Positions 1 through 64,000 of a stretch of DNA of 64,000 nucleotides are shown piece after piece. Each line of letters starts with the position of its first letter. The first letter of the stretch is position 1. The stretch spans positions 1 to 64,000 of the forward strand of contig SADC01000090.1 in the NCBI GenBank assembly GCA_004194705.1, read 5' to 3'. The translations under genes were made by a program, and so were the position numbers. The stretch comes from Ditylenchus dipsaci. Its lineage: Eukaryota; Nematoda; Chromadorea; Rhabditida; Anguinidae. The notes under the pieces were generated by a model. That model worked only from the letters and a program-made list of their open reading frames with translations, made no database searches and was not told the origin of the DNA.

Positions 1-1280
1 CCGTAAATCAAAGTGCTTTTGTAAGAAAAAATATCTTAATCCAATGGCTATGAAGGATGATTTAGGGATCAGGTTGATCAAATCTGCTTTTCCTAATGTC
101 GTGTTTGTTTCTAGTCTCACATATTCAGATATATAAAACAAACGTTCCGAAAAGCTTTCGTATCTTTTACTCCATTTTCTGTTAGTCAGCTCACTTCAAG
201 ATCTTAATAGTATCGAGTAATCGATTGGGAGCATTTACAGCTCATTTTGCTGTTAAAACTACCTTAATTTTTGCTATTTCATGCAAATGACCATCAGAAA
301 TAAAGTAAACCACCACAGTTATATACAATATATATATACAATCAATCGAAATAAGCTGAGATCGGCTTGTACAAGCCACAATATTTTTGTAAAATCTTTT
401 AATCTTTTTGCTCAAGCGTTCATGTTTCGATATAGCAATGTGTAGCCACGATTCTAGGCTTTCGTCTGGTCAAAAATACATAGAAAAGATGATTAGAAAT
501 GCAGTACTAGAGCTAAAAATTGAAAAAAGCTCTCGAAAATGCCAGTCCAGTTCCGAAAAAACTAGTCCGAAAAAATAGGTACCGAAAAAATATTAATAAA
601 AATGTGTTCACCCGGGCGATTTGAACCTGAAAGTCCAAAATATTTGCCTTATGCTTTGCATGCCTCCCCCTCCCCCCTTTAACAAGACCGCTGCTACGAT
701 AAGCGCTCGTGGTCATATAATCCTGTTATTTCGGATTTTTAGTAAATTTCCAATACAGGATTTTTGAAAAAGGAGCGCAATTTTTTCTGATAAAAAATAC
801 CACACAGCGAGAGTTTGAATATTAATCTATATGGCTTTTTTTGTACCATACAGTCATTACTTTCAATAGCATAACCATAAGAGAACGGTTCGAGTTGTGT
901 TATCACAGTCTTAAGTGAGTCGTGGCTTACATTATTTGACAGTTTTTGACTGTGTTAGAGTTTTCAAAAACTGAAAAAGGCATAATTATGTAATCTCTCA
1001 CGTTTAATCACAAAAAACTAGTTTGATGATTAACACGAGAAAGGCAGGTTGTGACTTTTGTTGGCTCTGGTGCAGAATTTCACGCCGGTGCGGGTCTTTT
1101 TGCTTCAATCATTGATGAAGTAGGCGAAGAAGGTCTGGGAGGTTATAAATTAAGCAGGGTCAATACCCAGCTGGACACTCACACGTTTTCAAGTGGTGTG
1201 CTTACTATAAATAATTATCATTATTATCAAAACAAAGTTTTTATATGTGCTAAACATAAACGAGTAATATATTAGTAATA
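1..1280. other. No gene recognised
   Basis: AT-rich sequence with only short open frames that lack splice logic or recognisable motifs. A weak tRNA-like B box on the minus strand near 610-640 is the only structured signal I can point to. Confidence 0.5.
600..690 (-). repeat. Possible tRNA-derived SINE fragment
   Basis: Read on the minus strand, the stretch near 610-632 contains a B-box-like GGTTCAAATCGCCCGGG. No clear A box is seen, so this is a degraded or partial SINE head at best. Similar B boxes recur at 18.9, 33.3, 42.8, 44.0, 44.1, 46.1, 48.0 and 52.9 kb. Confidence 0.3.
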
Positions 1281-1304
1281 TGTTATTTTGAAAAGAGAAT
1301 TTCA

Positions 1305-2000
1305 ATATGTAGTGATAATGCCTGAGTATAACCAAAAAACCATGACAAAATATGAGTTTTGGGGATCTTTTGGGGAAAAAAAATTATTTTTCGCCCAGGT
1401 GCATGGGCTCTAATGTGTGAAAAAAATTATTAAAAAGAAACCGGATACGCGAACTTTGTAGAAATGTATGCTGAAATTTATTATTAAAACAGAATTTTCA
1501 TATGTAGTCATGATGCCTGAGTATAACCAAAAACCTGGGCAAAATCTGAGTTTTCGATGGTTTTCGAGAAAAATTTGTTTTTTTTCTTAGGCGTATGATC
1601 CTTCGTGTGTTGGAAAATTTTATTCTTTGAAAACATTTTTGCGCAAAGAGTGCAGAAAAAAATGCTCAAACTTATTATGAGAACAGAGATTTTGTTATTC
1701 AGTCTTGATGCTTCAGTAATAGCCGAAAACATGGGCAAAAAAAGCCAAATGGAAATTTTTTTGAAATATTCACTTTTATGGCATCTGGTGTTTCCACGCC
1801 GTATTTTTTGAAATTTTGTTTTTTAACACAGTTCTGTGTTTTCTATCGAATGAGAACAAAAAAGCGGCATATTGAGCACAACAGACTCGAATACAGGCGT
1901 TTGAAATTTTTTGGTATCTTGAAAATTTTATTGAAATGTTCACTTTTATGGCATTTAGTGTATCCACGCCGTATTACTGCATTTTTCTTTTTGAAAACAA
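1305..2000. repeat. Degenerate tandem repeat, period about 195 bp
   Basis: A block containing a TGCCTGAGTATAACC-like motif starts near 1320, 1515 and 1710, each about 195 bp apart. A second motif (cacttttatggcat followed by tccacgccgtatt) occurs near 1770 and again near 1942. The copies are diverged, and short open frames across them are by-products of the repeat. I see no coding gene here. Confidence 0.5.
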
Positions 2001-2571
2001 TGAAAATAAATTAAATAAAAGTTTTATTATAGTAAAAGATTCGACCAAATCCCTGGCGTACCAGGAATTGGATGTTCTATTTCCACCTCGGTGGATCTCA
2101 ACTCAATGTTTGTGTGTGGGAGACAGAAAGAACAGAACACGCAAAGCTTTATTTAAAGTCAATACCAATAGAACAAAGCTAAGACTGGCCAGTCCTAATG
2201 CATGAATACACAGCCCGCAGGCACATATTTAAAGACATTGTAATCAATCGCTAGATCGCCGATTGTCGGATGTATCAGAGGAGGAGGGGAGTGGCAACAT
2301 CAAACTGGTGGGAAAACAGCAAACAATATTGTCAAAGCAATATACTTTAATTAACAGAAGAACTAGTGAAATACAGCTCTTGGGAGCAAGATAAACAAAT
2401 GAGAAATACTCAAATCTAAAATAATTAATCCAACGTATATATTTTTATCAAATACCAGTTTATATTTTCCATTGTATACTCATAAGATCATTATTTATCA
2501 GAAATTTATTTTTGAAAGTTGGTTGTTTTTTCGACAGAATGGTGAATCATTGTATAAATCATGATTACAGT

Positions 2572-2890
2572 CAGTGTCACTGATTGTGAAGATACTCGAG
2601 AAACCCAAACGCGATTAGGTTGCAGTCAGTGTCACTGATTGTGAAGATACTCGAAAAACCTCAACGTGTTTCGTTGGCAATCAGTGTCACCAATTGTGAA
2701 GATACTCAAGAAAACCTAACGCGATTTGGTGGCGATTAGTGTCACTGATTGTAAAGATACTCGAGAAACCCTAACGCGATTAGGTTGCTGTCATTGTCAC
2801 TGATTGTGAAGATACTCGAGAAACCCTAACGCGATTAGGTTGCAGTCAGTGTCACAGATTGTGAAAATACGCGAGAAACCATAACGGGAT
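2572..2890. repeat. 55-bp tandem repeat, about 5.8 copies
   Basis: Units begin at 2572, 2627, 2682, 2737, 2792 and 2847 with cagtgtcactgattgtgaag and continue through gatactcgag and an acgcgattaggt segment. The exact 55-bp spacing and low divergence make this a clean minisatellite. No open frame spans it, and sequence on either side is unrelated. Confidence 0.9.
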
Positions 2891-3249
2891 GTTTTGATTT
2901 TGACAAAATTTAATTAAAGAAATAAATATGATAAATATCAGCAGTTTTTTATATCTAGAAATAAATAAAATTTCTAAATTTTCAAGTGAAACTTTAAAAA
3001 TCAAGTTGAAATGCAGCACCAAATTAATTTATTTTTAATTTATTTTTAATTTATTTTTAAAGCACTTTTTTGAATACAAGCCATAAATAATGAAAACCAG
3101 CATCTAATTCGTGAAAATCAGCACCTAATTACATATTTTTTTCTTATCTTGGGCCAATTTTGTGCTGTAACTTCTGTTAACTTTTTCGTCATTTTTAAAG
3201 GATTATAAAACTTGATAAGCACAGCAAATTTTGTGAGATAGGAATGCCA

Positions 3250-3560
3250 TGAACTGGTTTGGTTTTAGAATAGGCTGAAATATGCTACGAAAAAGCTGAA
3301 ATGTACCAAAAAAAAACGACACGCCTCGAAAAAACTGAAATATGCCATGAAAACAATCAAAAATCTAAAATGTGCCTCGAATAAGCTGAAACGAAAAAAA
3401 TTGTTTTTTTCGTGGCAGGTTTAAGCTTTTCCGTGGCATATTTTAGATTTTTCAAGGCATAGTTCAGTCTATGGTGGCATATTTTAGCTTTTTTGTGGCA
3501 TTTCGTTTTTCGTGGCAGAAATATTTTTTTTCGTGGCATATTCCAGCCTTTTCGCAAAAC
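3250..3560. repeat. Hairpin of degenerate ~21-bp units, head to head
   Basis: The left arm (3250-3395) repeats a unit like gctgaaatatgccacgaaaa. The right arm (3400-3555) repeats its reverse complement (cgtggcatattttagctttt). The arms meet near 3398, so the whole block can fold into one hairpin. It is the smallest example of the foldback design seen through the window. No TSD could be assigned. Confidence 0.65.
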
Positions 3561-4568
3561 AAATCAGTATGAGCCAATATTAATTTGCGCAGGACCACCC
3601 TAATTTTGTCAATTATGTTTTCGAATTATTTTTTACGAGAGTCGCCTAACTCGTCTGAATTGGCAATCTCAAGCAAAGTGAAGCTCGACTAGTGGATGGT
3701 CAACATTTTTGAAAAATTTTAAACGCAAACAAAATAATTCGAAAATATTATCGACAAAATTAAGGTGCTTCCGCGCCAATTTAAATCTCGCAAATTGCTG
3801 TGCTTATCAAGTTTCATGGTCCTTTAACCTTAGTGTGCATTTTGATTTTAAAGAAAGTCGACAAAAATTATGTTCTTGGCCTTAGATAGGCAAAATAAGG
3901 AATTAGGTGCTGATTTTTAGAAATTAGATCCTGTATTCCTGTATTTTTGACTCAAATTTGGAAAAGATGCTGGGAAAAATTAATTAGGTGCTGCATTTCA
4001 CATAGATATAACTTTGTGGAGGTCAATAAAAATGAACAAGGGTCAATTAGCGACGGTATTTATTTGGATTTTAAACTTCGTTATAAAAGTTAGTACTGTA
4101 GTTTTACCAACATAAGCCCTTCCCAAAAGTGAACATTATTCTAAAAATTATATTACCTGTTTGATGCCTTTGGAATGCAGAGATTGCTCTTCCTCAGAAT
4201 CCTTGTCCTCCATACCCCAATTTTAGTTTCAATTATAACTAACGCCACCAATATATTCTCACAACATACCCCATTCAACCTTGCTCTGACTTGTTTGAGC
4301 ATAGAGAAAGAATAGGAAATAGTTAATTTAATTTCCAGTTTACATAATATGGACTCCTTATGGTCATATCTTTGTTTTGTTCGATGTGCAAACGAATCCA
4401 ATTAAAGCATTTATTCTCTCATAAACAAACAGCACAATATCTTTTTTACAAACCAAATTTTTCGGAATCCTGGTTTTACTTTAAAAAACCTAAATCGGCT
4501 TTATGGCTCAAGCTAATTTTTTATTTTGTAAGGGAGGCAGACAGCAGAGAAATAAGAAACAGGCCTGG

Positions 4569-4650
4569 GGCGACCCGATAGCTCAAATGGTTAGAGCGCC
4601 GACTTGCAAGAAGGATATCGTGGGATCGCACTTTTTCCCAGGCCCGTACA
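4569..4650 (+). repeat. tRNA-derived SINE head
   Basis: The sequence has a good A box (TAGCTCAAATGGTTAGAGC) about 10 bp into the element and a tRNA-like length to a degraded B box near 4618-4640. It sits in gene-free DNA. It is not called as a functional tRNA because the T arm is degenerate. Confidence 0.55.
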
Positions 4651-5429
4651 AAAGCCGTACGCGGGCACTGGCGTACGCTTACTATTTTATACCCGAAAAT
4701 TTTGGTTTCCCTATCATTAAAACTTTTTTTCAAAATTTTAAACACAATGGAATAGGTCATGATTGTGGTCTGCGTTTACAGTGGAATAGCGGCAAAAAAT
4801 TTTCATAATCATTGAGCTTCTGCACGAATTTTCCAACTTGGTTTCGAACGAAACAAGGCCATGACTTTTATTTTATGCAAAGTGTTGTTGAAAATCAAGT
4901 TAAAAATGCGTGTAGATTTTCAATGATAGAGAATTTTTTTGAATTGGCGACACCAACTTTGAACGTGTGGACATGCCCCTTTTTAGCATATTCTGAATTT
5001 ATCTAATTTATCAAAAAAAATTCAATATATTATTGAAATATACACTCCCAATAGGATACTTTGAACCGCCAAAAATACTTTCTTAATATTTTTGTGCTTC
5101 TGACCATGTCAAGAATTTGGACTTCCAAAATCGGAGCAATCGAAAAATGAAAATTGTTTGGGCGACAAGCTTTTTCTTTCAAAATTAGCTTGGCGATATA
5201 ACTGATTTAGTTTCTTTTTAATCAGCACAAAAATTTTGAAACAATCTAACAGAGTGGTTTTATGATCGTCAGTAGTAATAGGTTTCATCGTAAGACTCAG
5301 CCTCCATTTGACTTGGTTGATAGTGGTGCTGTGGTTGGTGGTGGGAGTCATCTTCAAGCTCCATTTCTCCATTTTCTCCACTCACTTCTTCGTAGGCTGA
5401 ACCAACAAAAATAAATGGCTGTAGCTGAA

Positions 5430-6092
5430 AACACACACCAAAATACTGATTTCCCACAGTAAATTTAATTTTTTCCCAAGTAAATTCCTGTTTTCCTTTA
5501 GTAAATTACTGATTTTCGCCAGTAAATTTGGTGATTCTGCAATTTAAGTCAAAATTTTGGGGGAAAAAGAATTTTTCGGTCACAAATCACGTACAACTGG
5601 TCAGAATCTTGCTCCAGAGCGGCCAGAAGCACCTGAAAGTTGGTTTTTCGGGAGTTTACTAAAAGGACGTGGTTCTTTTGCAAAAAAGCGATCAGAATTA
5701 CAGTCCGATGGGCTTAATCGCTCAGAATGTATCCCAAACCCATCAAACTATGCCAAACCACACGATTCTGAGCTAATAAGCTCATTGGACTGGAATTCTG
5801 ATCAGCTATATTGCTTTTTCGCGAAAGGTTAACCCCCCCCCCTCTTTAGTAAAACCCCCGAAAATCCACTTTCAGTGACTTCTGGCCACTCTGGAGCGGA
5901 TTCTGACCAGTTGTACGTAATTTTTGACCGAAAAATTTGTTTTCCCGAAAAATTTGACTTAAATTGCACAAATCAACAAATTTACTGGGGGACAAACAAA
6001 ATTTACTGGGAATAATCAGTATTTTGTTTCAAATTTACTGGGGGAAAGAATATATATTTATTGGGGAAAATCAGTATTTTGGTGTGTGTGAT
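5430..6092. mobile_element. Foldback element with TAAATT-array termini
   Basis: The outer ends are inverted copies (acacaccaaaatactgattt at 5431 against its complement ending near 6090). Inside them lie short arrays of an agtaaattnc unit (left 5458-5530; right 5975-6065). The middle is itself palindromic: a module with the words ctgaaagttggtttttcggg and gcggattctgaccagttgta occurs in both orientations. The same inner module recurs in the element at 14905-15835, so the two belong to one family. The termini may extend some 20 bp further out. No TSD was resolved. Confidence 0.75.
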
Positions 6093-6369
6093 TTCAATTA
6101 TAGCCAAAATAAATATTCTTCTACACATTATTTAAAGCGGCCTCATTTTAAATTGCTTTTTCGATACAACTCTAAATAATAAGCTTCTGCGGGCTCTTGG
6201 CTAATCTGTATAAGCTTGAACTATGCATTGAGTGGATCATATTGTCGATATTATTATTAGAAAAAAAACGTTGTCAAGTCAAACCGAAATACCGTAAAAC
6301 TTCAAATGTTAAATTATGTTGAAAATTGTTTGAAAAATGGTCACAATAAAAAATAAGAAAAGAACACTA

Positions 6370-9300
6370 TTAAGTACTACCGTATTGGAATTTGAGGGTG
6401 TGGCAGCCATGTTGCTCGTGTTTTTGACGCTCAGCGTTTGAGGTGAAAATTTTGCCGCATCCGTTTAGACATGCAAACCTAGAAGTAAATAATTTAAATT
6501 AATTATTTTTTGGTTGAATTGCAAAAATACATCGCTTGCTTCAAGCAAGTTTCGTGAATCAAGCATGATTCAAGATTCTCGCAAACTTTTAAAAATTCTG
6601 ATATTCCTTTTTTGAGCCACACAATTTCACAGACTCTGGGTAGGACTAGAGCTGGGTTTCGCGGGGATTTTGTTTTAACCAGGGAACCTTCAGATGTGTT
6701 TTTTTTTTCAAAGACTTCATTGAGAGATTTTTTTGAGATTCTTGTAGAGCACCCCAAAGTTACATTAAAAAGTGCTGCTGATATGTCCAGGTCTTTTAAA
6801 AATTAGGGACCAATGGCTACTTAAATTTACTGATAAACCATGATACGGGTATCATGGTTTTTAGCCTGCTTTAATGAGAGTAAAAGATAACAGCAATAAA
6901 AGCAGCGAATAAAAAATTGTCCAACCTCCTGGGCTGCATATGCCTCTTCTGGATGTGAGCATTTAAAAGCCCTCCGTTGATAAATCTCTGACCACACTGG
7001 GCATCTGCAATGCAATTGATTAAGCCACAAAAAAATCGAAGTTGCATGAACAGTTTCAAGTAAGGCTTCTATTTAAATTCTGTCCAAATTTTTTTAGGCT
7101 TGTAGAAAAAAGGAAGAAATTTCGACAACTATTAAGCCCATACTTTCCAGCACATAACATGAAAATATAAAAAACCTGGGCAATGGTAAGGCTTTTGGTC
7201 CAAGTGTCGACGGAGGTGCATTCTCAGGGTAGTGTTTTGGGCAAAGCTGGCTGCACAGATCTCACACTGAAAACAGAGTGATTAACAATTAGATTTAAAA
7301 TTTATCAAATCCTACTTTAAATGGTTTTTCTTTAGTGTGGGTTCTCATGTGAGCCTAAAAACAAAACTTCATCGCACCTGCTTGATAATACTCAAAAAAA
7401 TAACATGCCGCAATTTTGGAAGGATATTTGAGCTCAAGGCCACAGTGTTCACATGTGTGGAAAGTGGCTTGCCGCCTGGAATGGGGTGAAGCCTTGTCCA
7501 CGGATTTACCTTCTGCTACGGCATCTGGAAAAAATATTTTTCTAAATTTAATTTTCACGAAACAATTTTTAAGCTATTTTCGGCGCTGGTAACGAATAAT
7601 AACCGCCCCCTCCCCCTACCAAAAGAATCAGACGTTTTAAAAATCGCTGTAACTACCCTATAAAACAACAAGTTTAGTCTCGGGGATAGGCCAGCATACG
7701 GAAGTTATGACTAATAAGTGTGTTACATATTTTTTCTGGGTGTAGAACATTAATTTGGGTACTTTCCATTAAAGTAAAAAAGTGAAAATCAATGGGGGGG
7801 GTGGGTATTCGCTACTAGGGTCCTATTTTCTCACCTATTATCCAGTCCAAGTTGCGCGCAGGCTTTGGCTCAGCCACCTCCTCTTCTTCCAAACCTCTTC
7901 TAAAGTCTGTTGCAGACATTTGAAGTCTTCGACCAGCCTTGGATGTAGAAGCAACAATCCTATTGTCCAGTGTCTGTGGAGCTGCAAATTCATAGAGGGC
8001 TGAGTCAACGAACACTTTCTGTAAATTTATGTTTGTTGTGCGACTTTACAAATTTATAAATCTAAAAATACCTCAACTTCCTCCTGGTCCTGTCGTTTGC
8101 GTCCTTTGCTTGGAGGCTGAGATTTTGCTGGATAGACGGGAATGGAACGGCGAATGGAACGACGAATTGGCTGCAAAGCCATTGCTGGACTGTTAGCCTG
8201 CATCTCTGATTTTTGCGGCTCTTCACATTCGTCAAACTCTTCATGTTCCTCTTCAATAAAGTACTCTACTCGAGGTTGGTGTTGACGGTGGTCATTTTCA
8301 ACTGTTTCTATAGCTAATGATTCTTCTTTGATGAGTTGAGGAGAATCTTGAATTTCAATTCCAATTGATATTCCAGCTGAAATGATTATTGGGCATTTTT
8401 CAAGGTCAAATACAGTAGTTTAAAATGACTATTTCAAAATTGCGCAATTTTAAAGTTTCGGTTACTTTACCCAAGAATCGGCATTAGGTGAATTGCCCTA
8501 CAGTAAATTCCCCACGGTAAATTCCCCCACGGTAAATTCCCCCACAGTAAATTCCCTACATGGTAAATTCCCCACAGGTAAATTCCCCTACATTTTGTAT
8601 TGAAATGAGTTCACTTATGAGTTCACTTATTTAACAGCTAGGATTCTTAATACCTGACAAAGGACCTACTCTTAATCCCCACGGTTATCCCCACTTCGGA
8701 TGGCCTATAGATTCTATAAGTGGTTAACTTACCCACCCTACGGTTTACTTACCATATACGTTGTTTATCTTTCTAATCTTGGGTTATAAAAACCCTTGTA
8801 GTGTTGTATCCACCCATACGGTGGTTTTATTATTTAATTAGTACATACCCTTTCCATACCCATCTAGTGATTTTTATCTACTGCTTTGATGTTTTCAATG
8901 TTTACAATTTCTTAGATATGATATTTTTAAATAAATCACATATTAGATAATGGACTCATGCTTTTTCGACTTGGTGTAATTATGATGAAGTAAGTGAAAT
9001 TTTAATGATGGCCGGACATCAAAAAATTAGCCTGATTGCGGCCAAGGCTTTGCAAAAGTGCACCAAAATATTACTTGGATTACTGAAAACATTTTTTACA
9101 AAACCAAACATCTCCAAAAACTGTTTACTGTACAAATTACAGAATTCTAGCACCCTTGGTACAGCTGAACAGTGCAGTGAATTAGGGTATTCAGCTAGTT
9201 CAGATTTTTTTATGGTTTTCATTTCGAAATAACGATTGAACGTAATGACGAAAACTCAAAACATAACGTTTTGCCCATCTCAACTTCTTTTTACATTTTT

Positions 9301-12300
9301 GAACTATTACAGTCGACCCCGCAATCGGATAACTACTTGGCTTGGTCGGTTCATAAATTATCTAGCAGAATTGAGGATGATTGATAGTGAAATAATTAAA
9401 ACCGTTTGGGCTATTTACAAAAAAAATATGTAAAATCTTCTCAAGACAAAATGTAGGGGAATTTACCTGTGGGGGAATTTACCTGTGGGGGAATTTACCT
9501 GTGGGGGAATTTACCTGTGGGGGAATTTACCTGTGGGGAATTTACCGTGGGGAATTTACCGTGGGGGAATTTACTGTAGGGCAATTTACCGTCGCCCCAA
9601 GAATCAGTTTCTTTATGGAAATGATGTGCTTCTGTTGTTTCTCATAGATCACGAAATTATGGGGAGGAGAAGATTGGTGTGATTCAAATTGCTGCAAAAG
9701 TAGTCGGTCATATTTGGCAAATACTGCCGAATATGACCGACCATTTTTGCCCCTGGCCTCTCTTTCCTATACTTTTTAGTTCAGATCAAACTTTCTTTAT
9801 TCATTGCTGTGCTTCCGAAAAAATTTCGCACTCTCCATGGCTAATTGTTTCTAGTGAGTCAGGTTTTATATTTTGAGATGAACACCAAATTTGTGAAATT
9901 CGGCACCCAAAATTTTTTCTTGCGTCATTTTCAAATCTTAGTCGAAAATTCGAAATCGAGCACTCGATTCGACAACTCTAGTCGAAAATAATAAAGTTGA
10001 GCACTCAAGTCTTTTTGTTGCCAAAATTTAAGTTATTTTCGTCCGCTTTCCATCAATGATAAGAAACGGCGTTTCTAGGAGAAAGACGTCTTCCGAATAC
10101 CCACCACTTGTGGGGAACGTTTTAAAGAGCAATTTTACGACGAGATATTAATTTCTTCAACGCCGGGAAAGTGCATTTTCATGTCTAGTTGCCCCCCCCC
10201 TAATGCAACACCCTTTTTAAATAATGATGGAAAACTTGACAAAATGGTTTTACAGTCGAACCTCCCAATAGTGTATCCCCCCCCCCCCCAAAGTTTGTTC
10301 CCGCCTAAGGTCCGACACTTTTTTCAGCTCGATTTTCTAATTTTTTTGCTGATTCTGTTTTGAAATCTGATCTTCGGCATCTGATTTTGCCGATCGTTTT
10401 TCATTTGTCTATATATATTTTCTCTAAAAAAGCAAAACCTCCCAATAGTGTACATCTTATTTTCAAAGTGGTGTACACTATTGGGAGGTTTTGCTTTTTT
10501 AGAGAAAAAATATATAGACAAATGAAAAACGATCGGCAAAATCGGAATCCTTACGATATTTGCGGCCAGACTGTAAAAACAGAATCAGCAAAAAATTAGA
10601 AAATCGAGCAAAAAAAGTGTCGGACCCTAGGCGGGAACGAACTTTTGGAGGAGAGAGGGGGTACACTATTGGGAGGTTCGACTGTATTGTACAGGGTGTC
10701 CCAAGAAATTTTATACACTTTGAAGAGTCATAACTTTTTTTCTGGAGTGAATTTTGAAAAACTGTCAATGCAGATCGACTCAGAATCGCATGACAATTTT
10801 TTTGGTATATAAAGTCAAAAACACGATTTTCGCTTGGTCCCCCTGTGGTTTGCGCCTTGCCCATCCAGAGACCATCCGAAGTCCAGGACCCGAAACACAG
10901 GGGGGACCAAGCGAAAATCGTGTTTTTGACTTTATATACCAAAAAAATGTCATGCGATTCTGAGTCGATCTGCGTTGACAGTTTTTCAAAATTCACTCCA
11001 GAAAAAAAGTTACGACTCTTCAAAGTGTATAAAATTTCTTGGGACACCCTGTATTTTGGCTATGGTCTGAAGAAGCCGCTGGAAAAATGAAGAAAGGTGT
11101 TGTAATTTCATAAATGTGGTGCTAAAATTTGATTTTATGATGAGGTGCGGTTAAATTGTTACTTTAAGCTCAGAAAGAAAGTGCTTGACAAAGTTCAGGG
11201 AAAAGCTGAGAGGTCGCTGCGCCAGTGCGTCCGCATCGGACTCTACCATCTTCAATCTAAAGCAAGAGGTTCGGGAATCCTCTATGTGTGATGAAAAGCC
11301 GAATCTGCGTCGAAAGAGATGGACTGAAAAAGAAACGAAGCGTCTCAAGGTTGAAATCTTATTTAAATTTAGAGAACTGCATAGCTTGTTTTAGAATATC
11401 CTGAAGCTTGCTGTCAATCCTCAATCAGACGAAGACTGGAAAGCAGTGGCCAAGTCAGTAGGTCAAAGTAGAATTATTTTACCGATGCGATGAAATTCCA
11501 TTTGATTTATTTTATATTCCCTTCAGAACTGGTCAAGAATGTAAGCAGCAAGCCAAGAAGATTCAATGGGCTCCGCCAATCAATTCAATGAGCTCCAAGC
11601 TTTCGGTCTGTCGTGATAGTGATGAAAGTTTCGAGGATGACGCTAGCTCTCGCAAAGATAGAAAAATGAAGCCAAGAAGGGAAAGCAGCTTTCGAAGAAG
11701 CGTTAATGAAGCTGACTTTTTCGCGGTTCAAGACAGGCATCGATATGTAAGCCATTGCTTCGGCTGTCTTTTATACCGTTCACATTATTTTTTTTGTAAT
11801 TAGAGTTCATCTTTGGAGCTGGATCCTGACGACTCTCTCCTGCAAGTGCTGTGTTCTCCGGATTTCGGATCAGTGTCAAGAAATCCGCGAAAGCCGTTTT
11901 TGATGAAAATTGCCGTTGATAGTCCCTTGAATCTTAGTGCTACATCTCGTCATTGATTCTGTTTGTTTAATTGACCCATTTTTTTCACCAATGAACTCAT
12001 TCTTTGCATATTATTTTCTTGGGTTTTATCAATGGGGAATTATCTGTGTGTGTTATGGATTCATTACGTTTCTGATGTTGTTTTTATTTCTAATTCTTCT
12101 GATGCACCAGGCATTGCTCTTAAAGACTCTATGGAAATAAAAGTGCCTTACTTGAGTTTGCATTCCTCTTCCTTGTGTGACTGCGTGCTGTTAAAAACGG
12201 ATTAGGCAGCTGTCTTCTCCTTGAATCATTCCTTTCCATGTATGTATCACTGATCTCTTCAGTATCCGTACTTTCGTCAACATTCTCTGAACATTGAACA

Positions 12301-13475
12301 TGTGTTTCCATGTGGATAGTTGGTGGTTCATTAAAATTAATATCATCGAACGGTATCTCAGGCAGCCTTTGCATACTTGTATGCACTTGTTGTGTTTCAG
12401 CCTGAATTTTGTCCTGGACTGATTTCTGGATTACGATTGTGTATTGCGGTTCCAATTTGCGGTCGTCTTCTAATTTTCGTTGCCTAATGAAGAGTTCGGT
12501 CAAATATATCCAAGAATAAATTGGCAAACCTTCTAATGGAAATTTTGCGATTGGAAATCGCTTCTTCAACGTTACGCCCACTTCCCGGAGCCATATGACA
12601 ACTCTTTTGATGAACACATCGTTGGCCTGATGTAGTGAATTTTTTACACAAAACGAACAGGCATACGGTCTGTCACCATTGTGGATTCTTAAATGGGCCT
12701 AAAACTCAAGCTGCTTAAATTTTAAAGTCGAACTTTTTACATTGAATTTACCATTAGAGCGCCAGCCTGAGTAAAGGTCAAGGAGCAGTGCGGACAAGGG
12801 AATGGTCGGTCTCCAGTGTGCACTCGCATATGTTCCACTATCTTTGAGGGGTGTTTGACTACTACACTACACATTTTGCACTTGTAATAAGAAGCTGATG
12901 GACGATTTTTCATGCAGTATTTCTGCAAAAAATATTGACAGTTGAGTGGAATTGATAGCCAACTGTGCTAGGTGGGTGTCCTTCACATGGAATCTTACTC
13001 TTGTTAACCAAACAAATGAAATTGTACTGTCCACTTTATAAAGGTGGGTCTATGGCGGGGTTACCGTATTTTCTATAATAAAAGCTTTCCCCTCCTAATA
13101 GAGCCCCTTTCACCCTCGGAGTTTCTATCTCAGTCTGACTGTACAACCAAATCCCACCCTTTTCATTCCATGATTGTTATGCTGGTCCCTGACATGCTCC
13201 ACCAGTATTCTAGTACTGTTTTTGTCAACAAAGTCCATGTCTAAGTGGGTTGTAGGCAGGACTGCGGAGTTGACGGTGCTAGCTGTGGATTCCAGATATT
13301 CCTCTTCATCCCACTGATCCACCGCTGAACTAACTACTGTAGATGGGTAAGGATGGTGCTCGTCTGCCTCTTCCACCACTACCAGGTATTCTCCAACTGC
13401 TTCTTGGCCATCATCTCCAAAAAAGACGTCCTCTTGGTGGTGCAATTCATTGCTGGTCGTGGAATTCATGAACAT
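6370..13475 (-). CDS. Two-cluster C2H2 zinc-finger protein
   Basis: Eleven exons: 13475-13158, 12922-12752, 12698-12530, 12483-12152, 8376-8072, 8018-7835, 7524-7409, 7354-7316, 7266-7176, 7004-6926, 6478-6370. All join in compatible phases, giving about 637 residues if one missing base in the A6 run at 12640-12645 is allowed for. Order: acidic N-terminus; a first finger cluster (KCKMC, CPHC and CSFC fingers); an acidic, Gln-rich linker; a second cluster (CEHC, CEIC, and two fingers with a four-residue Cys spacing, CPDAQC and CLNGC); a short tail ending YGST. This suggests a nuclear DNA-binding regulator; its targets are unknown. The 3.8-kb intron 4 holds a plus-strand SANT gene and three mobile elements, so joining the two halves into one gene rests on phase and architecture shared with the gene at 29843-35478. 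The first donor (13158) is the least certain junction. Confidence 0.72.
7355..7408 (-). other. GC-AG intron
   Basis: Within the finger exon pair 7524-7409 and 7354-7316, the reading frame and the finger (CEHC...HMRTH) are restored only if the 54-nt intron begins GCATGT and ends TTTTAG. This is a minor but known splice class; every other intron in this gene is GT-AG. Confidence 0.7.
8480..9596. mobile_element. Foldback element with array TIRs, 9-bp TSD
   Basis: An exact direct repeat CCAAGAATC flanks the element (8471-8479 and 9597-9605). The ends are inverted (GGCATTAGGTGAATTGCCC against its counterpart ending GGGCAATTTACCGTCGCC). Next come arrays of a 13-17 bp unit (ggtaaattcccccac; left 8498-8590, right 9453-9585). 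The interior, about 850 bp, holds no recognisable protein. A 9-bp duplication fits Mutator-like/Foldback elements. It lies in intron 4 of the zinc-finger gene. Confidence 0.9.
10253..10684. mobile_element. Palindromic pogo/Tigger-like MITE, TA target site
   Basis: The ends are CAGTCGAACCTCCCAATAG and its reverse complement, each flanked by TA (10251-10252, 10685-10686). The whole 432 bp is a palindrome centred near 10468, and the CCTCCCAATAGTGTA motif recurs at the centre. CAGTCGA-type ends with a TA duplication are typical of pogo/Tigger-like Tc1-mariner elements. No coding capacity. A half-copy of the same sequence lies at 56413-56630. Confidence 0.85.
10692..11051. mobile_element. Palindromic MITE, CAGGGTGT ends, TA target site
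   Basis: The ends CAGGGTGTCCCAAGAAAT and the reverse complement are flanked by TA (10690-10691, 11052-11053). The two ~175-bp arms are near-identical and meet in a short loop near 10870. It abuts the previous palindrome with about five bases between them. Relatives with the same inner words (aaaaacacgattttngct, ggtccc..gtggttt) are at 37903-38234 and 47342-47688. Confidence 0.88.
11168..11956 (+). CDS. SANT/Myb-domain protein, partial at 5' end
   Basis: Exons are 11168(?)-11349, 11395-11461, 11527-11746 and 11804-11956, stopping after SATSRH. The core KRWTEKETKRLK, then DEDWKAVAKSVG and GQECKQQAKKIQW, has the spaced tryptophans of a SANT/Myb helix bundle. The WxxVAxxVG...EC pattern recalls the Myb repeat of the centromere factor MIS18BP1/KNL-2, but no SANTA domain is visible, so that is only a suggestion. 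The C-terminal exon carries an acidic stretch (LELDPDDSLL). Phases agree if one G is missing at the exon-2 donor (11461). The first exons are not identified; two palindromic MITEs occupy the DNA just upstream. The gene is nested antisense in intron 4 of the zinc-finger gene. Confidence 0.6.
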
Positions 13476-13692
13476 TGAGACTAATGACTAGATAAATCTG
13501 GCAATTGATTTTGAAAATAAGTCCATAAAAGGTATGAAAAAACACGTATTTAAGGCTTTCAAACTCTGAGTGAATCAATGTGTCCAAAAATTGGCTTGTA
13601 AATTTTATTTGTAACTTAAAAACGACAGAAAGTTATCACAAATTTTAGAAGACACAAACACGTAAAATCAAACAAATAGCATGATATATCTA

Positions 13693-13942
13693 CCGTATAT
13701 ACTCTATTAATCAGGCATGCCGGATTATTTTTCAACCCTCTCAAAATCGGGAAAATTTTGAGTTGATCTCGAAATTTTGGGTGTATACCCAAAATCTAAA
13801 AAGCGAATCAGTAGAGCTCGTGGGAGTTAAGAAAATGCATTAAACAGGTTTGCAAAATGTTTTTCCTGGACTGAGATATAGACCTTCAAATTCGAGGGCC
13901 GGATTATTAGAGGGTAACGGATTAATAGAGTATAAAATACGG
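13693..13942. mobile_element. MITE with CCGTATATACTC ends, TA target site
   Basis: The inverted ends (ccgtatatactctattaatc; gattaatagagtataaaatac) are flanked by TA on both sides. This belongs to a widespread family in the window whose ends read CCGTATTTNCTCTAATA: full copies at 14905-15835, 25318-25567 and 49520-49770, and one-sided remnants near 13063 and 36928. Confidence 0.75.
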
Positions 13943-13976
13943 TATCCAAAAGACAAAACAAATGTTCGTTCTCTAA

Positions 13977-14131
13977 TGGTATGCCCACAATGCATCCGTG
14001 TCCGTAACATGGACCGTGTTTTCGACAACACAATTGGCCGTATCCGTAAATGTGCTTTTTGTGTGGAAATACACGGACCGTTTTACGGCCGCGTTTACGG
14101 ACACGGATACGGATGCATTGTGGGCATCCCA
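13977..14131. mobile_element. PIF/Harbinger-type MITE, TAA TSD
   Basis: A 155-bp element with ends TGGTATGCCCACAATGC / GCATTGTGGGCATCCCA is flanked by TAA (13974-13976, 14132-14134). The arms are filled with a cggnnccgta word. Three-base TAA duplications and CACAATG-type ends are characteristic of PIF/Harbinger elements. The Harbinger element at 56.9 kb has a related CACAATGG end. Confidence 0.8.
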
Positions 14132-14904
14132 TAACACGAGTTCAAAAGTTCACCTAAATTTTCACGTTCTTTGGAAACTTCTGATTATGTTGGTGCCAAA
14201 CCACAGTGTTACAAATTAGCAAGAATTTTAATTTTGTGAAAACGAAAAAAATGTTTGCATTTTTTTGACTAAATCTAACACAAAACAAAATTCGCGAAAA
14301 ATTAGCACTTGAGTTAAAAAATTGTATGACTCGGTTGAGGAATGAATCGCTGCACCGTCCTCATGAACAAAGTCAATACAGAAAAAAGTTTCATTATGAA
14401 ACATGAACTTCACAAAAATAACACATTCTTAATTGTTTTATACAAGAAATATACAAGCAGACAAATGATTTTTTATAGGCTTAGAAATGATGAGGAGATG
14501 GACAAACTTAAAATTTTTTAAATTTTCATAACACAACTATATATATCGACACCCATGGGGCGCCGACTTGGTGACGGTTTAACGGGGTGACGGTTTATGC
14601 ATGCTCGACTGTAGCTAGAATAAGAACCTAGTATCATGGTTACATATGTGTACTTGTAGAAAAAAGTTAAACTTTTCTTATCAAAACATTTTGCCGTGTA
14701 AGTGAATTATTCTTTTTATTTGTGCCATCACGGAGAGAGAAAATACCATCTCATAAGAGCTGAATTGAAAAAACTCGAATTTGTGACATTTCGTCCCATC
14801 CGACGTTAGTCTAACTAACACATATCTAATCTTTTGTAAGTTTAATCTTTTTCATCAAACTCATAAAAAATTGCAAACATATTGGTTTTTAGTCAACTCA
14901 ATTA

Positions 14905-15835
14905 CCGTATTTCCTCTAATGAGGCGGTATGCTTTAATAAGGCGGCACCTCCTAATTTTTTACTAAAATTTCAAAGTTAAGGCCATTTTGATCGACAATT
15001 TTCAGATTTTTAGGATTTTCAAAAGAATAATATTTTTTGCCCGCAGAATACTCGTTTTAGCCCGCAGAATATTTTTTTTGCCCGCAGATTTCGAATGCCC
15101 GCAGAATTCTTGTTTTTGCCCGCAAAATTCTCTTTTTGCCGCAATTTTTTTTTCGCCCGTAGATTCAAAAATTTTGCGGAAATTCAAATTTTATCGTCAG
15201 ACAAAAACTTGGATCGCTCAGAATCCCACCCAGAGTGGCCAAAAGCCGCTGAAAGTTGGTTTTTATAGGGGTTTACCAAAGGGGGGTGAACTTTTGGCGA
15301 AAAAATCGATTGCACGCATCAGAATACCACTATGATCGGCTCAATCGCCCAGAATCCCACCCTTGACCGTCCAGAACCACCCTAAAATCTGTCCGAGATA
15401 GTTTAATGCTGTCTAGGAGTGGTTTAAAGTAGTTTAAAGTGGTTTTAGGTGGTTCTGGATGGTCAAGGGTCGGATTCTAGGCGATTGAGCCGATCATAGT
15501 GGTATTCTGATGTGTGCAATCGATTCTTCGCCAAAAGTTTATTCTCCTTTAGTAAACTCCCGAAAAACCAACTTTCAGCGGCTTTTAGCCACTCTGGGCG
15601 GGATTCTGAGCAATCCAAGTTTTTGTCTGACCATAAAATTAGAATTTCCGCGAAATTTTCAAATCTACGGGCGAAAAAATAAATTCTGCGAGCAGAAAAG
15701 AGAATTCTGCGGTCATTCGAAATCTGCGGGCAAAAACAAATATTCTGCGGGCAAAAACGAGTATTCTGCGGGCAAAAAGAATTACCACCCTTTTCAAAAA
15801 TATGGCGGCATGCCGCCTTAACAGAGGAAATAAGG
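14905..15835. mobile_element. Foldback element with CTGCGGGCAAAAA arrays
   Basis: The ends (ccgtatttcctctaatgagg / aggaaataagg) are flanked by TTA on both sides. Inside lie inverted arrays of a ~17-bp unit (ttctgcgggcaaaaacgag; left 15040-15165, right 15665-15790). A palindromic core shares the words ctgaaagttggtttt and gccactctggg with the element at 5430-6092. The core has a run of degenerate ggtggttt words near 15400-15475. No coding capacity. Confidence 0.78.
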
Positions 15836-16392
15836 TTAATGGGGCATGCTTTTTTAGGCTTTACATAGCTTTGACAATTAGATAATTCAAAAAGCGCCTA
15901 TTTGAATAATCAGATACTTCAAAAAGATGATATTACGCCAATTAAGATAGTTCGCCAATCGCTTATTTCGTTTATAATACGTTTTAACTAGGGTTGTCAA
16001 ACGTTCGAAATTTTCGAACGTTCGATTCGACGAACATTCGAAGTTTGAAATTTTCGAACGTTCGGTTCGATTCGAAGTTCGAGTTCGAAATTTTCGAACG
16101 TTCGGTTCGATTCGAAGTTCGAGTTCGAAAATTTTCGAACGTTCGGTTCGATTCGAAGTTCGAGTTCGAAATTTTCGAACGTTCGGTTCGATTCGAAGTT
16201 CGAGTTCGAAAATTTTCGAACGTTCGATTCGAAATTTTCGAACGTTTGATTCGAAGTTTGAATCATACAATTTTCACATGTTCGATTTATAAAGTTCTGA
16301 TTATTTCGAATTCAAGCTTTGAATCTGACATTTATTCTATGCTAGTTTTTATGATTCTGTAAATGTTCTTGATGCTTTTAGTTTAACAGTTA

Positions 16393-16618
16393 TGCCGAGT
16401 GACGTTTGGCAACTTTTGTGAAAAAGGGCGACAAGGCAGTTTGCAAGTGTGGTGCTGAATATTCGCTTGGAAAAAGTGGAGCCACAACAAATCTATCTTC
16501 TCATCTACAATCTGCAAAACATAACGAAGCTATGGTAAAATTCGATGGTCCAAGCGCAAAGAAGGCACGAACGGAAACACTCCCTTCGATATTCAGTCCG
16601 AATTACTCGAAAGTATGA
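16393..16618 (+). pseudogene. hAT transposase N-terminus (BED zinc finger)
   Basis: From the ATG at 16393 the frame reads MPSDVWQ, then shifts by one missing base in a T run near 16402-16406. It continues FVKKGDKAVCKCGAEYSLG, with a downstream Leu and HLQSAKH that complete a BED finger (CxxC...HxxxxH type). BED fingers bind the element's own ends. The frame then runs out. About 75 bp separates it from the C-terminal exon, where roughly 300-400 residues of RNase-H-like core would normally be. Confidence 0.8.
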
Positions 16619-16692
16619 CAATTCAAAAAAATTTTAATTTTATTGACCTAATTTATTAGATTATTATTATCACAAAAACCTTTCTTTCAAAG

Positions 16693-17064
16693 GATGAAGT
16701 CGACCGTTATCTGAATGAGCCAAAGTTGCCAACGCCAAACCCGGGTTATCATGGCCATGATGACATATTTAAATGGTGGCAGAAGAATTCTCCAAAATTC
16801 CCTCATCTCGCAATTCTGGCTCGTAAATACTTGTCCATTTCGTTATCCAGCGTTGCATCAGAAAGGTGTTTTTCCAAAGCTTCTCTTCTCTTCGCTAACT
16901 CTCTTCGATCCCGTCTACCAAAAGATGCTGCAGCCAACCTTCTTCACATCAAAACCGGGCTGGCGGATTCAGTACTAGAGGATGCCAGAAGCAAGAATAC
17001 TGAAGAACCGGAAGAAATCATCAATATTTTGATGGGAAATTCCGTAGATTTCGAAGAATTTTGA
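16693..17064 (+). pseudogene. hAT transposase C-terminal dimerisation domain
   Basis: After an acceptor-like ctttcaaag the frame encodes DEVDRYL, DIFKWWQKNS, FPHLAILARKYLSI and SSVASERCFSKASLL. This is the conserved hATC dimerisation region (WW, ARxYLxI, SERxFS). It ends with an acidic tail and TGA at 17062-17064. With the BED exon it shows the element is an internally deleted hAT copy, unable to make a catalytic enzyme. Confidence 0.9.
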
Positions 17065-18022
17065 TTTATTTGGTTGTTATAGTTTAATAAAGGTCACGAA
17101 ATTATGACTAAAATTATAAAAATATTTGGTAAAAAGTTCTAAATTTCCCTAATTACACGTCCGATTCGAATTCAAGAATTTTCGAATCGAGCGTTTGGTT
17201 CGAAGTTTGAATTCGAAAATTTTCGAATCAAACGTTTGGTTCGAAGTTTGAGTTCGAAAATTTTCGAATCGAACGTTCGGTTCGAAGTTTGAATTCGAAA
17301 TTTTCGAATCGAACGTTCGGTTCGAAGTTCGAGTTTGAAATTTTCGAATCGAACGTTCGGTTCGAAGTTCGGGTTCGAAAATTTTCGAACGAACGTTCGG
17401 TTCGAAGTCGAACGTTCGAGAAAATCTCGAACATTTGACTCGAAGTTCGAAATCGAACGTTCGATTCGACAACCCTAGTTTTAACAATCGGATGATTTAC
17501 CGAAAACTACTTCGACAATCACTAACTTTGCCACATAGTTTTCTGTGTTCCCTAACGTCTGCGCACTGTATTGTCGAAATATGTGCTATGGTGAAATGTA
17601 AATTAGCTAAATATACTGAATATGAATCATCCGATTGTCAAAACGTATTATAAACGAAAAAAGCGATTGTCGAACTATCTTAATTGGCGTAATATCATCT
17701 TTTTGAAGTATCTGATTATTCAAATAGGCGCTTTTTGAATTATCTAATTGTCAAAGCTATGTAAAGCCCTTTTTTATAAACACAAATGAAAGTTCATCCG
17801 CTTGGCCATCCGCCCACTATCCAGAGAATGGACAAAATCGATAACATGTGATGTTATAAAAACTGTCCAATCCAGATGTATTGATTTATGTTGGTATTCG
17901 TGGGCCTGGGTAGAGCGATCAGGTTCAGTCAGCCGGCTCCTATTGGTCATATGGTTGGTGATAGTTGGTATATATAGGCACTGTTTCTGGCTCCTCACCG
18001 AACACATAGTTTCCTTCCTCAT

Positions 18023-18442
18023 TTATATGTGGTGGAAATCTTCATCGTTTTCTTGTTCATTCTAGAAAAAAAAATCGTTCAAAAATCTGTCCAAAGGTAT
18101 TACCTGTATTTCGTTCCCTTCACCCTCATATAATGCTTCAAAATTAGATTCAAAATGATTGGTGTGTGCAAAAAGATCAGGTGATTGGAACTCTTGTTTG
18201 GGTGTGTCCTGATCCACTATTTGTCTAGATTGGTCTGATGAAGAGGAATCATTAAAGACTTGTTGTTGGTCCTGTTAATGTTGTAGAGAGAGTCAGAAGT
18301 ATTAGTATGGAGTTTGGAATAGTCGATGTTTCGGATGGCATGGTTCTCCTCCAATTGTCCAATATGTTCTCTGTTCAAGTGTTTGATGAGGTAGCTGCGA
18401 CGAGTGAACAAACGACGACAATTGCCAACAGTGCATTGATAT
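18023..18442 (-). CDS. Zinc-finger protein, 3' fragment
   Basis: The exon at 18442-18104 starts after an acceptor (ctcctag) and encodes a C2H2 finger with a four-residue Cys spacing (CTVGNC ... HLNREH). A Gln/Ser/Asp-rich acidic tail follows (QDQQQVFND, EALYEGEGN). A second exon, 18061-18023, ends NEQENDEDFHHI then stop. Joining finger and tail requires one missing base near 18271. The finger type and acidic tail match the other minus-strand zinc-finger genes here. No 5' exons were found between 18.45 and 24 kb, where a MULE fragment and foldback elements lie, so this may be a truncated gene or a gene with distant exons. Confidence 0.55.
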
Positions 18443-18589
18443 CTAGGAGAGGTTGATAAATAATTCATATAAAAAGGTGTAGAAACAAAATTTCAAGCTT
18501 TTTATATCCGGTTCTTCATTTTATACGTTACGGTACTGTTCGACTATCATTCAAGTGGGTAACTTGTGATCATAAATAACTGGCTTACT

Positions 18590-18740
18590 GCACTACCTTC
18601 GGTCGTTTTGAGAGGTTCAGAGTGGTTTAGCTATGTTAAAACTGATTTAGGGTGGTTTGAAGTGATTCGGGGTGATCAGGATAGTCCATGTATCTATGGT
18701 GTTCGAGGCGGTTTAAAGTGGTTTCAGGTGGTCGTTTAGA
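18590..18740. repeat. Degenerate ~10-11 bp GGTGGTTT repeat
   Basis: Words of the form ggtggttt(n)a recur with a 10-11 bp beat (gagtggtttag, gggtggtttga, aggcggtttaa, aggtggtcg). The same degenerate repeat occurs near 15400-15475, 23165-23235 and 33590-33660, and in reverse complement near 31310-31440. Confidence 0.5.
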
Positions 18741-18854
18741 AGATTTACCCTCAATGATATGAAACAGAACGATCTAAAATCAATATAATTTGAATTTGCT
18801 GAAAAATGGACAAATCATATATATATACCATAAGTAACTCCTCAATTAAAAACG

Positions 18855-18925
18855 ACATGGTGGCCCAGTGGTAGTGTGCTAGGTGGTCCCTACAGATGTT
18901 GAGAGTTCGTTTCCGCGGAGTTTTT
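18855..18925 (+). repeat. tRNA-derived SINE head
   Basis: An A-box-like TGGCCCAGTGGTAGTGTGC and, about 40 bp on, a B-box-like GAGAGTTCGTTTCC give tRNA spacing. Stem pairing is poor, so this is not annotated as a functional tRNA. Confidence 0.55.
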
Positions 18926-18934
18926 TTTACTTTT

Positions 18935-19110
18935 TTTTTCCACTGGATATTCACTGAATTGCCACTGGAATTCCACCAAATTGCCAGTGGTTCTCCCCAA
19001 TTTACCACTGGGTGTCCATGGACTAACCGCTGGCAGTTTGGGGGAAATCCAGTGGAAATTCGGAACGAGGGTCAACTGCCGACTATTCCAACTGCCGACG
19101 AATTTTTAAA
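18935..19110. repeat. Cluster of CCACTGG and CAACTGCCGAC words
   Basis: Short motifs recur: ccactgg at several points between 18940 and 19010 (and its complement ccagtgg), then caactgccgac twice at 19071-19098. The second motif is the reverse complement of the unit tandemly repeated at 25590-25685. No open frame of interest. Confidence 0.4.
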
Positions 19111-19378
19111 TTTTGTTCTAGTTCAAAGATTTATCGAAAAATAAAGTAAAAGAGTATAGATCGAAGGTTTATGGAAAGTGTGAAAATGATACTTTAAATC
19201 TTAAAGTGTTTATAGAGTTAAATTGATTCGTGCTATGCAAAAATTTGCTATTTCATTATACCATTTTTAAAAATTAGTAAGACGGTGTCAACTTCCATGC
19301 GTAATTTGAAAACATTTTACATGTTTTTAAAGGTTCATTTATTCATAACACAACAAAGGCAGTAAACATATAATCAAA

Positions 19379-20254
19379 TCAACAAAATAAATCATCAATG
19401 GTTTCGATAAAGGTTAATGTGGTTAATGCTGGGTTCTCCAGATTCTGAACAGCATTTGGCTCTTCAATTTCTTCTTCTATCACTGGCTCATCCTCATCAG
19501 CTTCATCAGCCACAGCGTTCTCACTGGAATAACCCATCAGGAAACCAATTTGGAGCAAGAACGCAGACAGTTTTCCGTCCACATCTTCATCATCCACTTG
19601 ATTGTTGAAAACCACCTCAAAATCTTGCTGAGCTGCAAGAATCCTGGATGAGGCGCGCCCGAGCCTTGAGATTGCTGGCGAGGAGGCTGGCGTCCGTGAG
19701 CGATATCACTTGCATTCTCTTTTTTTGCGTGATGCAACTAAACATCGCTTTAGATTTCTTACCATACATCGAAAAACCAAGATCTTTGAAGTGAGCGATC
19801 CATTCTCCCAGCAAGCAATCGGTTCTGAAGTGGTGTCGCAAATTTCCATGATATGACTCTGCCACATTCGTAGTCCTCTGGCCTCGCATTCCAAAAAGAG
19901 AGAAGAAAGCTCCGAGAGATATCCAAGTGTTCCTGAAAACACATAAATTGAACATGTGAATACCTCGTAGAAGAAAGGACTACCTGTAGTAATCGACTAA
20001 CTGATCTAACTGGTTTGCCGTATCATACAAATGTCCGCAGGTGACTTGGATGTAAGAGCGGATATGATTGAGCGAATAGTGCCACACTACAGGAGGAGCC
20101 GATTGAAGAGCTCCTATCATTCTGACTACATTCTGCACATACTCTTGTTTTCTGTACAGCGCACCTAGGCCTTTGTCTTTCACCTGACGGGAAATAAACG
20201 GGAAATCACAAAAAAAATACAAAGTATGATTTATCATTCTGTTGAGAGCTTGCT
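19379..20254 (-). pseudogene. MULE transposase, C-terminal fragment
   Basis: Two exons (20254-19982 and 19933-19379) join NQLDQLVDYYR to NTWISLGAFFSLFG, then RGQRTTNVAESYHGNLR. This is the conserved post-catalytic block of Mutator-like transposases (TTNxAESxH). The tail is acidic (DEDVDGK, VIEEEIEEP) and stops at 19379. One base is missing around 19665-19680. Upstream the frame meets stops near 20270, so the DDE core and N-terminal zinc domain are absent. No terminal repeats were tied to it. Confidence 0.75.
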
Positions 20255-20385
20255 TTACATGAAAACTGCAATCTTCGCTTCAATATCAGGAAACAGACAA
20301 AACCCCTTTCAAAACGTCTTTCCAAACAGACAAAACCCTTGAAAAACACCTAGGCAAAAAATTTAAACAGATCGCAGAAGAAGAC

Positions 20386-20600
20386 AGTCGACTCTCTACA
20401 TAACGGCTCTCTATATAACGTCCCTCTCCTCATAACGTCCCAGTGAAACTGGTTTGGTTGGTCTGAACTAAATGCTCGAACAACTGCCTCTCTATATAGT
20501 GACTCTCTACATAACGTCCCTCTCTCCATAACGTCCTAATTCGGCTGGACACTGCTTTAAAGACGCCTCTCCATATAACGTCTTTTCGAGAAAAAAAATT
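20386..20600. repeat. Array of TCTCTACATAACG-type words
   Basis: The word ctct(a/c)(c/t)ataacg(t/g)c occurs about eight times from 20393 to 20580, opening with agtcgactctctacataacg. The opening resembles pogo/Tigger ends (compare 10253 and 51717-51795), so this may be one expanded terminus of such an element. No partner array was found nearby. Confidence 0.5.
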
Positions 20601-21129
20601 AAAATTGAAAGCGTCTCAACAAGAAAATAACTCATTTTTCGGTTCTAATATGTTCAGTTTTGGGCAGCTTTCAAAATTTAAAGTTGCACTACCACGGCTA
20701 CCTACTTCTACCTAGATAACCGAGTAGAAAATTAATCTCTACAAGGCACTGCGCTTTCTTCATCGTTCCTGGTCGGATGTTAAACCGGAAACTATCGCCA
20801 ATTGCTTTCGAAAAGCCGGATTAATTAAAATTCAATTCATAAAAAATTTCCGTTTTTCAAGGAAGGCACTTACAATCAAGAAGATACATCGATAGATCAG
20901 GAAGGCGCTGGCGATAAGGTGGATCTCGAAAACGCCAGTAATTTATAAAACACACTTTGGGCGGAATTGCAGCCGCTGGATTTGGTGAAAGGCACATTGG
21001 ACCGTACACACTCATTTGATCACAACTCATTTGATCCCAACTCATTTGATCCCAATTTCAATAATTTGGATTTCAACGTTTTGGAAAGCATGGTGGTCTT
21101 TTTTTAGTTCTATTTAGTAGAAAAATCTT

Positions 21130-21850
21130 TGTTAATTTTCTGGTTTTAGCAATACCGATGGCTATGAAAGTGATTGATGCCTTGCTAAGCGGTGTGCCTA
21201 ACGAAGGTGAAGTTTGCGTGATCAACCATCTTTTTAGGTAGAGAACTTTTGTTTATTTTTTTTATCTTTTATTGTGTATTTTAGAGGGTTTTGTCTTGAA
21301 CGAATCGAGAGGAGCATTGCTTGGTCGCCAGTGGCTATGACTTTGTAAAGAGCAGGGTAGTGAGCGACGGGACAATTTGAAACTGGCGCTGCATTAAGAC
21401 GAGCAAGTGTAACGGTACGGCGAAAACCATCTTTGGGTCAGTCGTCGGTCTTCGCATACTCAATTGTCACATCTGCATACAGAGTCCTGATGCCATGTGG
21501 TAATTTATCAGTTTTCCTTTTTCAAAACGATGTGTGTGTTTACAGCGTCAGAATGTTAGTGAAGGTTAAAACTGCTGCAATCACCAATTTGTCTCTTTGT
21601 CTACTGAAATCGTGGTCTCAGAAAGGGCCGGCTTGACATATGCTCAGCTTTTGTCGTTGTCGACAGATAAACCTTTGCAAGATCGAATTCTTCGTCAAAG
21701 AAGCCAGCTGGTTCCACTAGCATCGATAAGCCAGTGAAGGAAATCGAATGGTCAGATCGAATGGAGTGCCTAAAACCCATACAGCATCATCTGGAAAAGT
21801 TTCCAATTGTAGAGATGGGAGAAGAAGAAAATGAGGAATTCCAAAACTAA
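21130..21850 (+). other. Coding-like DNA inside foldback element, unidentified
   Basis: A stretch at 21150-21239 reads MAMKVIDALLSGVPNEGE and ends at a donor (TTTAGGTAGAG). Further exon-like pieces with plausible acceptors follow to about 21850, where an acidic tail (VEMGEEENEEFQN, stop) appears. I recognise no domain. It could be the remains of the element's own gene. Confidence 0.3.
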
Positions 21851-21893
21851 TATGATGTTTTGCGTTTGTCACTTTCGCTTGTTTGTTACAAAT

Positions 21894-22878
21894 GCACTTA
21901 AAGGGCTACAATTATAGCCTACTACTTGTTATAAAAATATCAATTTTGCGCGATTGCTTGAGGCGGTTTGGAAACCCCCTCCTTTTTTCTCCGACAATTG
22001 ATAGCGGACGATTTTTTTTTCAAGCTGATTGATTTTAATTTTTTATATATTGTCAACTTTTAATGACTTTTTGTAAGCCCTGTTCCTCATCAACAATTTG
22101 GTATATAAAACTTTTTTTTGAATTATTATACGGAAAATTATGACCATAGAAATAAAAGTGTCGATTTCTAGTCAAATTCAAATAAAATGTAAGGAAAATG
22201 GTTGTTTGACCACATAATTAAGAGGTTTTCTCAAAAATTTAAAATCAAAATTTACGCCCTTTTGCATTTTTTGAAAGCTCTATGATTTCTCTACAAAATG
22301 ACATTTTGATCGTTGTCGTAGGACCACTCTGCACTGAGATACAGATAGGTTGAATTTGAAAACCCTGAAAAAGTGCCCTTTTGCCTTATTTTAAGCCATT
22401 TTTCAGGGTTTTCAAATTCAACCTATCTGTATCTCAGTGCAGAGTGGTCCTACGACAACGATCAAAATGTCATTTTGTAGAGAAATCATAGAGCTTTCAA
22501 AAAATGCAAAAGGGCGTAAATTTTGATTTTTAAATTTTTGAGAAAACCTCTTAATTATGTGGTCAAACAACCATTTTCCTTACATTTTATTTGAATTTGA
22601 CTAGAAATCGACACTTTTATTTCTATGGTCATAATTTTCCGTATAATAATTCAAAAAAAAGTTTTATATACCAAATTGTAGATGAGGAACAGGGCTTACA
22701 AAAAGTCATTAAAAGTTGACAATATATAAAAAATTAAAATCAATCAGCTTGAAAAAAAATCGTCCGCTATCAATTGTCGGGAGAAAAAAGGAGGGGGTTT
22801 CCAAACCGCCTCAAGCAATCGCGCAAAATTGATATTTTTATAACAAGTAGTAGGCTATAATTGTAGCCCTTTAAGTGC
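21894..22878. mobile_element. 985-bp near-perfect palindrome
   Basis: The left arm begins GCACTTAAAGGGCTACAATT, and the reverse complement ends the right arm at 22878. The arms of about 480 bp differ at only a few positions (for example tccgaca against gtcggga) and meet near 22390 around gttttcaaattcaacc. Arms this similar imply recent formation or continual repair. There is no protein. It lies wholly inside the 21010-23502 element, so it is either nested or the core of that element. Confidence 0.88.
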
Positions 22879-23725
22879 TCTACAAAACTGCCTATCGCGA
22901 TTTTTAAAAGCATTTAAAAATTGTTACGAAAAAACAGTAAGTCTAATAATAAACGTGCCGTCCGCTATCAATTGTCCGAAACTGTAAGTAATTTTCGGTC
23001 TTTATGGTTCAGCCTTTACGAAAAATAGAAAACAACAACAGAGCCCACAAAGAGAAGGAGAGCACATTATTCGATGATCTGGAAATTTCCGGATGGTCCA
23101 GGTTGACTCATACTTAGATGATCGATCAGTCAACAGGTCGGTTCGTCAACTAAATATCCAGGTGCTTTAGAGCCGTTCGAGGTTTTTTTAGAGTGGTTTG
23201 AAGTAGTTCGGGATATTTTAGGTGTTCAGTGTAGTATGGTCTCCCTAAAACAGATTTGCCCCGAAAAGATTATGAAAGAAGCACAAAAAAGTTAATGCTA
23301 CTAGGCGGTTTCAAATCATAATACTGACTGGGGAATGACTGGACGATAAATTTGCCGGGGAATGAATTTACCGGGAGTGAACTAGCCTAGTACCGAAATT
23401 GAGATCAAATGAGGTGGGATCAAATGAGGTGGGATCAAATGAGTTGGGATCAAATGAGTGGGATCAAATGAGTGGGATCAAATGAGTTGTGATCAAATGA
23501 GTACGAACCCATTGGACGACTGTTTATCGTTGTATCACCAACTCCCTACTGATGGGACGCTCAATCTGGCCGAAATTGCAACGTTTGTCTAAACGGAAGT
23601 GGAAGAGCCGGAGACGGAAAGGAAATTATTTTGTTTTGCTGGTTCTTTAATGGATTTTTCTTTAAGTGATACTGTTATTGATAGAGATTGACCAAGTGCC
23701 AGAACCACCAGTCCCTTTTTAGGAC

Positions 23726-24729
23726 TGCCCAGCAACCGGATACAAATTGTAACCGGATACAGCAACCGGATACACTTGCAACCGGATACTCTTGCAATCG
23801 GATACAGCAAGCGGGTAAAATTTTTTGAATATGTTATTAAACCAACCCAAATAATGAAAGAAACATTTATTCAACCTTACTTCAACAACAAACCAAGATA
23901 ACATTTAAACAAAACAAATAAACCACAATTCATCGTCTTGTGCGAGGACTTCACGAAACTCTGCGAAGTTGATCCCCATTAGACTGCCGATTCTTTTCAG
24001 ATATTTGTGCATTCGGTGACCACATTCTTCGCCGCAGTTGATGCCTTCAAGCGTCGCTAGAAATTGCAGCAGCTTGTCCTAAATTCATAAATTCACCACA
24101 TCTAAGTTGAGCAACGCTTCCTTGACCAATAAATAATTAGTCAACTCAGTCTGTCCATTGTAACAAAATGCTCACCTTTTCCCACATGCGCTTATATAAC
24201 AGTTCCGATTTTTCCATGAGCAAAAGTTGTGACTGCTGTGTGTACTTTGACTGCGCGACGAGAAGATAAACATATCATAATCTGAAATATAATAATTTGT
24301 GTAGGACCTACTGACAAAAAGACTAACCTCCATACAACAACAGCCTTTCCTGAAACAATTGATCTCCGGGCTTTGCTTCTGTTCCATGCATAGTCATCCC
24401 GATTGTTCGATACTATAGTCCACACGTAGCATTTCGTTCTGTCCTTCGTGAAGCTGATCTGGGCTGTCCTTGCTCCAATTCGTTGCAAATGTGTCATCTC
24501 TACGTTAGCCATGGCGCAAGATCTGAGAATAGAATAAAACTTTGAAATTCAATACATTAAATCAGTGCGAACCAAATAAAACACAGAGCAGAAAAACAAT
24601 GAATAGACGGCGCAAAAATAACAGCAACACATTTCGCGTATGCGGTCGCTGTATCCGGTTGCAAGTGTATCCGGTTGATGTATCCGGTTGCTGTATCCGG
24701 TTACAATTGGTATCCGGTTGCTGTTTTAC
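23726..24729. mobile_element. Foldback element with GCAACCGGATAC arrays
   Basis: The 12-13 bp unit agcaaccggatac is repeated about six times at 23730-23812. The complement is repeated at 24645-24722. The outer ends agree in inverse (agcaaccggatac, then aattgtaaccggatac). A 13-bp direct repeat ccctttttaggac flanks the element (23713-23725, 24730-24742), compatible with a 9-11 bp MULE-type target duplication. Between the arrays is an intron-containing gene on the minus strand. Confidence 0.85.
23905..24512 (-). CDS. Unidentified small gene carried in foldback element
   Basis: The first exon (ATG at 24512) reads MANVEMTHLQRIGARTAQIS and continues to KAVVVWR before a donor near 24331. A short Gln/Leu-rich exon (YTQQSQLLLMEKSELLYKR, ending WEK) precedes a GT donor at 24176. 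The last exon, 24078-23905, encodes LLQFLATLEGINCGEECGHR and later INFAEFREVLAQDDELW, with TAA at 23907-23905. The exon 2-3 junction is in phase; exon 1-2 needs a one-base shift. No domain is recognised. Cys/His spacing in the last exon (CGEECGHRMH) might bind metal. It lies wholly within the element's terminal arrays, so it is either the element's own gene or a captured one. Confidence 0.5.
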
Positions 24730-24742
24730 CCCTTTTTAGGAC

Positions 24743-25245
24743 GCGAGCTGCTCGCTCGCCAAATAGGTATGTCCGCGAGCCATATGGCTCGCTAAGTTAA
24801 ATAACAAAGTGACAAGAGCTTCTTAGCTCGCGAGCCATTTGGCTCGCATCTATAATAAGCGTATGGTCCGGCTCGCGGAAAATATTGTTTGCTGAAATAA
24901 AGCCTAAATCTAGTTTATTTTTTTTTTCAATTTTTGACTGATTTTTTGCAAATATTAAGCTAGTAACACTTTATTTGTCTTTAACAATAAATTGACGTTA
25001 AAAACTCACATAAAAAGCGTGAGCCGAACCATTCGTTTTTGTTTGCGAGCCAAATGGTTTGCGATACAAATGGCTCGTATTGTTTTGGATCGCGTTCGGC
25101 TCGCTTAAAAAAAACAAGTACGCGAGCCAATTGGCTCGCATATATAAAAAGGCGAGCCATATGGCTCGAACCCATTTGGCTCGCTAGGACATGCGATTTT
25201 AGATTTCGATTTTTTCATGCGATTTCTCGCGCGAGCCAAATGGAC
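24743..25245. repeat. Cluster of GCGAGCC-ATAT-GGCTCGC palindromes
   Basis: An 18-bp perfect palindrome, GCGAGCCATATGGCTCGC, and variants with AATT, AAAT or ATTT at the centre recur at least eight times (24772, 24821, 25047, 25061, 25121, 25152 and others), with half-sites (gctcgc, gcgagcc) between. Spacing is irregular, so this is not a simple tandem repeat. No gene is visible. Confidence 0.75.
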
Positions 25246-25317
25246 AACACTGCCCATGGGGTCTTATTAGAAGACATAATAATGAGTAATGCAATAAGTA
25301 ATGCAAAGACAGAGCTA

Positions 25318-25567
25318 CCGTATTTCCTCTAATAAGCGCGCATGCTCTAATAAGCGCGCACCCCTACTTTGAGGGCCTATATCTCAGCTCAGAGAATTTT
25401 TATTCCAAAGCTGTTTGATACGTTTTCTTACTTCCCACGAGCTCTACCGATTCCACTTTTAAGATTTTAGTTGAGCACCCGAAAATCTCGAAATCGAATT
25501 CCAAATTTTCCGATTTTTGGGGGTTTGAATAATAAGCGCTCCGGCGCGCTTATTAGAGGAAATACGG
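25318..25567. mobile_element. MITE, CCGTATTTCCTCTAATAAG ends, TA target site
   Basis: The ends CCGTATTTCCTCTAATAAG and the reverse complement are flanked by TA. The word gcgc follows the end inside both arms. The 250-bp interior has short open frames only. It belongs to the family described at 13693. Confidence 0.8.
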
Positions 25568-25589
25568 TATTTTCAAAAAAAATTTTAAT

Positions 25590-25685
25590 TGGTCGGCAGT
25601 TGGGATGGTCGGCAGTTGGGGGTCGGCAGTTGGGGGTCGGCAGTTGGGGATCAGCAGTTAGAATGGTCGGCAGTTGTCCTTTCGC
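25590..25685. repeat. 13-14 bp tandem repeat, GTCGGCAGTTGGG
   Basis: The unit gtcggcagttgggg is repeated about six times with small changes, immediately right of a MITE. Its reverse complement occurs twice at 19071-19098, 6.5 kb away. This looks like one arm of a foldback array. Confidence 0.7.
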
Positions 25686-26110
25686 CGAAATTCGGGGGTT
25701 ATACACTGGATTTAAATTACCTGTGTATTTAAATCCAAAAAAAATTTTTACCCCTTTTTGATTGCTGAAAAAACGCGTCGAGGGGATATGATGGATAGAA
25801 AATTGCGTCGGGGACTGTAAACCTTACTTGACAGCCTAATAAAAAGTTCACAGTGTGCCAGTAGTATAAAACTGTTCACCCAAATGTTATTTTTGTCTAA
25901 ACTCCCGCCAATAATATTCCGAAAATCTACTACTCGAAAGAATTGGCTGGTAAAAATAATTCAATTACCGTGTTAATTGTCGTTTATACCATCCAGTAGA
26001 AATGTGATAACGTCAATCGTTGTGGAAAATTGTATGTATCAGTTTTTTTTCAGTTGTTTTGTGTTAAAAGTTTCCTCGACTCTAAGAAAAGCTTCTTGCT
26101 CAAAAATAAG

Positions 26111-27794
26111 ATGCGTGAAATCGTGCACGTCCAAGCTGGTCAATGCGGCAATCAAATCGGCTCCAAGGTACGATTTATCTCGTTATTAGCTTTTCTAACA
26201 TACGCGGTTTTCAGTTCTGGGAAGTGATTTCGGACGAGCACGGCATAATGGAGGATGGTCTGTATAAGGGCGACAACGACCTCCAGCTGGAGCGTATAGA
26301 CGTCTATTACAATGAGGCCTCGGGTAAATCACTCCTTCCAATCTGCTTGAGACGCATTTACATACGCGTTTTAGGTGGGAAGTATGTGCCGCGTGCTGTG
26401 TTGGTGGACCTCGAGCCTGGAACCATGGATGCTATTCGCTCTGGACCATATGGACAGCTCTTTCGACCGGACAACTTCATTTTCGGTCAGGGTGGTGCTG
26501 GAAATAATTGGGCTAAAGGACACTACACAGACGGCGCTGAGCTCGTGGATCAGGTCCTCGATGTTGTTCGCAAGGAGGCTGAGGGTTGTGACTGTCTCCA
26601 GGTATTGTGGTCTTTAAAAAAATCATTTGTGACCTTATTTGTTCAGGGTTTCCAACTGACTCATTCGCTTGGTGGCGGTACTGGTTCTGGCATGGGGACT
26701 CTGCTCATTTCGAAATCCGAGAGGAGTATCCGGATCGCATCATGTCGTCTTTCAGTGTTGTTCCTTCTCCTAAGGTTTCGGATACTGTGGTGGAGCCCTA
26801 CAACGCGACGCTTTCGGTTCATCAGCTGGTGGAGAATACTGACGCAACTTTCTGCATTGACAATGAGGCGCTTTATGACATTTGCTTCCGTACTCTAAAG
26901 TTACAGAATCCCAGTTACAGTGACTTGAATCAGTTGGGTCAGTCTCTCATTCACAATTTTTCTTTTATTTACTTTCTTTGCTACAGTGGCTTTGACGATG
27001 TCTGGTGTGACGACTTGTCTTCGTTTCCCGGGCAGTTGAATGCCGATTTGCGTAAGCTTGCTGTCAACATGGTTCCGTTCCCGCGTCTTCACTTTTTCAT
27101 GCCTGGTTTTGCTCCACTTGCTGCTAAGGGATCGTCCGGCTTTCATGCTGAATCTGTCTCTGAGCTCACTAAACAGGTTATTACCATTTATGGACTCTTG
27201 TACTATACTTATGCACTGCAGTCTTAGATGTTTGATGCGAAGAATATGATGGCCGCTTGTGATCCAAGACATGGGCGCTACTTGACTGTGGCTGCTATCT
27301 TCCGTGGTCAGATGTCGATGCGTGAAGTCGAAGATCAGATGCAGGCTGTACAGGCTAGAAACCAGGACTTTTTCGTTGAGTGGATCCCGAACAATGTGAA
27401 GACTGCTGTATGCGACATCCCTCCGAAAGGTTTGAAGATGTCGGCCACTTTCATTGGAAATTCGACTTCTATCCAGGAGCTCTTCAAGCGAATCTCGGAT
27501 CAGTTCACCTGTGAGTTTGTTTAATTTTTCTATAGTATATTACTCATTCCGATGTCTTTCTAGCTATGTTCCGTCGCAAGGCTTTCCTTCATTGGTACAC
27601 CGGAGAAGGGATGGATGAGATGGAGGTGAGTCATTGATGTATTCATCGTGTTATTGTTGACCATTTATCAATCTCAGTTCACTGAAGCGGAGTCCAACAT
27701 GTGCGATCTTATCAACGAGTATCAGCAGTACCAAGAGGCTACGGTGGACGATGAAGTCGATGGAGAAATCGGCCTTGACGAAATCAGAGAATAG
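26111..27794 (+). CDS. Beta-tubulin
   Basis: Eight exons: 26111-26167, 26215-26323, 26375-26601, 26647-26937, 26987-27176, 27228-27510, 27564-27625, 27678-27794. The 445-residue product begins [19 protein letters not shown] and has the beta-tubulin MREI autoregulatory start, the [12 protein letters not shown] nucleotide loop, [33 protein letters not shown] and [15 protein letters not shown]. It is the GTP-hydrolysing half of the microtubule dimer. Two bases are missing: one A in the run at 26713-26715 (before IREEYPDR) and one C at 27027-27029 (before PGQLNADL). All seven introns are 47-53 nt and in correct phase, so consensus error is likelier than gene decay. The C-terminal tail ([15 protein letters not shown]) is less Glu-rich than usual. 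Confidence 0.97.
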
Positions 27795-27850
27795 AAGGAA
27801 ATTAAGTCTCTACAGTTATCCTTTGACATCCGTTTGTTGTTGCACCGAGA

Positions 27851-27856
27851 AATAAA
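27851..27856 (+). promoter_or_regulatory. Poly(A) signal of beta-tubulin
   Basis: A canonical AATAAA lies 57 nt after the tubulin stop codon in an otherwise plain 3' flank. Confidence 0.7.
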
Positions 27857-27981
27857 TATGTTGCCTTAAGTATTCGCTCTATTAAGTGTAATTGTTCCTT
27901 AGCGCAGGGCGTAGTTGCAGGGCGGAACATACGCCAACAATTTTACTTGCGATTTAGGAGACCGTATTGGTTGTAATGCAG

Positions 27982-28715
27982 GGGATCAGGACGTTTGAGT
28001 CCCGGGCCGTTTGTGTCCCACGGCCGTTTGTGTCCCGGCCGTTTGTGTCCCGGCCGTTTGTGTCCCAGGCAGTTGGGGTCCCAGGCAGTTTGTGTCCCAG
28101 GCCGTTTTACTCCCCAGCCGAGCAATCAATGCTCCCAGCATTGATCCCGCATTTGGGCCCGCATTTAGGCCCCAATTATAAAAATTTTATATTTTTCAAC
28201 GCAGATGTGTTGTACGTATTAGAACTGGTGCTGCACCAAGAAAAAGCTATGTGGGTCATCAAAGGGTCAGCCATTATCCCGTACCATGTACCCCAAAGGG
28301 TCAGCCCTTATCCCGGACCATGTACCCTCAAAGGGGCTTCCTATTGAATTAGGTTGCCTGCCGAAGGCAGGCAGGTAGAAAATCTAGAAAAGTCAGAATT
28401 TTCGATGGATTGTATGCGGAGGGGCCCAAACGCGTAGTAACCGGAAGTAGACCGTAAAGGCTGAATGGCAGCTTGCTGTTGATTTTCTTCATCGCTTGAA
28501 TAGTCACTGAGGCCATTTACAATTCTTCGGGCCAGTTCTGTAGTAGCATCCAACATCAGATCTCTAGATAAATATCAGTTTAATTCACGAAACAATTTCT
28601 TTTAACAAAACAAAAACATTTTTTGAAAATGAATAATAGTTGTGCGGGGACTCAAACGGCCTGGGACACAAACGGCCGGGACACAAACGGCCCGGGACTC
28701 AAACGTCGCGGACCC
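27982..28715. mobile_element. Foldback element with CCGTTTGTGTCCC arrays, 9-bp TSD
   Basis: An exact duplication GTAATGCAG flanks it (27973-27981, 28716-28724). The ends (GGGATCAGGACGTTTGAG against the complement of CTCAAACGTCGCGGACCC) lead into arrays of a 12-15 bp unit (ggccgtttgtgtccc; left 28005-28105, right 28648-28690). It inserted about 190 bp downstream of the beta-tubulin stop. The interior holds an exon-like open frame on the minus strand. Confidence 0.9.
28341..28563 (-). other. Exon-like frame inside foldback element
   Basis: After an acceptor (ttatctag, 28564-28571) the frame encodes LMLDATTELARRIVNGLSDY, then SSDEENQQQ and RSTSGYYAFGP, ending TAG at 28341. Composition looks like a disordered C-terminal protein tail. 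Its phase would accept the exon ending at 29847 of the upstream zinc-finger gene, but that gene has its own in-frame stop there, and this exon lies within TSD-bounded mobile DNA. It is either element-borne or captured sequence. Confidence 0.4.
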
Positions 28716-29011
28716 GTAATGCAGACATCTATGCCTCTGTCAGCCTTTCTTCCCCAATTTGGATATTGAAACACAACCTGCTTATCCACCCTTAATTGAT
28801 GTGGTATTAACCTAGAAACTTTTGGGGTATCTTTACGTTTTGTCTTTTTTAATGAACTTTCCAACAGACTTTCAGCTTCCCCACTATTGGATATAAAATA
28901 TAATTTTAGAATTGGACCTCTGCCAAGGTATAAATTACCATGTCCCTGAATAGAACACTCTGGGATTGTTTATATGGTAAACTGAATTATGTGGAGATAT
29001 ATACTTTTTTA

Positions 29012-29505
29012 GGCTAAATTATAGTATACCCACCCCACTGAACTATAGTATACCCACCCCACTCAGTTATAGTGTACCCACCCCACTCAGTTATAGTATA
29101 CCCACCCCAGACTCGAAGACTTATAAATAAACATTTACAATGAGACATACAACAGTTATCATATAATATCTAATAACGATGCACATACTACGATGCGACA
29201 TAATACGACGCACATACTTCACATGTATTTTGTCTACTTCAAAGAACTCGGACGGATGCACTCCAATAACGCTCAGGATATTCGAATGAAATTGATACCA
29301 TACTAGACCCCACTGAACTATAGTATACCCACCCACTGAACTACAGTATACCCGCCATACTCAGAGACCTTATAAATTTTCGATTAAAACAAAAACATTG
29401 AATATCAAATGATGGTAGTATATTATAGTTGAGTGCGGTGGTGTGTACTGTAGTTGAGTGGGGTGGGTATACTATAGTTGAGTGGGGTGAGTATACTATA
29501 TTTGC
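29012..29505. mobile_element. Foldback repeat, CTATAGTATACCCACCCC unit
   Basis: A ~25-bp unit (actatagtatacccaccccact) is repeated four times at 29021-29107 and twice at 29305-29355. The reverse complement (agttgagtggggtgggtata) is repeated at 29428-29505. The extreme ends (aaattatagtatacccacc / gagtatactatattt) are inverted. Two nested insertions or an internal duplication would explain the second left array. No TSD beyond a 3-base GCT. Confidence 0.65.
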
Positions 29506-29842
29506 TCCCTTTTTCATATACCTTATCATTTTTTACCCATACCGAGCTTTTTTAGCGGATGTACAGGGTGGCCCAAAAAAATTGAAGTACGCAACTCCTT
29601 GCCCGGTCGATCTCCGATTTTGGGTGGCAAGCCCTCGGAAACCTCCTCAACAATACCGGCCGTGATAAAGAGAAACACCACAAAGCTCCTAGGTAGCTTA
29701 ACCGCTGCCATCGATTTTCCTGGGGAAATAGATGTGGCAATGAGCTACCACGCAAATTTTGTTTCAAGTGGCCGCGTTTTTTCGGGACACCATGTAGGCT
29801 CTCTACGTTATTAGGTATAATGCAAATAAAATGCTGTTAAAT

Positions 29843-32800
29843 TCACCTTTTTATGCCTGCATGGACAATCCTTTCATGTTCGTTTCTCGCAGCTACACTA
29901 ACAAATTTCATCCCACAATCCCAAGTGCATTCGTGAGGTCTTTCACCTAAAGAAAACAATCAATTTCCACAATTATTATTTTTTCAATCAGTAGACTTTA
30001 GGATGGGAAAGGGTCGATTCGTATTCGCAGAATTCGTATTCGGCTTTTTTCGTATTCGGCCAGATTCCTATTCTAAGCAAATTCGGTTATTTGTATGAGT
30101 TAGCGGCGCTACTTGCATATACCCCCCCCCCAATCAACTTTTTTTAAAAGGGTTTCCAAACACCCTATATCGACCTAAAATCGCCTCAGAAGCTCAAAAA
30201 GACAATATTTTTGAGTTCTGGTCAATAAAAGTTGAGTTTTGGGACCACCAAAAAGTACCCTTTGGATCATTTTTTGAAGGAATTTAGGGCCTTATTAGGG
30301 TGGAAATAGACCATAAAGGTGCCAATTTTGAACAAAAAGGAAGATGTTGAACATAGTTATGTATATTGGGGGCGCACCGCTTAAATAAACTCTGGTATGC
30401 ATACATTTTTCATGCATCCAGAGTCACTTTTCAGTGATTTGCGTCTAAGGTATGTGGGTGTGCGCATCTCAACCCTAAGCCCCTGCACAGGGGTTTGAGA
30501 GTTAAAGATGCGCGCACTCACTTACCTTGGACATAATTCCGAGCAAGACTCTTGATCAAAATGTATTTAGAGGCTCTTTTTGCCAAGTCTTATGTTGAAA
30601 AACAGGGACACCCTACCCTCACCCTCGCAATCTGAATTACGGTAAATAGACGTTACGTCAATTTTTTTTATTCAAAAGTTGCTTTGGTCCCCTGTTGTTT
30701 TTTCGAAAAATTTTAGAATGTGTCTGAACCGGCTAGGGGAAGATTGCCAAAACGAAAATTGCCAAAACGAAGATTGCCAAAACGAAAATTGCCAAAAACG
30801 AAAATTGCCAAAACGAAAATTGCCAAAAACGAAAATTGCCAAAACGAAGATTGCCAAAACGAAAATTGCCATGACAAATGAAAGCTTAGTGTATACGAAC
30901 ATATACCACTCAGTTCCACATAACGTACCCTTCATTTATCCATTCGTCTCAAAATGACTCAAGTCAAACCTCGATATAGTGACACCTACAATATAGTGAC
31001 ACCTCAGAGTCAAGACAAATGTCGTTTTGGCAATTTTCGTTTTTGGCAATTTTCGTTTTGGCAATTTTCGTTTTTGGCAATTTTCGTTTTGGCAATTTTC
31101 GTTTTTGGCAATTTTCGTTTTGGCAATTTTCGTTTTGGCAATTTTCGTTTTTGGCAATTTTCGTTTTGGCAATTTTCGTTTTGGCAATTTTCGTTTTTGG
31201 CAATTTTCGTTTTGGCAATTTTCGTTTTTGGCAATTTTCGTTTTGGCAATCTTCGTTTTGGCAAAACATACGTTTGGCAATTGTTGTTTTTGGCAATCTT
31301 CCCCTAGCCTCTGAACCACCCTAAAGTGCTCAAAATTACCTCAAGACACCCAAAACCTCTAAACCCAACTAAAAGTACCCAACACACTTAAAACCAAGAA
31401 AAAAACCACCCGAAACCATCCAAAACTACTCCAAACAAAAATTTTGTGGGAATTTATATTTTCAAGTCAGAACCAACTAAGCCAAGTGGTCGTCCACTTG
31501 GATCAAAATTTTTTTTTTCGTTTTTCAAGTTCCAAACTTCATTTTCTGGACTAATTTGGGCTAATTTGAAAAAAGTCAATAAAAATGAATTAGGTTATCT
31601 AAAAAATTAGACACAAACGGCCTTAGACACAAAAGGTTTAGACACAAACGGTTTAGACACAAACAGTTTAGACACAAACGGCTTTAGGCACAAACGGTTT
31701 TAGACGCAAACGGGGTGTACCCTGAAAAACATGGTAAAACAGGTAAAAAGTCGAAATTCGGAAGTGTCCAAAAATCAATTTTTTTATTCACCAGAACTCA
31801 AAAGTAATATCTTTTTGAACCCCTGAGGTTATTCTGAGTCGATATAGGGTGTTTTAAAATACTTTTAAAAAACTTGATTTGTGGGGGGGGGGTATATGCA
31901 AGTAGCGTCGAGTTAGCTATACCGCATTTTACGAATCTGGCCGAATTCGAAAAGAGCCGAATAAGAATTCTGAGAATACGAATCGACCCTCTCCCTTCAG
32001 GATACCTACTTGTGTGGAACCTCCTAATATGTACCCTCAAAGCGCTGTTTGTGGAGCAGCCGAGTCCACATTCATCACAGAGAAACGGTTTTTCACCTCA
32101 AAATTTTTGTTTTTTAGAAAAAGCTTTTATCATATCTTTACTTTACCAGTATGAGTCCTCATATGTGCTTGTATTTTCGAAGGGTGTTTGAAGATCAGTC
32201 CACAATCCGTGCATTGTGCTACAGTAGGAGGTCTTTGGCGGTGGTCTCTAGAATTTCTCTCCAGTGCGCTAGGGCAACCTCGCTGAACTGTGGCGGTGGT
32301 GGCATTGCAGCCAGCAGCTACTGACTCCACCACACTAGTTATTTTGCGAAGCGCGGTCTCAGATGTTGGCTTTATTATGTCTCCTAACGGGGGCTGCCAG
32401 TTAACTATGGCTGAACGGTGTTGCTGCTGATTTACAGCTGGTTTAATTAAGGTAGTTGCCTCAATATTTGAGTTGAGCCTTTTCTGACTAGTGATCGGGT
32501 TGAAGTTAAGCTTGAGATGTGGTTTCGGTGAGCCCTGCCTAAAATAAATTTTATAGCATTTCAAATATTTTTTTTTATCATATAGATAAAATTTACCTTT
32601 GTAGTCCCCGATGCACCCTGAGCTCATGCCATTACGTGATGCTTTGTTCGGAAACTTTTTGGAACAAAGCGTGCAAGTAAAGGGCAAATCTCCAAGGTGT
32701 CGTTTCATGTGCATCCTGTAGGGGGTTCTTTGCGAAAAATCTTGACCACAAATATCACAAAGGAAAGGCTGAATAAATAGTTTAGTTTTTAGAAACTTTT

Positions 32801-35478
32801 TGTATAAGGAAGTTTTCCGCGTTGTGGAGACGGCTGTACAAAATTTGGTAACAAAACATTTTGGTAACAGCGAAATTTGGTAACAAACATTTCGGTAACA
32901 GCGAAATTTGGTAAGAGCGAAATTTGGTAACAAATTTTTTGATAACGGCGAATTTCGGTAACAAATTTTTTGGTAACAGCGGAATTTAGTAACAAACATT
33001 CTGGTAACGGTTACGGAATGCAGCTTCTAATTGTTCTTGCTCTTTTTTTATTCGCGCCTTATTCCACTTTTGCATAAATTGCACAAAACCTAAAATTGAA
33101 TTCTAGGCCTTGTTTTGTTAGAAACCGAGTCGAAAAGTCCGTACAGAAGTTCAATGATTAGGAAATTTTTTTGAATTCCTGGGCACCACCTCTTATTAGT
33201 ATATGGAACTCTACTCCACGTAAACACTCAAAATTATAATAAAAATAAGATATGCACCTAGGTGGATTAGAACCAGCAACCTCGGCGGTGGCGGTTCTAG
33301 TAAACAATACGTTTCCATTTTTTGCCTTGGTCCCTCCTGTTGCTTTTTTTTTAAAACAGCTTGGTCCACCTGTTGTTTTGATAGTAATCATGGTCAAGGT
33401 GATCATGTTAACCATAATCACCATAAATTATTATATTCACCATATGGCGGTGGCTATCCAAGTGGTACACCAGGTATTGAAGTTGGGGTATGTGAAATCG
33501 AAACTTTGGGCTTAACAAACCCAATTCCCCACACAATTTTAAGTTAGAAAAATGGCTTATTTTTTATTTTTAAGAAATTTTAATTTTTCAGGTTTGGGTT
33601 TTGGTTTGGATATTTAGGGTGGTTTTAGGGTACTTTGGGTGGTTTAGGATGGTTTGGGGTAGTTTGGACACCATCTGAAAATATCAATTTACTTAGATCC
33701 CACGTTGAAATCAGCAAAAACAAAAAATTCGGCGGAAAAATGTCCGACGGAAAAATGTCCGATCCCTATTAGAATATTCAGAAAAAGGAAAGTACAAAAA
33801 GGTAGAAAAGTTCTTAGCAAATCGGGATTTAAGAAAAGAATGCCTTAGCAAATTAATTCTTAACAAATGGGCGCCTTAGCAAAAAAATTCTTAGCAAAAC
33901 GACCGCTTAACAAAAAAAATTCTTCGCAAAACGACTGCTTAGCAAATCGACCACTTAGCAAAACACCACTTAAATTTCGGGGTACAGCCCTTTAAAATTC
34001 ACCGTTACCAAAAACTTTCTTATTAAACCCTTTACCAAAATGTTTGTTACCAAATTTCGCTGTTACCAAAATGTTTTGTTACCAAATTTCGCTGTTACCA
34101 AAATGTTTTGTTACCAAATTTCGTACAGCCGTGGAGACTGCAGCCTGCTGAAAAGTTAGCTTCCCGAATAACCCCAAAATAGTCCTATTTCCTTTCAGTC
34201 GATTTGCTTTTTTGATTTATTTCTGTCGGAAACCTAGCTGTAACCTGTGTTTTGAAAACCAAGTCTTCGTTTCTTAATGCAAGTCGACAAACTGATTTTG
34301 TGCTATCCTATTTCAGAGGCCCACTGATGTAAACCCACTTTTAGAAACAAAACTTACCTTTTCTCCAGTATGAGTTCTCATATGAGCAGCAATCTTGGAG
34401 GGGTGGCGCAGAAAAAGTCCACAAAAATCACAAAACTTTGTCTAAATTTAATTTTCCAATTGTAGAATGATTTTAATTGTGAAAAGCTAAAACACAACTA
34501 ACAGTGGGTCCTTTCCTTCCAAAATCTTGTGCGATGAGCGTCGTTTGACCATCATCTCCCTCACCCTCTTGTTCTCCCAACATACATTGTGTTGGAATGA
34601 CTTGTTCCTCTTCATACTTTCCATCTTTGACACATTCAAAGTATTCATAGTTGTTATTATGATGTTCTTGGCCATAGTTGGATAGCACAGTCAACTGGTC
34701 TTCATATTCATAGCTCTGATCCACATAATTAACACCTGATTTGGATGGAAAGAGTACATGTTCGGAATAGTCAAAACTACTCTCCAGATGGTCGTCTTGC
34801 CAGTGCCTAAGTGAGTAGCCTGTATTCTTGATCAGTGGTGGTTCTTGTTGGAGAGAAGATCTCTCAGCCACTCCATTGATGATGTTGTCCAGATGTTGGC
34901 TGGATGATGATGAACTGTTATTGTTGCCCTTTCGCTTGTCTCTTGTGACCCTAAATACATTTTTGAATTCTGAACAAATCGACCTTTATATTTTTATTAT
35001 ACTACAAGACTTGTTTGAAGACCGTTTCCAACTGCTTGTGAAATAAAAAGGAGAATGGACGGGATTTTTGATACCACTCCCTTTGGATGCGCATGAAATT
35101 GTTTTACTAATATACCTCCCTACTAATATACCTAAATACCTCCGACTGGTTGAAGAAAGATGAATATATTAATTGCATAGAAAATGCCGTTACAAAAGAA
35201 AGCTTATTGGAAAGAATACATCCAGGTAAAGATCCCACAGCGAAGAAAGGAAAAACTGAGGATTACCTGTTTGGTGGGTCAGTTCTTTGTAATTGAGAAT
35301 TAGGCTTTCGGTAGATAAGGTTTTGCTGTGGGCTATTCAGCTTGGGTGAATACTGGAAGTGGACTTGATGGTTCAAAGTGCCGACAACCTCCTCTTTACT
35401 ACCCTCCTGATCCGCACAGACAACAAAATCGTTGGTAAAAGGATGATTTTGATGAGTGTTATCCAAGAAACAATCCAT
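29843..35478 (-). CDS. Two-cluster C2H2 zinc-finger protein
   Basis: Seven exons: 35478-35267, 34950-34503, 34441-34358, 32768-32597, 32538-32147, 32096-32010, 29946-29843. All phases agree and give about 499 residues if one missing C near 32625-32632 is allowed for. The N-terminal ~220 residues are acidic and Gln/Ser/Tyr-rich, typical of activation regions. Cluster one is CDFC (with RHPSKI), CDIC and CTLC fingers. A 110-residue linker follows, then cluster two: CTDC (with KHPSKI), CDEC, and a CTWDC finger ending HAGIKR at TGA. The layout matches the gene at 6370-13475, so the two look like tandem paralogues. An acceptor-like ATTTAG lies just upstream of the start codon. The last intron holds a 2-kb nested transposon and the third a foldback element. 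Confidence 0.8.
30340..30610. mobile_element. Deletion derivative of the 59.4-63.9 kb transposon
   Basis: The words aactctggtatgcat, catgcatccagagtcac, tctaaggtatgtgggtgtgc and, on the other half, gcgcgcactcacttacct and gagcaagactcttgatcaaa match inner parts of the left (60255-60370) and right (63575-63650) terminal repeats of the large element. Here the two halves are joined directly with no gene between. The outermost terminal sequence is not visible. Confidence 0.7.
30731..31309. mobile_element. Foldback element with TTGCCAAAACGAAAA arrays, 8-bp TSD
   Basis: An exact 8-bp duplication TCTGAACC flanks it (30723-30730, 31310-31317). Ends GGCTAGGGGAAGATTGCC and the reverse complement lead straight into arrays of a 15-16 bp unit (gccaaaacgaaaatt). 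There are about nine copies on the left (30747-30868) and about eighteen on the right in inverse (31019-31262). The 150-bp loop contains no gene. Array copy number differs twofold between ends. Confidence 0.93.
31600..31725. repeat. 14-15 bp array, TTAGACACAAACGG
   Basis: The unit ttagacacaaacggt is repeated about seven times with small changes. It resembles the unit of the foldback element at 27982-28715 (gggacacaaacggcc). No inverted partner was found nearby, so it may be a solo terminus. Confidence 0.65.
33180..33480 (-). repeat. tRNA-derived SINE, antisense
   Basis: On the minus strand a B-box-like GCTGGTTCTAATCCACC lies near 33259-33277. The region shares aaacactcaaaattataa and atgcacctaggtggat with the copy near 44040-44100. 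Both copies are followed by tatccaagtggt. This is a recurring SINE family, here inside a foldback element. Confidence 0.55.
33800..33970. repeat. Array of TTAGCAAAACGACC words
   Basis: A 14-25 bp unit (cttagcaaaacgaccgc, ttcttagcaaa) is repeated about eight times. It contains the AAAACG core seen in several other foldback units. No inverse copy is nearby. Confidence 0.6.
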
Positions 35479-35499
35479 CTGTTGCTGCTAAATATTGGA

Positions 35500-36030
35500 C
35501 CATTAAAACCTGTTGCGAAAATATTGCAATAGAAAAAACGTCAGTTCAGGCGTGATATCTACCAGGGAACCTCAAGTAGTGCCTTTTTAAGGGCAAGCCC
35601 GTACGTTTCAGAAAGTTAAGGCGGGGGACCAGCAAATTTTCTTGAGTCGTTCTATTTTTCACATATTTTGCGTCAATTCTGATATTGATGACCTTATGCT
35701 AATTTCAAAAAACTGGGCAGAAAACATCAAAAAGTTCAGATGAGAGCGCGTGTAAAAAATTTGCGAGAAAGAAAAAACTGCTGGTCCCCGCCTTTTATCC
35801 GTGCAGATTCTTGTAGAGCACCCTGAATTATATTAAAGGAGGGTGGGTACATTTTATAGTCCGAATGATTCGAATACCACTACGTGCATGCATACTTTTT
35901 TTGACTATTTTTTGATCTTTTTTTTCTTTTTCCCTATTCATTAATTTTTTAATTAGTAAAAACAATAGTATTAATAGCTCTAAATTAGCAGACATGTGTT
36001 AGATCCAGGGTTTGCAGTTTTTTCTGGAAG
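35500..36030. other. No gene recognised
   Basis: Sequence between the zinc-finger gene start and the next repeat. It is AT-rich with short open frames lacking motifs. No promoter element can be assigned with confidence. Confidence 0.4.
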
Positions 36031-36039
36031 TCCGACAGA

Positions 36040-36290
36040 AAATGCTAGTAAGCCATTTTTGCCCTAACTTTATCTAGTCTAGTAAAAACAAAATGTCACA
36101 CTAGCATTTACAAAAGTTTGATTTTGCGGGATATATCTACTAGCATTTCTAAAAGTCTAGCAAAATCAAAACGCCGAGCTCGCATTTACAAAAGTTTGGT
36201 TTCACCGCGAGATGTTTACTAGCATTTTCAAAGGTCTAGTAAAAACAGATCAGCAAGCTAGCATTTACGAAAGTTTGATTTTCACTTTTC
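36040..36290. repeat. Degenerate tandem repeat with CTAGCATTTACAAAAGT
   Basis: The word ctagcattt(a/c)naaaagt(t/c)t recurs about every 55-65 bp (near 36100, 36150, 36180, 36210, 36260), alternating with ctagtaaaaacaaaa-like segments. Copies are diverged. Confidence 0.5.
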
Positions 36291-36299
36291 GCTTCTCAT

Positions 36300-37430
36300 T
36301 TTCTTGCTTCACATATTTTACATACCGTGCTTTTTCTTATAGACACCTCTAGTACGCCCTGTTCTCCCTGTTGATTTTTCAGCTCGTATATAGGTGATGG
36401 GTAAGCCAGAATAATGTCTTTCTTATTTTTTAGGTTGTTCGGGAAACATGGCCTAGGCTTGCGGTTGAAAAAATTAAAGATTTAAAATTTTCAATAATAT
36501 CTTTGATAACATCTCTACTTTATTACAACAAATTTTTAATTTTAATCATTCAAAACCAACTTGATGGCCGTCTTCATCATTTAAGTCTACATGGTTCTCA
36601 CCGACTGGTTGTAAATTCATCAGCACAGCCGAAAATGTTCTTAAGAAATTCATTTAAAAAAGTGCAAACTTTTTCAGTTAGACAGCCAAATATTGTCCGC
36701 AGTTACCTAAATCACTGATGCCGGCCTCAATAAATCAGAAATTTAAAAATAGCAAATAATATTTTATTCTTTCAAACAAGCCAACTTTAATATTACCAAC
36801 AATTATCAACAACAACAAAAAAAAACAAGGCTAGTAGAAACTTAGAAAAAAAAACAAAAAGGCCAAAGGTATGTTGTTCCAAATCTAAATTTGATAAGCG
36901 TAGGTTTAGCCTAAAAGAAGTAGGATACCGTATTTTCTCTATCAAACCTCCATGGGGATTCTTTTTCAACCCTCGAAAAATCCGGAAATCGTCAATCAAA
37001 AATGGAAAATTCCATCTTTTAGGGTATCTGGGTACCATTTCAGCTTGGTTTACTTTGGTGCCTCCTAGGAAAAAGTGAAGTTAAAAAAAATCCGAAAAAC
37101 TTCCTTCTCACACTTGTTTTCAAATTTTCTATTATTTTTAGTGCCTTAAAACTATTCAGACATTGAAAAACGAGGTTTTGGCTCTGCTGACAAAGTGAAC
37201 TCTAGCCAGGTTTTTTTAAACCCAAATAAGTTCTGAAGCTCGTATTCTGAATTCCAGTTTCTAAATAACACAAGGCACGCCCAATAGCAAACAACTACAA
37301 AAAGATAGTTACAAAAAGACCATGATCTGCAGAAATATAATTACCCCTCACTGAAAGGCATTTATCATTTGCTAGCAGTAGCCCTCTGCTTTGTAATGGG
37401 TTGGAAGTGGTGCCATGTGTTTCATCTTTT
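36300..37430. other. No gene recognised; one-sided MITE remnant
   Basis: A CCGTATTTTCTCTATC end of the family seen at 13693 begins near 36930, without a clear partner. The rest is AT-rich and shows no conserved frame on either strand. Confidence 0.4.
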
Positions 37431-37433
37431 TGT

Positions 37434-40435
<3,002 letters not shown>

Positions 40436-40904
40436 TTCTGCTAGTTATCTCACCCAAAAGGCAGGAAAAGACCTTACAATGCGTGCAAATCACGGCATGA
40501 AAAAACAATTTTCAGCAAAAATTAATTTTTGAAGTTGCGCGAATATTTTTGATAAGCTTGATAGTACAGTTTGGTAATAGCTTTGAGACAATCTGGTTCC
40601 GTTTTTTATGCATTCAAATTGAATAACTGAAGGATTTTTTTTATTGTAATGGCGCAATTGTTTATTTAATGTCTTCCTTCTTTGTTTGATCAGCGTGTTG
40701 GCTTGATTCCCATTTTTAGAAATTTTAGTCATTGTTTGTTGTATTTGTTACACAATGGCCAGTGGCCACTTTGTTGTAAATCAGGGTCAGCCATGTGTTG
40801 AAAGGAATTTCAAAAGCGTTTTTTGAAATTAAAATTATGCTTGTGTACATTTTCGTCGTGAATTTAATTCCATCTAATTTCAGCGAAGTGCATTCAAAGC
40901 AGAA

Positions 40905-43441
40905 ATGTCGACAGCCCTCTTTGGAAATTTGACGAATGAGGAATTGCGAAGTGAGTTGGAAAAGCACGGCGTGGAGGTTGGACCTCTTACAACAACAACG
41001 CGAAAGGTCTATGAGGTGATATTTTTTTTGAAATTTAACACTTTCAGATTGAAAATATGATTTACCATTTAGATCAAGCTCCTGAAGATTGTGCAGAAGA
41101 AGGATAATGCAGAAGAATTTGTGCAGAATCTTTCTTTTTCGGACAAGAGCAGCCGTGGTACCACTCCTGAGCCGAATGCTATGCCTGCTGCTAATGGTGA
41201 TGCTGGGAACAACGGGTTCATGTCTTTGCGCAGTGGTTCTCCGATGGCCAGGAACGGCTCTCCAGTAGTTCGAAATGAGTCTCCTTTGGCTCGCAATGGC
41301 TCTCCGACGCTTGGAAATGGTCCATTCGCTGGGAATGGAGTTTCGACAGAGAATTCTAAGAAAGTTGCCTTGAGAAATGCCAGAGAAAAGAAGCTTTTGT
41401 TGAATAACACATCGGTACTAAAAACTTTCCAATTTTTTAACTATGGGGCACGCACATGTTTTTTCTTTAGAAATCATGCATCGTGTCATTGTGTTTGTAT
41501 AACCCACTTTAATGTTGAAAATTTAAATAACCGCTCAAAATGCATCGCTGAAAATTAGTTCCATTTTCGATTGTTTACTTGAAATCATCTATTGTTTACA
41601 TATCGCGGAGTGAAAATCCGGCCTAAAACATTATCATTTTCTTACGGTACATATCCTTTGCGTAGCCTTTGCACCTCACACTCAGGTTTTTTGCAAGTCT
41701 CGATAAGCGAGGGCTGAAATTGAGAAACATAATATTGATACGAACTAAAACATTTACTTATGATCATGAATGAATTGACGACGTTTTTAATGCCTAACCC
41801 GGTAATGGCTCCTTCACGACGCAAGTGTAAATGATTTTTGCATCGTGAAGACACCTTATTTTTACACTTACATTAAAACTTACATTTACACTTACGCTTA
41901 CCCCTTCACGATACGAATGTAAATGCAAATTAAATGCAAGTGTTTTCAAAGAATACTAAAAGTGCTTTATTGATAGCGAGGAGTTTAACGTTAGTTATAT
42001 AAACTCAAAAATTGGTATTTGGGTAAAAAACTGACTTTTGGAAATAAAAGGGAGGGTAAGTCAAAAATTTACATTTACATTCGTTTTGTGAATGCGTAAG
42101 TGTAAATAAAAGTTCAAATGTAAATGTTTGTGGCATCGTGAAGACCCTTAGATTGACAGTTATATTTACACTTACGTCGTGAATGAGCCATAAAATAAAA
42201 TTTGCGATGCCACAAGTGCATGTTTTTAATGCTTGATGATGTGCGTAGTCCATGGCTAAAAGTCTTTAAAGGGGGGGGTTGGACTTTATATACGCATCGC
42301 CTTTTGTCGAAAGTTCTAGCCCTCTGGGGTTGTTTTAATTTAATTTTTTAGTAAGTTTTTTGACTTTTAGGCCCAAAAGTAGTCGAGCAATCGATTGCAA
42401 CCATTTCCAGCACTGCCTTGCTGTCAGCAACTGCCTCAATTTTACGATTTTCGGCAATGCCTACCAAAATCAAAGGAAACTAGCCAAAATGATGCGTACT
42501 AGGGACTGAGATTTTTTGCGATTTCAATTTACATTATTTTATACAACCGTATGCTGAAAATGACGGCAAGAAGCAGGGCTAAATTTTGAGTGTAAGGTTG
42601 CAAATGAGTATGTAAATTAAAATTAGGGAAAAACGTCAGTTCCAGGATACTACCGAAAAGTACTGGTATAGTCCTATTGAGGATTTCACGGAATCGGATT
42701 TTTTATATTTTAGCCCTGACTTTATACCAACTTTCATCTGTATGATATCTCAAATGAAAGCCCAGAAGCTTGGCTACATTTTGACACTAAACTTGTAAAT
42801 AAAAGGATAAAAAAATAAGGTCTGCAGCCTGTGGTAGTCGAACCTGTGACCTAAGGCGATGCTTATATAAAGTTTCCCCTCCCCTTTAAATATAATTTTT
42901 AGGAGGTTTTTGTGGCTGTTCAGGAGTCGTCTGTTGGCACTGCCACCATGAACACCAGTATCGGACAGATTTTTTCTCGGGTAGCTTTTTCTTTTTTTGA
43001 TAAGCAATTTCTAAAGTGAGTTAATTTTTTTTTCAGCAGAAGACCTCGATTGAGGACCATAACAATGATTACTCGGATGATGGTGGTAATGAGAGTGCCA
43101 GAATTCTGTCGCCAGAAGAAGTTGCTAAGTTCAGATCTGGGTTCTCTTCCCTCAACAATACCGATGAGCTAATTTCGGGCATTGCTTGTGCCACTTCGGA
43201 AGCCAGTTCGTCCATGTTCTCGCCATACTCTCAGTTGAATGGTCGTAGCAAGCGTCGTCCCCCTGCGTCTGCGATTGTCGCCAAGCCTGTGGGAGGTGGT
43301 TTCTTTTCCCGTCCTGCTCCCACTTCTGTTTTAATCGTTGCTCTGCTTTGTTTCGCCGTTGGTCTTGCTGTAGTGTTCCAGGCCAACTTGACGCATCTAT
43401 CTGGTTATGGCTCTAGCTACCTGTACAACGATGAGATCTAA
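40905..43441 (+). CDS. Emerin-like LEM-domain inner nuclear membrane protein
   Basis: Four exons: 40905-41015, 41073-41414, 42903-42980, 43037-43441; 311 residues, no frameshift. Residues 5-48 (LTNEELRSELEKHG, then GPLTTTTRKVYEIKLLK) form a LEM domain, the helix pair that binds the chromatin protein BAF. A Ser/Asn/Pro-rich middle includes a GSP repeat region (RNGSP, ARNGSP). Near the end is one hydrophobic segment (LIVALLCFAVGLAVVFQ) that would anchor it in the inner nuclear membrane with a short lumenal tail. One LEM domain plus a single C-terminal membrane span is the emerin/EMR-1 layout, rather than the two-span LEM2/MAN1 type. A TTTCAG lies 31 nt before the ATG, consistent with a spliced leader site. 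Intron 2 (1.49 kb) holds a Harbinger MITE and a SINE. Confidence 0.93.
41806..42190. mobile_element. PIF/Harbinger-type MITE in LEM intron, TAA TSD
   Basis: TAA flanks both ends (41803-41805, 42191-42193). Ends are TGGCTCCTTCACGACG / CGTCGTGAATGAGCCA. Inside, a 6-bp-step word acttacatttacactta is repeated in both arms. No protein. Confidence 0.85.
42815..42885 (-). repeat. tRNA-derived SINE head, antisense
   Basis: On the minus strand GGTCACAGGTTCGACTACC at about 42833-42852 is a good B box; an A-box-like segment lies near 42855-42880. It ends just upstream of the third exon of the LEM gene. Confidence 0.5.
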
Positions 43442-43979
43442 AGAAGGGGATGTCAAAGAAAATTAAATCTACGTTTATCTCTCTTGATTTATCTTCACTA
43501 TTTGTTGCATTTGTCAGTATCATTACCACCTTCATTCTGAAGACATTCGGTTGTAGTGCACATAAAGATATTTTGGAATTTATTAATTTGCTCTCTTTTT
43601 CGGGTCCGCCTCGTTTCCCCTCAAAGTGCGTTTCCCTCAAGCTCGTTTCCCCTCAAAGTTCGTTTCCTCTCAAAGGTCGTTTCCCCTCAAAGGTCGTTTC
43701 CCCTCAAAGGTCGTTTCCCCTCAAAGGTCGTTTCCCCTCAAAAGTCGTTTCCCCTCAAAAGTCGTTTCCCTCAAAATAAGTTCCCTTCAAAATAAGTTCC
43801 CTTCAAAATAAGTAAATAAATAAGTAAAGTTTACCCCGTGGTACCTACCCGAGGGGGTATCCACATCCAGAATCCAAAATTTTAGATTTAGCTCAAAGTA
43901 ATTGAAAACCCAAGCGATTTAATTCAAAATTGCGTTCTGAAAACGGTTAAATTTGAAATGGGAGTCCTCTACTCGAGAC

Positions 43980-44160
43980 TGATTGCACCCAGATGGGGTC
44001 GAACCAGTAACCTTGGGAATGAGTATATGAACTTTTACACCACTTAAACACTCAAAATAATGATAAATAAAGGTATGCACCCAACTGGATTTGAACCATC
44101 ATCCTAGGCGATGTCTATCCAAGTGGTCGTCCACTTGGATCAAAATATTTTTTACGTTTT
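43980..44160 (-). repeat. Two SINE heads in tandem, antisense
   Basis: Minus-strand B boxes lie at about 43990-44010 (TGGTTCGACCCCATCTGG) and 44082-44100 (TGGTTCAAATCCAGTTGG), each followed by remnants of the same body. The second carries the tail tatccaagtggtcgtccac shared with the copy at 33.3 kb. Confidence 0.6.
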
Positions 44161-44200
44161 CGGGTTCCAAAACCATTTTTCTGAACTGATTCGAGCATGC

Positions 44201-44345
44201 TGAAGATGGTTTGACAGTGGTAAAATCACGTTTTATCGAGAAATTTTTGAGTTATTGTGAACTCTTAATTTATCAAAATCAAGAATTTACTATAACTCAA
44301 AAATTTCTTCATAAACGTTATTTTACCACTGTCAAACCATCTTCA
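44201..44345. repeat. 145-bp hairpin
   Basis: The stem tgaagatggtttgacagtgg pairs with ccactgtcaaaccatcttca at the other end, and pairing continues inward through aaaaattt. Ends and size suggest a short MITE nested in the foldback element. Confidence 0.7.
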
Positions 44346-44939
44346 GTGTGCTATAATTAGTGCAGAAAAAGTATTTTAGAAGCCGAGAACGTAAGCAAAA
44401 AATTTTTGATCCAAGTGGACGACCACTTGGATATTGTATCCGCGGGGATATTGTGGCCCAGGGATATTGTGTCCGTGTCCGAAAATATATATAGACGATT
44501 GAAAATTTTCTATAACACAATAAGAGTGAATATTTTATTTTTGACGTACAAGTGGTTACAAAAACATTATTCGAAAAGTCTTTGGGACTAAAATAAAACC
44601 AACGATATTTCATGCTTTTTGTATTACATTAGTTTATTTTGATCGAATTGTTTTTAGAAAAATTATTTTTAAGGGAATCGACACTTAAGGGGAAACGACC
44701 TTTGAGGGGAAACGACCTTTGAGGGGAAACGAACTTTGAGGGGAAACGAGCTTGAGGGGAAACGCACTTTGAGGGAAACGAACTTTGAGGGGAAACGAGC
44801 TTGAGGGGAAACGCACTTTGAGGGGAAACACCCGTGTCCCCTCTTTTTCGCCCAGACAATAATGTTGGTTGTTTTTTTATTTTGTAGACATTAATTCAAA
44901 ATAATAAACCACCTGCGGAAATGCGTCAAAATTACGGTA

Positions 44940-45080
44940 CGTGACAAAGCGCCCTAAGTCCAAAACGCCCTAACAGGCCGAACCGCACTAGATCGAGAAA
45001 AAGGAACAAAATGCCTAGGTCGAGCAAAAAGGACAAAACGCCCAAAATTAGTAAGAAAGGGGTAAAACGCACTTTTTAAA
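44940..45080. repeat. Degenerate array of CCAAAACGCCCTAA words
   Basis: A 14-18 bp unit (gtccaaaacgccctaa, ggacaaaacgcccaaa, ggtaaaacgcac) is repeated about seven times. No inverse array was found within the window. Confidence 0.5.
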
Positions 45081-45431
45081 ACAAAGGAGACTAAATTTTT
45101 GCAATTAGATACATGTATTGTATTTACTGATACACGTTTGAGCTCGTCCTAACGTACGCTAGCCTACCCTTGCTGAAGCTTTAAAAACTAAACACCAAGT
45201 AAAACTACAAAATACCACTGAGTAAATTACTTCTAAAAATTACTAATAAGTTCTAAAAATTTTTTATCCTTGACGGTCAATTGAAGGTCCTTAAGCACCT
45301 GATTACTAGCACCTACGCAATTGGGTACTAGCATTTGAATAGGATTGAGTTTTGGTCCGATTTTTTCAGTGGCAAACCCTGTAGGTAATACGCACATCAC
45401 ATTTTTTCTAACGAACAGCTTAAAAGCAGAG

Positions 45432-46429
45432 GGTTATGCGTAATCTGTGCGCCGTAATCTGTGCGCCGGTAATGTGTGCGCCAGTAAAGTGTGCGCCAGT
45501 AATGTGTGCGCCAGTAAAGTGTGCGCCAGTAATGTGTGCGCCAGTAATCTGTGCGCCGTAATCTGTGCGCCTGTTATGTGTGCGCCAGAATATGTATGAT
45601 AACGATAGCTACCTAAGATGGTATCCTGAATACGTGTAGATACGTTCCTAACAGGTATGCACATCCAGATAGATGATTATCGATAAACCTTGGGGAAATA
45701 CCTTGGCGTTATGTATATATCTTCTGAACACATATAAGCACAACCCCCGGTGGTCTATGTACAATAGTGTTAATCTATATTCAATAGCTAAGATCGACTT
45801 TGAATGACCCAAAACCCTTTTTTAATGGCCCGATCTAAAGGCTTGATCCAGATCCACCCTAAATGCTTTTAATCAACTTTCAGTGGTCTTCATGTTATTG
45901 TGTTGGGCAAGGGGTTGATCGCTTTTTGCCCAAGACCAGCACACTCCCCGTTGCAAGGGATAAGCAAACATGTGTGATTATGTTGGATTTTGAATGTGGA
46001 TAGCTGTTTAGGGAAGGTGCCCAGCTGGTTTTCCTACCTACCCTGAGACTTCTTAGTTCTCTAAAAACTATTTGAGCCAAGAAAAAAAGGTTTGCCACCA
46101 CCGGGATTCAAACCTGTAACATTAAAAAAATAGAGAATCACTTTACCAGAGGATCAATTTACCTCGGATCAATTTAAGGGTGAAACAGAAACCAGTTATT
46201 CGAATGATCGAATCGTATTCAGGATACCATTCTGGGTAGACATCATTATCATACCTATTCTGGCGCACACATTACCGGCGCACAGATTACGGCGCACAGA
46301 TTACTGGCGCACACTTTACTGGCGCACACTTTACTGGCGCACATATTACTGGCGCACACATTACCGGCGCACAGATCACGGCGCACAGATTACGGCGCAC
46401 AGATTACGGCGCACAGATTACGCATAACC
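45432..46429. mobile_element. Foldback element with GCGCCAGTAATGTGT arrays
   Basis: Ends GGTTATGCGTAATCTGTGCG and the reverse complement (46410-46429) bound it. Arrays of a 15-bp unit (gcgccagtaatgtgt and variants) fill 45441-45590 and, in inverse, 46259-46420. The stretch just inside the arrays is also inverted (gatggtatcctgaatacg; cgtattcaggataccatt). A SINE-like B box lies near 46090. Flanks share AGCAG, but a full target duplication is not clear. Confidence 0.88.
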
Positions 46430-47340
46430 GTTAGCAGCGCTCATATCGGGGCCTTCAGAAGTCAGGCAATTTTTTTCTAAAATCATTTTTTTACCCGCTG
46501 TATATATGAGGAAAGAAATGAAACAACTTTATTCGAAACGGTTGTAATTGAATTGCGACCTCAAACGTCTTAATTTCGATAGTGAATTACTGAATTCCAC
46601 CGCCAAGTTTTTTCATTGTCATTTTATATTGTCACCTCCTGCCCTACCTTGAACCTACACCTAAAAACAAGACGAAAATGATTCCTGTTCAATCCAATTT
46701 TCCCCAGTTATTCTTTTAACTCTACGACTGAGTTGTGGGATTCAAAGTATGTTTTTGATTGAAGATAAGAGCACATGAAATGGTGGTAACAAGAAAAGCG
46801 ACATTTACAGATTTTAACCGTGGCCAAAATCCGGAATCTTCAAATGAAATTGAGTCGAAACAACTGATTTCCATTCATAAATTGCAGATTTTTGCCGCAG
46901 TTAAAATACGCCTACATCCACGAACAACCTATTATTCTGGGTATTCCAAGCCTGTAAATTTCGAACTACTTTGCACCTGTGAAGATGATGTTGCGGTAGC
47001 GATTCTTTTAGTGGCAAATCGTTAGGTCTAATTCTTATAGTGTATCAAGAGCTACCCCTTGGCGTTGTCTTTTAGCAGTCTTTCTAGATTTTATTTAAAA
47101 GAAATCTTGAATGATTCTTCAAACTTATTTATCCGAAATCATAAGCCCACTGGTCGATTTTTTCGTGGAGTAGGATTTGCTATTGACGTGCCTTCCTATA
47201 TAGTTATTGCACACTGCACTCAGTCTTAGCAGTTACTAGGCGTCCGCTTCTTGGTCTCTCTTCATTGCTGCTCATTTTTATAAATGGTTGGATAGTATTT
47301 GTGATAATTGGCTGGACACAGTTCTAAATGCGCGTGATAT
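46430..47340. other. No gene recognised
   Basis: An open frame at 46759-47025 has no domain, no splice context and codon use like its surroundings; I do not call it. No repeat structure was noted. Confidence 0.45.
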
Positions 47341-47341
47341 A

Positions 47342-47688
47342 CATGGTGTTTCAAGAAATTCGCCGGTTTAAAACAGTCATAACTTTCCTAAAGCGATTTT
47401 CAAAATTCTGTTTTCGCAATCAAGTTTTTTCGCCCACAATATTTTTTTGTTACGTAATGTGAAAAACACGATTTTGCTCGGTCCCCCTGTGGTTTGGCAC
47501 TTGTACTGTAGATGGTCTCTGGATGGCCAGGTCCCAAACCACAGTGGTACTAAGCAAAAATCGTGTTTTTCACATTACATACCAAAAAAATTTGTCGCCG
47601 AGAAAAATTGATTGACGAAATTTTGAAAATCGCTCTAGGACAAAAGTTATAACCGTTCTAAAACCGGCGAATTTCTTAAAACACCCTG
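47342..47688. mobile_element. Palindromic MITE, TGGTGTTTCAAGAAATTC ends, TA target site
   Basis: Flanking TA at 47340-47341 and 47689-47690. The arms are inverted along their whole length, including gaaaaacacgattttgctcg and its partner. The core ggtccccctgtggtttgg is shared with 10692-11051. Confidence 0.85.
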
Positions 47689-47902
47689 TATATCACCTTG
47701 TAACGTTGCTGATAGTGCTTTACGGTTCCAGCTCGAAGTTAGGACATGCGTAGTACCGGATGATTGAAATTTTTCGCTTATCAAACACCATATCAACCAT
47801 CAATCGGTTGATAAAATTGATCAACCGGTGTTCACCGGCGAATCAACCGTTCAATAATGCCGGCTGATTAAACCAGACTGGTTAAAATATTATCTGGTAT
47901 AT

Positions 47903-48133
47903 TTAAAGGGCATGCTCGTCGCCGATGGGAATATTTTGAAAAGCGGATACCAACGAAATTCAAACGAGAATTAATTTGACGAACTTTTGGAAAAGTCGAG
48001 GAAAAATTATAACTCCAGTGGGAATCGAACCGACGACCAACTTTCGCAGTACGCCGCCGCTATCCCGCTTGTTTGAATTGAGCTAGTACCCGCCTTTCAA
48101 AATATTCCATCGGCGACGAGCATGCCCCTTTAA
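47903..48133. mobile_element. Inverted-repeat element containing a tRNA-like SINE
   Basis: Ends TTAAAGGGCATGCTCGTC / GACGAGCATGCCCCTTTAA run inward for about 40 bp (cgccgatgggaatattttga). Inside, on the minus strand, TAGCTCAATTCAAACAAGCGGG and GGTTCGATTCCCACTGG are tRNA A- and B-box sequences at tRNA spacing. The TTAAAGG-type end links it to the MITE at 53206. Confidence 0.75.
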
Positions 48134-48139
48134 GTGGTG

Positions 48140-49282
48140 TTTTCAAGACAGTGTCTTTTAAAATTTTTATACATCGCAATCATCAGCATCACATAAACAC
48201 TCCTTCAAAACAGCGATATAAAAGCGGCAGCAGAAATAATAACGATATTAAATTTTTTTTAGGAGATACATGTTACCATTAGATAATTAGGAGTGCTGAC
48301 TTTGAAAACAATCACATTGAGTGAAATTTTCGGGACTCTAAAATTTTATATTTCGTGGTGTTTAAAATAGTACAGCACTTTTTTCTCATAGGGTTTAGTC
48401 AAATAGTATCTACTAACAAAAAAGCCATTATGATTGTTGAAGCCTGTCCAAAATGATAGCGTTTGGCTGTCGGGTGACCTTAGACTTAGAATATGATGGT
48501 GAACGTCGATTTTAAATAAAAATCAGATATGTTTTTTTTGTTTATTTAAAAATTTTTAACTGAAAAGAAAAAGAGGCCAGCGTATGATGGCCGCGACTAA
48601 AATATGCCTTACGAATTTTTCTAGAATCTGTGACTAACATTGGAGTACTTTATATTCAGATTTTAAAAGAAAAAAAGTTATAGGGTATTGCTTCTAGGGT
48701 CGACTAATCGCGAAAAACATATTTTCTGGTATTCTTTGTTGTTGAAAATGCATCTTTTTAGCCCCGTAAGCATCTTTTTCGAGTTGGCCACCCGTCATGA
48801 AATGTGGTCTATCAGAATAATATGTGACAACCAAACGCCATAATTGTGGACTTAGCTTTAGAGCAGAAGAATGTGAAATTCATGCAAACGAGATTTTAAA
48901 AGTATTATTATAAATTTTTGTCTTCCAATTTTATAGACAAACAAAACAGTTTTGCACAAATAGAGGACTCTTAAATGTTGGACATAGACAGAGGGTGGTA
49001 AAAACAACAGAAGTCAAGGACGACATTTTACACTGATCATTATTTTGCGTAAGATTTCGAAAAGCAAACAGAATTGTGCGAGTGAAACCGTAAAAACTAT
49101 TCCATATGTATAATATTAATATCCGCTCCTTCTTGCTGAATAGGGGAAAAGACTTTGTGTGCTGAATTTACATAGAGCCACACTAGATTTAGCAACAGAA
49201 AAAAAATTAACCACTCTAATTGCGCATTATTAACAAAACATAGGCTAGAACATAATAATAATAGTTGACTTGTCTCCTGCCC
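48140..49282. other. No gene recognised; 3' flank of G-alpha-q
   Basis: AT-rich DNA between a MITE and the G-alpha-q stop codon. It probably includes that gene's 3' UTR (minus strand), but no AATAAA on the minus strand can be assigned with confidence. Confidence 0.4.
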
Positions 49283-54894
<5,612 letters not shown>

Positions 54895-54959
54895 GGGGGC
54901 CGTTGCGGCGTTTAGCTTTCCCGTCTTGAACACTGTTGAATCCACACAAACACAGCTTT

Positions 54960-56400
54960 AGGGTGTGCGTGTGGACTAAATACTACGGTTTTAGTAGATA
55001 GGATAGAAAGTAAAAAACAATATGGTAGTCAATCAGCAATGCTTGAAAGATAGCGACAAATCCTATTTATTTTAACTGAATACCGATGTCGACCACCACT
55101 TAGAGTATAGCCGGACGCTAATACTACAGGATAATATCTTTATTCAGAACAAAAGCAAAAAGATGAGCCTTCTTTACAACAACCTTGAATTCACTATATA
55201 TCTTGATTGTTGCCGAAGTAAACAAGTGTAGAATAGGAACAAGTAGAGCAATAACGATCACATCAACTGCAGGCAATACTATAGCAAACTGAAAGCAAAT
55301 CAAGACCTCTCTCCGCACACTACCACCAAGAGATGTTCCAAACAAGAAGATCTAAATATAAGGAATCATTAATAACAGACAAGTCGGGAAAGCGTTGAAA
55401 TAATTGAGCAAGGCAAACAAGCCTAAAGTATTCGTTAATAAATAAAAACCTAACATACTTCATTTAATAATAATTGCGAAAACTATTAGTAACAAATTCA
55501 AGAGCCCACATACAACCTGAACGTAAAGCTGAAACACAGGAGATCAGTGTGTAGAACAACAACAACTAGAACAACAAAGTGCAAGATAAAATTAATGAAC
55601 TTTTCGCCTGCGGCGGGCACAACGCCAAACTAGTTGTGTGTGTGCATGTGTACGAGGAATGAAGACAGAGGCAGAGAATGGCAACCAGCAGATTGTTGTT
55701 TTCCGTTCTGTTTGGGACAAAATGAAACTTTACCTTTTAAATCTTGGCGTTCTGTCTTTCTAATTTTATTATTGATTACGGTGCTGTCGCTGTCTGCTTT
55801 TATTCTCTTGCTTCATAGCTGCCTTTTTTTTCGCAAGCAGCAACAATTTTTCATAACAAAAATAGTACAAATAAATTTTAATAAAGAAAGTTGAAATTTT
55901 TCTATAACGACATTAAAAATTTTAATTAGCATTCTGACGTTATGATCTGCAGGTCAATGGCGATCTAGAAATCATACCAAAGATATATTCTAGAGCAACA
56001 TTGGATAACATTTGGTTCTGAATCCGGTGCCAAAATATGCCTGGTCCCGCTGTTGTTTTTACTGAAAGGTTTATCTTAAAGGAACATGGCATGTGCAAAA
56101 TTTCAAAGTCGTTCGAAGTAACTCAAAAAGTACCTTGAGAGACAAAAGAAAACTCTCACTCGCTAATTCAAATTTTGAGAAAATTTTCGAAAAAGAATGC
56201 GCGTTTATTGGTTTAAACCGCTTTTCGAGCCAAAGGAATGATGTACCTTCCAGATGGTTTCAGTTCCCTATAAGTAAAGTGAGTACCATCCATGTGATTT
56301 TAGTACAGTAAGGTAGATCATGCTTTAGGCACTGCAAACAATAAAAAAAGGCAATAAATGGGATTTAACTTATTGTGTATTAACATAAGTTCCATGAACG
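54960..56400. other. Upstream of G-alpha-q: no further gene recognised
   Basis: Presumed promoter and 5' flank of the G-alpha-q gene (minus strand). Open frames here (for example 55634-55894 on plus) show no domain. A half-copy of the TTAAAGGRRCATG family lies near 56075-56175. Confidence 0.4.
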
Positions 56401-56412
56401 TTATTTCCTTAT

Positions 56413-56630
56413 TTTCAAGAAGGGGTGCCACTATATCGAGATTCGCAGGTCTTTTCGGCAAAACTTCGACTATTTTAGAAACAACCGGTAAAATTGGAAT
56501 CCTTGCGATATTTGGGACTAGACTGACGGATCAGGTTCCGCAAAAACCTTCAAAAATCAAGCTAAAAAAATCGTCGGACCGAAGGCGGGAACGAACTTGA
56601 GGGGGTGCCCTATATCGAGACTCGACTGTA
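56413..56630. mobile_element. Half-copy of pogo/Tigger-like element
   Basis: The right part (ggaatccttgcgatatttg, then gtcggaccgaaggcgggaac, ending cgagactcgactgta) matches the right arm of the element at 10253-10684. The left end (gccactatatcgagattcg) is a degraded inverse of the terminus. Confidence 0.7.
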
Positions 56631-57161
56631 TTTTGTTTATAAATTGATGTTCCCCACCATCAGAATGAAGAAAATCGAGAAAAAAATTTGCACTTTTTTG
56701 CTTTGGTCCTCCTGTTATCATTTTCTACCATAAAAATCAAATTTTCATTTTGAATCAGAAATAACAAATCCAGCATTCTGACACCAGATTCGTGATCAGC
56801 GTACCCGGTTTTCTCATGAAACTAGTCATAAACGCTAAAATTGTCTGTCATATTTTCTATTCGGTTTGAGACAAAAGCGTTGAGTTAAGGCCTGTTCACA
56901 ATGGTGACTGCAGCGTGTGGCTTCAGCGTGTGGCGTGGCGCTGCAGCTGCATGGGTATTCACAATGTGTCGCCACACGCCACACTCTGCAGCCACAGCCA
57001 CACGCTACACGCTGCAGCCACACTCTGTTCACAATGGGAAAAATGAAGGTGCCCATATCTTAATCCAAACATTATCTTTATTACTATTCAGCCCAACTAT
57101 TCAATCACTATTCGTACTGAATAGTACTATTGAGTCAACAACAACACAACACAACAATATT

Positions 57162-57636
57162 CTAGATCATTCTTCCTTGCCACTCCACTGCGCCTTCTTC
57201 TTTGAAATATCGCACAAGCCTTTGGCGGACTTCTTCGGCTTCCAATCGACTTCTGTTCGCTCCGCGCCTTCGCATTTCAGCCGGTTGAAGAGATCGAAGA
57301 GGATTCTGCACTTCTGTTCGCCAAAGCCCGTTCGGTTCATTCCCCAGTCCTGTATCGGCCATCGCACCTGCATTGAGAGATCCCTCGTCAATCAAGAAGT
57401 TGTGGAGAGCACAGCATGCCTTGACAATCAAATCGGCCACCTTATCAGATATTGAGGGCTGTAGCACTTCATAGATGGCTAGGCACGTTTCACAAACGAC
57501 ATATTCCACACTTGAAATCCCCATTCGAAATTGACCAGCTAGCAAACGAAAACTTTCCCCGGTGGCCAGGAAACGCAGTGTGACGACGAGACGCTCTTCG
57601 GGCGAAATTGGTTCACGGATTAAAGTTTTGGTCAGC
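57162..57636 (-). pseudogene. PIF/Harbinger transposase lacking its DDE core
   Basis: After an acceptor at 57637-57638 the frame reads REPISPEERLVVTLRFLATG, ESFRLLAGQFRMG, and CLAIYEVLQP, the conserved Harbinger N-terminal helices. It then jumps straight to DLIVKACCALHNFLIDEG, the conserved C-terminal block. The DDE nuclease region of about 150-200 residues between them is absent, but the frame stays open to the stop at 57162. The junction lies near 57440. This gives a catalytically dead protein of about 158 residues. Confidence 0.85.
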
Positions 57637-57723
57637 CTGAATTTACCACTTCAGCACATGCACAAAGCAAAAAGAAAGAGAAAATAAAAACCAGTTGAAA
57701 AGAAGAAGTTGAAAAGTGTCCTG

Positions 57724-58058
57724 CCTCGCATAGCCATCTCGCAGATTTCCCCTTTTTCGACGCTTTCTTTCCATCTAATAAAATGAAATAAGCATCTTGT
57801 CAAAAAAAGCAAATAAATAATGCAAAACAAACCCTCAATGCCAACCGACTTCGCAATTCTTGACCAGATGGGACTCTTGTGCGTGTTGTTCAAGTACTCC
57901 TTGAGAGACTTGTCGTAGAGGCAGCGCTCCTTTTTCACTTCCTGAATCAACTTGACGAGAATTGGATCTGCTTTCGAGTCCTCTTCGAGAGATTTGATCG
58001 GCTTTTCCACACTTGTTTTTGTCGGCGAAGCGAAGAGCTCATCATCACTTGTAGACAT
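57724..58058 (-). CDS. MADF/Myb-like accessory protein of Harbinger element
   Basis: Exon 1 (58058-57833) starts MSTSDDELFASPTKTSVEKP and contains LVKLIQEVKKERCLYDKSLK, then KSPIWSRIAKSVGIE: the first two helices of a MADF domain. After a 58-nt intron, exon 2 (57774 down) has DGKKASKKG and, one base out of frame, NLRDGYARQ, the third helix. In Harbinger elements this protein binds the ends and imports the transposase. One missing base in exon 2 is likely. The 3' end is not well defined. Confidence 0.7.
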
Positions 58059-58512
58059 TTTGATCTGAAAAACAAGAAATTAAAGCAAGGAAATATAAGC
58101 AACAATATTTAACAAGGAAACAAAACAACAACATTTCTACTCGAAAGCAACTATAAAAAATAAAATGAAATCACAAACATAAACACAAAGTGAAAATTTT
58201 CAAAAAAACGCCACACTATTTTCAAATATTTTCGAAAGTGTGGCTGTGGCTGCAGCGTGTGGCTGCAGCGACAAATATTTCCCATTGTGAACAGAGTGTG
58301 GCTGCAGCGTGTGGCTGCAGCGTGTGGCGACGCATTGTGAACACCCAATCGCCACACGCTGCAGCTGTAGCCACCATTGTGAACAGGCTTTTACTACGAA
58401 TTGCCTTTTTTCTGCAAATGACCACAGAAGGACGAAGGCGAAAAAGTGCAAACAATTTTTTTCTAGATTTTTTAAATTCTGGTGGTAGTAAACATTAATT
58501 TATAAACAAAAT

Positions 58513-58605
58513 ATGGTTCTTTTCCTTTATCCGGATGACCTCTACAAAATACTTATAGAGTTATAGAGGTCTTTTATAAAGGTCATCCGGATAAAGGAAA
58601 AGAAC
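58513..58605. repeat. 93-bp perfect hairpin
   Basis: ggttcttttcctttatccgg and the following gatgacctct pair with their reverse complement ending at about 58605; the loop is about 25 bp. The ends and size suggest a tiny MITE just right of the Harbinger element. Confidence 0.75.
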
Positions 58606-58639
58606 CCAAAATATTATTAGTCATAAAGATCATATTTTG

Positions 58640-58885
58640 AAATTCTCGCCAAAAAGGTGACACGAGCATTCCTGTAACTTTTTTCAATACTCAATACATT
58701 TTTTAATTTTAGCGGCTTGTTTAAAATTAGAATTGGCGGTTGAAAGTTCTCTTTTGTCTCTTTCTGTACTGTTTTGAGTCGTTTAAAACATTTCAAAATA
58801 ATGCAGTGGTGACCAAAAGAGAACTTGTCCCGCCAATTAAAATGTTGGACATGCCGCTGCACTCGAAAACCGTGGCCCGTTAACA
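58640..58885. mobile_element. Diverged MITE of the TTAAAGGAGCATG family
   Basis: Inverted words attggcggttgaaagttctc and gagaacttgtcccgccaat and the neighbouring ggacatgccgctgcac match the MITE at 53206-53408, but the ends are degraded. Confidence 0.55.
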
Positions 58886-58899
58886 ATTTTTCGGCCAAA

Positions 58900-59374
58900 A
58901 TTTGACTTTTCGCCTGACAAGACCAGTATCAACCACCTTAAAAGAGTATCTAAAGACTCAAAAAGATTAGATTAAATTTTAGAAGCACTTCGGAGATACC
59001 ACTGACTTCAGCATCCATAGCCTGCTGCATCTTCATCAGTCCATCTTCTTCGTAACCAACATTGCTATTTATCCGCTTGACACGGTTGAATGTGTTTTCA
59101 CCATGACCGATCTCGGTCATCACCGATTCATGCTCGGTTATAACTTCCAGCCTCCCACGCCTACCTAAGGGTCCTTGACCTTGGTTGTACTGGACCCAAC
59201 CACTCAAAAAGTTCATTAGCCTAGGCCTTGACCCTCCCTCTATTTTAAAATTAAATTTTTGACGCTAGTGTAATATACCCTCCCAAACAGCAGTGTCAAT
59301 ACTTTTTGGAGGGTACCTAAAACCACCATTTTTTTTAAAAAAAGTTATACAAAAGCCTTGTTAGTAATAGCTTA
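58900..59374. other. No gene recognised
   Basis: A minus-strand open frame at 58950-59216 is rich in charged residues but has no recognised domain and no clear splice partners. It could be an exon of a gene interrupted by the large transposon on its right; I leave it uncalled. Confidence 0.35.
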
Positions 59375-59554
59375 GTCCTGAGTAGAGCTGAAATCTAGCG
59401 TTCGGGCGGGATTTCGGGACGGATTTTCAGCCAAAAAATTTCGGGATCGGGATTATCGCTAAAAATTTCGGGATCCCGTCGGGATCCCGTTCAAATTTCG
59501 GGATTTTTTCATTTTTTGTTTTTTACAAGAAATCACCCACAAACATTGCTTTAT

Positions 59555-59662
59555 GAGGTAACACTATAGAATCACCCCCCAGCTAGCGAAAAATTTACTT
59601 TTCCTGAAGGGGAAAAGACCCGTCTCATATTGTTTCTCGGGGTGATTCTATAGTATAGCCTC
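59555..59662. mobile_element. Short MITE nested in transposon TIR
   Basis: Ends ctatagaatcacccc / ggggtgattctatag form a 108-bp inverted repeat inside the left terminal repeat of the large element. No counterpart exists in the right repeat, so it inserted after the element formed. Confidence 0.75.
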
Positions 59663-60538
59663 TATGATTACGAATACACCTTCAGTAAACACTTTATATG
59701 GCTACGCTTCACATAATCGACATAATTCAATAAATTATTATTATTAATAATATATCAACGGTAAAGCTTTGTTCAAAAAAAATTATCATTTCGCTTAAAT
59801 GTCGGCTGGTCAACACTGGCGAAGGAAAGTTTAGCACAAGCTATGTGATGAATCACTTTTTTGTTCAACGAAGAGAGTTCTCCTACAAATTAAAAGAATG
59901 TTACAAAAAGATAACGCAGCTTTGGACAAGTAATAACACCTTTCGGCAAAATCTTTAAAAATTGGCGCATTTTTACTAATTTGTAAATCATGTTTAAACG
60001 ACTCCTAAGTAATTTTTATATGCTTAAAACGATAAAAAAGTTATTTTCGGACAGTTTGCTACATAAAAAATGGATTTTCAAAAAAACCTTTTTTGACCAA
60101 AATGTGACCTTTTGCCTTGGGGAACCAAAAGGAACCACAAAAAACCTTTAAGCTGTTCCATTGTTCTTCTCTAACAAAGCAAAACTGAACTAAAAAGAGG
60201 ACTTAGATGAATATCTCCAAAAGATGGAATTTGAACATAGTTTTGTTAACTGGGGCCTACCGCATAAAGAAACTCTGGTATGCATGCTTTTTCATGCATC
60301 CAGAGTCACTTTCGAGTGATTTGTGTCTAAGGTATGTGGGTGTGCGCATCTCAACCCAACCAACAAGCCCCCTGCGCCCCGAAGGGGCACGGCGTGTCAA
60401 ATCGGTCAAAAGACCAAATCGGGCTTGGCGTTCTGTCTTTTGGCGGAATTTCAAAATTTACTTGTTTGGTGTGTTTTTTCAATCTTTGCCGTTTTTTATT
60501 CAAAATTTATTCAAAATATCAAAATTTCTAACGATTCA

Positions 60539-63101
60539 TCAGCGATTACTTGTAAGCAAATTTAAGTATTCTTCATCAACAATGAGCATTTCTTCGTCTG
60601 GAATTGACTCAATCTGAACATCCTCGTCAAAAAGAGTGTTCCGAATGCAGCTGTTATTGGTGAGCCTCTCATAAATCAATACCTGATCTCTGACGTTTCC
60701 AACTCTAGTCATATCCAAGTTTACTTGGTGGTGAACGCTCTCCACAGGCTGTTCATTCAGCTTTCCCCAAGTATTAAACCTCTTCACAAATTCCATGGTA
60801 TGTTTGGTCAGCCAGTGAAATTTCGGTGTGAAGTGTAGTGCTGTTACTGTTTTCGCAAATTCCTGGATGTGTTTAAGTTAAATATATTTAGAGAATGTTA
60901 AAACGATAACCTTATATTTGTTCCGAAATTCCAATATCTCCAGATCCAATTTCGCAATTTCCAACTCGGTCAAGAATTCTGATTTTGTATACGATTGGAT
61001 GGAGCCAAGACGACAAAGCAAATCACGAATAGAATTTCTCTTTTTAGATTCAGGTAAAATTTCCGTGATAGTTTTTGCACCGTCCATTGATAGCAATTTA
61101 CGAATATGATTTCCCACAAATCTAGGGTTATAAGTTAGTTTTATTTAAGTTGCTGCGTTAATTAATTCTTTACCTTTGATGGAATGCCCTTCTGTCTGCA
61201 CCTACTTTTAAGTAAGCATTCTCCAGTTCAGTGTAGATATCGCCCTGTGCCTTCTTGGTTTTTTCTTTCTTTTTACCATGTTTAGGACTGGAGCCACTAT
61301 CATTGCAGCAGGTACATACGCCAATTCTTCATCTGCGTCGAGTTCATTGCAATATGCTTCAAGCACTTTCAGTAATTCCATGGCAATGCCCATAATAAGG
61401 TGCAAAGGAGAAGGAACAACATGGCTGAGTGGGATATTTAATAGCGGTGGTTTAGAGATAGAGAACGCTTTCTTCGACAGTACTGTTGTATTTTTTGGCC
61501 ACTCTAAACATTTAGTTTATTACTTCATTACTTTTTTTAAATTACTTCTATTCCATGCTGGTAAACGTTGAGGCATTGCACTATATCTTCAAGTGTGCGG
61601 AGTTCGGAGTGGATGACGCGCCCTTTGCTGAGATCGTCCTTGGAAATTTTGCAAAGCAAGCAATTAAAACTACTGCTAGCTCCATGTGGCCATAAATTGT
61701 ACATAGAAACTTCATGTCAGCTACAACAAAGCACATCACTTCATAATTTCGGCCACCAATCTGAACTTCTCGGAGATTTTCAATTTGAGGCATGATTGTT
61801 TTAAAGGCGATTTGGAGATTATTTGCACTTTCGTCGCCAGGAAATAGTCCAATGAACATCATATTATTGACTGCGTTGGAAAGGGCACATTACCAATAAT
61901 GAGTCCCAGCTTTGTAACTTCATTTCCTTTATCACCGGTAAGAGCTAGCCATATCTTTCCGTTGAAGGGTCCATCCAAAAGGAGCTTTCCATTTCTCATC
62001 AAGCGATTAAGTCGCATTTCAACGAACTCTTTTATATTGGTACATAATCTCAAAGTGGCATTGCTAAACACCTTAACACCTTCTTTTGTGCTGTCGAGCT
62101 GCTCTGTCTTGTTCACATACACCGCTTTTTCACAAAGTGATTTAATGAGTTTTCTGACTTGGTGGTTAGGGGCGAGAAAATCCTTCTTTAACACATTTAT
62201 GAGGTCGGATTTCATTAGCTCTCGCTGTTTCCAACTCATCTTCCACTTAGTCATCAGCTTTAAGTCTAGCAATGGATCTATTAAGTCTTTTGAGGGGGTT
62301 CTGTCAGTGAATCGAATAGGAGTTCGTTCTTTTTTCGGCTGCTCAATATTGAAGTATTGGAAAAATCTGTGATTTACATCTGCCAAATCCTCCATCGTCA
62401 CCTATATTTATTTAATCAATTTCATATATCTTAAATAATTACTTACTTTATCAGACTCCTGAAATCCAGCTTCAACCATTTTGGTAACACGAGCATCTTT
62501 ACCCTGATTGGTCAGCTCACAATACGGTTTCATAGACACAGGTCTGGAACTGATTGTTGATGTTTTCCTAAGCTGGTTGATTACTTCTTGTTTCTCTGCA
62601 GATAATTTATTGAGAGTGTCGATGGATCTTTGCTTCTCTATGGCATCAATACGGCATTGACTAATAGTCAGTTCACTCTCCGCCAGTAATTTTTTAACCC
62701 TTCAATCATGTTATCCTGAAATCCACCAATTATGCTTATGTTCAGAGAAATATTTAACTTTTACCTTTTCGTGTAGTTCGCCATTAATTTGATTTAGCCG
62801 CTCATGAAGCTGGCGCAGCTGCTCCTCTTTTTCAAGCATCAGCGTGCTCTTTTCCTGATTGCTGGCCTGACATTTCATCAATTGGTGTTGAATATCGGAA
62901 ATGACGTCATCTTTTTTAGAAGTCCATTCTCAGCCAACTCAGCCCTTTCTCTTAAGGTTGGTGGCTTAGGAGATGGTGGAGGCCGATTAGCTGCCCGTGC
63001 AGCGTTTGCCAGACGCAGCTTCTCCAGATTCTGCTGCTCTTTTCCGCTTCCTTTGCGCGCCAGGCTTTGGCTGCGTCAGATTTTTTCTGATCGTTGTCCA
63101 T
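60539..63101 (-). CDS. Transposase, DDE-like, superfamily not assigned
   Basis: Six exons: 63101-62765, 62715-62447, 62401-61567, 61503-61174, 61121-60911, 60862-60539. Phases agree for a 770-residue protein if seven single missing bases, mostly in A/T runs, are allowed for (for example 63040, 62915, 62692, 61890). Order: a coiled-coil N-terminus (EKEEQLRQLHERL, DTLNKLSAEKQEV); a helical region; then IWLALTGDKGNEV (candidate first Asp), CFVVADMKFLCTIYGH (second Asp) followed by a CLLC pair, PSPLHLIMGI, a CTCC knuckle, and TWGKLNEQPVESVHHQ (candidate Glu). Similar proteins occur as unnamed repeats in many invertebrates, from memory. It lacks the hAT CxxH block and SERxFS dimerisation motif. 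It would cut and paste the flanking element. Confidence 0.8.
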
Positions 63102-64000
63102 TAATTATACCTAAAAAGTGTAAATTTACTAAAACTTGTTCGATCTCCGCATAAAGTGTTCATATGAAAAAACCAAAGATACCAGCAGAAAGCTGGTGAA
63201 AAATACTACAAAACTGTAGGACAGATTATTTTTCCGGGAGAAATCACTGAGAACGAGCTATTTAAAGTTGGCGAGCTGACTCTGCCAACCGCCAATTCAA
63301 ACTTCTATTTGTTCAAAATCTTTGAATTTCTGATAAAATTAGGTAAATTTTTTCACCAATCGATAGAGCGATTCCTGGGCAATCCACTGATTTAAAAATA
63401 GCTCATATAGGACACATATAAGCATGAGTTACAAATAAGAATACAAAGTTGAGAAAATATGAGAAAGTTACTACAAATTTAATCGTGTTCAAATTTTTGT
63501 CTTGACTAGAAAAATGTCGATTTGGTGTTTTGACCGATTTGACACGCCGTGGGGGGCGCAGGGGGCTTGGTGGTTAGAGATGCGCGCGCGCACTTACCTT
63601 AGACATAATTCCGAGCAAGACTCTTGATCAAAAATGCATTAAGCGACTCTTTTTGCCCAGCTCCAGTGACCAAAACGCGGTAGAATCCCTTAATACAAGG
63701 TGTTTTGCCTTGGTCCCCCAAGGCAATAAGTCTTATTTTGACCAAAGAATTTTTTTTCAAAAAATCTATTTTTTACGTGGAAAAGTGTCAGAAAACAACT
63801 TTTTAATCGTTTTAAGCATATAAAAATTACTTAGAAGTCGTTTAAACATGATTTACAAATGTGCAAAAAATGCCAAAAATCCCAAAAATCAATCGGGCGG
63901 GATCGGGATCCCGTCGGGATTTCGTCCGTTTCCAGCTCTAGTCCTGAGCTTGAACCTAAGCCTGCAGGCCTAATCCTAAATTATTGGGTTCGGGTATTAT

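Follow-up and report, generated by a model that had tools for sequence, protein, structure and literature searches.

Foldback-like Mutator elements probably account for most of the inverted minisatellite ends in a contig of Ditylenchus dipsaci

Foldback-like transposons such as FB/NOF carry terminal inverted repeats (TIRs) with internal tandem repeats. A stretch of 64,000 nucleotides from the nematode Ditylenchus dipsaci (contig SADC01000090.1, hereafter the window) raises the question of why transposon ends are built from inverted tandem arrays whose unit changes from one element to the next. The original prediction, made from the letters alone, described at least eight foldback transposons with private, unrelated units of 11-25 bp and with hAT, Harbinger and MULE-like interiors, and proposed that TIRs become arrays through some general process.

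Tandem arrays located by TRF agree with the predicted coordinates across the window, and they confirm inverted array TIRs in all eight listed elements (E1-E8; all elements are given without strand), each with an exact TSD no shorter than 8 bp (8/8; the flanking direct repeats measure 8-13 bp). E1, a non-autonomous foldback element defined by TRF and TSD (8480-9596), has arrays of the 15-16 bp unit GTAAATTCCCCCACA at 8486-8592 and 9452-9590, the flanking repeat CCAAGAATC and a 9-bp TSD at 8471-8479/9597-9605. E3 (23726-24729; arrays 23730-23814 and 24638-24724, unit near GCAACCGGATACA) is flanked by the 13-bp direct repeat CCCTTTTTAGGAC (23713-23725/24730-24742), and its exact ends are uncertain. 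E4 (27982-28715) combines arrays of GGCCGTTTGTGTCCC at 27987-28107 and 28647-28705 with a 9-bp TSD, GTAATGCAG, at 27973-27981/28716-28724. Arrays of GAAAATTGCCAAAAC occupy 30739-30871 and 31022-31301 of E5 (30731-31309), between copies of TCTGAACC (30723-30730/31310-31317), while E6 (32832-34130; arrays 32841-33010 and 34032-34123, unit AAATTTGGTAACAGCG) has ends GGCTGTAC and TSD GTGGAGAC (32824-32831/34131-34138). E7 (38462-39078), which belongs to a 21-bp class, has arrays of TCCCGACAAATCTGTGAAAGT at 38560-38611 and 38932-39072 and a 9-bp TSD, CCAAGAAAA, at 38453-38461/39079-39087. Finally, E8 (43602-44840) carries arrays of TCGTTTCCCCTCAAAGG at 43611-43775 and 44673-44829, the flanking repeat CTCTTTTTC and a 9-bp TSD at 43593-43601/44841-44849; for both E1 and E8 the direct-repeat search gives one base more than the 9-bp TSD.

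hAT elements are marked by an 8-bp TSD, a hAT dimerisation domain and ends of the CAG/TAG type. E2 (15989-17477) is identified as a hAT element by its ends TAGGGTTGTC, an 8-bp TSD, GTTTTAAC (15981-15988/17478-17485), and an ORF fragment with the hAT C-terminal dimerisation domain at 16660-17064 on the plus strand (PF05699, E 1e-15). Its arrays (16003-16287 and 17165-17431) have a 40-bp unit by TRF, with sub-periods of 13 bp, which exceeds the size range first proposed.

Further candidates had been thought to share the layout without clear TSDs, and a direct-repeat search of element flanks indeed gave no convincing TSD at 3250, 5430, 14905, 45432 and 56889. The candidate at 21010 departs from this description: with its boundary shifted, the element X21010 spans 21003-23509, with arrays of the 15-bp unit ACTCATTTGATCCCA at 21010-21055 and 23399-23502 and the TSD CATTGGAC at 20995-21002/23510-23517. 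X29012 (29012-29508; arrays 29019-29109 and 29418-29504, unit 24 bp) has an imperfect direct repeat, CTTTTTTA/CTTTTTCA, matching at 7/8 bp, which was seen by eye and not reported by the automated search. X45432 (45432-46428) has inverted ends GGTTATGCGTAATCTGTGCGCCG and arrays at 45440-45588 and 46262-46422. X3250 (3250-3585; arrays 3275-3353 and 3406-3554) is apparently a decayed copy of the 21-bp family found intact in L016, whose ends are GGCTCATACTGATTTGG. X5430 (5430-6090, right end approximate) shows inverted ends ACACACACCAAAATACTGATTT with 21-bp and 55-bp arrays, and X14905 (14905-15836) shows 21-bp TGCCCGC arrays at 15024-15165 and 15723-15778. Other ORFs of the window encode DUF1280, beta-tubulin and G-alpha, which by themselves point to an animal, perhaps a nematode; Rfam gave no match.

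As controls on the TSDs, a repeat of at least 8 bp occurs in 4/210 mismatched left/right pairings (all 15 candidates crossed) and in 39/3000 random placements. Empty sites were sought by joining the flanks with one TSD copy and matching them against the D. dipsaci assembly, and were recovered for four of the nine TSD-bearing elements. The E1 empty site, an allele or a paralogue, lies at C189:3903-4342 (99% over 440/440 bp), and E5 has two, on C347 and C215 (95%). E2 has 22 empty places across the junction (96-99%) and the element at 21003-23509 has 15 (87-95%); in both cases these places are other copies of the repeat that received the element. Empty sites without a TSD would have spoken against the original prediction, and the opposite was found for these four elements. 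No junction-spanning match was found for E4, E6, E7, E8, X29012 and X45432 among the best 40 of 249 candidates scored, the matches being the window's own flanks or a one-sided repeat fragment; for E3, the best 40 of 4,153 candidates yielded no clear empty site.

In the two families tested, E1 and E4, the supposed privacy of a unit to one insertion does not hold, both families being multi-copy, with at least 114 matches (298 first-look candidates, best 40 scored) and at least 212 matches (849 first-look candidates, best 40 scored), respectively. One E1-family copy, L006, contains a nested element with GGCTAGG ends at E1 position 901-908, where uninterrupted E1 has a single ATTGATAG; the nested element is followed on its right by ATTGATAG and preceded on its left by a copy one base short. 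TSDs, empty sites and family copies demonstrate that the window elements are mobile.

To which transposases do such ends belong? In the genome (226,978,389 bases, 1359 contigs), the MULE domain PF10551 has at least 115 matches (best 150 of 504 candidates scored), from which 21 loci were picked by hand, not at random. Three (L029, L030, L031) were taken whole, at 5.5-6 kb; the other 18, chosen for variety and few stops, comprised the domain and its 3' side, eight of them being extended. In all three whole loci PF10551 lies between inverted arrays, the arrangement expected of a MULE, with units TCGTTTGTTCGAAAAGT (L029), CTTCATTTCGTAACAG (L030) and TCCCCTAAAAGTTCGTT (L031). The L030 element, of 3,482 bp (L030:1276-4757), has an 8-bp TSD, CTGCAAAA, and ends GGCTGTAC; an element of the 21-bp class is nested inside it. 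Inspection revealed no clear TSD for L029 and L031, with at best a decayed one for L029. MULE TSDs usually measure 9 bp (8-11), and those of E1, E4-E8, X21010 (all 8-9 bp) and L030 lie in this range. The view that the elements are foldback-type transposons is upheld by TSDs, by the empty sites of E1, E2, E5 and 21003-23509, and by the arrays that flank the MULE domain on either side in the loci taken whole (3/3).

Of the 21 MULE loci, 18 carry a 3' array with a TRF period of 14-17 bp; the array of L045 can also be read as a 30-bp doublet, and that of L039 has only three copies. L037 shows other periods only, L041 has no array, and L043, the third locus without a 14-17 bp array, was read without extension. 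Such arrays are common in a survey of the genome described below (67 in 264 kb, about one per 3.9 kb), so a lone array beside a MULE is weak evidence, and the single-locus assignments of L032, L040, L042, L045, L047 and L049 may reflect neighbouring arrays. Stronger evidence comes from recurrence within families, an identical or almost identical unit being found in independent loci of one transposase family (L029/L033, L034/L044, L030/L036 and L038/L048).

In Phantom and Tm1, a FLYWCH zinc finger precedes the MULE domain, and FLYWCH domains accompany part of the transposases here. L029 has one (E 2.6e-10), L031 is also of the FLYWCH-MULE type, and 30 of the 115 listed MULE matches have a same-strand FLYWCH match no more than 1.5 kb upstream (144 FLYWCH matches listed, best 150 of 429 candidates scored). 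Among the fetched loci a listed FLYWCH match occurs in 6/21: in six of the nine nearest reference B and in none of the 12 nearest A or C.

Unit and transposase sequences were compared in 16 loci (L033, L038 and L043 being dropped as duplicates, L037 and L041 because they have no unit), with hand-written units of 15-17 bp taken from TRF, a circular unit distance, and amino-acid distances from a 117-column alignment of MULE matches, which are not complete transposases. The TRF period is 14-17 bp in 16/16 cases. The two distances are correlated (Mantel r=0.578, p=1e-4, n=16), also among the 10 loci more than 30% divergent (r=0.341, p=0.011). The reverse-complement control is weakly correlated when all loci are used (r=0.278, p=0.006) and uncorrelated among the 10 divergent ones (r=-0.149, p=0.78). 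Beyond about 50% amino-acid distance, the mean unit distance is about 1.0, against 1.07 (sd 0.14) for shuffled units, and the period is kept. An orientation-flip test gives p=0.0002 over 120 pairs and p=0.0026 over the 93 pairs more than 50% divergent, units being more alike when read inward than when reversed; for 15 non-autonomous units p=0.0004, a value helped by the relatedness of E1/L017 and E5/L020. For the MULE-type majority, the unrelated units of the original prediction are not supported: the units track transposase distance, resemble each other in oriented fashion and keep a period of 14-17 bp. Such a correlation could also be expected from plain descent and does not in itself prove functional coevolution. 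An exceptional pair is L035 and L048, with 25% protein difference but a unit distance of 0.93.

No match to the MULE core was found anywhere in the window, so E1 and E4-E8 are placed among MULEs by similarity of unit, ends and TSD. The nearest MULE-linked units lie at distances of 0.24 (E8-L031), 0.27 (E5-L049), 0.40 (E4-L034) and 0.50 (E6-L030), with 0/60 shuffles as close in each case, although the E5 assignment depends on L049 and could reflect a mere neighbour array. E1 is borderline: its nearest MULE unit lies at 0.67, a distance that 10% of shuffles also reach. The match of L017 is weak, 30% of shuffles doing as well. For L009b, E3, X21010 and X45432 no MULE-linked unit is closer than shuffles. 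E6 agrees with the L030 MULE element in its ends GGCTGTAC and its TSD length, and has a related unit. L029 and L019 have the end motifs GGGACACG and GGGTACGC in common and different units, and E8 bears GGGACACG at one end.

From these comparisons it appears likely that most of the elements in the window are MULEs of a non-autonomous, foldback-like kind, whose arrays would represent a word of 14-17 bp inherited with the transposase lineage. That the array word goes with the transposase family suggests docking sites in many copies that evolve jointly with the enzyme, and the arrays are probably best regarded as candidate transposase docking sites. Each unit would be bound by the DNA-binding domain of the transposase, and repetition of the unit in one orientation and at constant spacing would give higher specificity and better transposase capture. 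When this domain drifts, a new word would spread through the array by slippage or unequal exchange, so that each lineage would end with its own lock-and-key minisatellite.

The general process of the original prediction offers another explanation, in which replication slippage at hairpin-forming ends or gap repair after excision makes arrays from the inverted repeats of any transposon, whatever their function, and the units are arbitrary; we consider it unlikely. It would account for the uneven copy number of arrays between ends and between copies, and for arrays beyond MULEs. The hAT domain PF05699 has at least 150 matches (best 150 of 2005 candidates scored) and the Merlin-type domain PF12762 at least 124 (best 150 of 259); seven hAT and four Merlin loci were read on the 3' flank only. 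L064, a second E2-type copy, has the same 3' array as E2. Other hAT flanks hold a 20-bp array (L062), 2.8 copies of 40 bp (L060), 3.6 copies of 27 bp (L059) or weak repeats (L058, L061), and the array of L063 looks like a nested element. Merlin flanks hold 2.7 copies of 33 bp (L065), arrays of 19-20 bp (L068) or about two copies of 24 bp (L066) and 21 bp (L067). Harbinger elements are distinguished by a DDE_Tnp_4 nuclease and a 3-bp TWA TSD. In the Harbinger-like X56889 (56889-58345), with short arrays of 13-20 bp and flanks TAA/CAA, the minus-strand ORF at 57162-57650 has a relative, P0003, with PF13359, and is itself without a Pfam match; a MADF ORF lies at 57651-58079, also minus. The proposed spread over superfamilies is partly supported, by arrays at both ends of the hAT element E2 and, on the one side read, in hAT L062 and Merlin L065/L068; of the proposed interiors, the hAT domain and the Harbinger-like ORF are found in the window and the MULE core is not.

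What speaks against such a general process is that MULE-linked units track the transposase, with oriented similarity and a period of 14-17 bp. Moreover, in six copies of the E1 family, the two arrays of a copy resemble each other no more closely than they resemble those of other copies (0.219 against 0.262), and so give no sign of remaking at each insertion. Under the inherited-word explanation, some hAT, Merlin and Harbinger-like elements may be forms of the same array habit reached by convergence. Elements of the 21-bp class, such as E7, L016, L018 and L027, show GG-type ends together with TSDs, and no transposase was linked to them; none of the listed MULE, FLYWCH, hAT or Merlin matches falls inside the long copies of the class, which for the L016 family include C295:80141-83209 and C1138:337359-339574 (checked partly by eye).

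A reading modelled on the VANDAL elements of Arabidopsis, in which the arrays bind an element-encoded anti-silencing or regulatory factor and not the transposase, is quite improbable. In VANDAL elements, the tandem-repeat targets evolve jointly with the VANC proteins, and the repeat motifs differ between related families, as the units do here (PMC5735166). VANC is the anti-silencing protein of VANDAL, whereas the docking factor here would be a candidate transposase, and the same source places VANC repeats in non-coding regions (PMC5735166), while the arrays here begin no more than about 10 bp from the termini in most window elements. Both arrays are also kept in short non-autonomous copies, E5 (579 bp) among them.

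The layout itself extends beyond the window. A survey of 264 kb combined the window with twenty 10-kb stretches at regular places on four contigs above 1 Mb, which were known from E1 matches, so that the sample is not strictly random. Arrays with a TRF score of at least 50 and a period of at least 7 number 192 and cover 17,364 of 264,000 bases, self-complementary units being left out of pair counts. Neighbouring arrays share a unit in inverted sense in 38/633 pairs and in direct sense in 8/633, compared with 17/14,856 and 18/14,856 for pairs from different stretches; inverted sharing among neighbours is about 50 times background, and the inverted-array layout is widespread in the genome sample. 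Among 27 candidate pairs checked by score, several have a clear TSD and matching ends (L016, L018, L020 and L027 twice), many TSDs are plausible, and some are doubtful or absent (e.g. L011, L013, L022, L024). The idea that transposons hit or adjoined unrelated minisatellites by chance gains from the density of arrays, which makes neighbours common, but is hardly credible, chance arrays being ruled out by these pair counts and by TSDs directly outside the arrays; empty places without arrays contradict it for four elements and TSDs oppose it for the other five. The elements offer a source for part of the minisatellites of the genome. Periods are most frequent at 15-16 and 21 bp in paired and in unpaired arrays alike, which leaves helical quantisation of periods as a mere suggestion.

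In anatomy, the elements look closest to Tm1 of Meloidogyne, a Mutator/Foldback element with one family of tandem units of about 14 bp (PMC3169594). Its description also records 9-bp TSDs, mostly short non-autonomous copies, tandem subterminal units in unequal number at the two ends, FLYWCH with a MULE transposase as in L029, and asymmetric 7-bp end motifs outside the inverted repeat, comparable to those of E1, E4, E7, E8, L019 and L029 (PMC3169594). By eye, asymmetric 7-bp ends are seen here in E1, E4, E8, L009, L012, L017, L019 and L029, with letters that differ from Tm1. The ends of E5, E6, L020 and L030 are symmetric, unlike those of Tm1, and the E6/L030 group combines symmetric GGCTGTAC ends with an 8-bp TSD. 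To the one unit family described for Tm1 (PMC3169594) correspond 16 MULE-linked unit consensuses here, and, of the three MULE groups here, a single one has loci with a listed FLYWCH match. Homology of the units to Tm1 Motif C (CGATTCAGTATCGC/CGTTTCAGTATCGC) is not supported, the best distances of 0.87-0.88 being equalled by 80-86% of shuffles.

Other systems are partial parallels. Tetris of Drosophila virilis has TIRs with internal tandem repeats and 8-10 bp TSDs and is assigned to Mutator by its authors; it differs by units of about 220 bp, a single family and no known transposase (PMC4079207). In Galileo, a P-superfamily element of Drosophila with long, internally repetitive TIRs, THAP domains bind sites in the tandem repeats; its transposase is of the P type with THAP, while those here are mainly MULE (PMC3688188). 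Rehavkus elements have a 9-bp TSD and a minisatellite before the 3' TIR, with tandem 164-bp units in the inverted ends of Tribolium Rehavkus-1; they are reported from arthropods and annelids and have a PHD finger (PMC6446971, PMC10218199), whereas a Pfam scan of eight partial ORF pieces (L029, L030, L031, L044) showed none. MULEs with tandem TIRs exist in plants (PMC3310237), and an arthropod MULE survey proposes that long TIRs may supply several transposase-binding sites (PMC13359780). A literature search, thin in subscription journals and Repbase, gave no account of an animal genome in which many MULE families each have a unit of their own. New features of the present case are that so many lineages occur in a single genome, that unit and transposase are tied, and that the period is narrow.

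The observation is real, and Mutator elements of the foldback-like kind, whose array ends are inherited, explain most of it. A broader picture, which we advance tentatively, is that of a MULE radiation in which each transposase would be locked to its own minisatellite: the DNA-binding domain and the 14-17 bp word would evolve in step, with spacing (about 1.5 helical turns, about 2 in the 21-bp class) and orientation held constant, the arrays would act as multi-site docks that insulate lineages, the minisatellites of the genome would largely be debris of this divergence, and hAT and Merlin elements would have converged on the same solution. Foldback elements are described family by family in the work cited, whereas here many MULE lineages with different words occur in one genome. 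The reason why foldback ends are tandem therefore becomes testable, by comparing words with transposase domains, by cross-binding, and by setting the constraint on spacing against the drift of sequence.

Two of the foldback-like elements, whose ends are inverted tandem arrays, flank a piece of a beta-tubulin gene (PF00091; window 26119-27227), which lies between E3 (23726-24729) and E4 (27982-28715) and in which a second overlapping frame, as judged by eye, prolongs the tubulin-like residues. A C2H2 zinc-finger open reading frame on the minus strand (window 32130-33026) extends into the array of E6 (32832-34130), and this element is therefore located within or adjoining a C2H2 gene.

A tandem repeat with a 55-bp unit (5.9 copies) occupies window 2568-2890, and no inverted partner for it appears among the neighbouring arrays compared for a common unit, inverted or direct. 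At 6859-8532 of the surveyed stretch L022, a unit like that of E1 (window 8480-9596) is found in the opposite orientation, reading outward, and perhaps represents the facing ends of two adjacent elements. Among the matches scored in the search for empty sites, performed with joined flanks, four lie at intervals of ~2,603 bp on contig C854 of the same genome (219661-227566), which suggests tandem duplication of a 2.6-kb unit. Small elements near the hAT and Merlin matches (L063, about 380-570, and L068, about 355-560, respectively), with inverted ends resembling CAGTC(A/G)A(C/G)TCTCGAT, constitute another short inverted-repeat family.

Among the target-site duplications of window and sampled elements, 9 of 23 contain a run of at least five A or T, against a background of 7.9% of 9-mers in 264 kb (the window and twenty 10-kb stretches of the same genome; binomial p = 3.7e-5), a figure biased by the hand-picking of the 23 duplications by the analyst and by the easier detection of duplications in homopolymers. 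A/T runs are a possible preferred insertion target of these elements.
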